From Planctomycetia bacterium (GTDB lineage Bacteria > Planctomycetota > Planctomycetia > Pirellulales > Thermoguttaceae): a DNA stretch of 58,784 bases. Numbering within the stretch: the stretch's first letter is position 1; every line of letters begins with the position of its first letter. The stretch lies in assembly GCA_030527185.1 (NCBI GenBank), contig JAUNBF010000015.1:1-58784 (forward strand), written 5' to 3'. A model generated the notes under the pieces. That model did not search any database, was not told the origin of the DNA, and was given only the letters and a program-made list of their open reading frames with translations. The position numbers were made by a program, and so were the translations under genes. Positions 1-58,784 of this stretch are shown in pieces.

Positions 1-373
1 GTCAAAAGGTTAGTTATCGTGATAAGGGAACGGTGCTATCCGGGCGGTGGAGGAGCGTCCTTTCGGCAAAGGTAACTGATGGGTGGCCAGCAAACCTCAC
101 TCCTCCACCTATGTACTGTCGCCTCCCTGCGCTTGTGGTATCACCATCCCTGCGGAGGTCTCTCAAAACCACCCCCCGGTACACATCCCCTGGCTAGTGG
201 AGATGCTCAGCGTATTTCTCACCGATCTACCGTGGGATTGTGGTTGGCTCGAAATCGGAAAGCGTCCATACAACGCCCCTCCTCGCCCACACTTTCCGCG
301 CATGGACGTGCTTATTCCATCTTGACATACTCATGTACCTGCCCAGCCGGGCGGAGATACGTTGCTTTTTTTA
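1..373. other. No recognisable gene; possible structured region
   Basis: No reading frame here looks like a real protein: the short open frames overlap each other on one strand and match nothing I recognise. A perfect 10-bp inverted repeat (GGTGGAGGAG at 46-55, CTCCTCCACC at 100-109) encloses a smaller hairpin (CCTTTCGGCAAAGG near 59-72), so part of a structured RNA or a decayed gene is possible. It lies just outside the left repeat of the integrative element. Confidence 0.3.
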
Positions 374-397
374 TGGTGTGAGAGTCCACAAAAAATT
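374..397 (+). repeat. Left direct repeat (att-like core)
   Basis: This is a 24-bp perfect copy of the sequence at 1830-1853 (contains GTGAGAGTCCACAAAAAATT). The right arm CCACAAAAAATT is intact, but the left arm (TTTTTTTATGG) matches its inverse only imperfectly. The repeat lies 13 bp beyond the stop of the RHH gene. Confidence 0.75.
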
Positions 398-410
398 ATG
401 TGTATGTCCT

Positions 411-572
411 TTAGTTTTGTGATTTTATCGCTTTTTTGCGGAGGTATCCGCGCAGGATACGCCGGCAAAACAGGCTGAAACTCCTGTCGTTCCGCTGCCT
501 ATAGAGAGCCTGTAGCTCTGCTTTCAGCGTCGGCGGCACGGAAATCGTCAGCAAAGTATACTTTTTATCCAT
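411..572 (-). CDS. Small ribbon-helix-helix (CopG/Arc-like) DNA-binding protein
   Basis: This is a 53-residue basic protein. A short beta strand (YTLLTISVP, residues 5-13) is followed by a helix (PTLKAELQALYRQR) and a second helix (SFSLFCRRILRGYLRK), which is the order and length of a ribbon-helix-helix fold. Its ATG lies inside the end of the integrase gene, so the two frames overlap by 8 bp (ATGGATAA) and are translationally coupled. RHH proteins are usually dimeric operator-binding regulators. Beside an integrase, such a protein could repress the element or act as an excisionase or directionality factor. The family call rests on the pattern alone. The gene is easily missed because it is so short. 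Confidence 0.7.
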   Translation of the reverse strand: MDKKYTLLTISVPPTLKAELQALYRQRNDRSFSLFCRRILRGYLRKKAIKSQN

Positions 573-1653
573 ATCCAACGCACACATCCTTTCTTGTTTC
601 TTCAGTCTCTATCGGGCTGGGTAGTGCGGCTAGAGCGGTGCCGATTCGCTCCACGGCCTGATAGTGTATTAACGTTGTATCCACCCGTCTATGCCCCAAC
701 ACGAGCGACGGCTCAGGTACGATAGTTCCGACCAACCGCCTTATCGGGTGCCATGTCGCCCGTTTCGGTGCTACCATGGCCGCGACCACGATTTTCCGAC
801 GGACGCGGCGGAAAGTGGAGTAGGACATCGGCCAAAAAAATATCTGGCTGTGGAGACGAGGCAATTCCTCCAACAAAGACAGGAGAGCAGGATGTAACGG
901 CATGATGCGTTCCTGGTGCATTTTTTCATCAGCTGCCCGTATAACCAGTGACCATCGCCCGCGAATCATCCGTATATCCTGCCACCGAACACTCATCACC
1001 TCACGATACCTCAAGCCAGTGTAATAGATAAAGAGATAGGCAATTTGCCACCATCTGCCTGGAGTAATTCCCGGCAACTGCGGATATTGTGCCACATCCG
1101 TATGCCGGATAATTTGCCGGAACTCCTGCATCGTCGGTGTCTTTGATGTCGTATCGACCCAGTCCGCCCCTTTGATGGGCGGAAATGGCGGTGGGCAGGG
1201 AATCAACTCCAGAGCATCACTGTTTTTAGGTGTCTTTGGTCCGGCGTGATTCAGTATCGACCGTAACGCCATACAATGTTTTTTAATCGTCCTCGGTGCT
1301 AATAGTTCTCCCAGATAGGTAACTGTCTTCATCCCTTTTACAAAAATTGACATCGTTTTCTTCGTAATCTCTTTCAGCGGTGGGTCTCCAGTGATATTGA
1401 TCCAGTGTTGCAGAGCCGTCTCCCTCTGTTGCATCGTATGCTTGCATACCTCTTTAATCTCGCTCACCTCTGGTCGATAAGACTTCCAGTACACCTCGGA
1501 TAGCGTCATATCAGGCGAGAGTCCATCTTCTCTTTGCCTCTGTTTGGCCTCTGCCAAAACTGCCACATCCACAATCTTCATATCCAGAGCATCCATGCCG
1601 TACTTCGTCACTACATCCCGTAGAGTCATACCATAAGTGATGTCCATCGTCAT
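565..1653 (-). CDS. Tyrosine recombinase (phage-type integrase)
   Basis: This 362-residue protein has the full catalytic set of the tyrosine recombinases. The box I arginine is in TGLRYREVMSVRW, a candidate lysine is in the beta hairpin (AADEKMHQ), HxxR is seen as WHPIRR, the second histidine is in LVLGHRRVD, and the nucleophilic tyrosine is in LIHYQAVE. The N-terminal half resembles a SAM-like core-binding domain. An AGGAG site lies 5 bp before the ATG. The gene overlaps the downstream RHH gene by 8 bp, and the pair sits between 24-bp direct repeats, so it most likely integrates and excises this small element. Length and motifs fit an intact, active enzyme. Confidence 0.9.
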   Translation of the reverse strand: MTMDITYGMTLRDVVTKYGMDALDMKIVDVAVLAEAKQRQREDGLSPDMTLSEVYWKSYRPEVSEIKEVCKHTMQQRETALQHWINITGDPPLKEITKKTMSIFVKGMKTVTYLGELLAPRTIKKHCMALRSILNHAGPKTPKNSDALELIPCPPPFPPIKGADWVDTTSKTPTMQEFRQIIRHTDVAQYPQLPGITPGRWWQIAYLFIYYTGLRYREVMSVRWQDIRMIRGRWSLVIRAADEKMHQERIMPLHPALLSLLEELPRLHSQIFFWPMSYSTFRRVRRKIVVAAMVAPKRATWHPIRRLVGTIVPEPSLVLGHRRVDTTLIHYQAVERIGTALAALPSPIETEETRKDVCVGYG

Positions 1654-1829
1654 AGATACTCCTTAAATTTTGTGTATTCTGTCAAAGTTACCACATCCTC
1701 CACCGTACATGATACAGATGTACAGCACAAGTAGGCAACACTAACAAAATAGTCAAAATGAGCAAAAAAATTCACAAAAGGTCGTATCGTACCGATTGTA
1801 GCGGTTAGACACGTTGCTAAAATTTTTTG

Positions 1830-1853
1830 TGGTGTGAGAGTCCACAAAAAATT
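1830..1853 (+). repeat. Right direct repeat (att-like core) with perfect inverted arms
   Basis: This is the second copy of the 24-bp repeat. The sequence around it is a perfect inverted repeat: AATTTTTTGTGG and CCACAAAAAATT (12-bp arms) around a 9-bp centre, TGTGAGAGT. Two inverted arms around a short spacer is how tyrosine recombinase core sites are built. The same hairpin could also act as a terminator. Confidence 0.7.
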
Positions 1854-1920
1854 TATATTTCACTTGTAAAAGTTTTATAGCAGATACAAAAAACTTTGTC
1901 AACAGGGGGGGGCAAGAAAT

Positions 1921-1970
1921 AAAAAAACCGGGTGGCAACGTACTTTATAGAAAATACACCCGGTTTTTTT
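1921..1970. terminator. Bidirectional intrinsic terminator
   Basis: The stem CCGGGTG (1927-1933) pairs with CACCCGG (1956-1962). It is followed by eight T on the plus strand (1963-1970) and flanked by six A on the left, which read as T on the minus strand, so it can stop transcription both ways. A second version (2102-2148) has a shorter T run. Confidence 0.65.
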
Positions 1971-2275
1971 TGACTCCGCAGTCGTGCCATTCGAGCTCTC
2001 ACCCTCTATCGTTGGTTTCCCAACGGCGGCAACCCATTGCAAAACAACGAGTTACGGAAAACCTTTGCGACTTTCACAAGCGGCAAATTCTCAATTATTT
2101 TAAAAAAACCGGGTGGAGCTGTAATCTTAGAATTACACCCGGCTTTTCTTGACTCCGCAGTCGTGCCATTCGAGCTCCTACCCTCTATCGTTGGCCTTGA
2201 CCAACGGCGGCAACTCCTCACAATGTAAGGAGTTACGGAAAATATTTGCGGCTCTCACGAGTGGCAAATTGCGAC
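1921..2275. repeat. Imperfect tandem repeat, two units of about 180 bp
   Basis: Two direct units start at 1921 and about 2102, with landmark sequence GACTCCGCAGTCGTGCCATT at 1971 and 2151 (period 180 bp). Each unit has a CCGGGTG...CACCCGG hairpin, then a conserved stretch, then a second small hairpin (CGTTGG...CCAACG), then a conserved TTACGGAAAA and GGCAAATT stretch. The hairpin loops differ while the stems hold, as expected of a duplicated structured RNA or a terminator cassette. No protein is encoded. It lies between the integrative element and tRNA-Lys. Confidence 0.7.
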
Positions 2276-2289
2276 CTTTTGGTAGCAAG

Positions 2290-2362
2290 TGAGATCGATG
2301 GGACTTGAACCCATGACCTACGGATTAAAAGTCAGTTGCTCTACCGACTGAGCTACGATCTC
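2290..2362 (-). tRNA. tRNA-Lys (anticodon TTT)
   Basis: Read on the minus strand, a full cloverleaf is present. The acceptor stem is GAGATCG/CGATCTC with discriminator A, the D arm is GCTC...GAGC, the anticodon loop is CTTTTAA, and the T arm is ATGGG-TTCAAGT-CCCAT. The anticodon stem ACTGA/TCCGT has one T-C mismatch in its middle. CCA is not encoded. The length is 73 nt with the discriminator base. Confidence 0.95.
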
Positions 2363-2718
2363 AACTCCATCAAGGAGTACGCATTATAGCACACCCTGAA
2401 ATCTCCGCAAGGGGGAGGGAAAATTTTCCTGCTGAGAAAGAGGAGAGCATGATTTACTGGACAGAGCAAAATATCGATTAAGGAACAATTTTCCTGTAAC
2501 AAAAGAATGGAAATCTATTAAAAACCCACCCTCACCTGTCACACTTCCACCGCGCGACGGCATGGTCAATCACCGAAATCCCCTTCCTCGGATCGTTCCC
2601 TGTTATCGTGGAGTGGAACTGAAAACTTCTCGCACTGGAAAAACAGCATCGCACTGTCCAGACCAAAAAAGAATAGCCGCGTCAAGTTGCGCGGCGATAT
2701 TCCCTGATTCCAGCCACC
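2363..2718. other. Intergenic stretch without a recognised gene
   Basis: No frame here has a convincing start, composition or homology. It holds the promoter side of tRNA-Lys and the region downstream of the minus-strand cysC cluster. Nothing structured stands out. Confidence 0.5.
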
Positions 2719-3378
2719 CTACCTGATTTTTCCGACCTGGATCAGATACGCAATCACCTCATCCGCCAATTCCTCCGGTGTTTTGGAAGCCGCGTCAAGA
2801 ACCAGTTCAGGATTCATCGGTGCCTCATACGGATCGTCAATTCCCGTAAAGCCTTTCAACTCGCCTGCGCGAGCCTTTTTGTAAAGCCCTTTGGGATCAC
2901 GTTTTTCGCAGACTTCGAGTGGGCAATCGACGAAAATTTCGATGAAATCCCCTTCTTTGGCCTTGTCACGCACACGGTCGCGGTCTTGTCGATACGGGCT
3001 GATAAACGCGGTCAGGGCAAGAATCCCCGCGTTGGCAAAAAGATTGGCCACTGCCCCGATACGACGGATATTTTCTTCCCGATCCTGGGCCGAAAAACCA
3101 AGTCCGAACCGTTTGGCAAATTCTTCGCCATGTACCTCTTTCAGCATTCCAGGAGCCGCGTTCAGCCCATGACGCACATTGTCGCCGTCGAGTACCACGC
3201 TATGCACCCCTCTCTGGTGCAGTTTATGATCCACGGTATTCGCCACAGTACTCTTTCCGCAGGCGCTCAATCCGGTGAACCAGAGAATCGCCCCTTGATT
3301 ACCGTTGAGTTTCTCCCGATCCTCTCGTGAAACCGCGTTTTCATGCCAATGGACTTCCACCTTTTCTTCGCTCATCAT
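2719..3378 (-). CDS. cysC: Adenylyl-sulfate kinase (APS kinase)
   Basis: APS kinase phosphorylates adenosine 5'-phosphosulfate to PAPS, the sulfate donor for reduction or for sulfation. The P-loop is GLSACGKST (residues 36-44), followed by DGDNVRHGLN, the FISPYRQDRD segment, and the CEKRDPKGLYKKARAGE and FTGIDDPYE motifs of the family. The start at 3378 is chosen because GGAG stands just before ATGATG; an in-frame ATG at 3414 lacks such a site. The predicted length of 219 residues is normal for stand-alone CysC. It follows the second clpP gene on the same strand. There is no ATP sulfurylase in this window. Confidence 0.93.
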   Translation of the reverse strand: MMSEEKVEVHWHENAVSREDREKLNGNQGAILWFTGLSACGKSTVANTVDHKLHQRGVHSVVLDGDNVRHGLNAAPGMLKEVHGEEFAKRFGLGFSAQDREENIRRIGAVANLFANAGILALTAFISPYRQDRDRVRDKAKEGDFIEIFVDCPLEVCEKRDPKGLYKKARAGELKGFTGIDDPYEAPMNPELVLDAASKTPEELADEVIAYLIQVGKIR

Positions 3379-3421
3379 TTTCTCCAAGTCATTAATCATT
3401 ATCTCATGAATCATTATTTTA

Positions 3422-4012
3422 TTATTCCGTCAGCGGCTGTTCAATCACATGGTCGATCAAGTGATATTCTTTGGCCTCTTCAGCAGACATGAATTTATCG
3501 CGATAGGTATCCGCGTCGATTTTCTCGTACGAATGACCCGTGTGGCGAATCAGAATCGTGTTCAGCTTCTGTTTCACCTTCTCGAATTCCGTGGCGTGAA
3601 TCAGGATTTCCTCCGCAGTACCTTCCATGCCGGCACTGGGCTGGTGAATCATGATCCGACTGTTCGGCAGTGCGTACCGTTTCCCTGCCGTTCCCGCAGC
3701 CAGCAAAAGCGCTCCCATCGACGCGCACTGTCCCAGACAATACGTCCGCACGTCGCACGTGATGAACTGCATCGTATCGTAAATAGCCATTCCCGACGTC
3801 ACACTTCCGCCTGGCGAGTTGATGTAAAAATGAATGTCCGCCTTGGCATCTTCCGACTGCAAAAAAAGCATCTGCGCCACGATCGCGTTGGCAGAATCGT
3901 CATTGACATCCGTACCGAGAAAAATAATCCGGTCGCGCAGCAAACGACTGTAAATATCCATGGCTCGTTCTTCACGGCCACTTTTTTCAATCACAAAAGG
4001 AATCAACGTCAT
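3422..4012 (-). CDS. clpP: ATP-dependent Clp protease proteolytic subunit (second copy)
   Basis: ClpP is the serine peptidase of the Clp proteases and forms tetradecameric barrels with ClpX or ClpA/C. The catalytic triad is visible: Ser98 in [11 protein letters not shown], His123 in MIHQPSAG, and Asp172 in TYRDKFMSA, numbers close to the E. coli enzyme. The N-terminus [20 protein letters not shown] matches the canonical opening of mature ClpP, which supports the ATG at 4012. That start has GAGGTG 5 bp upstream, overlapping the stop of the preceding clpP. Two dissimilar clpP genes in tandem suggest a mixed ClpP1P2 complex, as known in several phyla. No clpX follows. Confidence 0.95.
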
Positions 4013-4020
4013 TTTACACC

Positions 4021-4647
4021 TCACGCCACATTATCCGTAGGATTTTCCTGCTTTTTCACGATACTGTCCACCACGCCATACGCCACCGCTTCCTCCGCCG
4101 TCATGTAATAATCCCGGTCGGTATCCTTTTCCAGCCGCTCCAGAGGATTTCCCGTATCGTTAGCCAGGATTTCGTTCAGCAGAGCCCGTGTTTTCAGGAT
4201 TTCGCCTGCCTGGATGTTAATATCCGTCACCTGCCCGCCGACCGAACCGTACGGCTGGTGAATCATCACTTTCGCGTGAGGCAACGCAAAACGTTTCCCT
4301 TTCGCCCCACCTGCCAACAGCACCGCCGCGCCACTGGCCGCCAGCCCGACGCAATACGTGTTGACCGGGCAGCTCAAAATCCGCATCGTGTCGTAAATAG
4401 CCAGCGTCGCACTCACACTCCCACCCGGCGAATTGATATAAAAATGGACATCCTTCCGTCGATTGTCACTCTGCAAATAGAGCAACTGCATCACCAAATC
4501 ATTCGCGTTGCCATCGTGAATCGGCCCCTGCAAAAAGATAATCCGGTTCTCCAGCAACAAATCCGCAATCGTCATTTGCCGTTGACGCTGGTAGTCCCGC
4601 CCGGCATTCATGGGTTGAAAAGCATTTTCTGAGTGAATTTCAAACAT
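4021..4647 (-). CDS. clpP: ATP-dependent Clp protease proteolytic subunit (first copy)
   Basis: This ClpP paralogue of 208 residues has Ser105 in [11 protein letters not shown], His130 in VMIHQPYG and Asp179 in [11 protein letters not shown], so the triad is complete. It differs clearly from the copy downstream: the N-terminal 25 residues lack the LIPxVIE opening, and the motif around Ser is AASGA instead of CASMG. The gene lies between tig and the second clpP on one strand, which fits the common tig-clpP order. The stop overlaps the ribosome-binding site of the next gene, so the two clpP genes are probably co-translated. Confidence 0.95.
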
Positions 4648-4726
4648 GGGAATTCCTGTCGTAATAACGAGGTCTAATAAAAATCCCGGCCTTCCAAAAA
4701 GGGAATCTCCCCCCCTCTAAACCAGG

Positions 4727-4761
4727 AACGCCGAATCGATTCCAACCGATCCGGCGTTTTT
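4727..4761. other. Stem-loop between tig and clpP
   Basis: The arms AACGCCGAATCG and CGATCCGGCGTT pair with one mismatch around an 8-nt loop, in the gap between tig and the first clpP. A T run follows on the plus strand only, where no gene ends, so it is not a standard terminator for tig. It could be an RNA processing or attenuation hairpin within the tig-clpP transcript. Confidence 0.4.
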
Positions 4762-4811
4762 ATGTAAAAACCGTCATGAACGGTCGATAATATTGTACCT
4801 TACCGGTCAAT

Positions 4812-6323
4812 TCACTCCTGAGTTTCCGCCGTTTCCTCGGCAGCCTCTTCCGCCACCTCATCCACAGCCTCCCCCGTTCCGCCAGCAGGAATGTCGATCG
4901 ACGCCATTTCCTGAGGATACGGCTCGAACGTCGTTTCCTCAAACTCGGCCTGATCCAGAATCATCTGAATCACTTTCCGTTCCACGATCTGGTTCCGCAA
5001 CACGTCCATCCGATTCTGCTTTTCCAGGCGGGCACGGACGCGACGGGCAGACTCATTCGTCTGAGTGGCAATTTTCTCAATTTCCAAATCGTAATCCGCG
5101 TCGTCCGCGTCGATTTTTTCCTCTTCCGCAATCCGCTCCAGAATGAAGTGTTCTTTCAGCATCTTCTTCGTCGTTTCACGGCTGTTCTGCCGCAGCACAT
5201 TCAGATGTTCCTGAATCTTTTCGAGCGGGAAACCACTTCGCTGCAACTCCAGCATGGAACGATACAATTCCCGTTCCGCCTGACGTTCCAGCAATGCTGG
5301 CGGCAATTCCCAATCGGCCGATTCAAGCAGCAGACTGGTGATTTTCTCCCGTGCGACCTGTTCCTGCTGGTATTCCATCTGACTTTCGAGATTCCGTTTG
5401 AGGAAATCACGATACGCCGCTTCATCCTGGAACCCGAACTTGCCTAGCAATTCCTCATCCAATTTCGGCATTTCGAGGTGGTACACATTTTTGACTTCAA
5501 AAACCGCGTCCACTTCTTTCCCACGCAAAAGCACATTCGGAGCCTCGTCTTTCAACGTCAACTTCAACGTCCGCGTTTCTCCCTTGCGAATCCCTTCCAT
5601 CTGCGTATCAAAGTTCTCCAACGTCGCGTCGGTGAAAAGGAGTTCCGGTCGCAGACGAATCATTTCCGTTTCGCTGGAATTGATCACCTCGCCTTTGTAC
5701 TTGATTTCCAGCTTCGTCGAAATGTAATCACCACTGACAGCCCCTTCTTCCGTTTCCTGCAATTTGCCCATTCGGGACAGGAACGCCTCAGACGCATCCT
5801 CAATGTCCGCATCGCTGAATTCCCGCACCGGTTTTTCCAGTTTCAAACCACGCCAGTTGGGAATTTCAAACTCCGGTCGAACTTCGATGTCGTACTCAAA
5901 CGTAAACTCACCCGAATCAGGAATTTCCACCGCGTTGAAATCGAAGATCGGATCGCTGATCGGAGCCAGTTTCTCATCATCGTTGACTTGCGAAATACTT
6001 TCCATCAACAACGCACTCTTCACCCGCTCGGCAACATCCTTGCGAAATCGCGACTCGACCAGTTTTCTCGGAGCATGACCTGGACGGAACCCCGGCACCT
6101 GCGCCACGGGGACCAGCTCGTCGAACTCCTTATCCATGAACCGGGCAATGTCTTCACGGGCAATCGTCACAGTAATATGCCGTTCGCAGGCACTTTTCTG
6201 TTCCACTTTCACCTGAAGAGAAAGTTTTTCATCCTTTGTCTCTTTCGCGGCTTCTTCCACGACTTCTTCCGCGTTATTTTCGTTTTGAAGCTCTTCCGCA
6301 GGATTCAATTCACTGTCAGCCAT
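4812..6323 (-). CDS. tig: Trigger factor (ribosome-associated chaperone, peptidyl-prolyl isomerase)
   Basis: Trigger factor binds the ribosome exit tunnel and shields nascent chains. The ribosome-binding signature is seen as GFRPGHAPRKLVESRF near residue 80. The middle part (EGAVSGDYISTKLEIKYKG and following) fits the FKBP-type domain, and the long charged C-terminal half fits the chaperone arms. The chain is 503 residues, longer than the usual 430-450, because of an acidic N-terminal extension and an acidic C-terminal tail rich in E and A. The ATG at 6323 is preferred over the TTG at 6335. It is upstream of two clpP genes, the standard quality-control neighbourhood. Confidence 0.93.
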   Translation of the reverse strand: MADSELNPAEELQNENNAEEVVEEAAKETKDEKLSLQVKVEQKSACERHITVTIAREDIARFMDKEFDELVPVAQVPGFRPGHAPRKLVESRFRKDVAERVKSALLMESISQVNDDEKLAPISDPIFDFNAVEIPDSGEFTFEYDIEVRPEFEIPNWRGLKLEKPVREFSDADIEDASEAFLSRMGKLQETEEGAVSGDYISTKLEIKYKGEVINSSETEMIRLRPELLFTDATLENFDTQMEGIRKGETRTLKLTLKDEAPNVLLRGKEVDAVFEVKNVYHLEMPKLDEELLGKFGFQDEAAYRDFLKRNLESQMEYQQEQVAREKITSLLLESADWELPPALLERQAERELYRSMLELQRSGFPLEKIQEHLNVLRQNSRETTKKMLKEHFILERIAEEEKIDADDADYDLEIEKIATQTNESARRVRARLEKQNRMDVLRNQIVERKVIQMILDQAEFEETTFEPYPQEMASIDIPAGGTGEAVDEVAEEAAEETAETQE

Positions 6324-6416
6324 TCTTACACCCAAGTCTTTCCGGGGAAACTACCAAAAATGTTCCGATACAACAAACGGCTCAAGCGGAAGCCAGAGCC
6401 GTTGGAAAATGTTCAG

Positions 6417-6489
6417 AGCGGGCGAAGGGGTTCGAACCCTCGACAACGACGTTGGCAACGTCGTGCTCTGCCAACTGAGCTACGCCCGC
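6417..6489 (-). tRNA. tRNA-Gly (anticodon GCC)
   Basis: The minus strand folds into a cloverleaf. The acceptor stem is GCGGGCG/CGCCCGC with discriminator T (as usual for Gly), the D arm is GCTC...GAGC, the anticodon stem is CGACG/CGTCG around TTGCCAA, and the T arm is GAGGG-TTCGAAC-CCCTT. CCA is not encoded. It lies about 95 bp upstream of tig on the same strand. Confidence 0.96.
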
Positions 6490-6715
6490 AATTTTCATTG
6501 AGAAGGCTCTCACACCTTTCATCAACTTAACCGGATTATAATCCACCTTTCATTTTTCACAAGTACCCCCCTCGAAAAAAAATCCAAAAAACCACCCCAC
6601 CCCCTTAATTCCTCCCCCCAATTCCCCCCTTCCAAAAGGGTGGCACCGAAGTATTCCAGCAACCACCTCTCCACAGACACTACATCCTCAACGCGTTTCA
6701 TCTCTCTCATTAACA

Positions 6716-7750
6716 TTATTCCACATTCCATGCCTTACAAAACTGCCTCCACCGCACCTTCCCCACCACCTCAAGTGCTTCCGGCAACTCTGAATAATTC
6801 ACGTCGGAGTGGTCCAGACACATATCGTCTTCACTCTGAGTCGTTCCAACCTGCTTTTTAGGCAGAGTATACGTCCATCCGTAACAATAGAAAATATCCT
6901 CTTTTTCCCGATTGATTTTCTGATTCGTGGGAACGATCGTGATTTTTTCAAAACCGGCGTTATTCAAACAACACCGTCCATAATAACACCCTCTTGACTC
7001 ATTACCAACATTTACTTCTTCCTGTGTTTGCAATGCCTCAAAAATAAAGCCCATACGTAGTTGGGGAGATGCTTGCCAAAGAGCCATTTCTTTACTTTCC
7101 AAGAAGCTATTTCCAACACACACTTTCAGTTGATTTATAAAACAGAAAGAACTGTTCAACAAAGCAAACGTAAAGAAAAAACAAAGCATTCCATTCCAAC
7201 GCGGTGTCCACGAGGGATAATCTTTCTGAACCTGACTCTGTAAAATGATCAAAATCAAAACAGGCAACGCATATAACTGAGGTATAAAACGATCCCACCA
7301 CGAGTGAGGTTGAATAACAATGGTCAACAAAATTCCACCAATCACTAACCAATGATCCCATCTTTGGACAAAAAATAACAAGCCTAAAGAAAAAACAAGC
7401 AATAATGAAAAAATTCCACATCGATATTCGTCAACATCCAGCGAAAAGAATTTTAAATCTTCTATATCTATAGGAAAATCTTTTGCCGTTTGCACGTGAA
7501 GCAACATCGGTTGACGAGCGATAAGATGCGTATAAAAAAATCTTTGTACTGGCGTGGCATCGCGAAAATGATCCCATGTGTACCATTCCGCCAAAATATC
7601 TTCTTTCGGATGATTCACCTCATCCAACGTATGCAGCGGATAAAACGGACTGGTATGGTTCCACGTATTCGTCACATACGGATTCCAGCCGCACAAAATC
7701 ACCATAACAAAAATCGTCCCCATGCCCCCCACCACTCGCGTTGAGAACAA
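6716..7750 (-). pseudogene. C-terminal part of a frameshifted GT-C-like membrane glycosyltransferase
   Basis: This frame continues the protein begun at 8802. Its sequence from MGTIFVMVILCGWNPYV onward aligns with the middle and C-terminal half of the intact paralogue at 8821-10884, up to the shared end GKVRWRQFCKAWxxE. The first residues (MFSTRVVGG, from a TTG) are out-of-frame readings, not a true start. It contains several hydrophobic segments and a C-terminal soluble part. Relative to the paralogue one base is missing at 7725-7730, where GGGGGGC replaces GGGGGTGC on the coding strand. Its C-terminal third is clearly AT-richer and much less like the paralogue than the rest. Confidence 0.75.
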
Positions 7751-8802
7751 CCTAAACTGCCCCCCCCCCGCAAATTAACACTCCGATCATTCGCATTTCT
7801 ATTTTTCACCCACTCCCACATCATTGGCACCGAATACAACATCCCCGCCAGCCCAAAATAAACCGGAGCGGTATGTTTCAACGTGCAGCCATAAATCGCC
7901 GTGCCCAAAACCACTGGCAACCACTTTTTTTCACCCGTTTTTAGCCAGACGATCGAACTCAATAAAAACAGAAGAAAGCATAGTCCCATATTCCCATCAA
8001 TCATTCCGGAATTTATTTCTTCCAGCGCAATTACGTTGAATGCCAGCAAAAACGCCCCCACAAGAGCGAATGTTGGTGAAATCTCCAACCATTCCTTCAG
8101 CAGATGGTAAAACAACACGACGGAAACCAGAATCAACAACAGATTGACATAATCGCCCGCATCAAGAATACCTGTCAGCAAATAGGTCACACCCACAATC
8201 ACCCACTGCCCTTTGGGAAAGTAAGCCGCATGAGAATACCTTATATTTTCGGGAGACCATCCCTTGTCAATCATAAAAGAACTTAAATCAGCCTGCCAGA
8301 CCGGATTCCACCCTTCCGCCATCAAAATCGCCCCAGGCTTGTGATAAACCATACCATCATAGGTTCGATCCCTTGACAGCGACGCCATCCCCAGACATCC
8401 CAACCACAACCCCACCACCACCAGCAAATTGACGACAAAAACTTTCCTTCCGGGCGACAATTTCCACAAAACCCCCACTGCCATCAACAGAGCCACCACT
8501 CCATGCCATTTCGTCAGTGGAATCCCAATCAAAAACCCCAGACTTCCCAGCAGAAAGCAGAAAAACGGAAATGCCAACGATCCAAGACAAATGGGATACC
8601 AGTATTTTTCAGGAATCTGCGAAATTTTCCGGCAGGGAATGCTCAACAAAGCCAGCAGTGCATAAAACACAAACGGCGTCACCGGCACATCCGCAAAACA
8701 CCCACCCAACTTCTTCGCCACCACGCACAGGACCATGACAACGCCGAATGCCACCGCCAGAATATTCCAGTTTTTCTCAAAAAAAGCAAGAATTTTTTCC
8801 AT
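7699..8802 (-). pseudogene. N-terminal part of a frameshifted GT-C-like membrane glycosyltransferase
   Basis: These 367 residues match the first half of the intact 687-residue paralogue immediately upstream almost exactly. They hold many membrane segments and loops such as YHKPGAILMAEGWNPVW and YSHAAYFPKGQW, typical of multi-pass GT-C-type sugar transferases. The frame is lost by one missing base at 7725-7730 and ends in the spurious tail GAWGRFLLW. A run of ten G on the coding strand (7760-7769) lies 30 bp before the break. The gene may be a pseudogene, a phase-variable gene, or an assembly error. It is the last gene of an operon with a GT2 enzyme. Confidence 0.75.
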
Positions 8803-8820
8803 GTTATTCTTTCTGTATTA

Positions 8821-10884
8821 TTATTCTATTCCCCACGCCTTACAAAACTGCCTCCACCGCACCTTCCCCACCGTCTTCAACGCCTCCGGCAGCTTGGAAG
8901 TGTCGTAATCCAGTAAAATATCCTCTTTTTTTTGCGGAGGTGTTCCCGGTTTTTTGGGAAAGCAGAATATCCATCCTCCTCCAGGGATACGAATCTCTGT
9001 TTTTTCCAAGTCCAAAATGGGTGGAATATCTTCTATTACAATATCAAGTCCTTTGGTACGAAGGTAATATTGTGTATAATAACGAAAACGAAAGGCACCT
9101 ATAAAGGATGGATATTCGAGAACATTTCCAAGATAGAGTTTTTGGGAAGACTCAAGAATTTCCTGTTCGGCAAATTCCAGAACAGTGTATGTCAACTTCT
9201 GTTTTACCTGGTTACAAAAAATGAGGGAACTGTTCAAAAGGAAAAAAGAGAGCAGGAAAGAGATCATAACAGTCCATCGAACCGCCAGAAAAGATGGATA
9301 GTCTCTCGCCTGACGCAACAAAATCAGAAGTACCAAAACAGGAAAGGCATACATTTGAGGAATGAATCTCGCCCACCACAAATGAGGCTGCACAGCGACG
9401 GTCAACAAGATTGCCCCCAGAACGAGCCAGGAGTCCCAACCACGAACGAGGAACAAAAGACCACAGGAAAAAATGAGCAATAAAGGAAAAATTCCCCAAG
9501 CACCACCAGGTTCATAAAAGGAAAAAAAGGTAATCTCCTGAATATCTACGGGGATTGCCTCAAGAAGGATACAATCTATTCTATCAAGTTCAGAAGGTGC
9601 GATCAGATGGGCATAAAAAAACCTTTGCAAGGGCGTCGCGTCTCGAAAATGATCCCAGGTATACCACGTTTTCAAAATATCCTCTTTCGGATGATTTATC
9701 TCATCCAGTGTATGCAGTGGATAAAACGGGCTGGTATGGTTCCACGTATTCGTCACATACGGATTCCACCCGCACAAAATCACCATAACAAAAATCGTCC
9801 CCATGCACCCCCACCACGCGCGTTGCGAACAACCCAAACTGCCCCCCCTCCGCAGATTAATACTTTGGGCGACCACATTTCTGTTCCTAAACCATATCCA
9901 CACCATCGGCAACGAATACAACATCCCCGCCAACCCAAAATAAACCGGAGCGGTATGTTTCAGCGTGCAGCCATAAATCACTGATCCCAGTACAAGTGGC
10001 AACCATGTTTTATTGCCTGTTTTCAACCACACGAAGGAACTCAGGAGAAAAATCAAAAACGAAAGCCCCAGATTTCCATCAATCATCCCTCCATTCATTT
10101 CCTGCAATGCAATTCTGTTAAACGCCAACAAAAAAGCTGCGACAAGCGTTATTCCATCAGAAAGCCCCAGCCAGGTTTTCAATAAGTGATAAAATATCAA
10201 AATAGAAACGAGAATAAGAAGTGGATTTACATAATCCCCTGCGTCGATAATTCCCGTCAGTAAATAGGTAACACCCACAATTACCCATTCTCCTTTAGGA
10301 AAATAGACAGTATGGGAATAATTTACATCCTGTGGAGACCAGCCCTTGTCAATCATAAAGGAACTTAAATTAGGCTGCCAGACCGGATTCCACCCTTCCG
10401 CCATCAAAATCGCTCCAGGTTTATGATAAATCATCCCATCGATGGCTCGTTCCCTCGACAACGACGCCATCCCCAGGCATCCCAGCCACAATCCCGCCAC
10501 CACCAGCAAATTGACGGCAAAAACTTTCCTTTCCGACGACAATTTCCACAAAACTCCCACTGCCAACAACAGAGCCACTACCCCATGCCATTTTGTTAGC
10601 GGAATCCCAATCAAAAACCCCAGACTTCCCAGCAGAAAGCAGAAAAACGGAAATGCCAACGATCCAAGACAAATGGGATACCAGTATTTTTCAGGAATCT
10701 GCGAAATTTTCCGGCAGGGAATGCTCAACAAAGCCAGCAGTGCATAAAACACAAACGGCGTCACCGGCACATCCGCAAAACACCCACCCAACTTCTTCGC
10801 CACCACGCACAGGACCATGACAACGCCGAATGCCACCGCCAGAACATTCCAGTTTTTCTCCCCAAAGGCCAAAAACTTTTCCAT
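8821..10884 (-). CDS. Multi-pass GT-C-like membrane glycosyltransferase
   Basis: This intact 687-residue integral membrane protein has about twelve hydrophobic segments, among them VAFGVVMVLCVVAKKLGG and LLILVSILIFYHLL. It ends in a soluble periplasmic-looking part. The general plan, with an early polar loop between membrane segments and a position beside a polyprenyl-phosphate GT2 enzyme, resembles GT-C transferases of the ArnT/PMT/GT39 kind that take sugar from a polyprenyl carrier. No family-specific signature could be confirmed by eye. The ATG follows GAGGA. It lies 15 bp after the GT2 gene and 18 bp before its own frameshifted near-duplicate, so the three form one operon. Confidence 0.65.
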   Translation of the reverse strand: MEKFLAFGEKNWNVLAVAFGVVMVLCVVAKKLGGCFADVPVTPFVFYALLALLSIPCRKISQIPEKYWYPICLGSLAFPFFCFLLGSLGFLIGIPLTKWHGVVALLLAVGVLWKLSSERKVFAVNLLVVAGLWLGCLGMASLSRERAIDGMIYHKPGAILMAEGWNPVWQPNLSSFMIDKGWSPQDVNYSHTVYFPKGEWVIVGVTYLLTGIIDAGDYVNPLLILVSILIFYHLLKTWLGLSDGITLVAAFLLAFNRIALQEMNGGMIDGNLGLSFLIFLLSSFVWLKTGNKTWLPLVLGSVIYGCTLKHTAPVYFGLAGMLYSLPMVWIWFRNRNVVAQSINLRRGGSLGCSQRAWWGCMGTIFVMVILCGWNPYVTNTWNHTSPFYPLHTLDEINHPKEDILKTWYTWDHFRDATPLQRFFYAHLIAPSELDRIDCILLEAIPVDIQEITFFSFYEPGGAWGIFPLLLIFSCGLLFLVRGWDSWLVLGAILLTVAVQPHLWWARFIPQMYAFPVLVLLILLRQARDYPSFLAVRWTVMISFLLSFFLLNSSLIFCNQVKQKLTYTVLEFAEQEILESSQKLYLGNVLEYPSFIGAFRFRYYTQYYLRTKGLDIVIEDIPPILDLEKTEIRIPGGGWIFCFPKKPGTPPQKKEDILLDYDTSKLPEALKTVGKVRWRQFCKAWGIE

Positions 10885-10899
10885 GGATTCCTCGACCCT

Positions 10900-11718
10900 T
10901 TATGCCCAAAAACCGTATTTCAAAATACACCAAATCGCCTTGCAGCCATCCTTCCACCCGATTTTCTTCCCTTCGGCATAGGAACGTCCAGAATAGCTAA
11001 CCGACATTTCATAGACGCGGAAACCTGCTTTGGCAACGCGGGCAGTCACTTCCGGCTCGAAGCCGAAACGGTCTTGTTGGAGTTGTGGCAGAATTTCCTG
11101 CAAACACTCACGGCGAAAGAGTTTATAGCACGTCTCCATATCGGTCAGGTTGAGATTCGTGAAGCAGTTGGAGAGGAACGTGAGGAACTGATTCCCCATG
11201 GAGTGCCAGAAATAAAGGACGCGATGTGGCTGGTCGCCGAGGAAACGACTTCCGTAAACGACATCCGCTTTCCCATCGAGAATCGGTTTTAGCAGGCGGG
11301 TATACTCATTCGGATCGTACTCCAAATCCGCGTCCTGCACAATGACGACATTTCCCGTTGCCTCCGCAAAACCGGTGCGCAGAGCCGCACCTTTTCCACG
11401 ATTGACTTCATGGTAGCACAGTTTCATTTGATTTTGCGGGTCGTCGCCATACTTTTCCGCAAGCTCTTTCATCACGTCGCGGGAAGCATCTTTGCTACAA
11501 TCATCGACGAGGATGATCTCTTTACGAATCGGGACATTTCGGACGGCCAGCAGGATGGTCGCGAGCGTTTTTTCTTCGTTATAAACCGGAATGACGACAG
11601 AAAGCAGAAAATCTTCAGGAATCACAAAAAAACCGAGTGCTTTACAGGTCGATTCGCCCAAAAGAACACACATCTGCTCATACCATGCCGCAGAATAAGA
11701 AGGAGCCACAGAATCCAT
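10900..11718 (-). CDS. Family 2 glycosyltransferase, polyprenyl-phosphate sugar synthase type
   Basis: This 272-residue GT-A fold enzyme opens its domain with [13 protein letters not shown]. The metal- and nucleotide-binding parts are seen as [22 protein letters not shown] and [12 protein letters not shown]. The stretch [11 protein letters not shown] and the final RIxKxGxR-like region are typical of dolichol/undecaprenyl-phosphate mannosyl- or glucosyltransferases (DPM1-like). Such enzymes load sugar on a lipid carrier at the cytoplasmic face. The two GT-C-like proteins downstream would then use that carrier outside. No C-terminal membrane helices are present, as in DPM1. It is the first gene of the three-gene operon. 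Confidence 0.88.
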
Positions 11719-11805
11719 ATTCCACCCTTTCCAATGAATAACACATAAACTCCCCCAGTGTACAACTTTCCATCAATCCGTACAATCCCCCCCTCTGAAA
11801 ACCCC

Positions 11806-12780
11806 TTAATCCCCCACTTCATTCCCTGCTTTTTGAGCCACGATACTAACGAGGATAAGCTGCATGGCGTGGTAAATCATGATGGGGAGGAGGAGGATTC
11901 CGGCCAGGGAGGAATCGGTCAGAAGGACTTGTGCCATGACGGTTGCGTGGACGAGCGATTTTTTGGAACCGCAGAAAATCGTGGTAATCGTATCTTCGCG
12001 GGAGAAACGCAGCAGCAGACAAATCCATTTGAGCAGGTAAAAAACGACCCAGAACAGTCCGAACAAAACGCCTGTCAGATTCAGCAACGTCGTCCAGGCC
12101 AGCGGCGCAAACATCTCCTCCTGAAACGAGTGGCAAAACGACGTGTAAACAATCAACAGAATGATTCCCTGATCCATCTGCCGCAGCCGCCTGTCATATT
12201 GTACGGAAATCCATCCCCACTTGGCGTGGAGCAAAATCCCAGCCAGAATCGGCACGATCACCTGAAGGATGAGCGAGAAAATGACGTGGGGCAACGCTTT
12301 TCCACCCTGGGCACTGTGGATGAAGACCTGCATCCAAAGAGGGGTCAGAAAAACGCCGAGCAAACTGGAAATACTGGCATCGAAAATGGCTGCCGGGACA
12401 TTTCCGCGAGCGATATTGACCATCACGACCGACGAAGAGACCGTCGAAGGGAGCGCAGCCAAAAAAAACATCCCGATTCCAATCCAGTGGTACGTTTCCG
12501 ACCCCTGCATACTCCACGCAAACGGAAAAACGAGTGCCGGAAACAGCACGAACGTAGCCAGTTGCACGACGATATGCAGTTTATAATTCGCCAGTCCCTG
12601 ATGAATCTGCTGCCAATTGAGCCGCAGTCCGTAGAAAAAAAAGATAACCGCCACACCCCAGTGCGCAATTCCCGCCAGCACCTCTCCACTCCCCACCCCA
12701 GGAGCCAGCCATGCTGCCAGAATCGACGCGAACAGCAGCCAGATAAAACCATCCAAACCCAAACGTTTTAAGTGATACAT
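11806..12780 (-). CDS. SBF-like (bile acid:sodium symporter superfamily, YfeH-like) transporter
   Basis: This 324-residue protein has about ten membrane segments. Characteristic stretches are HWGVAVIFFFYGLRLNW, FFLAALPSTVSSSVVMV (the conserved PSTVSSS segment of the SBF-like family), and FCGSKKSLVHATVMAQVL, which mirrors the CGSKKSL segment of YfeH proteins. The family exchanges sodium or protons for organic anions; the substrate is not known. It starts with an ordinary ATG at 12780 and stands alone, with a 145-bp repeat on its upstream side and the glycosylation operon 87 bp downstream. Gene context does not reveal its substrate. Confidence 0.85.
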   Translation of the reverse strand: MYHLKRLGLDGFIWLLFASILAAWLAPGVGSGEVLAGIAHWGVAVIFFFYGLRLNWQQIHQGLANYKLHIVVQLATFVLFPALVFPFAWSMQGSETYHWIGIGMFFLAALPSTVSSSVVMVNIARGNVPAAIFDASISSLLGVFLTPLWMQVFIHSAQGGKALPHVIFSLILQVIVPILAGILLHAKWGWISVQYDRRLRQMDQGIILLIVYTSFCHSFQEEMFAPLAWTTLLNLTGVLFGLFWVVFYLLKWICLLLRFSREDTITTIFCGSKKSLVHATVMAQVLLTDSSLAGILLLPIMIYHAMQLILVSIVAQKAGNEVGD

Positions 12781-12789
12781 TATAAAATT

Positions 12790-12935
12790 AGCGGCGCAGC
12801 CGCGGACAAAAGTCTTTGGAAGAGGGGGTCTGGGGGGGAGAATACTTTCTTCAGAAAGGTTTCCCCCCCACGGCGCTAAAAATCTTGACGGGAAAGCCGC
12901 TATCGCCTTGGCGCAAGCGGCGCTGCGCCTGGGCC
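12790..12935 (+). repeat. Dispersed 145-bp intergenic repeat, copy A
   Basis: This unit starts GCGGCGCAGCCGCGGAC and ends GCGGCGCTGCGCCTGG, so the ends are nearly inverted (GGCGCAGC/GCTGCGCC). Inside are G-rich and matching C-rich stretches around CTTTCTTCAGAAAGG that form a second hairpin. Copies B (16325-16468) and C (16511-16656, inverted) follow within 4 kb. It does not encode protein; open frames through it are by-products of its composition. It looks like a MITE-like or REP-like structured repeat. Confidence 0.8.
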
Positions 12936-12948
12936 AGGGACCTACTCA

Positions 12949-14055
12949 TTATTCCTGAAAATAATCCAACAAACTTTCAAATTCGTCGTGATTACGAAAG
13001 AAAATTTCGATTTTTCCTTTTCCATGATCGTCGGCGGTCAAGCGAACTTTCAGTCCCAGTGCCTCTCGAAACTGATGTTCCAAATCAACGATCTGGGGCG
13101 AACGTTTTCGCAGTCGGGAAGTTTTCACAGGAGCCGGTTTCGTTTTGAGCGAAGTTGTTTTTTCAGGAAACAACGTCTTCGCAGCCGTCCCTCGGTCGGT
13201 CTCATTCCACTCCGTGACCATGATTTCGACTTGGCGAACGGTCAGATTTTCCTCGATAATCCGTTCGCACAAATCCATCTGCTCCTGTTTCGTCACCAAC
13301 GGCAAAAGTGCCCTGGCATGACCTTGCGTGATCCGTCCGGCAATGACCTCTTTCTGGATTTCCTGCGGCAGATCGAGGAGCCGGAGAAAATTGGCAATCG
13401 TCGAACGGTCGATGTGAATCCGCCCGGCCAATTCTTCCTGTGTACACTGGTGCTGCTCCAGATAATTCTGGAAGGAGATTGCTTTTTCAATCGCGTTGAG
13501 GTCTTTTCGGTGGAGGTTTTCAATCAGTGCCAATTCCGCCATCTCGCGGTCGTCCGCCTGAAGCACAATTGCCGGCACTTCCGTCCAGTTCAGGTGCATC
13601 GCTGCCCGAAAACGACGTTCCCCGGCAACGAGCTGATACCGTTCCCCATCCCGCCGCAGCACAATCGGCTGCAAAAGGCCATGGTCGCTGATACTTTCCG
13701 CCAGCGTTCGGATTTCTTCCCGGTTAAATTCGGAACGTGGCTGCCAAGGGTTGGAATCGATGAGCGAAACGCTGATCTGGTAAATCTGCTGCGTCACGTC
13801 CACATTTTCCACAGCCGTCGCGGGGGAAGGCGTTTCCGGCTGGTAAAACTCTGCCAGCGTCTTTTTCCCACTCTTCCGCACCGGCACTTCCGGCAAATCC
13901 TCCTCAAACGAGGTATCAAACGCGGAATCCTTCTTCTTTTTGGCAGCGTTTTCCCCAGTTCCGGTCGGGTCATTTTCCAAGTCCTTGATTTCGTCTGCCA
14001 AATCGACACCCAAAATGGCTTCGAGTCCTTTTCCGAGTTTTTTAGCCTTGCTCAT
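12949..14055 (-). CDS. parB: Chromosome partitioning protein ParB
   Basis: ParB is the CTP-dependent clamp that loads at parS and spreads. The CTP-binding boxes are seen as GERRFRAA (residues 145-152) and ENLHRKDLNAIE (179-190). A helix-turn-helix follows at TQEELAGRIHIDRSTIANFL (205-224), with a C-terminal dimerisation domain. The N-terminus MSKAKKLGKGLEAILG is the usual ParA-interacting leader, which fixes the ATG at 14055; the open frame upstream is not translated. It overlaps the end of parA by 14 bp. The length of 368 residues is slightly above average because of a linker after residue 20. Confidence 0.96.
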   Translation of the reverse strand: MSKAKKLGKGLEAILGVDLADEIKDLENDPTGTGENAAKKKKDSAFDTSFEEDLPEVPVRKSGKKTLAEFYQPETPSPATAVENVDVTQQIYQISVSLIDSNPWQPRSEFNREEIRTLAESISDHGLLQPIVLRRDGERYQLVAGERRFRAAMHLNWTEVPAIVLQADDREMAELALIENLHRKDLNAIEKAISFQNYLEQHQCTQEELAGRIHIDRSTIANFLRLLDLPQEIQKEVIAGRITQGHARALLPLVTKQEQMDLCERIIEENLTVRQVEIMVTEWNETDRGTAAKTLFPEKTTSLKTKPAPVKTSRLRKRSPQIVDLEHQFREALGLKVRLTADDHGKGKIEIFFRNHDEFESLLDYFQE

Positions 14056-14776
14056 TCTCCAAAACCTCCATGCACAATTCGATATAAGCTCGCGTACCTC
14101 TCGACCGTGGGGCATATTCCAGAACCGGCTTCCCGTAGCTGGACGCCTCCGCCACGGCAACATCCCGTGGAATCACGGTCTGATACACCACATCCTCGAA
14201 AAAATTACGGACTTCCGACTCCACTTCGTAAGTCAACTCCAATGCCGGATCCACCATCGTCAGCAAAATGCCGCTTTCGTACCATTTTTCTTTGGGAATG
14301 AGCGGAATCATCTTGGAAACCCCCTCCATCGCGAAAAATTCGCACTGAATCGGCATCAGCACCTGCGTCGAACACTCGATCGCCGTCCGCGTCAGAGGGG
14401 AAAGCGAAGGTGGCGAATCCATCAAAACATAGTCAAACGCATAAAATCCGGTTTTCAGGTGTTCTTTCATCCGCTCCGACTGCGACGGGTTGTCGTCAGC
14501 CATTTTCCGAATATCGTGAATACTCCGACATCCCGGCAAAAGCGAAAGACAACTCCATGCCGTCGGACGAATCGCCTCATTCCACGGCGTCTCCACCACA
14601 AACGGATGCCGATCCGTCGGCTTTTCACCCAGACCACTCGTCGCGTTGCACTGCGGGTCCAGGTCGATCACCAGCGTATTGAATCCCGCTCGAGCCAAAC
14701 AAGCTCCGAGATTGATCGCGGTCGTGGTTTTGCCCACGCCACCTTTCTGATTCATCACGCAAATGATTCGTGTCAA
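14042..14776 (-). CDS. parA: Chromosome partitioning ATPase ParA (Soj)
   Basis: This 244-residue deviant-Walker ATPase works with ParB in origin segregation. The signature NQKGGVGKTTTAINLGACLA stands at the N-terminus, DLDPQCNATSGLG follows, and the Walker B region is DYVLMDSPPSLSPLT. The start appears to be TTG at 14776, with AGGAG nine bases upstream. parB starts inside its last codons. A parS-like palindrome lies 20 bp upstream (14797-14810). A chromosomal parAB pair with nearby parS-like sites often lies near the replication origin, although no oriC or dnaA is seen here. Confidence 0.96.
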   Translation of the reverse strand: MTRIICVMNQKGGVGKTTTAINLGACLARAGFNTLVIDLDPQCNATSGLGEKPTDRHPFVVETPWNEAIRPTAWSCLSLLPGCRSIHDIRKMADDNPSQSERMKEHLKTGFYAFDYVLMDSPPSLSPLTRTAIECSTQVLMPIQCEFFAMEGVSKMIPLIPKEKWYESGILLTMVDPALELTYEVESEVRNFFEDVVYQTVIPRDVAVAEASSYGKPVLEYAPRSRGTRAYIELCMEVLENEQG

Positions 14777-14796
14777 AATTCTTTACTCCTAACCAG

Positions 14797-14810
14797 GTTT
14801 CTTGGGAAAC
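14797..14810. promoter_or_regulatory. parS-like site upstream of parA
   Basis: GTTTCTTGGGAAAC has the palindromic arms GTTTC/GAAAC of bacterial parS (GTTTCACGTGAAAC) with a changed centre. A sister site with the same flank CCAG stands at 17573-17586 (GTTTCTTGTGAAAC), and GTTTCTCGTGAAAG is at 17248-17261. Their position around parAB makes ParB binding plausible. Confidence 0.4.
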
Positions 14811-14879
14811 ATTCGCTTCAAACCCGACAGGTTGGAAGGTTTTCGGCCAGACGCAGCGCGGCTATTATTTTGTGTATTT

Positions 14880-16184
14880 TTATTCTACCGACCGAAACAC
14901 CAATCCCGACAACAATTTCGGATAAAAATACGTACTCTTCTGCGGCATCCGTTCCCCTTCCAAACACAGCGTCTTAATATCCTCCACCGTGGCAGGCATG
15001 ACGACCGCCGCGAGAGGAAATTGCCCGGTTTTCAGTTCCTCGACGAGTTCCGAGACCAAATGCACATAAACCGGCTTAGGGGCGTTCGGCTCGTCAAGGA
15101 GCGTATCCATGATGAGTTTGTGCAAAAGACTCACGCCCAGATTCCGCCAATCCTCCGTATGCTCACCCGCCACTGCCGGCTCTGCCATTTTCGCTTCTCC
15201 GGCAGGTGTCAGCGTACAGAGCGTCCAGGTATCGTCTTTCCGCGTATAAAGCCCAATTTCCCCCTGAATTCCGCCCGCTTCGAGTTTTTCCCAAACCTGC
15301 TGTCCGGTTTCCGCTCCTTTTCCAACCACTTCACACGTGAAGCAGTCCCCCAATTTGGCCTGCAATGCTTCGGAAGTCAACTCCGCAACGCCGGGGAAAA
15401 GTCGATGTGTTGGCAAAACAGCCAGTCCGGGGTCTTCCATCGCGATAAACATCGTCAAAACATAATGTGCCGGATGGTCTTTCGGAATTCCCATCTGGCG
15501 GAGGTGTTCCAGATAGTTGCATGCCGTCTCGTAACGGTGATGTCCATCCGCAATGAACAACGGTTTCTTCCCGATTTTCTCCTGCACCGCAGAAATCACG
15601 CTCGGTTCCGTCACTACCCACATTTTATGCGTCACGCCCAGATGGTCTTCCGCCATGAGCGGCGTTTTTCCTTCAATTTCCTTCTCCAAAATCGCCTGCA
15701 CTTCCGACTCCGCGTCGGGATACAGTCCGAAAATCTGGCTCAACTGCGTTTTCGTCACCGTTGTCAACATCAACCGATCCGCTTTCGCTGCTGCGTGTGT
15801 CTGTTCGTGGGGAAACACACACCCTTTCCCGAACGGCTGCACTTCCAGCCCTGCCATAAATCCTTTCCGCGTGTACGTTCTTCCCGCGTAATCGAAAATC
15901 TGGTGATACACATAGATTGCCGGGTCCGGTTCCGTAAACAGCACCCCTTCTTCCATCCACGACTGGAGTGTTTTTCGGGCACGGGTATACCGATTATTCT
16001 GTTCATCATCCGTTGGCAACTGTTTATTCAGAATCAGTCGCACCGCATTATTCGGATGTTTCGCGTAGAGCGTTTCCTGGAAATCCGCACCAATCACATC
16101 ATACGGAGGTGCCACCACATCCGAAAGTGAACCAACACGGCCTAAATCATAACGGATTCCGTAAATGGGTTGAATATTGGGCAT
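14880..16184 (-). CDS. DUF1015 family protein
   Basis: This protein of about 434 residues has the conserved blocks of DUF1015. VVAPPYDVI is at the N-terminus, a histidine-containing CVFPHEQTHAAAK lies in the middle, and LFIADGHHRYETACNYLEHL is the strongest family mark. The biochemical role of the family is not settled to my knowledge. The ATG at 16184 is chosen over the TTG at 16193 because AAAGGAG stands nine bases before it. It lies directly upstream of parA on the same strand, separated by 103 bp that contain the parS-like site, so co-transcription is uncertain. Confidence 0.9.
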   Translation of the reverse strand: MPNIQPIYGIRYDLGRVGSLSDVVAPPYDVIGADFQETLYAKHPNNAVRLILNKQLPTDDEQNNRYTRARKTLQSWMEEGVLFTEPDPAIYVYHQIFDYAGRTYTRKGFMAGLEVQPFGKGCVFPHEQTHAAAKADRLMLTTVTKTQLSQIFGLYPDAESEVQAILEKEIEGKTPLMAEDHLGVTHKMWVVTEPSVISAVQEKIGKKPLFIADGHHRYETACNYLEHLRQMGIPKDHPAHYVLTMFIAMEDPGLAVLPTHRLFPGVAELTSEALQAKLGDCFTCEVVGKGAETGQQVWEKLEAGGIQGEIGLYTRKDDTWTLCTLTPAGEAKMAEPAVAGEHTEDWRNLGVSLLHKLIMDTLLDEPNAPKPVYVHLVSELVEELKTGQFPLAAVVMPATVEDIKTLCLEGERMPQKSTYFYPKLLSGLVFRSVE

Positions 16185-16324
16185 TTTCGACAACTCCTTT
16201 GTTTCGTGAGGAACAGATTTTTTAGATACTAGGTTGTATTATAAAATATTTTTGGAAAAGATACAGGGGGCGCAAAAAGTAAACAAAGAACAAAACAAAA
16301 AGAAAAAAAGAAAACAAAAATAAT

Positions 16325-16468
16325 AGCGGCGCAGCCGCGGACAAAAGTCTTTGGAAGGAGAGGTCTGGAGAGGATAACTCTTTCTTCAGAAAGGTTTCCT
16401 CTCCACGGCGGTTCCGTCTTAACGGGAAAGCGGCTATCGCCTTGGCGCAAGCCGCGCTGCGTCTGGCA
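16325..16468 (+). repeat. Dispersed 145-bp intergenic repeat, copy B
   Basis: This is a more diverged copy of the repeat at 12790-12935, starting GCGGCGCAGCCGCGGAC. In it the G-rich and C-rich inner arms have changed together (GGAGAGGTCTGGAGAGGA with TTTCCTCTCCACGG), which keeps the stem paired and argues for selection on structure. Copy C lies 42 bp away in the opposite direction. Confidence 0.8.
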
Positions 16469-16510
16469 GGATGGCTAAGAAAATCTAGCGTTTCTGAAAA
16501 AAAGTCTTGC

Positions 16511-16656
16511 GGCCAGGCGCAGCGCCGCTTGCGCCAAGGCGATAGCGGCTTTCCCGTTAAGATTTTTGGCGTCGTGGGGGGGAAACCTTTCTGAAGAAAG
16601 TGTTCTCCCCCCCAGACCCCCTCTTCCAAAGACTTTTGTCCGCGGCTGCGCCGCTA
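16511..16656 (-). repeat. Dispersed 145-bp intergenic repeat, copy C (inverted)
   Basis: This is nearly identical to copy A but on the opposite strand. With copy B it forms a large inverted pair around a 42-bp centre, in the gap between the MqnD-like gene and the DUF1015 gene. The whole 485-bp gap holds only these two units and AT-rich flanks. Confidence 0.8.
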
Positions 16657-16669
16657 TTTTACATGTGTT

Positions 16670-17545
16670 TTATTGGGCAAACTCCGGCACCACCAACTCC
16701 GGCAACATCCCCGCCTCAAACCCATATCTCAACAACAACCGCACCGCTTCCCTCCCCCGTTCCCCAAAATCCACCGTCCAATCATTGACATACATCCCGA
16801 CGAACTGGTCAGCAAGCCTCAAATCCAACCCACGCCCGAATTGCAGCGCATACGCAATCGCCTCATCCCGATGTTGAAGGCCGAATTGAATACTTTGCTT
16901 AAGATACTTTTGAACTTTTTGAATCGTCTCAGCACCCAAATCTTTCCGAATCCCGTTCGCTCCGAGCGGCAGTGGATAGCCGGTCTTCTCAAGCCACCAC
17001 GCACCAGTATCGACGAGGAGTTGCAGCCCCTGGCGTTGGTAGGTGAGTTGGCCTTCATGAATAATCAACCCGGCAGCGACTTCCCGCCCTGCATTTTCCC
17101 CTTCGAGGACTTTCCCCGCCTCCACCACGTCGAGAATCTTGTCGAACGGCACGAGAACGTACTCAAACGGCGACTCCAGATACATCCCGCACGCCAGAAA
17201 CGCGGTCGTGAGCGTTCCTGGCACCGCAATCGTTTTTTTCCGCAAAGTTTCTCGTGAAAGCGGCTCACGAGCCACCAGCATTGGTCCATAACCATCCCCC
17301 ATACTGGCTCCACAGGAAGCGAGGACATACTTCTCGTGCAGGAAGGCATAGGCATGAAGACTCAACGCGGTCAATTCGTAAAACCCATCAAATGCCTGAT
17401 GGTTGAGGGTTTCAATATCGACGAGTTGGTGCGTAAAGCGAAGATTCTCTGTCTCCAGACAATCTTTTGCCAGGGCATAAAACATAAAAGCATCGTCGGG
17501 ATCAGGGCTATGCCCTACGCGAATGAGTTGTTCGGAAGTGTTCAT
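16670..17545 (-). CDS. mqnD: MqnD-like 1,4-dihydroxy-6-naphthoate synthase (futalosine menaquinone pathway)
   Basis: MqnD releases 1,4-dihydroxy-6-naphthoate from cyclic dehypoxanthinyl futalosine. The N-terminal VGHSPDPDDAFMFYAL corresponds to the SPCPNDxxF signature of the MqnA/MqnD family. ELTALSLHAYAFLHEKY, GYGPMLVARE and IAVPGTLTTAFLA follow, the order of this periplasmic-binding-like fold. A distal GLIIHEGQLTYQ holds the histidine region of MqnD. The ATG at 17545 is preferred over an upstream TTG. The protein has 291 residues and no signal peptide, as expected of the cytoplasmic enzyme. No other mqn genes are in the window. MqnA is the main alternative. Confidence 0.8.
   Translation of the reverse strand: MNTSEQLIRVGHSPDPDDAFMFYALAKDCLETENLRFTHQLVDIETLNHQAFDGFYELTALSLHAYAFLHEKYVLASCGASMGDGYGPMLVAREPLSRETLRKKTIAVPGTLTTAFLACGMYLESPFEYVLVPFDKILDVVEAGKVLEGENAGREVAAGLIIHEGQLTYQRQGLQLLVDTGAWWLEKTGYPLPLGANGIRKDLGAETIQKVQKYLKQSIQFGLQHRDEAIAYALQFGRGLDLRLADQFVGMYVNDWTVDFGERGREAVRLLLRYGFEAGMLPELVVPEFAQ
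17248..17261. promoter_or_regulatory. parS-like site within the mqnD-like gene
   Basis: GTTTCTCGTGAAAG differs from the consensus GTTTCACGTGAAAC at two positions and keeps the CGTGAAA core. Being inside a coding sequence it may be chance, but it lies 325 bp from another parS-like site. Confidence 0.3.
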
Positions 17546-17572
17546 TGGTAACAATCAGGCAAACTTTTCCAG

Positions 17573-17586
17573 GTTTCTTGTGAAAC
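17573..17586. promoter_or_regulatory. parS-like site between mqnD-like gene and ispD
   Basis: GTTTCTTGTGAAAC has perfect GTTTC/GAAAC arms and two central changes from parS. It shares the left flank CCAG with the site upstream of parA. It is intergenic, 2.8 kb from the parA start. Confidence 0.45.
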
Positions 17587-17783
17587 GGGCTTATCGGCAT
17601 CATCCTCCACTCGCCCAACGGGAAGGACACTCTCAGTTTAAAGAAAAAAACGCTCCTGAACAGTAGGGGCAATTAAAAAATTCACATGCCCCCTGTCTTT
17701 TCTTGGGAGAATCGACTATAATAAGGAGAAGCCTTTGTATAGGAAAAAAGAAGTAACTCCTCGCTAACCGGATAGGAAATTCC

Positions 17784-18596
17784 ATGAAAAAATTTTGCGT
17801 AATATTGCCCGCAGCGGGAAAAAGCAGCCGTTTTGGCAATTTGCATTATAAAAAACCGTTCGCCATGCTCAACGATCGAGCTGTTTGGCTCCACAGTGCC
17901 CAACGTTTCCTGAATCGGGACGACGTGACGCAACTTCTGCTCGTCGTTGCCCCGGAAGACTACGAGGAAGTCCTCTGGAAATACCAGGCCGACCTCACAT
18001 TTTTAGGCATCCAGGTCGTCCGAGGTGGAAAAGAACGTTCCGATTCGATTGCCAATGCCATCCCGCATATCGACCCGCAGTGCGACTTTGTCTGTATCCA
18101 TGACGCGGCCCGCCCGTGCGTGACGGATGCATGGATTCAGGACGTTTTTGAAGTGGCGGAAAGAACCGGTGCCGCCATTTTAGGCATTCCTCTGGCAGAC
18201 ACAATCAAGAAAATCGAACCATCCCCCTCCGCCAACAGACGGAAGAAAAAAGCACTTTCGCTCGACCAACTCATTCCCGACAACCAGTCTCCCGAAAAAG
18301 AGAAAGGGGACGGCACCATCCTCGGCACCCTCGACCGCACCAACGTCTGGGCAGCCCAAACCCCACAAGTTTTCCGCCGCGACTGGTTCGAGGAGATGTA
18401 CGCACACCGTTCGGCAGGCAATTCCCCGCTCATCACCGACGACGCCATGCTTTTCGAGTTGGCTGGCAAACATGTTCACGTGGTGGAGAGTTCGTCGATG
18501 AATTTGAAAATCACGACGCAGGACGATTTGAAGCTGGCCGAAGCGATTCACAAAATCCTTTTCCAGCCACGTAAAGCCACTTTCCACGACCTGTAA
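17784..18596 (+). CDS. ispD: 2-C-methyl-D-erythritol 4-phosphate cytidylyltransferase
   Basis: IspD couples CTP to MEP in the non-mevalonate isoprenoid pathway. All motifs are present: LPAAGKSSRFG (residues 8-18), GGKERSDSIANAI, IHDAARPCV, LADTIKKI, AAQTPQVFRRD, LITDDAMLFE and ESSSMNLKITTQDD at the end. The chain has 270 residues against the usual 225-235. The excess is a charged, proline-rich insert of about 27 residues between DTIKKI and the LDRTNVW segment. The ATG follows a GGA-containing site. It is divergent from the mqnD-like gene and upstream of a secreted HEAT protein. Confidence 0.95.
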   Translation: MKKFCVILPAAGKSSRFGNLHYKKPFAMLNDRAVWLHSAQRFLNRDDVTQLLLVVAPEDYEEVLWKYQADLTFLGIQVVRGGKERSDSIANAIPHIDPQCDFVCIHDAARPCVTDAWIQDVFEVAERTGAAILGIPLADTIKKIEPSPSANRRKKKALSLDQLIPDNQSPEKEKGDGTILGTLDRTNVWAAQTPQVFRRDWFEEMYAHRSAGNSPLITDDAMLFELAGKHVHVVESSSMNLKITTQDDLKLAEAIHKILFQPRKATFHDL

Positions 18597-18625
18597 ACCG
18601 GAACCATCACGAAGGAGTCCATGCG

Positions 18626-19813
18626 ATGAACTGCCGCTTTTATTGGGGAATGCTCCTTTTTCTGGGAGTTTCGACCGCGATGTCGGAAGATTTTCTGGAA
18701 TTGCGTAATGGCAATCGTCTTTCGGGAAAATGGCTCAATCCGGCGACGAAAAAACCCGCCACGTACCGTTTCGAGACTTCCGATGGCCTCCAGATCGAAA
18801 TTGCTGCTGAGGAAGTCGCGTCGATGGACCGCCAGGGAAAGCATTCCGACGAATACGAAAAACGGTTGGCGCAAACCCCGGACACGGTGGAAGGGAATCT
18901 GGAACTGGCGCAGTGGTGTTCCGAAAACGGTCTTCCGTCCCGGCAAAAAATCCACCTTCGCCGCGTTTTGGAATTGGAACCGGATCACGCGGAAGCCCGT
19001 CGGAAACTCGGTTATCGCCGGATGGTCGACGGCCAATGGCGGACTGCCGAAGAAGAAATGGAGGAACAGGGAAAGGTCTTCTACAACGGTCGCTGGATGT
19101 CCAAACAGGAAAAAGAGGTTCTGGAAAACAAGAAAAAGGATAAATACGCCACTCAAAAAATGACGAAAGCCATTGCCCGATGGCGAAACGATATTGGCAC
19201 CCGGAAAAACGACGAAGCGATTGCCAACATCGAATCCCTGACCGATCCGTTGGCCGTTCCCGGTCTGACGGCCGTGCTGAAAAAAGAAAAACGGCAGTCC
19301 GTTCGGAAACTTTTCCTCAAAGCCCTGGGACGCATCGGCACTCCCGAAGCGTGGAAAGTCCTCATGGTTCTGGCAGTGAACGACTCAGATGAAGAGATTC
19401 GGATGAGTTGTCTGGACATTTTGAAAGTCCATCCCAACCCCACCATCACCGAATACTTCATTTCTCGCCTTTCTCCCAAAACCAGCACAAACGTTCAAGT
19501 CAATCGCGCTGCCCAGGCCTTGGGAGAGTTAGGCGACCGAACGGCCATTCCAGCCCTGATCGATGCTCTGATAACCCGCCACAAATACGTCATCAACCCC
19601 AATCAAGGCCAGACAACCACAACCTTCGGCGGCCAGACAGGAAGCAGTGGCGGTGGCTTTTCCTTCGGCAGTTCGCAACAGCTCGTTTACAAGCAACATC
19701 AAAACGAAGGGGCATTAAATGCCTTAAAAAAACTGACCGGAGTCAATTTCATTTACGAGATTCCCGCGTGGAAGAATTGGTATCAGTCCCAGCATTTCAA
19801 GGAATCCCAATAA
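18626..19813 (+). CDS. Secreted HEAT-repeat protein
   Basis: This 395-residue protein opens with a signal peptide (about residues 1-20, cut near AMSED). A short beta-rich part follows (FLELRNGNRLSGKW), resembling proteins that begin with a list of 'L-x-NG' strands. Next is a helical part with a TPR-like unit (HLRRVLELEPDHAEARRKLG). From about residue 190 come HEAT-like units (LTDPLAVPGLTAVLKKE, KALGRIGTPEAWKVL, AAQALGELGDRTAIPALIDAL). A Gly/Ser/Thr-rich linker interrupts the last repeat near residue 335. Such proteins are frequent in planctomycetes, with unknown roles in protein contacts. AAGGAG precedes the start, and the gene is followed after 11 bp by another secreted protein. Confidence 0.8.
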   Translation: MNCRFYWGMLLFLGVSTAMSEDFLELRNGNRLSGKWLNPATKKPATYRFETSDGLQIEIAAEEVASMDRQGKHSDEYEKRLAQTPDTVEGNLELAQWCSENGLPSRQKIHLRRVLELEPDHAEARRKLGYRRMVDGQWRTAEEEMEEQGKVFYNGRWMSKQEKEVLENKKKDKYATQKMTKAIARWRNDIGTRKNDEAIANIESLTDPLAVPGLTAVLKKEKRQSVRKLFLKALGRIGTPEAWKVLMVLAVNDSDEEIRMSCLDILKVHPNPTITEYFISRLSPKTSTNVQVNRAAQALGELGDRTAIPALIDALITRHKYVINPNQGQTTTTFGGQTGSSGGGFSFGSSQQLVYKQHQNEGALNALKKLTGVNFIYEIPAWKNWYQSQHFKESQ

Positions 19814-19824
19814 AAGGAGAAAAG

Positions 19825-20838
19825 ATGTATCGACGCCTGTTTTTAGCCCTTATTTTATGGACAGTTTCACACGCAACGTGGGGAGCGGAGTGGGAGCTTT
19901 ATCCTCTCAATGATTTTTGCGCAGACGCAAGTGGTCTCACCCTCACCCCGTGGGGCGACGTTTTGATTTCCGTTCCGAATTTTGGGGATACGAATCGAAT
20001 TGCGATGTTCATCCGTCTTCACGAGAAGCAACTTTACCTTTGGGGCATATCTCCTGTCTCTCCGGCAAGTGGGCGAGGCGTCCCGGCAGGGATTGTCTTT
20101 GGGGAGGATGAAAACCTCTACATTTGCGACAATCAGAATCGAGTGGCCGATGGACAGGAAGGGCGAATTCTTCGTGTTCTGGTGAATTCCTCGCACCGTC
20201 CGTACGCGGCTCAACTGGTTGCCAGTGGCCTCCAGCATCCTCACCGCATAGCGATTTTCGGCGAGCATCTTTACGTGACGCAATATTTTTATGCCGCGCA
20301 GGAATCCTCGGATGTCTGGCAGAGTAGTCTCTATCGTTTTCCGATTCATGTGGAGAACATTCCCGTGACCCCCCTGCCCGACGATCCAAGCCTTCTTCAC
20401 ACGTTCCCGTTCACGAACCCTGAAAAGAAACAGCTTCCCCTCTCACTTTGCTTTGATCCAAGCGGCAAACTTTACGTCGGCAATCCCGCGGAAGGGGCGA
20501 TTTATCACGTGACGTTCGACGAGAAGGGAAAAGTGCGGGAAGTGACGGAATACCTCCGAGCGTCCGAGCTAACGTCCATCGACGGCATGGCGGCAGACGG
20601 AGCGGGCAATTTGTATATTGGCAACGCGTCGCTGCACACTATTTTCCGTATCACGCCGGCCAAAACCATCGAGCCGTTTTTGCGGGGGGAAGAAGTTGGA
20701 TTCCGCCAGCCACAAGACATTTGTTGGGGGGAGGGCGTTCTCTATTTCACCTGCCGGACTTTGGAATCGACGCCAGCCGTGGGGTTATGGCGATTTTCCG
20801 AAGCCGTTCCGTCCTCAGAAAACGCGGCTCAACCATGA
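19825..20838 (+). CDS. Secreted SMP-30/gluconolactonase-like beta-propeller protein
   Basis: The start is set at 19825, where AAAGGAGAAAAG precedes ATG and a clear signal peptide (RRLFLALILWTVSHATWGA) follows; the open frame extends further upstream but overlaps the HEAT gene. The mature part has repeated blade motifs: GIVFGEDENLYICDNQN, RIAIFGEHLYVTQ, LCFDPSGKLYVGNPAEGAIY and GMAADGAGNLYIGNASLHTIFRI. These suit a six-bladed NHL/SMP-30-type propeller. Whether it is a lactonase or a binding protein cannot be told. It lies 11 bp after the HEAT gene and is convergent with the GntP permease. Confidence 0.75.
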   Translation: MYRRLFLALILWTVSHATWGAEWELYPLNDFCADASGLTLTPWGDVLISVPNFGDTNRIAMFIRLHEKQLYLWGISPVSPASGRGVPAGIVFGEDENLYICDNQNRVADGQEGRILRVLVNSSHRPYAAQLVASGLQHPHRIAIFGEHLYVTQYFYAAQESSDVWQSSLYRFPIHVENIPVTPLPDDPSLLHTFPFTNPEKKQLPLSLCFDPSGKLYVGNPAEGAIYHVTFDEKGKVREVTEYLRASELTSIDGMAADGAGNLYIGNASLHTIFRITPAKTIEPFLRGEEVGFRQPQDICWGEGVLYFTCRTLESTPAVGLWRFSEAVPSSENAAQP

Positions 20839-20850
20839 TTCAGCCATATT

Positions 20851-22260
20851 TTATCCCGTGAAAGGCAAAATCTGGCTCAGGAGTACCGTGACCAGCAATC
20901 CTGCCAGTCCCATGCAAGTCAGCCCCACCGTCCATGTTTTCAAGGAAGTCGTTTCTCCCAATCCGCTCATTTGCGAGAAGATGCAGAAGCCGCTATCGTT
21001 CATCCAGCCAGTCACGCAGGAGCCAACCCCAATGACGACAGCCAGATAACCGGGATGGAAGCCGAGCATTTCGGCCTGAAAATTCATGGCGGAAAAGATA
21101 CCTGCGGTGGTAATCATGGCGGTGGTGCTGGAGCCTTGCGCGGTTTTAATCATGGCGGCGACGGCAAAGGCAGCGACAAGAATCCAGATTCCATGAATGG
21201 CACCATCGAGCGTCATGAGCGACTCGATTCGTTCATCGACACCACTGGCACGGAGCATACTTCCCAACGCTCCTCCCGCGGAGGTAATGAGAATGATCAT
21301 TCCGGCAGTTGAGATGGCACTTTGAAGATACTTTTCCAACTGCAGGAATGTCAGTTGGCGAGTCCGTTTCAAAATCCACGCGGCCGTTGTCGCCGCGAGA
21401 ATCAGAGCGACCTGCGGATTTCCGAGCAGAGCCATTCCTTCCAGACAGAGGTTTCCCTTTTCGGAGGAGTGTATCGCGGGCAGGAGCATCGTCATGCACG
21501 TTCCGAGCGAAATCAGCACGACCGGGAGGAGGATTGGCAAAATGGCCCATCCGAACGATGGCAGAGGAACGTTTTTTTCGCTGGTAGTTGTTTCGGTTTC
21601 GAGCGTCTGGAGTGCTTCCGGGAGGACTTCGGGCTGCGGATGACAACGGTCGAGCCAACGGGCAATCAGAAGAGCGAAGGGGATGGTTCCGATTCCGACC
21701 AGACTTCCCAGCAACATCATCATTCCGACGGAAATACCCATCTCTTCGGCAACCACCAGAGGCCCTGGTGTAGGCGGGACGAGGGTATGAGCCAGCGTTG
21801 CGCCAAATCCGATGGCGAGAAGATAGAGGACGTAATGCTTTTTTTCCGCCTGATAGACCGACTTTGCCAGGGGGAGGAGGAGGTAAAAAACAGCGTCGTA
21901 GAATACCGGAACGGCAAGCAGGAATCCGCCACTCATGAGAGCTTCGGTCAATCGTTTTTGTCCGAAGAATTTCAGGATGGTCTGGACGATCCTGTCGGCA
22001 GCCCCACTGGCGGTCAAGCAATTGCCGATAATAGCTCCCATAACAATCAGGATGGCGATTTTTCCTGCCATTTCCCCCAGAGCGGTTGCGACGCGGGAAA
22101 ATTTGGCGACCCAGGAGAATTCCGCTCCAGGGACACCGGGGGAGAGGAAACTGACGAGCAAAGCCCCTGCCAGCAGAGCGATAAAAGGATTCATTCGCAG
22201 GCAAACGATCATCCCCACCACCAGCAACAGTCCCAACAACAAAATCAAAAGTGGATCCAT
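20851..22260 (-). CDS. GntP family gluconate/sugar-acid permease
   Basis: This 469-residue inner membrane protein carries long hydrophobic segments from the first residues (LLILLLGLLLVVGMIVCLRM). It has the GntP marks GAIIGNCLTASGAADRIVQT, FYDAVFYLLLPLA, HTLVPPTPGPLVVAEEMG and AQGSSTTAMITTAG. The family imports gluconate and related sugar acids by proton symport. An isomerase-type TIM-barrel gene lies directly upstream on the same strand, 45 bp away, which supports a small sugar-acid uptake and catabolism unit. GGGGAG precedes the ATG. Confidence 0.93.
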   Translation of the reverse strand: MDPLLILLLGLLLVVGMIVCLRMNPFIALLAGALLVSFLSPGVPGAEFSWVAKFSRVATALGEMAGKIAILIVMGAIIGNCLTASGAADRIVQTILKFFGQKRLTEALMSGGFLLAVPVFYDAVFYLLLPLAKSVYQAEKKHYVLYLLAIGFGATLAHTLVPPTPGPLVVAEEMGISVGMMMLLGSLVGIGTIPFALLIARWLDRCHPQPEVLPEALQTLETETTTSEKNVPLPSFGWAILPILLPVVLISLGTCMTMLLPAIHSSEKGNLCLEGMALLGNPQVALILAATTAAWILKRTRQLTFLQLEKYLQSAISTAGMIILITSAGGALGSMLRASGVDERIESLMTLDGAIHGIWILVAAFAVAAMIKTAQGSSTTAMITTAGIFSAMNFQAEMLGFHPGYLAVVIGVGSCVTGWMNDSGFCIFSQMSGLGETTSLKTWTVGLTCMGLAGLLVTVLLSQILPFTG

Positions 22261-22305
22261 CGGAAACTCCCCGGGGGTGGTTGGTTGATAATTGATAGTT
22301 GATAA

Positions 22306-23061
22306 TTACAAAAGGCTTTCGAGTAAGAGTCGCATTTTTCGCATTTCCTGGGTCACGTCCATTTCGTTTTCGTTTTGAATATCGACGCTCAGTCCGCGTT
22401 GGTAGTGGGCTTGTTCGAGACTGGCGATAATTTTTCCGAATTCGAGTTCGCCCTGCCCGACGCAGACTTGGAATTTATCGAAACGCGTATCCCTGAGGCG
22501 GACGTGGCAGACTTTATCGAGGATACTTTCATAGGACCGTCGGGATTCAGGTTGTTGGAAGATGAAGTGGCTTGGGTCGAGCGTCACATGGAGGCCGGGG
22601 ATGACTTTACACAAGGTTTTGGTTGTTTCGAGTTCTTCGGTCAAATGCCCTCTTTCGGTGAGGAGTCCGACGAGAATTCCACGTTTTCCCGCCTCATCGA
22701 CACAGACTCGCAATCGTTCGACTTCCGAATTGAAGGGGAATCCCCACGGAGCGGAACGCAGCGCGATGGTGACGACCTGCATTACTTTTGCCAATTTACA
22801 GATAGCAATGAACTGCTGGACGTATTCGTCGGTATCTTCCGTGGTAATTTCCACACTGAAGCATCCGGGGATGAGTCGGTAGAGATTCTTCAGTCGAACG
22901 GCCGTCCCCTGCAAATCCTGGCAGACCTCCGACGGTTTCAGGTACGCATTCGATTCGTGAAACATGAGTTCCACATGCGAGTATTCCAAATCGGCAATTT
23001 TTTCCAAAGACTGGTCGAGCGACAATTCTCCGAAACAGTTGGTTGTTGCGCAGATAAACAC
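22306..23061 (-). CDS. Sugar phosphate isomerase/epimerase (xylose isomerase-like TIM barrel)
   Basis: These 251 residues have the AP-endonuclease-2/xylose-isomerase-like barrel order: an N-terminal strand ICATTNCFGEL, then LEYSHVELMFHESNAY, VVTIALRSAPWG, VGLLTERG, the metal-site strand LHVTLDPSHFIF, CHVRLRDTR and a final LSVDIQNENEMD. The start is a GTG at 23061 with AGGAGG eight bases upstream, which decides it. The reaction is not evident. With the GntP permease downstream, a role in converting an imported sugar acid is likely. A short AT-rich repeat (TTGATAATTGATAGTTGATA) fills part of the gap between the two genes. Confidence 0.82.
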   Translation of the reverse strand: MFICATTNCFGELSLDQSLEKIADLEYSHVELMFHESNAYLKPSEVCQDLQGTAVRLKNLYRLIPGCFSVEITTEDTDEYVQQFIAICKLAKVMQVVTIALRSAPWGFPFNSEVERLRVCVDEAGKRGILVGLLTERGHLTEELETTKTLCKVIPGLHVTLDPSHFIFQQPESRRSYESILDKVCHVRLRDTRFDKFQVCVGQGELEFGKIIASLEQAHYQRGLSVDIQNENEMDVTQEMRKMRLLLESLL

Positions 23062-23514
23062 GTTTTCACCTCCTGGAAAGAGGGGTCTTACCCCTTATCC
23101 ATGTAACTTATTCTTTCCTGGGTTCTGCCGTTTCGCAGTCCATTTCCCGGACACACGCGACATTTCCATACCGGTTCCACGGGAGATTTTCCGGGAACGA
23201 AACCTTTCGCTCATCTTTGGAGGAGTGGCTTGTGGGAAAATCCGAAAAACTCTGGTGGAGAAGTATAGTTTACGAAAATTCAGGGATAAATCAAGAGCAA
23301 ATTTTTATTTTTTTAAGAAAGAGTCTGGAGAGAGAGGAAGGGGGAGAGGAATGGGAGAACGATTTTTCAGGGAAAACGGGAAATATTTTCCATTTTCCTG
23401 AAGTTCTGCCCCCTGGAAGGAAAATTGGGGGGTGGAAAGGTCTTCCCACAGGCGGGGAATTGTGTTAAAATAAGGAAAAGAGAGTGTTCGTTCAGACCTT
23501 GGTGAGGATACGAT
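23062..23514. other. Divergent intergenic region
   Basis: This 450-bp gap lies between the minus-strand isomerase gene and the plus-strand DUF1570-like gene. It contains AT-rich stretches (around 23265-23320 and 23385-23400) that may hold both promoters, but no clear -35/-10 pair that I would assign. No credible open frame is present. Confidence 0.4.
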
Positions 23515-25023
23515 ATGTTCCGACGTGGAGTTCTTGGAATTTTACTTCTCCTTTGGGGAAACGTGGCGTTGTGCGAGGAAAATCCCTTTCTCCGTCAGTG
23601 GAAAAATTTCCAGGAAGATTATGCCGAACAACTGGAGGAATTGGCGAAGTGGTGCGAGGAAAACGACCTTCCCGAACAGGCCGAAAAAGCCCGCCAGTAT
23701 CTCCAGAAACCTTTCGATGAAGACAAAGTTTATGTAGCCATCCTTCCACAGCAAATGAACAAGATGGCGTTGTCGAAAAAGAAGGGGAAAAAGTCGTCGA
23801 AAAAAGGGGACGAAGAAACTCCCGCGAAAACGATAGGGGAACAGAAGTTTTTCAAACTACGTGAAAAGGCCTCGCTTTACCTCCTCAACCAGTCGCGCAA
23901 AGCGGTTCGTGCCGGGCACATTTCGCTCGGATTCGACTTTTTGATGAAGGCGCTGGAAGAGAATCCCGACAACGAAGCGGCTCGGAAGATTCTGGGGTAT
24001 CGCAAATTTCGGGATCAGTGGCTGTCCGATTTTGAAGTGTCGCAAATCCAGGCAAAAAAGGTCTATCACGAACAGTTTGGCTGGATTCCGCGTGCCCATG
24101 TCAAGCGTTATGAGGCAGGGGAACGCTTTTTTCGCGGCCAGTGGATTTCGGCGGAGGAGGATGCCGAGTTCCACCGTTCGATCGAGAATGGCTGGGTGAT
24201 TGAAACGGCTCACTATAAAATCGTGACGAATCACAGTATTGAGGAAGGGGTGAAACTGGGCGAAAATTTGGAGAAGCTCTACCGCGTCTGGAAACAGTTG
24301 TTTCTGGGCTACTACGCCACTCCGCAGCAGGTCGTCGCGTTGTTTGAGGGGAAACCGGGGCTGGCTACCCCGCAGGCCAAACACCAGGTCTACTTTTTCC
24401 GCACCCGACAGGATTACAACAACCATCTGCGGGCAAAGAATCCGCAAATTGAGATGTCGTTGGGGCTTTATTCGACAGGGACGAAAATTGCCTATTTTTT
24501 TGGCGGGGAGGATTACGATATTCGGACGATGTTTCACGAAGCGACGCACCAACTTTTCCAGGAAAGTCGCAAAACCGATCTGGCGGCCGGTCGTCTGGGG
24601 AACTTCTGGACGATTGAGGGGATTGCCGTGACGATGGAGTCGCTTCACGACGAGGGGAATTACCATGTTGTCGGCGGTTTTGACGACGAACGGATGCTGG
24701 CGGCGCGGCTGCGGTATCGTGGTGGTTTTTACGTTCCGCTCGAAATGCTGGCTCTGATGGATACGCGGCGTTTTCAGTACCATCCTGAAGTGGTGGCATT
24801 GTACAGCCAGTCGGCAGGGCTGACGCACTTTTTCATTTTTCATGAAAACGGCCTGTATCGAGACGCTCTGGCGCAGATTTTACGGGATGTCTATACGGGC
24901 AAAAACCGAATCACGTCGATTCCGCAATACACCGGAAAAACATATCGGGAACTGGATGAGGAGTTTCAGACGTATATTACCCGTCATGCGGAAGCGCTGA
25001 AAAACTGGCGTTTCGAGGAGTGA
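23515..25023 (+). CDS. Secreted DUF1570-like putative metallopeptidase (HEATH motif)
   Basis: A signal peptide (GVLGILLLLWGNVALC) leads a 502-residue protein. The middle part has two TPR-like units (residues about 105-160), including LMKALEENPDNEAARKILGY. The C-terminal half carries MFHEATHQLFQ, in which H341-E342-A-T-H345 is an HExxH zinc site, followed by WTIEGIAVTMES with a suitably placed third-ligand glutamate. This is the gluzincin arrangement of DUF1570 proteins, which are numerous in planctomycetes. The flanking ATG has GAGGA upstream. The substrate is unknown. A lysine/serine-rich low-complexity stretch (SKKKGKKSSKKG) is at residue 80-95. Confidence 0.8.
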   Translation: MFRRGVLGILLLLWGNVALCEENPFLRQWKNFQEDYAEQLEELAKWCEENDLPEQAEKARQYLQKPFDEDKVYVAILPQQMNKMALSKKKGKKSSKKGDEETPAKTIGEQKFFKLREKASLYLLNQSRKAVRAGHISLGFDFLMKALEENPDNEAARKILGYRKFRDQWLSDFEVSQIQAKKVYHEQFGWIPRAHVKRYEAGERFFRGQWISAEEDAEFHRSIENGWVIETAHYKIVTNHSIEEGVKLGENLEKLYRVWKQLFLGYYATPQQVVALFEGKPGLATPQAKHQVYFFRTRQDYNNHLRAKNPQIEMSLGLYSTGTKIAYFFGGEDYDIRTMFHEATHQLFQESRKTDLAAGRLGNFWTIEGIAVTMESLHDEGNYHVVGGFDDERMLAARLRYRGGFYVPLEMLALMDTRRFQYHPEVVALYSQSAGLTHFFIFHENGLYRDALAQILRDVYTGKNRITSIPQYTGKTYRELDEEFQTYITRHAEALKNWRFEE

Positions 25024-25286
25024 TTTTGCCGAAGAATCCGTTTTGTGGAAAGGAATGGGTATTTTTGGTTGTATCGCCTGTAGGGAATGTAGGGAATCGT
25101 GAAAAAAGAATCACCTGGTGGAGAGGAAAAAACCGAATTTGTCGAATAGTGAAATTATCGCCAGGGAAAGTGTGTTTTTCTGGCAACGACTACAAAATTC
25201 AAGACAAACGTGGCGTTTCGGCATGAAGCGGAGGCGCAGAAACGAATTACTAATCACTACCGTTGCTTTCTTCAGGAGAGTAAGTT

Positions 25287-28200
25287 ATGTTCAAACAAAT
25301 GATAGGGATGGTTCTCTTCATGTTGCCGTTGGGTATGTGGGGAACTGTGCAGTCCGCCGAGTCCGTGACCAGTGTGGTTGACGCCGCGGCACCGCCCACG
25401 ATCGTTGCCTCTGCGGAAATACCGAAAACAGCCATGATGCAGGTGACACCGGGCGAGGAAAACGATTATTTTGTCCTTTCGGTAACGCCGGGGATTGTGG
25501 AGACGTATCCGCAGGTGGACGTGGTGGTTTTGTGCGACACTTCCGCCACGATGGCAGGTGGCTTCCGCGAAGAACAGTTGGCGGCACTGAGTTTGTTGCT
25601 GGGTTCGTTGGGTTCGGAAGACCGAGTTCAGATTCTGGCCTGCGACGTGAAAACGATTCCATTGACAACCGGCTGGTCGTCTCCGACGGCAGATTCGGTG
25701 ACGGTCGCGGTGGAAAAACTGCAAAATCGGATTCCGTTGGGTTCCAGCGACTTGAAAAAAGCGTTGGAGACGGCGGCAGGAGCGTTTGCGGGTAGCACTG
25801 GTGGCAAGGTGATTGTCTATCTGGGACAGGGAACCAGCCGTGCGAATATCCTTTTGCCGTCGGAATTCAGCGATTTGGCCAACAGTCTCGCTTCGCAGGA
25901 GATTTCGGTCGATGCGGTGGCCATGGGACCGAACATCGATATTGTTTTGCTCAAAACGCTGGCAGCCAAAACGGGTGGAAATGTGATTTATCCCTCGGAA
26001 ACGGGAGTGGATACCTTTTTGCTCAATGACGTGGCCGTTCTGCCGGAGGTGATTCGGACGAAAGTCCTCTGGCCGGCGGCGGAAGCACAGCAGATTATGG
26101 ACAGCAGTATCCAGAGTCTCTACCCTGCCCCGATTCTTCCATTGCGGTACGATCGGGAAACGATTCTCATCGGCAAAGTGAAGAAGGGGACGAGCCGTGT
26201 GAAATTGACGATTGCTCTGAAAGATGGTCGGAAATTGGACTACACGATTTCTCCCACATCCGTGACCGCGCCGTACATTCAGGAAATGGTGCAGTATGTG
26301 GAGGAGAAAAAAGGGTGGTTGCCGTTGGTGAATCAGAGCGACGTGACGAACGTGGTTCAGAACGTCAACAATCATGTGGAGACGCTCCTGGCACTGGCTC
26401 AGCAATATCTCGATCAGGACAACATGGCTCTGGACGAAGCGGCCAAACTGGTGGAGCAGGCACGTCTGAAAGACCCGAATCACGCGAAAGTGCAGGAAAT
26501 GTCGCGAGTGATTGCTGGTTTGCAGGACTCGATGCAGAACAAGATGGGGGATTTTGGTGTTCCGGCCAATGCGGGTTTGGATTTAAGCACGACAGTCGCT
26601 CGTGACGATGCGTTGGCGCAGGCTTCGCGGGTACGTGTTCAGAATACGGTCAACGATGCCCGACAACTGATGGCCTCCCAGCCGGAAGAGGCGATTGCGA
26701 TTCTGGAAATTGAGTTGGACACGATCAATGGCGAAGAACTTCCGCCGGAGGTGAAGGATTCGCTGATCAAGCAGATTCGCGGCACGACACGGGAAGCAAA
26801 AGCCCGCCAGGAAGAGTTGGCGATTCGGGATCAGGAGAACCGTACCCGGCTGGCGGAGATGCGGGAACGGCAGATTGCGTTGGACAATGCCAAGACCGAC
26901 CGACAGAAGATTCAGCAGATGATGCGTCGTTTCGACTCCCTCATGCAGGAGGGAAAATATCGTCAGGCCGAAGAGGAAGTGGCGGTCAAGATTCTGGAAA
27001 GAGACTCCTTTAATACCGCCGCCGTGGCAGGGACATTGACAGCCCGTTACAAGGGTTATGTGGATCAGATCGTCGCGACGAACATCCGTCGTCACAAAGG
27101 TTTCGTCGATGCGTTGCAGCAGGTGGAAGTGGCACACATTCCGTTCCCGGACGACCCGCCGATTTCGTATCCCGACTCGGAAGTCTGGGTGCGTCTGAGC
27201 CAGAACCGCGTGGAAAAATATGGTGCGATGGACCTGGCACAGCGGAGCAAGGTGGAAGACAAAATCAACAACGTTCTGAAGGAACCGTTGGAAGAGCCGA
27301 TCAACGCGTCGGAGACGGAATTGCAGACGGTGATCGACCAGTTGAAGAAAGACCACGGCATTGAGATTCAGATTGACAACGTGGCGTTGGAGGAACTGGG
27401 TCTCTCGGCGGACATGCCGATTACGCTGAATGTAGGCGGAATTTCGTTGGGAGCCGCGTTGCGATTGATGCTCAGTTCGCACGATTTGATGTACGTGATT
27501 GAAGACGAAGTTCTGAAAATCACGAGCAAGGAAGCGGCGGACATGAACCTGACGACGCGAGTTTATCCGGTGGCCGACCTTGTTTTGCCGATTGAAAACA
27601 TCTCCCCGATGGGCGGTGGTCTGATCGGCGGCGGCAGCATGGGGAGCAGTGGCGGCGGCATGGGCGGCGGCATGGGTGGTGGTTTCATGAGCCAGCCTTC
27701 GCCAAAACCGGTGCGTGTTTCGGAAGATGTGTCGGAAGAAACGTCGCAATCCTTTTTCAACCTTCCTGAAAGCAAAAAAATCGTTCCGGCCCAATCCTCC
27801 GCGAAAAAGAGCGTTTCGGTTTCGGAAAAATGGCAATCCTATTTTCGTGGTTTGAAAGATGCCACTCCCGAACAACTCCAGGCGAGCCAGGCGGAAATTC
27901 GCCAGACGGTGCGGGATTTGCGCAGCCGCCAGAAATTTGGAGAGATTATCACGTTGATTGAGGCGGCACTGTTGACGAACGAAGCGCAGCCGTGGATGTA
28001 CGAAACGCTGGCGATTTCGATGGTGATGGACAAACGTCCGGCAGACGATGTGGAGCGAGCGTTGACCAGTGCGTTGGAATTTTGCGAGGATCCGAATCAG
28101 ATGCTCCTGATTGGCACGTACCTGGAAAATCTCGGTTTCCCCCAGCGAGCGTTGGCGATTTACGAGCAGTTGGGAAAACTTTTCCCGAACGACGTTCAGC

Positions 28201-29183
28201 CGTTTGTATTTGCGTTGAAGCTGGCCCGCCGCCCGGACGTGGACGATGTGTCCGCCATTCAGTGGGCCTCGTTGGGACTGTTGCGTCTGGAAGTTGACGC
28301 GGAGCGTCAGAAGGACTGGCAGGAGGCGTTGTGGAGTGCCAAGGCCGTGGTGACACGCTTGAAGAAAGAGGGAAAAACAGCCGAGGCGGAATCTTTTGCG
28401 GCGGCGATGGAAAAAGCTCAGCAGCGGGATTGTAAAATCGTCGTTTCGTGGACAGGCAACGCGGATATTGACCTTTTCGTGGAGGAGCCGAACGGTTCGA
28501 TTTGCTCCCTTCGGAATCAGCGCAGTGCTGGTGGCGGCGTTTTGACAGGTGATGGCTACACCCGCCAGAACGGTCGAGACGGTTCGTCGCGAGCCAGTGA
28601 AACGTACATTTGCTCGCAGGGTTTTTCTGGAACTTACAAACTCCTGGCGAAACGAGTTTGGGGAGAAGTGACGGGGAACAAAGTCCTGGTCGATATTACG
28701 ATTCACTACGGTTCCGGCGAGGAAAAACGAATTAAGAAAGCGTTGCCGTTGGAAAACGACGCGTTGGGTGTGGAATTTGCGTTGGAAAATGGACGTCGGA
28801 AAGAATCGTTGCAGGAACAGCAGTTGGTGCGTATGGTGAAAAATGCCAAAAACGTTCAGTTGGCGCAGCAGTTGTTCGACAACGTGGATCACAAGGCGAT
28901 GGCCAGTCTCTCCGGCAGTACGAACACGGGAAGTGGCTATTTCCCCTATTTTTCCGGGGGAGCGGTGGGCTACGAGCCGCAGATTATCTGGTTGCCGGAA
29001 GGTACGCAGATGTCGGCCACGGGCGTGATTTCGGCTGATCGTCGTTACGTCCGTATTTCCGCAGCCCCACTTTTCTCGGCAGTTACCGACGTGTACGTCT
29101 TCAACTACGTGACGGGCGACGAAGAACAAACGCGGTCGGGAAGCTCCAGTGGTATCGGCAGTTCCGGCAACTCGATGTTCTAA
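25287..29183 (+). CDS. Large secreted VWA-domain protein with C-terminal DUF2135-like domain
   Basis: This 1298-residue exported protein has a signal peptide at residues 1-24. A von Willebrand factor A domain (about 75-270) carries the MIDAS-like DTSATM at 84-89. A coiled-coil/TPR part runs from about 350 to 600. An STN-like segment (ITLNVGGISLGAALRLML, about 710-730) resembles the short domain of secretins and TonB receptors. A Gly/Met-rich linker is near 775-800, TPR-like repeats cover 850-1000, and a beta domain (SWTGNADIDLFVEEPNG, about 1050-1170) resembles DUF2135 of YfaP-like proteins. It may be a scaffold at the envelope. A terminator follows at 29226. The long open frame on the opposite strand is a shadow. 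Confidence 0.8.
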   Translation: MFKQMIGMVLFMLPLGMWGTVQSAESVTSVVDAAAPPTIVASAEIPKTAMMQVTPGEENDYFVLSVTPGIVETYPQVDVVVLCDTSATMAGGFREEQLAALSLLLGSLGSEDRVQILACDVKTIPLTTGWSSPTADSVTVAVEKLQNRIPLGSSDLKKALETAAGAFAGSTGGKVIVYLGQGTSRANILLPSEFSDLANSLASQEISVDAVAMGPNIDIVLLKTLAAKTGGNVIYPSETGVDTFLLNDVAVLPEVIRTKVLWPAAEAQQIMDSSIQSLYPAPILPLRYDRETILIGKVKKGTSRVKLTIALKDGRKLDYTISPTSVTAPYIQEMVQYVEEKKGWLPLVNQSDVTNVVQNVNNHVETLLALAQQYLDQDNMALDEAAKLVEQARLKDPNHAKVQEMSRVIAGLQDSMQNKMGDFGVPANAGLDLSTTVARDDALAQASRVRVQNTVNDARQLMASQPEEAIAILEIELDTINGEELPPEVKDSLIKQIRGTTREAKARQEELAIRDQENRTRLAEMRERQIALDNAKTDRQKIQQMMRRFDSLMQEGKYRQAEEEVAVKILERDSFNTAAVAGTLTARYKGYVDQIVATNIRRHKGFVDALQQVEVAHIPFPDDPPISYPDSEVWVRLSQNRVEKYGAMDLAQRSKVEDKINNVLKEPLEEPINASETELQTVIDQLKKDHGIEIQIDNVALEELGLSADMPITLNVGGISLGAALRLMLSSHDLMYVIEDEVLKITSKEAADMNLTTRVYPVADLVLPIENISPMGGGLIGGGSMGSSGGGMGGGMGGGFMSQPSPKPVRVSEDVSEETSQSFFNLPESKKIVPAQSSAKKSVSVSEKWQSYFRGLKDATPEQLQASQAEIRQTVRDLRSRQKFGEIITLIEAALLTNEAQPWMYETLAISMVMDKRPADDVERALTSALEFCEDPNQMLLIGTYLENLGFPQRALAIYEQLGKLFPNDVQPFVFALKLARRPDVDDVSAIQWASLGLLRLEVDAERQKDWQEALWSAKAVVTRLKKEGKTAEAESFAAAMEKAQQRDCKIVVSWTGNADIDLFVEEPNGSICSLRNQRSAGGGVLTGDGYTRQNGRDGSSRASETYICSQGFSGTYKLLAKRVWGEVTGNKVLVDITIHYGSGEEKRIKKALPLENDALGVEFALENGRRKESLQEQQLVRMVKNAKNVQLAQQLFDNVDHKAMASLSGSTNTGSGYFPYFSGGAVGYEPQIIWLPEGTQMSATGVISADRRYVRISAAPLFSAVTDVYVFNYVTGDEEQTRSGSSSGIGSSGNSMF

Positions 29184-29225
29184 CTGTTGGAAGTTCCAAC
29201 TGTCGGAAATGGAATGTTTTTTCAG

Positions 29226-29248
29226 GGGAGTTTCGGCTCCCTTTTTTT
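29226..29248 (+). terminator. Intrinsic terminator after the VWA gene
   Basis: GGGAG and CTCCC pair around TTTCGG, and seven T follow (29242-29248). It lies 43 bp past the stop codon and just before the next start. Confidence 0.8.
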
Positions 29249-29263
29249 GTGGGAGGATGAAAA

Positions 29264-29770
29264 ATGCTGTTGGGGATACTCAGTGACACGCATGGCGACG
29301 TGCCTCGGACGCAAGCGGCAGTCGAGATTTTTCGCAGGAAAGAGGTTCAGGAAGTTGTTCACTGTGGCGACGTGGGGAGTCGTGAGGTGGTCAAGCTCCT
29401 TTCGGAATTTCGTACACACTATGTCCATGGCAACACCGATTCGCGGGGGAGTTTGCGCAAAGCGATTTTGGAATGTGGTCAGACGTATTACGAATCGGTG
29501 GGGATTCTCGTTCGGGAGGGGAAGCAGATTGCCTTTTTGCACGGGGACGACTGGCGGACGTACGGCGAACTCCTTCACAGCCAGCGATTCGACCTGATAT
29601 GCAGCGGCCACACTCACCAATTCGAGTGGCAAATGGAGGGGAAGACCTATCTTTTAAATCCCGGTGCCCTCCACCGAACACCGTCTCCGTCGGTGGCGAT
29701 TTTGGAGTTGCCGGCAATGCGTGTTTGCCGAGAGATGATAAAAACGGGATATTATCCTTCCCCCACTTGA
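29264..29770 (+). CDS. YfcE/MJ0936-type metallophosphoesterase
   Basis: This compact calcineurin-like phosphodiesterase of 168 residues has the five metal-binding blocks in order: LSDTHGD (residues 6-12), VHCGDVGS, HGNTDSRG, FLHGDDW and CSGHTHQFEW. The family hydrolyses phosphodiesters, often cyclic nucleotides or model substrates, with Mn or Ni; the natural substrate here is unknown. GGAGG lies seven bases before the ATG. It follows a terminator, so it has its own promoter or is read through. It is convergent with the anti-sigma gene downstream. Confidence 0.92.
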   Translation: MLLGILSDTHGDVPRTQAAVEIFRRKEVQEVVHCGDVGSREVVKLLSEFRTHYVHGNTDSRGSLRKAILECGQTYYESVGILVREGKQIAFLHGDDWRTYGELLHSQRFDLICSGHTHQFEWQMEGKTYLLNPGALHRTPSPSVAILELPAMRVCREMIKTGYYPSPT

Positions 29771-29816
29771 TTTTTTCCAACCGGGTTGGTTTTGGCAGGT
29801 TAGAGTGGAGGGCATT

Positions 29817-30791
29817 TCATTCTTTGGCGTTTTGTTCCAGAGATTCCAATATTTTTTCAATCTGTTTCTGTTGTGGAGTATCTTGTGTCATCGTAAGAAG
29901 TTGCTGGTAAAGGAGATACGCTTTTTCGTATTCTCCCAGCCGTAAAAGGGAAGCGGCCAGGTTGATTCCGTCAGCGAACGATCGCGAAACGGTTTCCTGT
30001 TCCCAGACAGTGGTAAAATGTTCCACGGCAGTCATGTAATCCTCCTGGAAAAACGCGAGTAACCCCGACAGGCGATGGAAACGGGCGGAATGCGGGGAGG
30101 GGATTTTCGACAGAATTTGTCTGGTTCGGTTCCCGTCCTGCTCCCGAAAGAGGAGGAAGGTTGCGTAATCGAGTTGGAGTTCCGAGTCCTCCGGGGCATT
30201 TTCCAAAGCGTGACGGAAAGCCTCTTCCACGTTGGAAAAATGCGCCTCGTCCCATTCCGCCAAAGCCTTATACGGACGCAGGCCATTGGGGAGGCAACCC
30301 ATCGAGAGGATGGAAAGTTCCGTCGGATAATCTTCCGGTTTCAAAATCGTCTTCAGACGTGCCATGGCCAAGGATCGTTTTGTGGAAGATTCGTCGCTGG
30401 CAAACTTTTCGGAGGAACGGTTTCCGTGGAAAAAAATCAGCGTCAGGATGACTGCCAAACTGGCCGCGACCCCACCAACGGCACGGAACAGGATTGGCGA
30501 ACGAGCCTTGCGAACGAGGGGAGAGCGTACGCTTTCCTGCGGCAGGGAGGGGAGTAGCCCCACTCTGGCGTAAAAGGCCATTTTTCCGCGGCAATCCGGG
30601 CATTTCGTCAAATGGACGCGATATTCCGCAAGAGTCTCTTCCGCAAGTGCCCCTGCCATAAACTCTTCCAAAAAAACCATGTCGTCGGCAGGATGAAACG
30701 TCTCCTCCTTTTCTTGCGAAACGTTTTCCGCAGTCCATTCCCGCAGCACACAGCGAAGTTTTTCTTTTTCCCGGTCAGGCAATTTTTTCAT
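29817..30791 (-). CDS. Anti-sigma factor with zinc-finger, one membrane helix and TPR-like periplasmic part
   Basis: The start at 30791 is fixed by an ATGA overlap with the stop of the sigma factor gene. Near residue 60 the HLTKCPDCRGKM segment gives the HxxxCxxC zinc motif of anti-sigma (zf-HC2) domains. A membrane segment (VGGVAASLAVILTLIFF) is near residue 105. The rest, about 200 residues, is helical with TPR-like units (NVEEAFRHALENAPEDSELQLD, LLRLGEYEKAYLLYQQLL). The cytoplasmic zinc domain would hold the sigma factor, and the external repeats could sense an envelope partner. The coupled overlap supports a matched pair. Confidence 0.82.
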   Translation of the reverse strand: MKKLPDREKEKLRCVLREWTAENVSQEKEETFHPADDMVFLEEFMAGALAEETLAEYRVHLTKCPDCRGKMAFYARVGLLPSLPQESVRSPLVRKARSPILFRAVGGVAASLAVILTLIFFHGNRSSEKFASDESSTKRSLAMARLKTILKPEDYPTELSILSMGCLPNGLRPYKALAEWDEAHFSNVEEAFRHALENAPEDSELQLDYATFLLFREQDGNRTRQILSKIPSPHSARFHRLSGLLAFFQEDYMTAVEHFTTVWEQETVSRSFADGINLAASLLRLGEYEKAYLLYQQLLTMTQDTPQQKQIEKILESLEQNAKE

Positions 30792-31771
30792 GATTCTTCC
30801 TCCAGCATCCATCGCATCACTTCCGAAGGGGTCATTATCGAAAAAGAATCCGCAAAATCACGCCATTCTTCCGACGCGGAAAGAGCCTTGCACAGTTCCT
30901 GGACAATCCGATTCTCCAGACTTTGTCGTTTTCGCGTGGTACTGGAAGGATGTTCCTGGAGGATCGCGGCCACCTCCTGATTGGAAAGATTTTCCCCATA
31001 AGCATATTCCAACCGCATTTGCTCTTCCGCAACCAGTTGGGAAAACGCCTTTTTCAGTTCCTTTTCCAAAAATACCGCCAGGGAATGGTTCCGACGGTCT
31101 TCCTGGGCACAGGAACGATCGGGAGCCTGTTGCGGGGGGATGGCATCCAGGGAAACGACCGGTTGTCGGAAGGAGTTCGTGCGCCAACAGTTATGAACAT
31201 GGTTGGTAAAAACTGCCGCCAACCAATTCCGAATCGGCACCAGCCCCATGTAGCGAAGAATGACGCACGGTTTCTCCCTGGTCCGAGGTTCCTCCACCAA
31301 AAATATCCAAAACTCGTTCATCCACGCTTCCTCTCCATCTTTGGGCAACTGCGCGACATTCTCCAAACGTTGCCCGATTTGCCGCAAATAAGGGGCGATT
31401 TCGTTCTGAAAATACATGGCTGCCGCGTTTTGGCGATCATAAACCGCCTCGGAAAAAACGATTTCCTCTACGGGGCAGAACGTCATGGATTGCAGCAGAT
31501 ACGCACGACTTTGCTCAGGCGTCCAATCCGTATTGAATCTCTCCCAATGATAAACCCAGCAGGCAAGCAACCTTCCGCAAAGCCCGGTTTTTTCCGGCAT
31601 GGGAACATCCTTTTCAGGAAAATCGTAATATTTTGGCGAGAAAAGAGGGATGAAAGAAACCGTATCCTGTTCCAGACGTTCCTTGCCCACCTCCCACGGC
31701 TGAAGGGCAGGATGCTTCCGCAGCCAGTCAGGAAAACTCCCAGGAATCAGGGCTTTTCTCGGTTCTTTCAT
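30788..31771 (-). CDS. ECF-like RNA polymerase sigma factor
   Basis: This 327-residue protein has a sigma region 2-like part (EEAWMNEFWIFLVEE and IRNWLAAVFTNHVHNCWR, about 150-200) and a region 4 (FSQLVAEEQMRLEYAYGENLSNQEVAAILQ, about 250-285). The helix-turn-helix ends in SSTTRKRQSLENRI. It is much longer than a usual ECF factor because of about 130 extra N-terminal residues with no clear homology. AGGAGG stands before the ATG. The stop overlaps the anti-sigma start (ATGA), the standard arrangement. Its regulon is unknown; the envelope genes around it are candidates. Confidence 0.8.
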   Translation of the reverse strand: MKEPRKALIPGSFPDWLRKHPALQPWEVGKERLEQDTVSFIPLFSPKYYDFPEKDVPMPEKTGLCGRLLACWVYHWERFNTDWTPEQSRAYLLQSMTFCPVEEIVFSEAVYDRQNAAAMYFQNEIAPYLRQIGQRLENVAQLPKDGEEAWMNEFWIFLVEEPRTREKPCVILRYMGLVPIRNWLAAVFTNHVHNCWRTNSFRQPVVSLDAIPPQQAPDRSCAQEDRRNHSLAVFLEKELKKAFSQLVAEEQMRLEYAYGENLSNQEVAAILQEHPSSTTRKRQSLENRIVQELCKALSASEEWRDFADSFSIMTPSEVMRWMLEEES

Positions 31772-31780
31772 GAAACCCTC

Positions 31781-32560
31781 CTATTTCTGCACCTGCTGTT
31801 TTTGAGACTGTTTCTGCGACGGCTTCTCGCTTTCGACCGGCGTGCTTTCGACCGGTACGCTTTCCACCACTTCCACAGTCACAGGTTCCGGTTCCCCTTC
31901 CTCTCCATCCGCCGTAACAGGTACAGATTCTGGCGACTCATACGTTTGCCGGATTTCTTCCCACAGGATTTCTGCGCTACCTGCCTCCACTTCTCCCACC
32001 GCGTCCGCCTCCGAAAATGGCTCGCTGGCACCGGGAGCAATCCTCTCCAGAACCTCTTCCATGGTGACTTGCCCGGCAGCAATCAGCTGATCCAGTTTCT
32101 CATAATCTTCCTCCGAAAGTACTCCACTGGTCTGTTCGATTTGCTGGAACGCCCAGAGCGTATCTTCTCCATCCTGGATTGCCTTATCCAGAGTTTGCAG
32201 TTTTTGAGCCACCGCACCCCGCAAGGTTCCCAGCAGAAGCAGCCGGTTCCAGATTCGGAAAGCCTCTTGGGTCGGAGCATCGTAGGAAGCGAGAGCCTGT
32301 GGATTCTCCCGATCGTTTTGAAATTGCCGTACCAGCGATTCCAACGTTTCCAGGTCTCTTCCTTCCATCAACTGGATTTTCCATTTCCGGCGTTCGTCGT
32401 TTTGTTTGTCGAGTACTTCCCGCACCTTTTCCCGTGCGGACTTCATCTGCTCCACCTGCTGAGCCAACTGTTCCATTTTGGATCGTTCCGATGGATGACA
32501 TCCCACCCATCCCAGAACCGCCAGACACAGCCCGATTCCCAATATTTTCTTCATTTTCAT
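31781..32560 (-). CDS. Predicted lipoprotein with coiled coil and acidic/Gln-Lys tail
   Basis: The start at 32560 is chosen because MKMKKILGIGLCLAVLGWVG followed by Cys is a clear lipoprotein signal with lipobox. The open frame upstream is ignored. After the anchor comes a charged, probably coiled-coil region (KMEQLAQQVEQMKSAREKVR), a helical domain to residue 190, then a Glu/Val/Pro-rich stretch and a tail of SQKQSQKQ units. That tail motif returns in the protein at 37702. It sits 9 bp upstream of the sigma factor gene on the same strand and may be in its operon. No domain family was recognised. Confidence 0.65.
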   Translation of the reverse strand: MKMKKILGIGLCLAVLGWVGCHPSERSKMEQLAQQVEQMKSAREKVREVLDKQNDERRKWKIQLMEGRDLETLESLVRQFQNDRENPQALASYDAPTQEAFRIWNRLLLLGTLRGAVAQKLQTLDKAIQDGEDTLWAFQQIEQTSGVLSEEDYEKLDQLIAAGQVTMEEVLERIAPGASEPFSEADAVGEVEAGSAEILWEEIRQTYESPESVPVTADGEEGEPEPVTVEVVESVPVESTPVESEKPSQKQSQKQQVQK

Positions 32561-32808
32561 GAGCCTTACCTTGTTACACCTGGAAAAACTGTCCGATAAA
32601 CTCATTGTAACAGAAAGTCTGCCGTCGTCAATACGCGGGGAAGGAAACCGACAGAGTATCGGTATTTTCCCCCCATCCTTTTCAGAAGAAAGAGCAAAAA
32701 ACAGGCGGAGTGAGTTGGTGGAAGACCAGAAACGTTCCATTGTTTGAAAACAGCACGTTCCCTTTGACCCTCACCCCGCCATTGAGGAAAACCGCAAACC
32801 GTATTTTC

Positions 32809-33630
32809 TTACAATTCTTCCCAAATGGTTTCCAAAAAGGCCGTTTCCTCGTTCGCCATCGGAAAGACATCCTCCTGCGAAAAAGGGGTTTCCTGAGCGA
32901 CTTGGGTTTCTCCCTGAATGACCATGGCGGTCGCATTCAGTTCGTCGATTTCTTCCTGAAGCGTATCCAGGACTTTCCCCAGATTTCCCACGTTTACCCC
33001 TTCCGCGTTGGCTCCCAGTTTGGAAAGCTCCGCATGAATCGCGGCAATTTCCCTTCCGGTTTCCAGCTCTGCCAGTCGCGTTTTGATGAGTTCCACTTTC
33101 TCATACATTTCACTCTGGCTGGCGATGATTTTTTCCGCCACCTCCCGCCTGGCTTCAACCAGTTTTTGCCGGGCATCGAGAACTTTCTTCTTCCGGCAGT
33201 AATCCGTCGTCCACTTCGTCAACGTTCGATACGCTTCGTCTGCCGTACCTTCCTTGCTTCCGAGAACCACACGAACTTGTTTCTGCTCCGCAGTCAGTTT
33301 CTGCGACTCACCCGGTTTCGGCAAACCAGCCTCCTTGATCGCTCTGCTCAGCCCCTTGATGGCCGCCAGACTCTTTTCGCTCGCTTCCTGGGTACGTTGA
33401 ATTCCCAAATCCATGGCCTGGGCTTCAATCTTCATCTGTCGGGCACGCTCTTCCAACGCGTCCGCGTTTTTGCGGGTTTCCTCAATCATCCGTTCCGCAC
33501 GGGAAACCGCCGTTGCCCGCTCGAATCTTTTCATGGATTCGTCCCACATGCCTTGCAAAAAGCCGTACTGCCAGATGACAAAAATGACCAGGACGCCCAA
33601 AATACCAATCGTTTTAACAGTCGTTTTCAT
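32809..33630 (-). CDS. Membrane-anchored coiled-coil protein, function unknown
   Basis: The start is set at 33630, where GGAAAGG precedes ATG and the protein opens with one membrane helix (IGILGVLVIFVIWQYGFL). The remaining 250 residues are almost wholly helical and charged (RAERMIEETRKNADALEERA, KLVEARREVAEKIIASQSEM), as in long coiled coils, and end in an acidic tail. The length is about 273 residues. It is the first gene of a minus-strand group with the lipoprotein and the sigma pair, though 248 bp separate it from the lipoprotein start. A scaffold or envelope stress role is a guess only. Confidence 0.6.
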   Translation of the reverse strand: MKTTVKTIGILGVLVIFVIWQYGFLQGMWDESMKRFERATAVSRAERMIEETRKNADALEERARQMKIEAQAMDLGIQRTQEASEKSLAAIKGLSRAIKEAGLPKPGESQKLTAEQKQVRVVLGSKEGTADEAYRTLTKWTTDYCRKKKVLDARQKLVEARREVAEKIIASQSEMYEKVELIKTRLAELETGREIAAIHAELSKLGANAEGVNVGNLGKVLDTLQEEIDELNATAMVIQGETQVAQETPFSQEDVFPMANEETAFLETIWEEL

Positions 33631-33660
33631 GGATAAAACCTTTCCTGTAACTGTGTCCAT

Positions 33661-33981
33661 CTACCGAACATGAGGATTTGTCTCTCTATCCAAATTCCAG
33701 AGCCTTTTCTCCTCCCTCATTTCTGTAATAGTAAGGAAATGCGGAACATTGCAGATATTTTTTCAAAAAAATTCCAAAAACCTGGATACTGCCCGTAACA
33801 AGCCAACAAGAGGATGGTTGAATGTCCCCTTGAAAAAAGTGCGGTATTGTCATAAAATGCGAGAGAAACGGATAGTTTTAAATTTTTCCCTGATTTTATG
33901 ATATTTCTCGCAATTTTTAAGAAAAAACGACTATACTTTTTGTAGAGATATTACTCCTGGTACGAGACGAGGACTGAAACG
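33661..33981. other. Divergent promoter region of the caspase/FGE cluster
   Basis: The 320-bp gap is AT-rich and holds the likely promoter of the plus-strand FGE gene, with a TATACT -10-like box at 33932-33937 and a poorly conserved -35. No gene is seen. It marks the left border of the caspase-rich region. Confidence 0.4.
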
Positions 33982-34971
33982 ATGAAAAAGAAACTGTTGA
34001 TTATGTTATTATTTGCGTTTCCGTGTCTGCTTTTTGCGGAAGAGGCGGTTCGGACGTGGAAATCGAAGGCGGGGAAAACGATTCTTGAGGCGAAGTGGGA
34101 CGCGGAAAACGACGCGGAGGAAGAGGTGAAACGTTTGGCGAATATCCCTCGTCCAACGATTTCAGATATACCGCAGATATTACCGGCTTCGGACGGTCGG
34201 ACGGCGGGTGAGCGGATGGTGAAAACCATCAACGGCGTGGAGTATGCTTTCCGTTGGTGCCCGGCAGGGGAGTTTATGATGGGTAGTCCAGAGGGTGAGT
34301 TGGGGAGGTATGACGATAGCGACGAAACACAACACCGTGTGAGACTTACAAAAGGCTTTTGGATGTTGGAAACGGAAGTGACGCAGTCGATGTGGGAGAG
34401 TGTGATGGGCGAAAGTATTGAAACAAAGGCAAAACAGGGAATATATGGTTCATCGCTTGCCGGAACGGGTTCCAACTATCCGATGTATTATGTGAGCTGG
34501 GAAGATTGTCAGGAATTTTGCCGGAAGTTGCGATCTCTTGGTTTGGACGTCCAATTACCTACAGAGGCGCAATGGGAATACGCATGTCGCGCAGGCACGA
34601 CGATAAGTCTTAACAATGGTAAGAATATCACGAGTGAGGAAGGAAGTTGTGACAACCTCAATGAAGTGGGTTGGTATAGTAAAAATTCGGATTCGACGAC
34701 CCACATAGTGGGTCAGAAGAAGCCGAACGCGTGGGGCTTGTACGACATGCACGGGAATGTATGGGAGTGGTGCCAGGACTGGTTTGACTCAGGTTATTAC
34801 GCTAAGTCGCCAACGAGCGACCCAGAAGGGCCTAGTAGTGGCGCAGGCCGGGTGAATCGTGGCGGGGGCTGGGGCAGCAACGCGAAGGGCTGCCGTTCGG
34901 CGATTCGGTACTACAATACGCCGACGTATCGCCGCAATATTCTGGGCTTCCGCCCTGTCCTCGTCCCTTAG
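33982..34971 (+). CDS. Secreted FGE/C-type-lectin-fold protein with DGR variable region (caspase-less form)
   Basis: This 329-residue exported protein has a signal peptide (LLIMLLFAFPCLLFA), half of an SHD1 domain (RTWKSKAGKTILEAKWDAEN, residues 24-43), and then directly the FGE-sulfatase-type domain from VEYAFRWCPAGEFMMGSPEG to the end. The SHD1-caspase part of its relatives is missing. The join (DAEEEVKRLANIPRP) fuses the start of SHD1 to the linker before FGE, exactly where both carry GCGGAGGA-type repeats. The last 42 residues are a DGR-type variable region (34846-34941). In that region only one of the two active-site cysteines of true FGE is kept, so ligand binding rather than sulfatase activation is likely. 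Confidence 0.85.
   Translation: MKKKLLIMLLFAFPCLLFAEEAVRTWKSKAGKTILEAKWDAENDAEEEVKRLANIPRPTISDIPQILPASDGRTAGERMVKTINGVEYAFRWCPAGEFMMGSPEGELGRYDDSDETQHRVRLTKGFWMLETEVTQSMWESVMGESIETKAKQGIYGSSLAGTGSNYPMYYVSWEDCQEFCRKLRSLGLDVQLPTEAQWEYACRAGTTISLNNGKNITSEEGSCDNLNEVGWYSKNSDSTTHIVGQKKPNAWGLYDMHGNVWEWCQDWFDSGYYAKSPTSDPEGPSSGAGRVNRGGGWGSNAKGCRSAIRYYNTPTYRRNILGFRPVLVP
34846..34941 (+). other. DGR variable region VR1
   Basis: These 32 codons align without gaps with VR2, VR3 and VR4. At the variable codons the third base is mostly fixed as C or T, while the first two bases are free: for example GGC here against CGC, TTC and TAC, and AAT here against ATT, TTT and TAT. Fixed codons (CGT, GCG, TGC, TCG) contain no A. 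This pattern follows from A-specific mutagenesis of an AAY-rich template. Confidence 0.9.
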
Positions 34972-35056
34972 TTCAATTCGTTTGAGCATCGCGTAGGCGG
35001 TCGAACGAACGCGAAGGAGCGAAGCGGAGCCGTCCCGAAGCAGAGAGTGAGAAACG
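34942..35056 (+). repeat. Conserved block after VR1 (IMH-like, first subtype)
   Basis: From CTGGGCTTCCGCC through the stop codon and about 85 bp beyond, this matches the segments after VR2, VR3 and VR4. It shares the GAAGGAGCGAAGCGGAGCCG subtype with VR2. The hairpin GCGGTCGAACGAACGC is slightly imperfect here. GC-rich sequence and a hairpin just past the variable region is where DGRs place the initiation-of-mutagenic-homing site. Confidence 0.65.
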
Positions 35057-35110
35057 CTGGAGTATTGAATATTCACTTTTTACGTAAGTTGGCTATTTTT
35101 GTGGGTATCC

Positions 35111-35139
35111 TTGTAATTCACACATGGTTTTTGTACAAT
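35111..35139 (+). promoter_or_regulatory. Sigma70-like promoter of the 35195 gene
   Basis: The -35 box TTGTAA (35111-35116), a 17-bp spacer and the -10 box TACAAT (35134-35139) lie 56 bp before the start codon. An almost identical promoter is found at 37358-37386. Confidence 0.65.
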
Positions 35140-35194
35140 CATAAAGAGACGAGATGATGAGAGTACGATTTTCGTTGTGTCAGGAGTATAAATA

Positions 35195-37183
35195 ATGAAA
35201 ACACGTCTTTTTTTCTTTGTTTTCTGGCAATTTGCCTGCATTGTTGGTGTATGGGCGGAGGGAGAAAACGTCCTCGCCCGGTTTGCAAATCAGGAAAATC
35301 CACAGGAGTCGCGGAAGTTTGCGCTGTTGGTCGGCGTAACGGATTACACAGAGTTAAGCAAGCTTTCTTATTGTGTGAATGGGGTTCATGCAGTGAGGAA
35401 GGAACTGATCAAGCTGGACTTCAAACCAGAGGATATTCATATTCTTTCTTCTGGATCGAACGAATTCAAACACTTGCCGACAAGGAAAAATTTTGAAAAA
35501 ACGTTGGATTCCATTCTCCTGCAAATAGAAGAAAACGCTCAGGAAAACGAGAGTAAGAAAAAAGAGCAGAGCAACATACTCTTTTTTATGTTTTCGGGGC
35601 ACGGTTTGGAAAAGGACGACGCGCAATATCTCTGCTTGACAGACACGGAACATAATAATCTCTCGGAGACGGCCTACCCCATTCCTCAACTGCTAGAAAA
35701 ATTAAACCGTTCCAAAGTGGATTTCAAATGGGTGGTCATCGACGCGTGTCGTGAAAAGTTCACCGACAAAAAAAGTTTGCCCGGTGAAACGACGTTGGAG
35801 GAGATCGACAATCCACCGCCTGGGGTTTTTCTTTTTCAGTCGTGCAAGTCGGGGCAGTCCAGTTACGAGCCATTTTGGGAGCCGGGGACGATACCAGAAG
35901 GTCAACAACCGCTTGGTATTTTCACGGAATGCTTTGTCGAGGCGCTTTCTGGCAAAGCGGATTCGGATCAGGACGGCAACCTGACGCTTATGGAAGTCTG
36001 TAAGTACACCACCGAGTTGACCAGCAACAAAGCGTGGGAAAATCACCAGAAATTCCAATATCCGTTTTTCCAATGGGACGGTTCCGATTTCATCCTGAAG
36101 TCCGACCTGAAACGCCAAAGGGCACGAAAACTCCATAGCGAAGCGAAGCAACTTTTCGGTGAGAAGCGGTATGCGGAGGCGAAAGTGAAGATTTCGGAGG
36201 CATTGGAATTGTGTCCGAAGGATTGCGAATACGCGCAGTTTGAAATTACGATTGAGCAATTTTTGAAGCTTGTCGAGCAGAACGCAGAGTTGGAGCGAAA
36301 GGCGCAGGAGGCTGCGGAAAAAGCACGTTGGGCGGAGGAAAAAGCGAAACGATTGGCGAATATCCCCCGTCCGACGCTTCCAGACGTACCGCAGATATTA
36401 CCCGTTTCGGACGGTCGGACGGCGGGTGAGCGGATGGTAAAAACCATCAATGGCGTGGAGTACGCTTTCCGTTGGTGCCCGGCAGGGGAGTTTATGATGG
36501 GCAGCCCAGAGGGTGAGTTGGGGAGGTATGACAATGAAAAGCAACACCGAGTGAGACTTACAAAAGGTTTTTGGATGCTGGAAACGGAGGTGACGCAAGC
36601 AATGTGGGAGAGCGTGATGGGAACGACGGTTTCGCAACAGAGGGATAAAGGCAATAAAGATTGGTCACTTCGTGGAACAGGTCCGAATTACCCGATGTAT
36701 TATGTGAGTTGGGAGGAATGTCAGGCATTTTGTCATAATTTGCGATCTCTTGGTTTGAATGTTCAGCTTCCCACGGAGGCACAGTGGGAGTATGCTTGCC
36801 GTGCAGGCACGACGACAAGTCTTAACAATGGGAAGGATCTTACAAGTACAAATGGAAGTTGTTACAACCTTAACGAAGTAGGTTGGTATGATGAAAATTC
36901 GGATTCGACGACCCACATAGTGGGTCAGAAGAAGCCGAACGCATGGGGTTTGTACGACATGCACGGGAATGTATGGGAGTGGTGCCAGGACTGGTTTGAC
37001 TCAGGTTATTACGCAGAGTCGCCAACGAGCGACCCAGAAGGGCCTAGTAGTGGTGCGCGCCGGGTGATTCGTGGCGGTGGCTGGAGCAACTTCGCGAAGG
37101 GCTGCCGTTCGGCGCTTCGGTTCAGCAATACGCCGACGTTTCGCTACATCATTCTGGGTTTCCGCCTTGTCCTCGTCCCTTAG
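35195..37183 (+). CDS. Secreted caspase-EF-hand-FGE fusion with DGR variable region
   Basis: The signal peptide (FFFVFWQFACIVGVWA) is followed by a C14 caspase-like domain (residues 42-250). FALLVGVTDY opens it, His136 is in FMFSGHGLEK, and Cys185 is in WVVIDACREK. An EF-hand loop (D256-x-D-x-D-G-x-L-x-x-x-E267) comes next. A helical linker with AEEKAKRLANIPRP leads to the FGE-type domain (about 405-662), ending in the variable region VR2 (37058-37153). Unlike the proteins at 43717 and 52559 it lacks SHD1 between signal and caspase. AGGAG precedes the ATG. The layout suggests a ligand-sensing domain controlling an extracytoplasmic protease. The target is unknown. Confidence 0.88.
   Translation: MKTRLFFFVFWQFACIVGVWAEGENVLARFANQENPQESRKFALLVGVTDYTELSKLSYCVNGVHAVRKELIKLDFKPEDIHILSSGSNEFKHLPTRKNFEKTLDSILLQIEENAQENESKKKEQSNILFFMFSGHGLEKDDAQYLCLTDTEHNNLSETAYPIPQLLEKLNRSKVDFKWVVIDACREKFTDKKSLPGETTLEEIDNPPPGVFLFQSCKSGQSSYEPFWEPGTIPEGQQPLGIFTECFVEALSGKADSDQDGNLTLMEVCKYTTELTSNKAWENHQKFQYPFFQWDGSDFILKSDLKRQRARKLHSEAKQLFGEKRYAEAKVKISEALELCPKDCEYAQFEITIEQFLKLVEQNAELERKAQEAAEKARWAEEKAKRLANIPRPTLPDVPQILPVSDGRTAGERMVKTINGVEYAFRWCPAGEFMMGSPEGELGRYDNEKQHRVRLTKGFWMLETEVTQAMWESVMGTTVSQQRDKGNKDWSLRGTGPNYPMYYVSWEECQAFCHNLRSLGLNVQLPTEAQWEYACRAGTTTSLNNGKDLTSTNGSCYNLNEVGWYDENSDSTTHIVGQKKPNAWGLYDMHGNVWEWCQDWFDSGYYAESPTSDPEGPSSGARRVIRGGGWSNFAKGCRSALRFSNTPTFRYIILGFRLVLVP
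37058..37153 (+). other. DGR variable region VR2
   Basis: It aligns codon by codon with the other three. Typical variable codons here are CGC, ATT, AGC, AAC, TTC, CTT, TAC and ATC, where templates AAC or AAT explain all of them. The surrounding fixed codons are the same as in VR1. Confidence 0.9.
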
Positions 37184-37275
37184 TTCAACCGTTTGAGCTA
37201 TTGCGTAGGCGGTCGAACGAACGTGAAGGAGCGAAGCGGAGCCGTCCCGAAGCAGGAAGAGAGAAACGCTGGAGC
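37154..37275 (+). repeat. Conserved block after VR2 (IMH-like)
   Basis: It matches the block after VR1 up to GAAACGCTGGAG. Its continuation (GCGTAAATTCCTTCC, to about 37300) matches the end of the block after VR4, so it looks like a recombinant of the two subtypes. Confidence 0.65.
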
Positions 37276-37357
37276 GTAAATTCCTTCCCCCGTTTGCGGG
37301 GAGCGGCTAAAGCTGGTACTGGAATGAACGGGTGGTGGGTTATTTTTGGGGGTGTCC

Positions 37358-37386
37358 TTGTAATTTACACAAGGTTTTTGTACAAT
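37358..37386 (+). promoter_or_regulatory. Sigma70-like promoter, twin of the 35111 promoter
   Basis: TTGTAA (37358-37363), a 17-bp spacer, then TACAAT (37381-37386). The match to 35111-35139 covers both boxes and nearly all of the spacer, so one was copied from the other or both are held by selection. Confidence 0.65.
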
Positions 37387-37446
37387 CGTGGAGAGGTGGG
37401 AGGAACGGTAAATGATGATTTCCGTGATGACGAGAGAATGGGGACG

Positions 37447-37611
37447 ATGAAACAGTACGTTTTTTCTTGGTTTTCTGGTTGTTTACAGCTGTTTAAGGAG
37501 GGCAGATTGGTGACGCTCCGCGGGGAACGGTTTTGGAAAACGGGGCAGGCTCAAAATTTTTTTGGAAATATTTTGTATTTTTTTGCAATTTCACTCTCAA
37601 ATTTACTATAA
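37447..37611 (+). CDS. Short open frame, uncertain
   Basis: These 54 codons begin ATGAAACAGTACG, like the opening of the neighbouring genes, and continue with Phe-rich sequence (NILYFFAISLSNLL). It lies 60 bp after a clear promoter but has only a weak ribosome-binding site and no family resemblance. It may be a truncated remnant. Confidence 0.2.
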   Translation: MKQYVFSWFSGCLQLFKEGRLVTLRGERFWKTGQAQNFFGNILYFFAISLSNLL

Positions 37612-37701
37612 CGTAATAGCGGTGGAGGGGTTTGTATCGAATATCCTTCCAGATTGTATCCGAGGAGATGTTTTCAACTTTTTTTCAACAGGAGAAATTT
37701 C

Positions 37702-38127
37702 ATGAAGTCGATTTATCAGATGGGTGTTGCGGGAATCGTGGTGGTATTGTGTGTGTCGATGGGTTTGGCAGGACAACCTGAACAGAAGCAGTCACAGAAA
37801 CAGTCGCAAAAACAACGTTACGTGCCCGTCCAAAAGGAGGAGCCAAAGCCGGTTCAGGAAAAAGTGGAAACCCAAGCGAAACCTGAACAGAAACAGGAGA
37901 CGTGCCGACAGGGGAAGGAACAGAAAGTTTCCCAAAAGCCGACAGGAATTGTCGTTGTTGGGGCAGTGAAGAAAGAAGAGGCGAAGAAACCGGTTCAAAA
38001 AGAAGAAGTGGGAAAACCGGCACAGAAAAAAGAAGAGGTGAATAAGCCGGTTCAGGAAACGGTTCAGAAAAAAGAAGAGGTGAAAAAGCCGGTTCAAAAG
38101 CAATCGCAGAAACAGTCTCGTAAATAA
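37702..38127 (+). CDS. Exported low-complexity Lys/Gln/Glu-rich repeat protein
   Basis: The start at 37702 has CAGGAG nine bases upstream and is followed by a signal peptide (MGVAGIVVVLCVSMGLAG). The mature 118 residues are built from short repeats: QKQSQKQ at both ends, and KKPVQKEE/KKEEVKKPVQ units in the middle. One Cys is present. Proteins of this type are disordered and positively charged; they may bind the cell wall, polyanions or act as spacers. The same SQKQSQKQ motif ends the lipoprotein at 31781. It is the first gene of a group with the 38158, 38924, 40428 and 41978 genes. Confidence 0.6.
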   Translation: MKSIYQMGVAGIVVVLCVSMGLAGQPEQKQSQKQSQKQRYVPVQKEEPKPVQEKVETQAKPEQKQETCRQGKEQKVSQKPTGIVVVGAVKKEEAKKPVQKEEVGKPAQKKEEVNKPVQETVQKKEEVKKPVQKQSQKQSRK

Positions 38128-38157
38128 CGCCTTTCGGAAACCGTGGGAGGAGAAGAA

Positions 38158-38922
38158 ATGAAATACCTGGAAAGACGAATCGGCTCGGTTTTGGCGTTGT
38201 GGTTGAGCCTGGCTCTCACGGTTCAGGCCGCCGACATCGGACCCAAGTGGCAAATCGGCGATCGCTGGTCGGTCGAAACGCAGACCATCCAGACTCCGGC
38301 TTCGCAAAAATCTGAGCGGAGCCGGGGAGTGGTCTGGAATTTTCACGTGGCGGGAGAGGAAAAAGTGGGCGAACAGGATTGTTTTCGTGTGGAAATTACC
38401 TGTGCGGACACACGGCGTAAACAGCCGAATGTGACGATTTGGGTGGGACGCCAGACAGGAATGCTGACACGGCTCACGTCCCGAATCCCGATGGAGGGGA
38501 AATATGCGGAGTACACGGAATCGTATTCCATGGCGGATGGTGTTCCGACGCCGGTATTGGGAATCATCCCGTCGCTGCCGTTGGATTTACCGATCCTTAC
38601 CGAAGCGGCCAGAAACTCCAAGTCACTGGAGCCTGCCGTGTATGAATCGGTTTCAGGAAGTGGGCAGACGAAGAATCTGAACGATGTTCGTTTTGCGTAT
38701 TCCGTCACGCAGACGATTTCGCCAGTTCCCCAAAATCGAATCAAGTCTCTGTCGGAAAACATCCACGCATCGGAAAGCGTTCAGGTACGGATTTCCGCAG
38801 GTCAACACGACGTGGAACAGGTCTGGACAGCAGAAAAACCATGGCCGATCTACAGTAACAACGGCGTATCGGTCTCCCGATTGAAGAATTTCATCCCGGC
38901 AGACCAGAAGGAGGGAGAGTGA
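38158..38922 (+). CDS. Exported beta-rich protein of unknown function
   Basis: GGAGGAGAAGAA before the ATG at 38158 fixes the start. A signal peptide (GSVLALWLSLALTVQA) leads 230 residues of mainly beta-strand sequence (KWQIGDRWSVETQTIQT, VEQVWTAEKPWPIYSNNGV). The beginning resembles the 'WxxGDxWxVE' opening of several secreted planctomycete proteins, but I recognise no named family. It is transcribed with the TGase-like gene after it, the stop being one base from the next ATG. It may be a partner or chaperone of that enzyme. Confidence 0.6.
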   Translation: MKYLERRIGSVLALWLSLALTVQAADIGPKWQIGDRWSVETQTIQTPASQKSERSRGVVWNFHVAGEEKVGEQDCFRVEITCADTRRKQPNVTIWVGRQTGMLTRLTSRIPMEGKYAEYTESYSMADGVPTPVLGIIPSLPLDLPILTEAARNSKSLEPAVYESVSGSGQTKNLNDVRFAYSVTQTISPVPQNRIKSLSENIHASESVQVRISAGQHDVEQVWTAEKPWPIYSNNGVSVSRLKNFIPADQKEGE

Positions 38923-38923
38923 G

Positions 38924-40393
38924 ATGTTCAAAATGATACGTTGGGGAATTGTGCTGATTTTTCTTCTGTGGCTCTGCCCTGCCGTGACGCAAGGTTATGA
39001 GGAAGTGGGAGAAGCCCAAAAAAGAGTCTGGTCGGGGTACTGGTGGCCGATTCGCAACGGCGGAATCATCGAGCCATTGAAAAGTTACGACTTTTTGGCC
39101 CGTCGGAAAGCGGTTGCGTGGGAGCTGAAAAACAATCCTCCCGGTCCCGAAGTTCCGCAATGGTTCGGTTTCTGTCATGCGTGGGCAGCTTCCGCCGTGA
39201 TGGAGCCGGAGCCGCAAAAGGTGCTGCAATCGCGTGGGCAGTTGCTTTCCATCGGGATTCAGAAAGGTTGGCTGGCAGCCAGTCATGCGGAAGACGAATG
39301 CAATTTTTTTGGCCGACGTTATGAAGAAGGGGAAGATTTTCAGGATATTGCCCCGGAAGAATTTTGGCGAGCTTTGAAAATACACATTCGTGAGCAGGGA
39401 ATCCCGATCGTGGCAGACCTGGAGCCAGGAGAATCGGTCTGGAATTACCCGATTTATAAATATCGTGTGCAGCATACTCCGCAAGGGGAAAAGGTTGTCG
39501 GGACGATTGAAATCTGGTTTGCCGACGATTCCGTCCCACCCGATTTTATCGGATTGAAAAGTGCCTACAAACGCTATGAATTTGAGGCACAGACGCGAGA
39601 CGGTGCCATCCTCGTCGGAAGTGGCAAGTGGATCGGGCAAAGTGTGAACGACCATCCCGATTTTCTCTGGTTTCCGTATGTCGCCAAACCGGAAAATCCT
39701 GAGGTTCTTTATCCGTGGATTCGTCAAACGCTTGCCCTTTCTCTGACCGAGCCACAACCAGAACCCCAGCCGGAACCAACACCGGAACCGGAACCAACCC
39801 CAGAGCCAGTCACCGAAATTCCCACGATTTCCCCTGAAGAGTTGATCGATTTGATTGCGACGCAGAAATCGGACTTTATGTTGGACATGACGGTGGACAA
39901 ATTTGACGGTGGCGTCTATCGGGAAGGCGATTCGCTCACGGTTTCGCTCCAGTCTGCCCGTGGCGGGTATCTGTACCTGATCGGCATTCTTCCCGAAGGA
40001 AAGCCTTTTGTACTGTATCCGCAGCCGGGCGACAACAATCGGATTGCCGGGGCGGAAGAAATCACCATTCCCCACCCCGATTCACGTTACACATTTCTTT
40101 TGAAAGAGAAACTGGGGACGTACCATATCAAGGCGATCGTGACGGATAAACCGGTAGAATTTGTGGGTTGGACCGCTTCCGAGGCACCTGCGAACGCGTC
40201 GAGCAAGGAACTCAATCTGGCGAATGAATCTTTCCACTGGCCGCCTGCGAGTATGGCAGGGGTATCGCGTGGGATGGAATTGGTGTATCAGAATGAGCGG
40301 GAAGCGGACGTTCGGCAACTGCTTCGTGAACGATTCCATATCACAGCTTTTGCCCAGGATGAAACTGTATTTGTCGTCATTCCTCAAAAATAG
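38924..40393 (+). CDS. Exported transglutaminase-elicitor-like enzyme with DUF4384 domain
   Basis: The signal peptide (IVLIFLLWLCPAVTQG) is followed by a domain whose WFGFCHAWAASAVMEPEP (Cys84-His85) resembles the catalytic segment of the TGase-elicitor family, in which Cys starts acyl transfer. Residues from 105 to 250 (FQDIAPEEFWRAL, VWNYPIYKYR) support that call. Next is a Pro/Glu spacer (QPEPQPEPTPEPEP, about 275-300). A DUF4384 domain then runs over about 340-420 (YREGDSLTVSLQSARGGYLY, FVLYPQPGDNNRI). The same DUF4384 appears in the next two proteins, beside caspase domains. Cross-linking of envelope proteins is a reasonable guess. Confidence 0.65.
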   Translation: MFKMIRWGIVLIFLLWLCPAVTQGYEEVGEAQKRVWSGYWWPIRNGGIIEPLKSYDFLARRKAVAWELKNNPPGPEVPQWFGFCHAWAASAVMEPEPQKVLQSRGQLLSIGIQKGWLAASHAEDECNFFGRRYEEGEDFQDIAPEEFWRALKIHIREQGIPIVADLEPGESVWNYPIYKYRVQHTPQGEKVVGTIEIWFADDSVPPDFIGLKSAYKRYEFEAQTRDGAILVGSGKWIGQSVNDHPDFLWFPYVAKPENPEVLYPWIRQTLALSLTEPQPEPQPEPTPEPEPTPEPVTEIPTISPEELIDLIATQKSDFMLDMTVDKFDGGVYREGDSLTVSLQSARGGYLYLIGILPEGKPFVLYPQPGDNNRIAGAEEITIPHPDSRYTFLLKEKLGTYHIKAIVTDKPVEFVGWTASEAPANASSKELNLANESFHWPPASMAGVSRGMELVYQNEREADVRQLLRERFHITAFAQDETVFVVIPQK

Positions 40394-40427
40394 ACTTTAG
40401 ATACCACAACAAGAAAGGGAAGTACCC

Positions 40428-41792
40428 ATGAGATATTTTTGCATTGCCATCCTGTTGCTTTGGAATGGTTTGCTCGTCTCCGGCGAAGAAATGTCGAGAG
40501 GCATGGTTCTGGAAGAGATGGGAAACGAGAAACCTTCGTTTTTCGTTCGCGTATCCGTGAATCATGAGAACCTGGAATATCAGGAAGGAGACCTGTTGCA
40601 GGTCCAAGTTCGTGCCAGTGAAAGTGGCTACCTGTATCTTTTTTACCAGGACGCCAGCAATCAAGTGAGCCTGTTGTATCCCAATCAGTATGATTCGGAG
40701 CATTACATTTCCAAAAATACGGATATTCAGATTCCTTCTCCGGGGCAGAATTTCCGAATTCGCACGGCAGCCCCCTTTGGTGAGGAGCGGTTATTGGCCG
40801 TTGTCACCAAAAAGCCTTTGCAGACGGCACGGTCGATACAGCTTTCGCGGAATGTGACGAGCCTTTCCGCAAAGGATGTCAGCCGATTTTCCAAAGAATT
40901 GCTCTCCAAAACTGGCGAAACCACGCTCTCTTCTGAAGAGTGGGCAGAACAATTGCTTCGGATTCGTACATTTCCCGCGTCCGCACCTTCGCCATCCCCC
41001 TCTCCCACACCTTCCCGGAAAACCAATCGTTTTTTGATTTGTATCGGTGTCAGTCATTATGAGGATGAGAAGATTCCGCCACTCCCCCCTTGCACGAAAG
41101 ATGTTAAGAACCTTGCCCGGTATTTCCTTTCCCAGGGGCTTCCAGAAAATCACATTGTCGTGCTGCTCGACGAACAGGTTACGATGGCCAATATTCGTGC
41201 GTTGTTTTGCGAGGAACTTCCCCAAATAACCAAACCTGGAGACGAAGTGATTCTTTTCTGGACAGGGCATGGAAACCAATGTGCCGATGAAAATGGCGAC
41301 GAAAAGGATGGGAAAGACGAAACCCTGGTACTTTACGATTCCCGTCGTCTGGAGCCGGAAACGCAATTGCTGGACGACACGTTCGGGCGTTGGATACAGA
41401 ATCTGGATGGCCGTAAAATTCTGGTGATTCTGGACGCCTGTCACAGTGCGGGGTTGGCATCGTCGAAATCCTTTTTCAATTCCAGGAGCACTCCTGTATG
41501 GGATTTTGGTTTCAACGAAATTTCCAGCATGAAAGATTTGGGACAACGGAATCTGGCTATCATCGCCTCTTCCACCAGTTCGCAACCATCACTGCTTCGT
41601 GTGGAAAACGACATGAGCGTCATGACCTATTTCCTTCTTCAGGCACTGAACGAACGCCAAGGGTGGACACACGACGCACTTTTCCAGAAAATCCGTCCCC
41701 AAGTCAAAGAATACGTAAAAGAGAATTATTATGGTGCCCAGCAGGATATGGAACTTCAGGATGACATGGAATCCCCCATGCAGTTGAATTAG
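40428..41792 (+). CDS. Exported DUF4384-caspase protein
   Basis: The signal peptide at residues 1-19 is followed by DUF4384 (about 45-135: LEYQEGDLLQVQVRASESGY, VSLLYPNQYDSE). A Pro/Ser linker leads to a C14 caspase-like domain (about 200-450). It opens FLICIGVSHYEDE; His281 is in LFWTGHGNQ and Cys338 in VILDACHSAG, so the dyad is complete. An acidic insert (ENGDEKDGKDE) follows the histidine. No FGE domain or variable region is present. DUF4384 upstream of a caspase is a recurrent architecture in bacterial protease clusters. A hairpin (GGGCAA/TTGCCC) lies in the gap to the next gene. Confidence 0.85.
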   Translation: MRYFCIAILLLWNGLLVSGEEMSRGMVLEEMGNEKPSFFVRVSVNHENLEYQEGDLLQVQVRASESGYLYLFYQDASNQVSLLYPNQYDSEHYISKNTDIQIPSPGQNFRIRTAAPFGEERLLAVVTKKPLQTARSIQLSRNVTSLSAKDVSRFSKELLSKTGETTLSSEEWAEQLLRIRTFPASAPSPSPSPTPSRKTNRFLICIGVSHYEDEKIPPLPPCTKDVKNLARYFLSQGLPENHIVVLLDEQVTMANIRALFCEELPQITKPGDEVILFWTGHGNQCADENGDEKDGKDETLVLYDSRRLEPETQLLDDTFGRWIQNLDGRKILVILDACHSAGLASSKSFFNSRSTPVWDFGFNEISSMKDLGQRNLAIIASSTSSQPSLLRVENDMSVMTYFLLQALNERQGWTHDALFQKIRPQVKEYVKENYYGAQQDMELQDDMESPMQLN

Positions 41793-41977
41793 GGATTAGC
41801 AAAAAATAGCGTGGGCAACGGTTTGACAACGATTGCCCGCAAACGAGCCGTGAATCAATAGCGGAACCGGCATTTCGGAAATCGCTGTGTCCACGGCTTT
41901 GTCGTTTGGGAGGATTGTTTTGTGGAACATTCATGAGAAAAAAGTTTTATTCAATGTGATCAAAGAACGGTGAAAAA

Positions 41978-43630
41978 ATGAAAAAAAGAATTTTCTGGCT
42001 GGTAACGCTTTTCTTTATGGGAACCCTTTCAGGCGTTCTCTTTGCGGAAGAACGGCATTTGGGGGAATTTCTCTCAGGATTACGTCAACAAGAAAGAGGG
42101 ACTTCTCCTGAATCGCCTCCAACAACCGAAGGGCCATTTCGGGTGAATGTCCGTTGTTCCCATTCCGACCACACCTACCATCCAGACGAGCCGGTTCAGT
42201 TGTTCATCCAGTCGGAAAAGGATGGTTACGTTTACATTCGTGACGGAAAAAACCAGCAGGTGTATCCCAACGAGTATCATTCCCAAAATGCCATCACGGC
42301 GGGGCAGGAGCAGAGGTATCCTCCTGAAAATGCTCCGTTTACGTGGAAATTTGACGGAGCCAAACCTCAAGAGGAGTTGACGGTCTATGTCTCGCGAACC
42401 CCCTTGGCGGCCAAGGATTTGATAACCATGCCCACGGAAGAAATCGTCAAAATAACGATGACGTTCCACATCCGCGACGCAGCCACCACACCACCCACCA
42501 CCCCCACGCCAGAGCCGGAACCTTCCTCCAAGTCCCAACGGTATCTGGCCATGTTCATCCAGACGCATGTGACACATTACCAGACGGGAGAATGGATTCT
42601 GGACAGGAACTTCCGATATCGTGTGGGAAACAGCGTTCAGGTGCGTCATGCCATGCTCAACGTGGGCGAATGCGCGGATTTGGGACTGATCACCGGAACG
42701 GATTTCACCAAGCCGAAAATTTACAGGGCATTTCAGAACATGCTGGAAAAAACGAAGCCGGGGGATGAGATTTTCATTTACTGGGAGAGCCACGGCGGAC
42801 CGACGAACAAATTTGGAGATACCACAGGCGAGGCGGATGGCGTGAACGAGGTTCTTTTTCTTTCTTCTGTGAAATACCATCCTGAAGCGGAAAAAATTGC
42901 CGATCTCACCCCGGAGGACATTCTCACCGACGACGAATTCGCGGAGTTGGTAACGAGCCTAAAAGATCGGAAGGTGATGATTATCATGGAGGCCTGTTTT
43001 TCTGGCGGAATGGTGGAAGGAGCGGCAAACAATCAACTCTTTTCACGATCCCGTTCTCCCTTTCCACGTAACGAACTGGAGGAAATAGGACAGGTGATCA
43101 TCCATCTGAGCAATCAGCCACTAAATTTACAGCCAATCTGGCGGGAGTCATCGACCATTTGCAATTATGACGACGTTCCGATGAATCAACGATTTGCCGC
43201 GAACCGTTCCCGAAGTGGTTTTCAGTCGTTTGCCAACCAGTTTTTCCGAAAGATCAAAGATATTCAAACCGACCACAACAATCTGGCAATGTTCATGTCC
43301 TGTTCCGAAGATGAAAGTTCCTGGTGTGCGGTGATCAATCCCCAAACAGGTGAAGTGTTTCTCCTGAAATGCGGTGAGTTGGATGACAACAAGGAGTTGG
43401 TATTGCCCATCGGTGCGCCGGTTTACGCACTGCTGCTGGTGATGGTGGACAAGGAGGGAAAATACACAAAAACGCCCGGTCATCCGACGTTTGACGATTT
43501 TATTCAGGTTGCCAACCGCCTCATTCCCGCCAACAACGCACGCATTGTCCGCCTCCATCCCAACCATGCTGGCAATACACAGGTGCCGCGAAGTATCAAC
43601 AACATCGGGGAAGTGCTTTTGATTCCCTGA
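41978..43630 (+). CDS. Exported DUF4384 protein with divergent caspase-like domain
   Basis: The signal peptide at residues 1-23 is followed by DUF4384 (about 55-145) and a Pro/Thr linker. A divergent C14-like domain comes next. His272 is in IYWESHGGPT (SHGG instead of GHG) and Cys340 in IIMEACFSGGM. The first strand that normally reads ALLIGV is replaced by YLAMFIQTHVTH. The remaining 200 residues are beta-rich and lack clear homology (YALLLVMVDKEGKY). The His/Cys pair suggests an active or recently active protease. It is preceded by an AT-rich 185-bp gap with a GGGCAA/TTGCCC hairpin. Confidence 0.75.
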   Translation: MKKRIFWLVTLFFMGTLSGVLFAEERHLGEFLSGLRQQERGTSPESPPTTEGPFRVNVRCSHSDHTYHPDEPVQLFIQSEKDGYVYIRDGKNQQVYPNEYHSQNAITAGQEQRYPPENAPFTWKFDGAKPQEELTVYVSRTPLAAKDLITMPTEEIVKITMTFHIRDAATTPPTTPTPEPEPSSKSQRYLAMFIQTHVTHYQTGEWILDRNFRYRVGNSVQVRHAMLNVGECADLGLITGTDFTKPKIYRAFQNMLEKTKPGDEIFIYWESHGGPTNKFGDTTGEADGVNEVLFLSSVKYHPEAEKIADLTPEDILTDDEFAELVTSLKDRKVMIIMEACFSGGMVEGAANNQLFSRSRSPFPRNELEEIGQVIIHLSNQPLNLQPIWRESSTICNYDDVPMNQRFAANRSRSGFQSFANQFFRKIKDIQTDHNNLAMFMSCSEDESSWCAVINPQTGEVFLLKCGELDDNKELVLPIGAPVYALLLVMVDKEGKYTKTPGHPTFDDFIQVANRLIPANNARIVRLHPNHAGNTQVPRSINNIGEVLLIP

Positions 43631-43716
43631 TTTTTTTGGGGAATATTGAGAAATTTCAGACCATTTGTGGGTTCGTTCCCATGAATGGTTTTGGGCATTT
43701 ATAGAAAGAAAAAACC

Positions 43717-45825
43717 ATGAAAAAGACGCTACTATTACTGATTTTGGCGACGCTTCCCTGCCTGCTTTTTGCGGAGGAGGCGATTCGAGCGTGGAAATCG
43801 AAGACGGGGAAAACGATTATCGAGGCGAAGTGGGATTCGGAGAACGACGCGGAGGAGGAGACGGTGTTTCTGTCGAAAAATGGGAAGCGGTACAGGATTC
43901 CACTGAAAAATCTCTCGGAAGAGGATCAGAAATACGTCTTTGACGGGCGGGCGAAAAAGGCACAACGTGGCAGTGAGGAGGAAGACTTCGGGCTGGAGGA
44001 GGTGACGGAGGAAAAGCCGTCGGGAGGTGCGTTTGAAATGCCGAAGGCGCGGAAGTTTGCGGTGTTGGTTGGGGTGACGGAGTACGCGACGATGCATGAT
44101 CTGCGTTACACCGTCCGCGACGTGGAGGCGATTCGAGAGCAACTGTTGAAATTGGGATTTGAGGACGAAAATATATACCTTCTGACGACGAAAAATGAGG
44201 ACGTAGCCAAGGTTCCGACGCAACGCAACGTCGAGCGGACGATCGCGTCGGTACTTTCGCAGGCAGGGGTGGGTGATTTGGTCTTTTTCGCGTTTGCGGG
44301 GCACGGCGCGCAACTGGGCGATACGGCTTATTTCTGCACGCAGGACACGATTGACGAAGACATTTCGGGCACGGCAGTCTCGATCACGCAGGCGATGGAC
44401 GATTTGGCGAAATCGGAGGCACGGTTCAAGTGGATCGTTGTAGACGCGTGCCGCAACAACCCATTCCGCCAGCGTGTTGCGGGGGTGCGTTCGATACAGA
44501 AAATCGACAACCCGCCAGAGGGGATAGCGCTCTTTCAGTCGTGCGCACCGGACGAATTCAGCTACGAAGACGAGAGCGTCAAACATGGTCTGTTCACGAG
44601 CAATTTTGTTCGCGGCTTGAGCGGCGAAGCGGACTTGAACAACGATGGTTCGCTGACGTTTCTGGAAGTCTGCACGTACACCACCAACCAGACCGTCCGC
44701 GACGTGCAAACGAAATTCCAGAAACACCAACGCCCCTACCTGACCAGCAGCATGTCGGACTTCATCCTCACCGAAGACCTCGACCGCCCGAAAGCGATTG
44801 CGTATTTCGCCGCGGCACAGCAACTGCGGCGTGAGAAGAAGTACGACGAGGCGAAACGGGAAATCGACAAAGCGTTGGAGTTGTACCCGGAGGATCAGGA
44901 ATATCTGGATGAGCGTGGAATGCTCCAAACGATTGTTGACGCAATAGCGAAGCAAAAGGAGTTGGAGGAAAAAGCTCGAGAAGAGGCTGCGGCTCGTAAA
45001 AAAGCGGAGGAAGAGGCGAAACGATTGGCGAATATCCCCCGTCCAACGCTTCCAGACGTACCACAGATATTACCCGCATCGGGTGGTCGGACGGCGGGTG
45101 AGCGGATGGTGAAAACGGTGAAGGGCGTGGAGTACGCTTTCCGTTGGTGCCCTGCAGGGGAGTTTATGATGGGTAGTCCAGAGGGTGAGTTGGGGAGGTA
45201 TAGCGAAGAAACGCAACACCGCGTGAGACTTACGAAAGGCTTCTGGATGTTGGAAACGGAAGTGACGCAAGCGATGTGGGAGAGCGTGATGGGAGATAAT
45301 CCGAGTAATTTCAAGGGGAGCAATCTTCCTGTGGAGAAAGTTAGCTGGAAGGACTGTCAAGAATTTTGCCAAAAGTTACGCTCTCTTGGTTTGAACGTTC
45401 AGCTTCCCACGGAGGCCCAGTGGGAATATGCTTGCCGGGCAGGTACGACGACAAGTCTTAACAATGGTAAGAATATCACGAGTGAGGAAGGAAAAGGAAT
45501 TTGTTACAACCTCAGCGAAGTGGGTTGGTATGAGAAAAATTTGGATTTGACGACCCACATAGTGGGTCAGAAGAAGCCGAACGCGTGGGGTTTGTACGAC
45601 ATGCACGGGAATGTTTATGAATGGTGCCAGGACTGGTATGACTCAGGTTATTACGCCGAGTCGCCAACGAGCGACCCAGAAGGGCCTAGTAGTGGCGCGT
45701 TCCGGGTGTTTCGTGGCGGTAGCTGGAACAGCATCGCGAGGTTCTGCCGTTCGGCGTTTCGGTTCCACAATACGCCGGCGCATCGCGTCGACGCTCTGGG
45801 CTTCCGCCTGGCTCTCGTCCCTTAG
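43717..45825 (+). CDS. Secreted SHD1-caspase-EF-hand-FGE fusion with DGR variable region
   Basis: The signal peptide (LLLLILATLPCLLFA) is followed by an SHD1 domain (residues 23-78). The caspase-like domain covers about 110-300, with FAVLVGVTEY, His196 in FAFAGHGAQ and Cys245 in WIVVDACRNN. An EF-hand loop is at 306-317. A TPR-like helix and coiled-coil linker (KALELYPEDQEYLDERGM) precede the FGE-type domain (about 460-702), which ends in VR3. Bases 43754-44000 are identical to 52596-52842, while the caspase part differs strongly. One of the two FGE active-site cysteines lies at a variable codon and is absent. It is the full-length form of the family in this window. Confidence 0.9.
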   Translation: MKKTLLLLILATLPCLLFAEEAIRAWKSKTGKTIIEAKWDSENDAEEETVFLSKNGKRYRIPLKNLSEEDQKYVFDGRAKKAQRGSEEEDFGLEEVTEEKPSGGAFEMPKARKFAVLVGVTEYATMHDLRYTVRDVEAIREQLLKLGFEDENIYLLTTKNEDVAKVPTQRNVERTIASVLSQAGVGDLVFFAFAGHGAQLGDTAYFCTQDTIDEDISGTAVSITQAMDDLAKSEARFKWIVVDACRNNPFRQRVAGVRSIQKIDNPPEGIALFQSCAPDEFSYEDESVKHGLFTSNFVRGLSGEADLNNDGSLTFLEVCTYTTNQTVRDVQTKFQKHQRPYLTSSMSDFILTEDLDRPKAIAYFAAAQQLRREKKYDEAKREIDKALELYPEDQEYLDERGMLQTIVDAIAKQKELEEKAREEAAARKKAEEEAKRLANIPRPTLPDVPQILPASGGRTAGERMVKTVKGVEYAFRWCPAGEFMMGSPEGELGRYSEETQHRVRLTKGFWMLETEVTQAMWESVMGDNPSNFKGSNLPVEKVSWKDCQEFCQKLRSLGLNVQLPTEAQWEYACRAGTTTSLNNGKNITSEEGKGICYNLSEVGWYEKNLDLTTHIVGQKKPNAWGLYDMHGNVYEWCQDWYDSGYYAESPTSDPEGPSSGAFRVFRGGSWNSIARFCRSAFRFHNTPAHRVDALGFRLALVP
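45700..45795 (+). other. DGR variable region VR3
   Basis: It aligns with the others without gaps. Variable codons here include TTC, TTT, AAC, AGC, ATC, CAC, GTC, GAC and GCT, which need A-to-N changes at one or both first positions of AAC or AAT. GCT against ATT and TAT at the last variable codon needs two such changes. Confidence 0.9.
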
Positions 45826-45905
45826 TTCAATCCGTTTGAGCATCGCGTAGGCGTTCGAGCGAACGCGTAGGGGCGAAGGCGGATGCCCGCCCCGAAGTAG
45901 GGAGG
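45796..45905 (+). repeat. Conserved block after VR3 (IMH-like, second subtype)
   Basis: It contains a perfect hairpin GCGTTCG-AG-CGAACGC and a second one GGGGCG...CGCCCC, both also after VR4. It shares with VR1 and VR2 the start of the block through TTTGAGCATCGCGTAGGCG. Confidence 0.7.
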
Positions 45906-45951
45906 GGAATGTATTTTTTTTCAATTTATCACAATCACAAAGGAGAAAACC

Positions 45952-48057
45952 ATGAAAAAGATTCTCGTACTGTTTGGTTTCCTGCTGTCGCTGGGCGTTT
46001 GGTCGGTGGTAGGCGGGGCGGAAGAGATCAAGAAGGTGGAAGTCAACATGCAGGTTCTGCTCATCAGCATTGAGAACTATGAACTTGCACCGTTGCAGTA
46101 TGCCAGCAACGATATTGAAAAACTGTCGTCGCTGTTTCAGACACGATTTGGGGCGGTATCGCGTGCTGTCATTGATCGCCCGAATACGGGGAATGATTAC
46201 AAAACGGCAATGGAGAAGGTCATTTCCGAATGGTGCCAAAACCTCAAGGAAAAGGACACGTGCATTCTCTACCTGGCCGGGCATGGCGTTGTCGGACCGG
46301 ACGAACGGCTTTATTTGCCGATGGTCGATTTCAACCGCCGGAACTTCGACACCGCCGCCATTCCGATGGAGTGGATTCGGGAGCAGCTTGCCCAAGCGAA
46401 GGGAAAGTGCAAACTGATTCTGCTGGACACCTGTTTTGCCGGGACGGGGAAAAGTTTTGATGATTTCGCGCTCTCCAACTCCGAGGAAATGGCGAAAACA
46501 TTTGAAACGCTTCCGAAAGTCGCGACGCTGGCCAGCAGCCGTGCCGACCAGAAAAGTTGGCTCTGGCAGGAACGGAAACACTCTCTCTACACGTTCTGGC
46601 TCATTGAGGGTTTTCGGGGAAATGCCGACTTGAACAACGATATGACGCTCGATGTGGACGAACTTTTCAACTACCTGGAGGAGAATATCGCCTGGGTCTC
46701 CGAAAGCGATCCGATGATGGAACCGCAGACTCCGATTCTGCTCAACGACTCGCAAATCAAGGAGACATTCCGACTTCCGCTTTTGGCTGCCAACAGTAAG
46801 GACACGTTGGAAAATGCCGCCAGCCAACTCGATTTGCACCTGCGTCGTCTCCCAGAAGGAATGGTTCTGGTGCCGGAATTCACTACCGGTCCGATTGGGG
46901 AGGAACCTGTCATTCAGGACAACTACGGAACGCTCCCACGCAGATTCGCGGCCAATTTGCAAAGTCAACTGGTCGTATGTTCCCGTGGCACTCGACATTA
47001 CAAAGTCGCCAATGCCAACACCACTCAAAAAATACTTCGTGAAAACCAACTCACCCCAGCCGATTTGGGAACCGACACATCCGCGAATCTTCAGATAAAA
47101 GGCAAACCCATTCAATATCTTGTCCTTGGCCGCCTTTATCATGCTCCCAAACAGATCGGTATCATGGAAATGGAAATTTCGCTCATCGATGCTCAGGAAC
47201 AGGATACGATTGCCACGTTCCACACGAAAATCCAACTCTCCAGCAGTGAACTTGGCGAGTGCGGTATCAGTGCCGCTCTTCCCTCTCGGCAAAATCTGTA
47301 TCCCGATAACGAATATGTTCCCACGGATGGAGGACTGGTGGAACCCAATGCCGCTGTCGTCCTGGGGCAGATGATTCAGGATGCCGAAAAGGTAAACCCG
47401 ATGATGGATGGAAATATTCCTTTCAAAGTCGAAATTTACGTCCGTAAAGCAGGTTCTCGCGATGAACTGACGCTCCGTACCGGAAAAGTCGTCGGAAATG
47501 AGTATTACCTCCCCCTGAACAAAGGGGAAGAGTATCAAATCTGGGTGCGTAACAACAGTAACCAGCTTCAGTACATCCGCGTCCTCGTCGACGGCATGAA
47601 CACGCTTTCCCAATCGACTCAAACCTACTCGAAAGGAGCGATCGTCGAACCTGTTCCCACAAACACGCTAAAACCGGAGCTGGCACCCATTGTGGCTCTG
47701 GAAAATGCTCGTGCCTGGGCTGTTAAGCCGGAAAGTGTCCTGCAAGTGGCGGGATTCTACGAAGTAAACAATGGTGTCCCAACCCAAAGTGGCCTGTATC
47801 GTTTTGAACTGGGCGACGCGGACGAATCCCTCGGTGCCCGAAAGTCCTACACAGAACAACTCGGACGAATCACCATCGGCATCTACCAAGGCGTCCAACC
47901 CGCCACCCGCCGTAGCGTCCGTTCCCCTGGTACCAAAATCCAGGACCGTGAACAAATACAACTGAAAATAGACGACAGTGGCCTCCTCCCCGCCGAACAT
48001 CCAACCGTGATCTACAATCTACGTTACCTTTCGCAGGAAGAATACGACGAACAGTAA
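45952..48057 (+). CDS. Exported caspase protein with LpoB/CsgG-like C-terminal part
   Basis: The signal peptide (VLFGFLLSLGVWSVVGG) is followed by a C14 domain. VLLISIENYE opens it, His111 is in LYLAGHGVVG and Cys161 in LILLDTCFAGTG. An EF-hand-like loop DLNNDMTLDVDE (227-238) follows, with Met where the Gly is usual. Later residues (about 320-420) have RFAANLQSQLVVC, YKVANANTTQKIL and VLGRLYHAPKQI. This resembles the fold of outer-membrane lipoproteins of the LpoB/CsgG/FlgO kind that bind periplasmic partners. The remaining 300 residues are beta-rich and unassigned. AAAGGAG precedes the ATG. It has no FGE domain or variable region. Confidence 0.75.
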   Translation: MKKILVLFGFLLSLGVWSVVGGAEEIKKVEVNMQVLLISIENYELAPLQYASNDIEKLSSLFQTRFGAVSRAVIDRPNTGNDYKTAMEKVISEWCQNLKEKDTCILYLAGHGVVGPDERLYLPMVDFNRRNFDTAAIPMEWIREQLAQAKGKCKLILLDTCFAGTGKSFDDFALSNSEEMAKTFETLPKVATLASSRADQKSWLWQERKHSLYTFWLIEGFRGNADLNNDMTLDVDELFNYLEENIAWVSESDPMMEPQTPILLNDSQIKETFRLPLLAANSKDTLENAASQLDLHLRRLPEGMVLVPEFTTGPIGEEPVIQDNYGTLPRRFAANLQSQLVVCSRGTRHYKVANANTTQKILRENQLTPADLGTDTSANLQIKGKPIQYLVLGRLYHAPKQIGIMEMEISLIDAQEQDTIATFHTKIQLSSSELGECGISAALPSRQNLYPDNEYVPTDGGLVEPNAAVVLGQMIQDAEKVNPMMDGNIPFKVEIYVRKAGSRDELTLRTGKVVGNEYYLPLNKGEEYQIWVRNNSNQLQYIRVLVDGMNTLSQSTQTYSKGAIVEPVPTNTLKPELAPIVALENARAWAVKPESVLQVAGFYEVNNGVPTQSGLYRFELGDADESLGARKSYTEQLGRITIGIYQGVQPATRRSVRSPGTKIQDREQIQLKIDDSGLLPAEHPTVIYNLRYLSQEEYDEQ

Positions 48058-48136
48058 ATTTGCCAAAAACCCCACAAACATCCCAGGGGACACAACCATC
48101 GCGTCCCCTTCACCCTTCACCCACAAGGAACAACCC

Positions 48137-51100
48137 ATGAAAACAATCCTAACCCTCCTACTCCCCCTTCTCCTCCTTGCCACCACCACACAGGCAGAAG
48201 AACCTGTCCGCACATGGAAATCCGCCTCCGGCGCCGTCGTCCTCGAAAATGCCGCATGGGATAACCAAAATGATCCCGACCCCAGTACGGTTTATTTTAT
48301 CAAAAATGGACAAAGATATAAATTTGCGTTAAATCAACTGTCTCAAGAAGACCAGAAGTACGTGACCGATGGGAGAATGACAAAAAATGAAGCGGGTGAC
48401 GCAGAGGATGGTGTTCCGCAGCTTACACCGGTGATTCAAAGCGGGCATAGGTACGGCGTGGACAGTTTTGTCTTTACACCAGATAAACAACATCTTATTG
48501 CTTCAGGTGGCGATATACTTTTGTGGAATGTCGAAACCGGAAAACAGATAAGAACCTATAGTGATGACTTCGCTGTGTTTGGGTTAACTCAAGATGGAGA
48601 GGAGGTTTTTGGATGGGATCACAGTGATTATTATAAGCTAAACATAAAAACAGGGGAAGTGCAGAAAAGAGAGATTGTTGATTGGGACAACTATGCGTGT
48701 TTTAAAGATGAAATTTCTTTTGATCAATATGGGACGAAAATACTCCTTATTGAAAAAAAGGAAGTGGAAAGACTAGCAAGAGCAGGGCTCTTTGACACGG
48801 AAACCAAAAGGCGTGTCGCAACGTTTCATACAAAAGGAAATATTGAAAAAGGACTTCTTAGTTCTGATGGAGAAATTACCGTCTTTTATTCTGTCGAAAA
48901 AATAGAAACACGGGTTCCTGATGAAGAAAAAAGCTCATTTCATTCCATGTTTACTGCCGTACCAGAAACAAAAACTACAATCACACATTATTTGCAAGCA
49001 TTTGATAGTAAATCTGGTAGAAATCTTTGGACAAAAACAGTCGAAATCGATTCTTTTAGTGATATGGTTATCATGCCTCAAAAGAAATGTATCGCACTTC
49101 TGGGGTATACGCATTCCGAAGATAGCCCTAAAATACTCATTTATAACTTATATAGTAGCAGTGTTCAAACGCAGTTTCATGTAAACTTGAAAGAGAAATA
49201 TAGCGCAACTCTCGCTGTTTCCCCAGTGGGAAACCAGATTGCCGTTTCCGATGGCGCGGATATCCGCGTTTTCGACACGAATAACAGGCGAGAAATCGTC
49301 TTTTGCAAAGGAGGCGCAAACGAAATTGACAATCTTAAATTTTCTCCAGATGGAACAAAGGTTGTCGCGACTTCTAACACAATCATTATTTTTGATTTAA
49401 TCTCAAAATCACACGTAGTTTTAGGGCAAGAACGCCCCAGTGATTACGGTCTAGAATGTTGGACAGCAACTGCGGATGGCAAAACGGTCGTTACTTTTTA
49501 CCGTCGTAATGTTCTTGTTTACGACGGTAAAACCGGTTTTTTGGAAAAATGGTTAAAACACCCACACCCAGAAAAATCTCACAGCCAGTCCATACTTTCT
49601 ATAAGTGATAATGGAAAGTTTGTCGTCATGTGTTCCAAATCTTCTGATGTTGCAGAAATAGTAATATGGGATAGAGAAACAGGCGATGTGATTGAAACGA
49701 TTTCTTTTGAATCTTACAATTATTCTGGTAGTATGCCTGCTATTGATTTTTCACCTGATAGCCAACGATTGGCTTGTTTTTGTTTCACAGAAAAAAATGA
49801 TAAAAAATATGAGCAACTTTTTGTCTATGATGTGGTACGTCAGCAAAAATTAACAGATTCAAAGAAAGAAGTGGCATGGGGAGATAAGTGTGGCTATATT
49901 CGATTCGATGCAAACGGCCAGAAACTATATGGAAATGCTGGCGAAGATTTTTGTTGCTGGAACGCAAATACCGGAACCAAACGAGTTTTATTCCATATCG
50001 ACAATCGCCATACTCCAGAAGCATGTCTATCTCCAAGCGGGAAATACATTGCTTCATGGCAATATAAAGAGGTTCCCAAAGAAGACATTGAACGTTCTGG
50101 TAAAATCCTAATCTATGACACACAAACCATGCGGATTGTAAAAACTCTGTGGGTTGATTACCTGGATGGTGTATATTTAAATAATTATGAATATCTCGAA
50201 TTTTCACATGACGATAAATATCTGTGGATACGAGAACCGGTACGTGATGGGACTTCAGAGCGCCTCAAAAATTTGCTATGTTTAGATATACAATCAGGGC
50301 AAATTGTAAGAAGAATACCGTTACCATTTGGTTTTCGCTATGAAACAGACAATTTTTGCGTAACCTCTGACAATGGTGTATTGGCATATTATGGTACGGA
50401 CGATATCCTTATGAAATTTGACGCAACATCTGGTTGTCCTATTGTGCAATATGAAAGTGGACAGTCGGACCATATATCAAATTGTCAGTATGATGAGAAT
50501 ACGGATAGAATCATTGCCTCTGGAAATAAAATTTCTTTTATTGATTCAAAATCGGGCTCGCTTTTACAGTCCATTCCCACAATCGACGACTCTGTTTGTG
50601 ACTTCACTGTTTGCGAAAATAAACAATACGCACTGATTTGTAGTGACAGAGATGAATTCTTTTTTTCATTTTGGGATATTCAACAAATGCGTCCAATCAA
50701 CTCATTTTATACGACAAGAGAAGGTTATATATCGGAAATGAGCCTTCGGAGTGATGGGATTGCCGCAGTCTTATTTTATCAGTCAAGAGATAAAAATACT
50801 ATACGTTATGGAGAAAGCGATTATGTTTATACACTTCTTTTTATTGATGCAAACACAGGGAAGTTTCTGCGACAAGTATCACTCCCTATCCAGAAAAAAA
50901 GAGAGGGAACTACCCAAAACTCACTAATATGGACCGATGACAATCAATTCCTGTACACGCATTCCTGCTGGGAAGATAAAGACAAGGATGAAGCGACTAC
51001 TTTGAACTATCGGGTCAATCTGCGTAATTATCAACTCTCCTACGATGAGAAGCTCGAACAAAAGAAATATCCATATCCAAAATCTGAGGAAAAGGAACTT

Positions 51101-52537
51101 GAGTTCGTTTTTCAAGATAAAGCCGAAAAAATATCGTACCGGCTTTCTGATTGTATGACAGAGAATATTGCTAATTCAGGCGGCTTTTTTATCGATACCC
51201 AAAACAATCGAGCCCTCATGCGTTATATGTTCTTCAACTCCGGTCGGGACTGGCTTGTCATCACCCCTGAAGGCTTATTTGACGGGACACCGGAGGCGAG
51301 GCGGATGGTGGCGTATCGGGTGGGGGAGACGTTGAACGTGCAGCCGGTGGAGGCGTTTTTCCAGGACTTTTATTATCCTGGGCTGTTGGGGGCGATTTGG
51401 AAAGGGGAACGGCCGATGCCGAGCGTGAAGGTGAAGGAGCAGTTACCGCCGGAGATTGTGATTGTGTCGCCGAAGGGTGGGGAGACGACGGAGGGGAAGG
51501 TACGGTTTGAGGTAGTGGTGAAGGATCAGGGGGGCGGGATTCAGAAGCCATCGATTACGGTAAATGGTGTAGGGGTTGGCGTGAAGGAGAAACCGATAAC
51601 GTCGGAGAAGGAGGTACGGTGGTCGTTTGATTTACCTCTGGCCAATGGGGAGAATCAGGTGGTGATTCGTTCGGCAACGGCAGATGGGCAGATTGCGTGC
51701 GAATCGATACCGGTGACGATCCATTACGCACAGGCGTTGGAGAATCCCCCTCGGCTTTTTGTGCTGACGGTAGGCGTAAGCGACTATACGGCAGGCGGTG
51801 CGTTTGATTTGCAGTGTGCGGCGGCGGACGCGCAGGCTTTGGCGAAGGCATTTGAGACGAACGGGAAGAAATTTTACGGCGAGGAGGGTGTTTTTGTCCG
51901 AACGCTGACGGAGAAAGACGTTACGAAAGAGCGGATTCAGGAAGCGGTTCGTGAGATTGCGGAAAAATCACGGCCGGAGGACGTGTTTGTCTTTTCGCTG
52001 GCCGGGCACGGTGCGACGGTGGGGCAATTGTACTATTACTTCCCGGTCGATTTTCCATTTGAGGAGGATCACCAGCCGGTCGATTCGGTAATTCGCGAGA
52101 GCGGCATTGGTGGCGACATTCTCAACGACTGGATCAATTCGGTGCCGGCGATGAAGCGTATCGTGATTTACGACACGTGCCAATCCGAGGCCGCTTTGAA
52201 GCGTAGTGCCATGGAGGAACGCAAGGCGATGGAGATGCTTTCCAAGATGACGGGCTGTTTCACGATTGCGGCTGCGTCGGGCAAAGAGGCAGCGTTGGAG
52301 CTTCCCGACATGGGGCACGGCGTTTTGACATACGCGCTTCTGGGCGGTTTGGGCGCGGCGGAGAAAGGGCTGCTGAAAGACCGTTCGGCAGTGTCTGACG
52401 ACGGACTCATTCGCGTTCGCGACTGGCTTGGTTTTGCGCAGGACAACGTCGGCAAACTCTCCGAGCTTTCCTTCGGCACCGAGCAACGAGCGATTTTCCA
52501 GGCAGGAGCGAACAATTTCCCGATTCTGAAAAAGTGA
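48137..52537 (+). CDS. Exported SHD1-WD40 propeller-caspase protein
   Basis: This 1466-residue protein starts with a signal peptide (LTLLLPLLLLATTTQA) and an SHD1 domain (about 21-78). A very long WD40-like part (about 95-1030) follows, with units such as FSPDGTKVVATSNTIIIFDL and LSPSGKYIASWQYKEVP. A beta domain (EIVIVSPKGGETTEGKVRFE) precedes the C-terminal caspase. That domain opens FVLTVGVSDYTAGG near residue 1210, His1291 is in LAGHGATVG and Cys1348 in IVIYDTCQSEAA. The central part is visibly AT-rich compared with the ends, changing near 48290 and 51285, which suggests a swapped propeller. Two or more propellers would fit the length. It carries no variable region. Confidence 0.82.
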   Translation: MKTILTLLLPLLLLATTTQAEEPVRTWKSASGAVVLENAAWDNQNDPDPSTVYFIKNGQRYKFALNQLSQEDQKYVTDGRMTKNEAGDAEDGVPQLTPVIQSGHRYGVDSFVFTPDKQHLIASGGDILLWNVETGKQIRTYSDDFAVFGLTQDGEEVFGWDHSDYYKLNIKTGEVQKREIVDWDNYACFKDEISFDQYGTKILLIEKKEVERLARAGLFDTETKRRVATFHTKGNIEKGLLSSDGEITVFYSVEKIETRVPDEEKSSFHSMFTAVPETKTTITHYLQAFDSKSGRNLWTKTVEIDSFSDMVIMPQKKCIALLGYTHSEDSPKILIYNLYSSSVQTQFHVNLKEKYSATLAVSPVGNQIAVSDGADIRVFDTNNRREIVFCKGGANEIDNLKFSPDGTKVVATSNTIIIFDLISKSHVVLGQERPSDYGLECWTATADGKTVVTFYRRNVLVYDGKTGFLEKWLKHPHPEKSHSQSILSISDNGKFVVMCSKSSDVAEIVIWDRETGDVIETISFESYNYSGSMPAIDFSPDSQRLACFCFTEKNDKKYEQLFVYDVVRQQKLTDSKKEVAWGDKCGYIRFDANGQKLYGNAGEDFCCWNANTGTKRVLFHIDNRHTPEACLSPSGKYIASWQYKEVPKEDIERSGKILIYDTQTMRIVKTLWVDYLDGVYLNNYEYLEFSHDDKYLWIREPVRDGTSERLKNLLCLDIQSGQIVRRIPLPFGFRYETDNFCVTSDNGVLAYYGTDDILMKFDATSGCPIVQYESGQSDHISNCQYDENTDRIIASGNKISFIDSKSGSLLQSIPTIDDSVCDFTVCENKQYALICSDRDEFFFSFWDIQQMRPINSFYTTREGYISEMSLRSDGIAAVLFYQSRDKNTIRYGESDYVYTLLFIDANTGKFLRQVSLPIQKKREGTTQNSLIWTDDNQFLYTHSCWEDKDKDEATTLNYRVNLRNYQLSYDEKLEQKKYPYPKSEEKELEFVFQDKAEKISYRLSDCMTENIANSGGFFIDTQNNRALMRYMFFNSGRDWLVITPEGLFDGTPEARRMVAYRVGETLNVQPVEAFFQDFYYPGLLGAIWKGERPMPSVKVKEQLPPEIVIVSPKGGETTEGKVRFEVVVKDQGGGIQKPSITVNGVGVGVKEKPITSEKEVRWSFDLPLANGENQVVIRSATADGQIACESIPVTIHYAQALENPPRLFVLTVGVSDYTAGGAFDLQCAAADAQALAKAFETNGKKFYGEEGVFVRTLTEKDVTKERIQEAVREIAEKSRPEDVFVFSLAGHGATVGQLYYYFPVDFPFEEDHQPVDSVIRESGIGGDILNDWINSVPAMKRIVIYDTCQSEAALKRSAMEERKAMEMLSKMTGCFTIAAASGKEAALELPDMGHGVLTYALLGGLGAAEKGLLKDRSAVSDDGLIRVRDWLGFAQDNVGKLSELSFGTEQRAIFQAGANNFPILKK

Positions 52538-52558
52538 TCTTAAACGAGGATACAAACG

Positions 52559-54625
52559 ATGAAAAAGCTATTGATTTTACTGGTTTTCGCGGCAATTCCC
52601 TGCCTGCTTTTTGCGGAGGAGGCGATTCGAGCGTGGAAATCGAAGACGGGGAAAACGATTATCGAGGCGAAGTGGGATTCGGAGAACGACGCGGAGGAGG
52701 AGACGGTGTTTCTGTCGAAAAATGGGAAGCGGTACAGGATTCCACTGAAAAATCTCTCGGAAGAGGATCAGAAATACGTCTTTGACGGGCGGGCGAAAAA
52801 GGCACAACGTGGCAGTGAGGAGGAAGACTTCGGGCTGGAGGAAGTGACGGAGGAAACCGCAGACGAAACATCGAAAATTCCGTTTGAGATACCGAAGGCG
52901 CGGAAGTTTGCGTTGTTGGTGGGGGTGACGGATTACGTGGAGATGAGCGGGCTGACGTGTTGTGTGAAGGACATTCACGCAATTCGTAACCAGTTGATAA
53001 AACTGGGGTTTAAGGAAAATGACATCTATATTCTGGAGTCGGGCAAGGCGATGAAGGATTTGCCGTCGCGGAGGAACATTTTGGAGCGTCTGGACTTGGT
53101 TCTGGGGCAGACGCAGGCGGGGGATATGTTTTTTTTCGCGTTCGCGGGTCACGGTGCCGAGACGGGGCGTGAACAGTACATTTGCCCGGCAGAAACGGAG
53201 TTGGAAAATCTGTCTGAGACGGCTGTTCCTATTCCGTTGATTTTGAAGAAGTTGGAAGAATCGGAAGCACGGTTCAAGTGGCTGGTGGTGGACGCTTGCC
53301 GCAACAATCCGTTCAATCGTCGCGTGCCGGGGGCGACGACGCTCCAGCGAATCGACAACCCGCCGAAAGGGGTTTTGCTCCTTCAATCGTGTGGGCAGGA
53401 CGAGTACAGCCACGAAGACCGCAATCTTGGCCAGGGCATTTTCACCGCCAGTTTCGTCGAAGCTCTTTCCGGCAAGGCGGATCAGAATCAGGACGGCACG
53501 CTCACGCTGATGGAGGTCTGTTCCTACACGACAGAATCGACCAACCGCCGTGCGCTCGACCTTTTCCAGAAGTACCAACGTCCCTATTTCAACGGCGACA
53601 TCACCGATTTTGTGTTAACCGAAGACCTCAACCGCCCGAAGGCCATTGCGTATTTCGACGCTGCACAGAAACTGCGACGTGAGAAGAAATACGACGAGGC
53701 GAAACGGGAAATTGACAAGGCGTTGGAATTGTACCCGGAGGATCAGGAATATCTGGATGAACGGGGCATTATTCAGGGATACGTGGAACAAATAGCAGAA
53801 AAAGCCCGCTTGTTGGAGGAAAAGCGATTGGCCGAAGAAGCTCGTAAAAAAGCGGAGGAAGAGGCGAAACGATTGGCGAATATACCTCGTCCGGTGCCGG
53901 GGAGTACTCCGCAGATATTGCCCGCATCGGGTGGTCGTACTGCGGGTGAGCGGATGACAAAAACGATTAACGGTGTGGAATATGCGTTTCGTTGGTGTCC
54001 TGCGGGAAGTTTTACGATGGGAGCTGGGGTTTCATATGAGAAAGATCATACTGTGCGTTTAACGAAAGGTTTTTGGATGTTGGAAACGGAGGTGACGCAG
54101 CGGATGTGGAAGAGCGTGATGGGCGAGAATCCGAGTGGTTTTTCAAACGCTGGGTATAGGAAAGACGAAGTTTCGGGTATGAATACGGACAATTTTCCAG
54201 TGGAGAATGTCAGCTGGGAGGATTGCCAGGAATTTTGCCGGAAGTTGCGTTCGCTTGGTTTGAACGTTCAATTACCCACCGAGGCTCAGTGGGAGTATGC
54301 CTGTCGCGCGGGCACAACGGGAGAATATGGCGGAACCGGCAATCTTGACGATATGGGTTGGTATAAAGATAACAGCGATGAGCGAACGCATGAGGTCAAA
54401 ACAAAGAAGCCGAACGCGTGGGGTTTGTACGACATGCACGGGAATGTATGGGAGTGGTGCCAGGACTGGTATGACTCAGAAGGGCCTAGGAGTGGCACGT
54501 ACCGGGTGTATCGTGGCGGTGGCTGGATCAACTACGCGGAGCACTGCCGTTCGGCGAATCGGTACTACGATACGCCGACGTTTCGCGGCAACTATCTGGG
54601 CTTCCGCCCTGTCCTCTTCTCTTAG
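52559..54625 (+). CDS. Secreted SHD1-caspase-EF-hand-FGE fusion with DGR variable region (second full-length copy)
   Basis: This is the closest relative of the 43717 protein. Signal peptide and SHD1 (residues 1-78) are followed by caspase with FALLVGVTDY, His198 in FAFAGHGAE and Cys247 in WLVVDACRNN. The EF-hand D308-x-N-x-D-G-x-L-x-x-x-E319, a coiled-coil linker and an FGE-type domain (about 465-688) come next. The FGE domain ends in VR4. The pre-variable FGE region has its own loop (GVSYEKDHTVRL instead of GELGRYSEETQHRVRL) and lacks the SPTSDPE stretch before the variable region. The TGxYxGxGNL loop also differs. Bases 52596-52842 are identical to 43754-44000. It is the last gene before the CHAT protein, which points the other way. 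Confidence 0.9.
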   Translation: MKKLLILLVFAAIPCLLFAEEAIRAWKSKTGKTIIEAKWDSENDAEEETVFLSKNGKRYRIPLKNLSEEDQKYVFDGRAKKAQRGSEEEDFGLEEVTEETADETSKIPFEIPKARKFALLVGVTDYVEMSGLTCCVKDIHAIRNQLIKLGFKENDIYILESGKAMKDLPSRRNILERLDLVLGQTQAGDMFFFAFAGHGAETGREQYICPAETELENLSETAVPIPLILKKLEESEARFKWLVVDACRNNPFNRRVPGATTLQRIDNPPKGVLLLQSCGQDEYSHEDRNLGQGIFTASFVEALSGKADQNQDGTLTLMEVCSYTTESTNRRALDLFQKYQRPYFNGDITDFVLTEDLNRPKAIAYFDAAQKLRREKKYDEAKREIDKALELYPEDQEYLDERGIIQGYVEQIAEKARLLEEKRLAEEARKKAEEEAKRLANIPRPVPGSTPQILPASGGRTAGERMTKTINGVEYAFRWCPAGSFTMGAGVSYEKDHTVRLTKGFWMLETEVTQRMWKSVMGENPSGFSNAGYRKDEVSGMNTDNFPVENVSWEDCQEFCRKLRSLGLNVQLPTEAQWEYACRAGTTGEYGGTGNLDDMGWYKDNSDERTHEVKTKKPNAWGLYDMHGNVWEWCQDWYDSEGPRSGTYRVYRGGGWINYAEHCRSANRYYDTPTFRGNYLGFRPVLFS
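54500..54595 (+). other. DGR variable region VR4
   Basis: It has the most A at variable codons (TAC, TAT, AAC, AAT, GAC-type), close to the inferred template. Unlike the others it also differs at two fixed codons just before the region (AGG and ACG for AGT and GCG) and at the last two residues. Confidence 0.9.
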
Positions 54626-54720
54626 TTCAATCCGTTTGAGCTATCGCGTAGGCGTTCGAGCGAACGCGTAGGGGCGAAGGCGGATGCCCGCCCCGAAGCA
54701 GAGAGTGAGAAACGCCGGAG
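54596..54720 (+). repeat. Conserved block after VR4 (IMH-like, second subtype)
   Basis: It carries the GCGTTCG-AG-CGAACGC and GGGGCG...CGCCCC hairpins as after VR3. The GAAACGCCGGAGCGTAAATT tail that follows matches the sequence after VR2, so the tail and the hairpin part have been combined differently at the four sites. Confidence 0.7.
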
Positions 54721-55100
54721 CGTAAATTTCTTCCGCCGCTTACGGGGGTCGCGATATATTTTTTAAGGAGAGATTGTTGCACAAATAAAGACTTTTGTTA
54801 TCCATTCGGGCGATATATACCCGTGTTCCTTGAAATTTCCGGTTTTCCGCACGAAAGCCCCTCCCTTGGGGAAGGGTGGCAGCCGTAGGCGGGAGGAAGA
54901 CACCGTTTTTCCTTGACGACGGGGTGGGACAGGAATGGGGGGGCTATCGTAATTTGCCCAATAGAACATCGTTCCGCCATTTCACCAACCCACCCCCCGC
55001 CCTATCGGGCGTACCCCTCCCAAAGGTAGGGGCTTTCTTTTCGTTTTCCTGAAATTCAAAATGGGAGGGGGAGGGGAATGGACGGGGGGATGAGTGGTTT
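54721..55100. other. Convergent intergenic region with terminator-like hairpins
   Basis: No gene is seen. Two C/G-rich hairpins stand here: around 54857-54875 (CCCCTCCCTTGGGGAAGGG) and around 55010-55035 (CCCCTCCCAAAGGTAGGGGC, followed by CTTTCTTTTCGTTTT on the plus strand). They separate the FGE gene from the convergent CHAT gene and probably end transcripts on both sides. Confidence 0.5.
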
Positions 55101-58100
55101 TCAGGATGCTCCCCAGAGAACGTAGGCAGCCCAGAAGAGGGGATGGTTCCATTCGGGTTGGCGGCGTACGTCACGTTTGGCTTCCAGCAGAGCTTTGGCG
55201 TAATTCACGTTTCCCTGGCTGTCGGCTTCGAGGAGGTTGGCAATGAACGTGGAGATACAGAACGCGGTGGATTGATCGTCGATCGTCCAGTTGGAGGTGA
55301 GGACTCTTTTACTGCCGGCCACGAGGGCACTTCTTCCCAGCGACCAGACACCTTCGCCCAACTGGATGGCACCGCAGCTGGTTTCGCACGCACTGAACAA
55401 TGTCAATTCCGCGTCCGTCAGATTCAGTTCGGAGATTTCCGCAAGGGTTAAAAAGCCGTCATTCCGAGGGTCCGCGGTATCTCCGGGGGTCATGGCGAGG
55501 GCACTGAAGAGATTTTCCGCCGAGGAATCGACAAAGCCATGGCAGGCTATGTGAACTAATTGCTTTTTCTCGACATGGCGGCGCAGATTTTCTTCCGTGG
55601 CCTCCTTTTCAAGGAACTGGACGACTGTTTTGGCGGGGTATTTTTCGCAGGCGGAAACAATTTGGTTCGACTCCAGACTGGTATACAAGAGTGGTTTCAG
55701 AACTCCCTGGGGAATCGTTCGATTCAGCAGTGGGCTGTCCACGGGAAGTGTCTGCACCCTTTCTTCCATTTGATAGTTCCACGAATAATCGGGATTTCCC
55801 AATGTCAGGATATTTTGCAATGTTCCCTGCGACTTCCGGGCTTGGGAACGGCTTTGTGCCATCCAATGCTGGTAAATGCCTGCCGAGGGAGCGTACACCA
55901 CGGGCGGGCAGCAATCCAGGAAAAAAACGGGGTCGGTGGAGGCATCCTGAACCACCATCGCTTCCATCGGCAAAAGGGAAAGGGAACCATCGGGAATGAC
56001 GAGAACACGTTCGTAAACATCGTTTGTCAGATGGTGCCGCAAGTCCTGATCGGGCAGAAGGAGGTGCCAGGCCAGGTTCAAAAGTCCATACAGGCGCACG
56101 TTGTTTTCAGGAGGAATTTCTTGGGAGTTGAATTGCTCCAGAATTCCATCCTTGCCATTTTGAAGGATATGATCCAGAACCGACACACGCAGTGGGCCTG
56201 CCTCGATATTCCAATCAGGAACCAGTTGACGGAGTTCGTCGGCTATTTCCGGGGTGATTTCCAGAGGGAACAACTGTGGCTCATCATAACCATCACCGTA
56301 AACGAGCAAAAAAACGGAAGGAGGCATAGTATTATTGACCCAGGATACCGTTTCATAAAGATCGGTTCCTTTTTTGAAAACAGGATTTGCCTGCGAAATA
56401 TCCGTCTCGGTCGAAAAGAGGACATACTCCAGAACGATCGTTTTGGTTTCCCGCAAATGTGCCTGAAAAGTAGGGTAATCGACCGACAAATGGGACGCCT
56501 GCTCCAGCATACGGGAAGTGGAACCCGCCCCCTGGATGGCATTCCACGCGTGGCGTACTTCCTCACGAGCCGTAATAATGGCCTGATCCAGCTTGGTCGC
56601 CCGACGTGCCATTTCTTCGGGAGGCATATTCCGCTCCTCCAGGAGTAAATTCAACTCCACCTGGAGCGCTTTGAGCTGCCTCTCCGCCAGCAACCGTCTT
56701 TCGTAAAGTTTTTGAGCGGCCTCTTCCGGCAATCCTGCCAAAGGATCATTCCCCGATAGGAGAAGCGCTCGCTGAAGACCAACGGCACGTAAATTTTCCA
56801 CCGTGGAGTAAATCTCCTCCATGTTACCCAATTGCCACAAGGAATCGATCAAATGATAAGCGGCCTCTTTCTGTTTTTGAAAAAGAAACTGACTCTGTGC
56901 CGCGGAACCACCATAATAATCTTCCGTCCATTTCAACGCGTATTCCAAACACGTTTGATTGTTTCTCGCGACCAATCGAAACAAATCCTCCGACAATTTC
57001 CGCATTTCCGCGTATTCTTCCGTCGATTCCGCGGAATCGTCCTCTTCCAGCATGTTGTCCGCAATCGTCTTCGTCTCTCTTGCGTAAAAGTGCAGTAAAT
57101 CCCCTCGCTCCTCATAGAAAAAGAGAGCGTCTTGCGGTGTCGCTCCTTGATTTTCAATAATTTTCACCCCCAAATTCAATATCTCATTGAATTTTTTATG
57201 ATCGTCGCTATCTCGATACCATTCCGCCTCACAGCGTAAAACCGGGAGCAATTCTTTGTGTTCCGCACCCCAGGTGGCCTCCAGAATCTCACGTGCCTGG
57301 CGGAGATAATCATGAGCCACTTCTCGGCTGGCAGTTTCCAGAGCTTCCCAGTCCACCCCATTCGGATGTGGCCCATAGTTCAGAATATTCATATGATAAC
57401 GTGCCAGAAGAACACAAGTCCGTACCGAGGCAAGACTTTTTTCACCCGAGGTTTTTCGATGAATCTCCAGAGCTTGCGTCAGAAATTTCTGAACACTCCG
57501 TTGATACATCGAATAAGAAAAATCCATCATCGTTTCTGGATTTCGTTCGGTTTCTATCTCTCTGCTCATTCTTTTTAAGGAAAGAGAATGCTCCTCGTTT
57601 ATTCTTTCTGTCCTTGCCATCACATAAGACGCAATGTTTTCCAGCGATGCCGCAATGGCAGGATCGTCTGGCGGCAAAGCGTCCTCACGCAGTTTCCAGG
57701 CATCGTACAACAATTTCCAGGCGGCATTATACTGGTCGAGTTGCTGGAGCAAAAGCCCATGTTGTTCCTTGATTTCCGCCAGCAAAACAGGTGACTCCGC
57801 CGCAAGGGGAGTACCCGCCAGATAAATTCGGATGGCATCTTTGGTTTTGCCCCAGGAAACATAGATTTTACCGAGCGAGTGGAACTGCTGCGCGGCGGCC
57901 AACTTGGCCTTTTCATCCTCCCACGACATTATCAGCAGTTGTTCCAATAACGGTGAGGCCGTCTCAAAATCCCCCTTTTGTGCCAGGTTTCGCAATTCCC
58001 CAAAGGAGGCTTCGCTCGCTTCCCAACGTTGTGCCAGAACCCCAATATGCGAAAAAAGAACCAGCCACCCACTGAAAAAGGAGACCGTACAGAGTTGTCT

Positions 58101-58133
58101 GGAGAATAACGCGACGGTAAAATTCCTATCCAT
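55101..58133 (-). CDS. Exported TPR-CHAT domain protein (caspase-clan protease)
   Basis: From the ATG at 58133 the protein has 1010 residues. A signal-like N-terminus (VSFFSGWLVLFSHIGVLAQ) is followed by helical TPR-like units (AQKGDFETASPLLEQLLIM; YLRQAREILEATWGAEHKELL). The C-terminal CHAT domain has LVHIACHGFVDSSA with His865 and LTLFSACETSCGAIQLGEG with Cys916, the conserved CHAT dyad, and ends HPLFWAAYVLWG. CHAT proteases belong to the same clan CD as caspases and often pair with TPR ligands. It lies convergent to the caspase/FGE genes. Starts at 58154 or a GTG at 58214 are possible; none has a strong ribosome-binding site. Confidence 0.85.
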   Translation of the reverse strand: MDRNFTVALFSRQLCTVSFFSGWLVLFSHIGVLAQRWEASEASFGELRNLAQKGDFETASPLLEQLLIMSWEDEKAKLAAAQQFHSLGKIYVSWGKTKDAIRIYLAGTPLAAESPVLLAEIKEQHGLLLQQLDQYNAAWKLLYDAWKLREDALPPDDPAIAASLENIASYVMARTERINEEHSLSLKRMSREIETERNPETMMDFSYSMYQRSVQKFLTQALEIHRKTSGEKSLASVRTCVLLARYHMNILNYGPHPNGVDWEALETASREVAHDYLRQAREILEATWGAEHKELLPVLRCEAEWYRDSDDHKKFNEILNLGVKIIENQGATPQDALFFYEERGDLLHFYARETKTIADNMLEEDDSAESTEEYAEMRKLSEDLFRLVARNNQTCLEYALKWTEDYYGGSAAQSQFLFQKQKEAAYHLIDSLWQLGNMEEIYSTVENLRAVGLQRALLLSGNDPLAGLPEEAAQKLYERRLLAERQLKALQVELNLLLEERNMPPEEMARRATKLDQAIITAREEVRHAWNAIQGAGSTSRMLEQASHLSVDYPTFQAHLRETKTIVLEYVLFSTETDISQANPVFKKGTDLYETVSWVNNTMPPSVFLLVYGDGYDEPQLFPLEITPEIADELRQLVPDWNIEAGPLRVSVLDHILQNGKDGILEQFNSQEIPPENNVRLYGLLNLAWHLLLPDQDLRHHLTNDVYERVLVIPDGSLSLLPMEAMVVQDASTDPVFFLDCCPPVVYAPSAGIYQHWMAQSRSQARKSQGTLQNILTLGNPDYSWNYQMEERVQTLPVDSPLLNRTIPQGVLKPLLYTSLESNQIVSACEKYPAKTVVQFLEKEATEENLRRHVEKKQLVHIACHGFVDSSAENLFSALAMTPGDTADPRNDGFLTLAEISELNLTDAELTLFSACETSCGAIQLGEGVWSLGRSALVAGSKRVLTSNWTIDDQSTAFCISTFIANLLEADSQGNVNYAKALLEAKRDVRRQPEWNHPLFWAAYVLWGAS

Positions 58134-58290
58134 CAATATATCTTTCGGTAGCATCCAAGGAAAAGCTGCTTTCTGAAGAATCCCCAATAAAAAGATACCG
58201 CGACCGGACGACACGATTTTTAACCCGTCGGGTCTTCTGTCTCGTGTTGTCCAATCGCAAGCATCTTTTTATCAAACGCCCCCCAACCTC

Positions 58291-58784
58291 TTATTTTTGA
58301 CGATTCCAGGTTTTAGGAGAAGTGGCAATCTCTTTCAAATTGGCACCGCGAATATTCCCCGGCATTTCAATTTCATCCGGGAGTTCGCCGAGTTGTTCCT
58401 GCACTCCAGCAAGTTCCTTTGCCATCTTTTCAGACAAGATCATCGCCTGAATCATAACATCGTCAGACGTAAACTCAATCGCCACCAGCACAGATTCTTG
58501 CCCTTCAGGTATCAGAGTAAGAATTCCATCCTTGATGGAGTACGTCCCGCGAACATCCACTTTCATATTCATCGACGGCACCTCCACGCTGGAAAAAACC
58601 GTTCCGTCTTCTTTATAGGTGGTCGTCGAGTACGTTTTCATGGATGGCATGGCCTTGTTCGTTTCAACATTCGTCCAGGTGCCAAGAATTCGCTTTTGAA
58701 GCTCTTCGTCCGATAATGCGACGGGCTGCTCTTCCTCCCCAACCGGCTCTTCCACACCAGGTTCCTCCACAACCGGCACCGCCA
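58291..58784 (-). CDS. Partial protein with lipocalin-like C-terminal region, cut by the window edge
   Basis: The reading frame runs in from beyond 58784, so the N-terminus and true start are not visible. The visible part begins with a Glu/Pro/Val-rich stretch (EEPGVEEPVGEEEQP). A small beta-rich domain follows (KRILGTWTNVETNK, TTTYKEDGTVFSS, GTYSIKDGILTLIPEG), with the GTWxx...FxxDGT...GxYxI spacing of lipocalin-like or DUF-type beta-barrel proteins. A helix and tail follow. The family cannot be named with confidence. It is on the same strand as the CHAT gene and upstream of it. Confidence 0.6.
   Translation of the reverse strand, partial: AVPVVEEPGVEEPVGEEEQPVALSDEELQKRILGTWTNVETNKAMPSMKTYSTTTYKEDGTVFSSVEVPSMNMKVDVRGTYSIKDGILTLIPEGQESVLVAIEFTSDDVMIQAMILSEKMAKELAGVQEQLGELPDEIEMPGNIRGANLKEIATSPKTWNRQK

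What the first reader, a model, noticed from the sequence alone, without database searches (positions are those of the whole stretch)
33982..54625. Four FGE-domain genes carry DGR-type variable regions
The 32-codon segments at 34846, 37058, 45700 and 54500 align without gaps. They vary almost only at the first two bases of codons with a fixed pyrimidine third base. Examples across the four copies: GGC/CGC/TTC/TAC; AAT/ATT/TTT/TAT; AAC/TTC/ATC/TAC; GGC/GGC/TTC/CAC; ATT/CTT/TTT/AAT; CGC/TAC/GTC/GGC; ATT/ATT/GCT/TAT. All are explained by AAC or AAT templates with A changed to any base, while codons without A (CGT, GCG, TGC, CGT, TCG) are fixed. Two first-position cases (AGC to GGC; ACG to GCG) fit as well. 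Established knowledge: DGR reverse transcriptases copy a template repeat with errors at adenines and write it into the end of C-type-lectin-fold genes, often of the FGE type. The protein pattern RGGxWxxxAxxCRSAxR is a typical DGR target.
Basis: partly seen in the sequence, partly recalled or inferred. Interest (0 to 1): 0.96.

Follow-up and report, generated by a model that had tools for sequence, protein, structure and literature searches.

The report
Caspase-lectin genes rewritten by hidden retroelement
Four genes in this bacterium end in a short stretch that varies almost only at the positions where related bacteria carry adenine in a template copy, so they were likely rewritten by a known kind of mutation machine, a diversity-generating retroelement, whose enzyme and template were not found in this draft genome.

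Summary
The four segments align without gaps; 32 of 108 columns vary (15/14/3 by codon position), and 28 of these fall on the 33 columns that are A in the template repeat (TR) of a same-genus genome. Upstream in the same genes, differences are mostly at third positions. Three of seven congeners carry a diversity-generating retroelement (DGR) cassette: a reverse transcriptase (RT), an HRDC accessory gene, and an AAC-rich TR matching their variable repeats (VRs). Within this genome the VRs share non-A bases that differ from two sister species, although the gene bodies are far more diverged; this indicates rewriting from one template after the species split. A conserved element follows every C-terminal VR gene here; its only other match at E<=0.01 lies beside a decayed VR remnant. 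RT, TR and accessory gene were not found in this 91%-complete assembly. These are DGR target genes, three of them caspase-FGE fusions that look exported, with the cassette unassembled, lost or elsewhere. Remote targets and targets without a cassette are published (Treponema denticola, Thiohalocapsa). New member of a known kind.

The parts
33982..34971 (+). Target gene A: apparent signal peptide plus FGE domain (PF03781), no caspase domain
   Evidence: signal peptide read by eye from the sequence, no predictor run
34846..34953 (+). VR of gene A (36 codons, the last four CTGGGCTTCCGC, IMH-like position)
34972..35062 (+). Conserved noncoding element after the stop codon of gene A
   Evidence: 87% to gene D's; DNA fold of 34972-35071 no better than shuffles (z 0.22)
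35195..37183 (+). Target gene B: apparent signal peptide, caspase domain (PF00656, GHG and DACR motifs present), FGE domain
37058..37165 (+). VR of gene B
37184..37301 (+). Conserved noncoding element after the stop codon of gene B
   Evidence: 84%; DNA fold worse than shuffles (z 1.55)
43717..45825 (+). Target gene C: apparent signal peptide, caspase, TPR (below cut-off), FGE domain
45700..45807 (+). VR of gene C
45826..45904 (+). Conserved noncoding element after the stop codon of gene C, with predicted GC hairpin
   Evidence: 96%; z -1.34
52559..54625 (+). Target gene D: apparent signal peptide, caspase, TPR (below cut-off), FGE domain
54500..54607 (+). VR of gene D
54626..54760 (+). Conserved noncoding element after the stop codon of gene D; inverted repeat 54649-54670, then predicted GC hairpin
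   Evidence: z -2.60

Best explanation
The 3' ends of these four FGE-domain genes are variable repeats that were most likely written by a diversity-generating retroelement: a reverse transcriptase would copy an AAC/AAT-rich template with errors at adenines and the copy would replace the gene end, probably using the VR 3' end and the element after the stop codon as landing site. Shown: adenine-column specificity, sparing of third positions, a nearly uniform set of non-A bases in this genome that differs from its sister species, a VR-associated element downstream, and RT-HRDC-TR cassettes in three congeners. Inferred: that a cassette of this VR type existed in this lineage after it split from its sister species, and that it now lies in an assembly gap or elsewhere in the cell. 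Inferred function: the four proteins look exported; the variable C-type-lectin face would bind changing ligands and, in three of them, an attached caspase domain would act on binding.
For: Variable columns fall on congener-TR adenines (28 of 33 versus 4 of 75). TR versus VR in the same genome: G004 205 of 363 A mismatched versus 36 of 825 non-A (11 VRs); G007 87 of 165 versus 13 of 375 (5 VRs); G003 93 of 160 versus 15 of 380 (5 VRs). Body third-position difference among the six own copies 39%, VR non-A third-position difference 3.0%; the latter is 10.6% against G001 and 13.6% against G005. Gene D's FGE body groups with a G005 gene (support 1.0), yet its 71 non-A VR bases equal those of gene C. 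The element after the stop follows 5 of 5 C-terminal VR genes of this genome; the only other match at E<=0.01 is 26 bases beside a decayed VR. TvpA (2y3c) is the best PDB match by sequence (E 9.4e-37) and by fold (E 1.8e-16).
Against: No RT, no TR and no HRDC accessory gene were found in the assembly, nor in four of seven congeners. 5 of 8 genomes lacking them has p 4e-4 at 10% loss each, 0.027 at 25%. Only 1 of 6 own VRs lies near a contig end. No TR of this VR type turned up in 119 family genomes, viral contigs, phages or plasmids. The non-A uniformity is not general: G005's VRs differ by 6.3 of 71 among themselves. Over its whole length gene D's closest listed relatives are Planctomycetia proteins at 74-75%, one on a contig of G001's C71 length, so its grouping with G005 holds for the FGE part only, on a long branch. 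Covariation in the downstream element is weak (0 of 11 pairs); folds at A and B do not beat shuffles, and those at C and C84 (z -1.34, -1.14) are no better than the stretches after two congener TRs (z -0.93, -1.48).
Confidence: 0.93

Rival explanations
1. Relic: the cassette was lost recently in this lineage, and the VRs are frozen copies of past retrohoming.
For: RT, TR and HRDC accessory gene were not found here or in four of seven congeners. A decayed VR gene end sits on contig C174 (read by eye). Published T. denticola isolates keep target genes without RT and TR (passages of PMC4891356). In G003 and G002 one locus is 97.6% identical over 1417 bases with an unchanged VR.
Against: Non-A positions of the six own VRs are still nearly identical (1.9 of 71 differ on average), so any loss must be recent. 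The assembly is only 91% complete.
Confidence: 0.35
2. No retroelement: ordinary paralogue divergence with positive selection on a binding face, plus gene conversion that keeps the rest alike.
For: The genes are paralogues on one contig, and FGE-fold domains have a ligand face (established knowledge).
Against: Gene conversion would homogenise the variable sites too. Third positions in the VR are nearly fixed while the gene bodies differ at 39% of third positions. Variable sites coincide with congener template adenines.
Confidence: 0.03

Closest known systems
Treponema denticola DGR (TvpA targets, HRDC accessory protein)
   Same: Targets of the TvpA fold (TvpA is the best PDB match); HRDC accessory gene overlapping the RT gene in the three congener cassettes as in T. 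denticola; remote targets; isolates without the core cassette (passages).
   Different: In T. denticola the accessory gene lies between TR and RT (passage); in the congener cassettes the order is HRDC, RT, TR. Three of the four window targets are caspase-FGE fusions; 62% of T. denticola targets carry lipoprotein signals (passage).
Thiohalocapsa PB-PSB1 and clade 5 DGRs (PMC10907252)
   Same: Several scattered targets, degenerate loci lacking RT or TR, diversification in trans, caspase-like or CHAT domains in or near targets, a short lectin-only target beside long ones (passages).
   Different: No MoxR, VMAP or STAND component was recognised in the 28 window ORFs scanned; one VWA protein lies at 25287-29183. 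Which RT clade the congener RTs belong to was not tested.
Cyanobacterial DGR variable proteins with orthocaspase domains (PMC7517822)
   Same: Orthocaspase-like peptidase in the N-terminal part of a DGR variable protein (passage).
   Different: Here three apparently exported caspase-FGE targets lie among further caspase-fold genes.
Bordetella phage BPP-1 target site (PMC3240598)
   Same: Inverted repeats just downstream of VR; [quoted passage not shown]
   Different: The element here is about 80-135 nt with more than one predicted hairpin; BPP-1 needs 24 bp, and its VR ends in a 14-bp GC-only stretch, whereas CTGGGCTTCCGC here contains T.

Membership tests
DGR target gene (VR-bearing) | Substitutions restricted to template-adenine positions | tested here: met
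   28 of 33 A columns versus 4 of 75 others, using a congener TR
DGR target gene (VR-bearing) | VR at the end of a C-type-lectin/FGE fold | tested here: met
   PF03781 in all four; TvpA best by sequence and by fold for gene D
DGR target gene (VR-bearing) | GC-rich 3' end of VR (IMH) shared with TR | tested here: inconclusive
   GGCTTCCGC or a one-base variant ends the six own VRs, and GGCTTCCGC ends the three congener TRs, but it is not GC-only and its function was not tested
DGR target gene (VR-bearing) | Hairpin/cruciform downstream of VR but not of TR | tested here: inconclusive
   Conserved element after 5 of 5 own C-terminal VR genes and not seen after the three congener TRs, but own DNA fold z-scores range from +1.55 to -2.60 and covariation is weak
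Complete DGR in this genome | DGR-type reverse transcriptase | tested here: not met
   0 hits with PF00078 and with a profile of four DGR-type RTs at E<=10; the assembly is 91% complete
Complete DGR in this genome | Template repeat | tested here: not met
   Pattern and BLAST find the six VRs and, beyond them, only 14-29-base matches at E>1
Complete DGR in this genome | Accessory protein (Avd or HRDC) | tested here: not met
   0 hits in G000 with the HRDC accessory profile at E<=1; Avd itself was not searched
DGR in the genus (G003, G004, G007) | RT + TR + accessory + VRs mutated at A | tested here: met
   2 of the 8 plasmid rows listed for the G007 RT have an annotated DGR protein Avd under the match
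Formylglycine-generating enzyme (catalytic) | Catalytic cysteine pair and sulfatase substrate | not tested
   The TvpA match (9.4e-37) is far better than FGE enzymes (1.9e-15)
Caspase-fold peptidase | His-Cys dyad | tested here: met
   GHG and DACR motifs in genes B, C and D (dyad assignment recalled); MALT1 paracaspase and metacaspase folds matched by gene D; activity not testable

The most novel reading that the evidence does not exclude
The template and RT of this VR type are not chromosomal in this lineage: they ride on an unbinned mobile element and diversify chromosomal caspase-lectin targets in trans in at least three sister species. The large element after each target's stop codon is the address tag that lets a C-terminal gene copy be found, so new targets arise simply by duplication of a tagged gene.
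Probability: 0.12. Interest if true: 0.65.

Novelty: new member of a known kind. Interest (0 to 1): 0.45.

Why it matters
It adds a well-controlled example of DGR-diversified caspase-lectin proteins that look exported, in a planctomycete-type genus. It also offers a test usable without the template: congener TR columns predict variable sites, and non-A bases evolve in concert within a genome. The VR-associated element after the stop codon is a concrete candidate for target recognition. The missing cassette in five of eight genomes makes the question of trans action, assembly gap or serial loss directly testable with long reads.

Tried and rejected
Own-genome RT by Pfam and by a profile of four DGR-type RTs, TR by pattern and BLAST, HRDC accessory by profile: none found. 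Exact VR-type pattern in IMG/VR: none; in GTDB genome contigs: 12 stretches, 10 from Planctomycetia MAGs (isolates S1R_St_37, 39, 60), 1 Bacteroidales and 1 Lentisphaeria; the last two hold VR-like sequence and no ORF over 150 aa with Y[MAVL]DD in the stretch held. One 281-base query (VR of gene D plus element) in plasmids and phages: no match. RT relatives in viral contigs (80 loci kept) were not followed up. Covariation of the downstream element: 0 of 11 pairs in the own-type set, 1 of 24 in G007, 0 of 24 in G003/G002. A common genomic site for the congener cassettes was sought, to look for an empty site here; the neighbouring ORFs differ in the three genomes, so this was not possible. The idea that VRs always re-diversify was dropped: one G002/G003 locus has identical VRs in 97.6% identical sequence.

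Rows: identical segments within one genome were listed once, and G006's single VR was left out. In one search the truncated G004_L113, the divergent G004_L039 and the shifted G003_L111 were kept. In one search, 18 of 21 type-1 members were used; G001_L093 and G005_L107_1422 were dropped for short upstream sequence, and G004_L113 for that and as the only one of its genome. The 1250-base limit was chosen after seeing the positions.
Full report
OBSERVATION. B, C and D also carry a caspase domain (PF00656). All four begin with what looks like a signal peptide (read by eye; no predictor was run). Over 36 aligned codons 32 of 108 columns vary, 15/14/3 by codon position.

CONTROL INSIDE THE GENES. 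In the FGE domain upstream of the segment, all six gene pairs differ most at third positions (for example B-D 49/37/83 over 175 codons). In the 32-codon segment third-position differences are 0-2 per pair and first plus second 14-23. Ordinary paralogue divergence does not do that.

TEMPLATES IN THE GENUS. The window is the whole contig C51 of an assembly of 4.29 Mb in 174 contigs, 91% complete. Eight genomes of the genus are held. Matches to the VR pattern (up to 3 mismatches) were found in all eight, in G006 only one. Three, G003, G004 and G007, have an RT with YMDD and a GxxxSQ-type motif, an HRDC protein gene overlapping it, and an AAC-rich template repeat directly after the RT gene. That these motifs mark DGR RTs is recalled; 2 of the 8 plasmid rows listed for the G007 RT have an annotated DGR protein Avd under the match, at under 40% identity. 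In those genomes VRs differ from TR at 205 of 363 A versus 36 of 825 other bases (G004, 11 VRs), 87 of 165 versus 13 of 375 (G007, 5) and 93 of 160 versus 15 of 380 (G003, 5).

NON-CIRCULAR TEST. Taking a congener TR as predictor, the four window VRs vary at 28 of 33 A columns and 4 of 75 others (G004 and G007 TRs) or 26 of 32 and 6 of 76 (G003 TR). With the two further VRs on contig C84 the counts are 31 of 33 and 6 of 75 (G004). The Fisher p-values treat columns as independent. Fourteen AAC/AAT codons in the inferred template would allow about 15^14 proteins per VR (own arithmetic).

CONCERTED CHANGE. At the 71 columns that are not A in any of the three congener TRs, the six own VRs differ by 1.9 on average, versus 4.6 from G001 and 6.2 from G005. 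In the subset with long upstream sequence (18 of 21 members), VR non-A third positions differ by 3.0% within this genome, 10.6% from G001 and 13.6% from G005, while the gene bodies of the own copies differ by 39% at third positions. Gene D's FGE body groups with a G005 gene with support 1.0, yet its non-A VR bases equal those of gene C. One template per species, used after the species split, explains this best. Limits: G005's own VRs are less uniform (6.3 of 71); gene D sits on a long branch; and over its whole length its closest listed relatives are two Planctomycetia proteins at 74-75%, so its parts have different histories.

ELEMENT AFTER THE STOP CODON. A conserved noncoding stretch of about 80-135 nt follows the stop of every C-terminal VR gene: 5 of 5 in this genome, at 84-100% identity to gene D's over the matched part. 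The only other match at E<=0.01 in 4.29 Mb is 26 bases on C174, beside what reads as a decayed VR gene end. Related elements follow VRs in G001 and G004 and one in G005; G007 and G003/G002 have different sequences with predicted GC hairpins. No such element is seen after the three TRs. Predicted DNA folds exceed shuffles clearly after a G007 VR (z -4.3) and gene D (z -2.6), but not at A or B (z 0.22, 1.55); those at C and C84 (z -1.34, -1.14) are no better than the stretches after the TRs of G007 and G004 (z -0.93, -1.48). Covariation is slight. In BPP-1 a 24-bp stretch with inverted repeats downstream of VR is required for efficient homing, and the stem sequence can vary (PMC3240598 passages). 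The likeness is suggestive and untested.

STRUCTURE AND FUNCTION. The FGE domain of gene D matches TvpA, the Treponema denticola DGR variable protein, at E 9.4e-37, far ahead of FGE enzymes at 1.9e-15. The model of gene D (mean pLDDT 81.5, pTM 0.48, VR region about 49-68) has TvpA as first fold match and MALT1 paracaspase next. GHG and DACR motifs are present in B, C and D. The neighbourhood holds more caspase-fold genes (40428-41792, 45952-48057, the caspase end of the WD40-like gene 48137-52537) and a CHAT gene at 55101-58214. PADLOC returns only its caspase model, for 6 of 7 proteins, and nothing for gene A. A variable exported sensor with a caspase output is my inference.

MISSING CASSETTE. 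RT, TR and HRDC accessory were not found in this assembly or in four congeners; no TR of this VR type turned up in 119 family genomes (up to 2 mismatches), viral contigs (exact), or phages and plasmids (one 281-base query). For a gap: completeness is 91%; 24 of 50 VRs in the genus lie within 1250 bases of a contig end versus 8.9 expected, a limit chosen after seeing the positions; and in G003 and G004 the cassette itself lies within about 330 and 100 bases of a contig end. Against: 5 of 8 lacking has p 4e-4 at 10% loss each and 0.027 at 25%, and only 1 of 6 own VRs is near an end. Loss is a real alternative: T. denticola isolates without RT and TR keep targets (PMC4891356 passages), and Thiohalocapsa has degenerate loci and trans diversification (PMC10907252 passages).

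KNOWN OR NEW. Lectin/FGE targets, HRDC accessory, remote targets, caspase-like or orthocaspase fusions and strains without the cassette are each in print (passages; PMC8144416 gave only two passing passages). No paper was read whole. I ran six paper searches, none for the study behind these MAGs, so I do not claim that this genus's DGRs are unpublished. I file the window genes as DGR target genes, a new member of a known kind, and do not file this genome as holding a complete DGR.

Noticed in passing
G000 contig C84, locus L105 1175 and 2000: One protein with two tandem FGE domains, each with a VR; the first VR is internal, not at the gene end, and lacks the element downstream.
   Followed up: partly
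L143 about 1360-1530 (G000:C174): What reads as a decayed VR gene end with part of the same element downstream, on another contig of this genome.
   Followed up: partly
G003 C137, G004 C176, G007 C276 (L111, L110, L109): The three congener cassettes sit beside different ORFs, and the RTs of G007 and G003 are only 46% and 48% identical to that of G004, as if gained separately or long diverged.
   Followed up: partly
L036 (G003) and L044 (G002): A target locus 97.6% identical over 1417 bases between two species with an identical VR: no re-diversification since they parted.
   Followed up: partly
window 38924-52537 and 55101-58214: Dense cluster of caspase-fold genes (C14, C14 with WD40-like repeats, CHAT-TPR), plus a transglutaminase-elicitor/DUF4384 protein at 38924-40393.
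   Followed up: no
window 33982-34971: Gene A looks like a caspase-FGE gene that lost its caspase domain by an internal deletion (N-terminus and linker resemble those of C and D, by eye).
   Followed up: no
VR loci of G000-G007: VRs sit near contig ends more often than expected (24 of 50 versus 8.9, limit chosen afterwards), so DGR targets and cassettes may be under-counted in short-read MAGs.
   Followed up: partly
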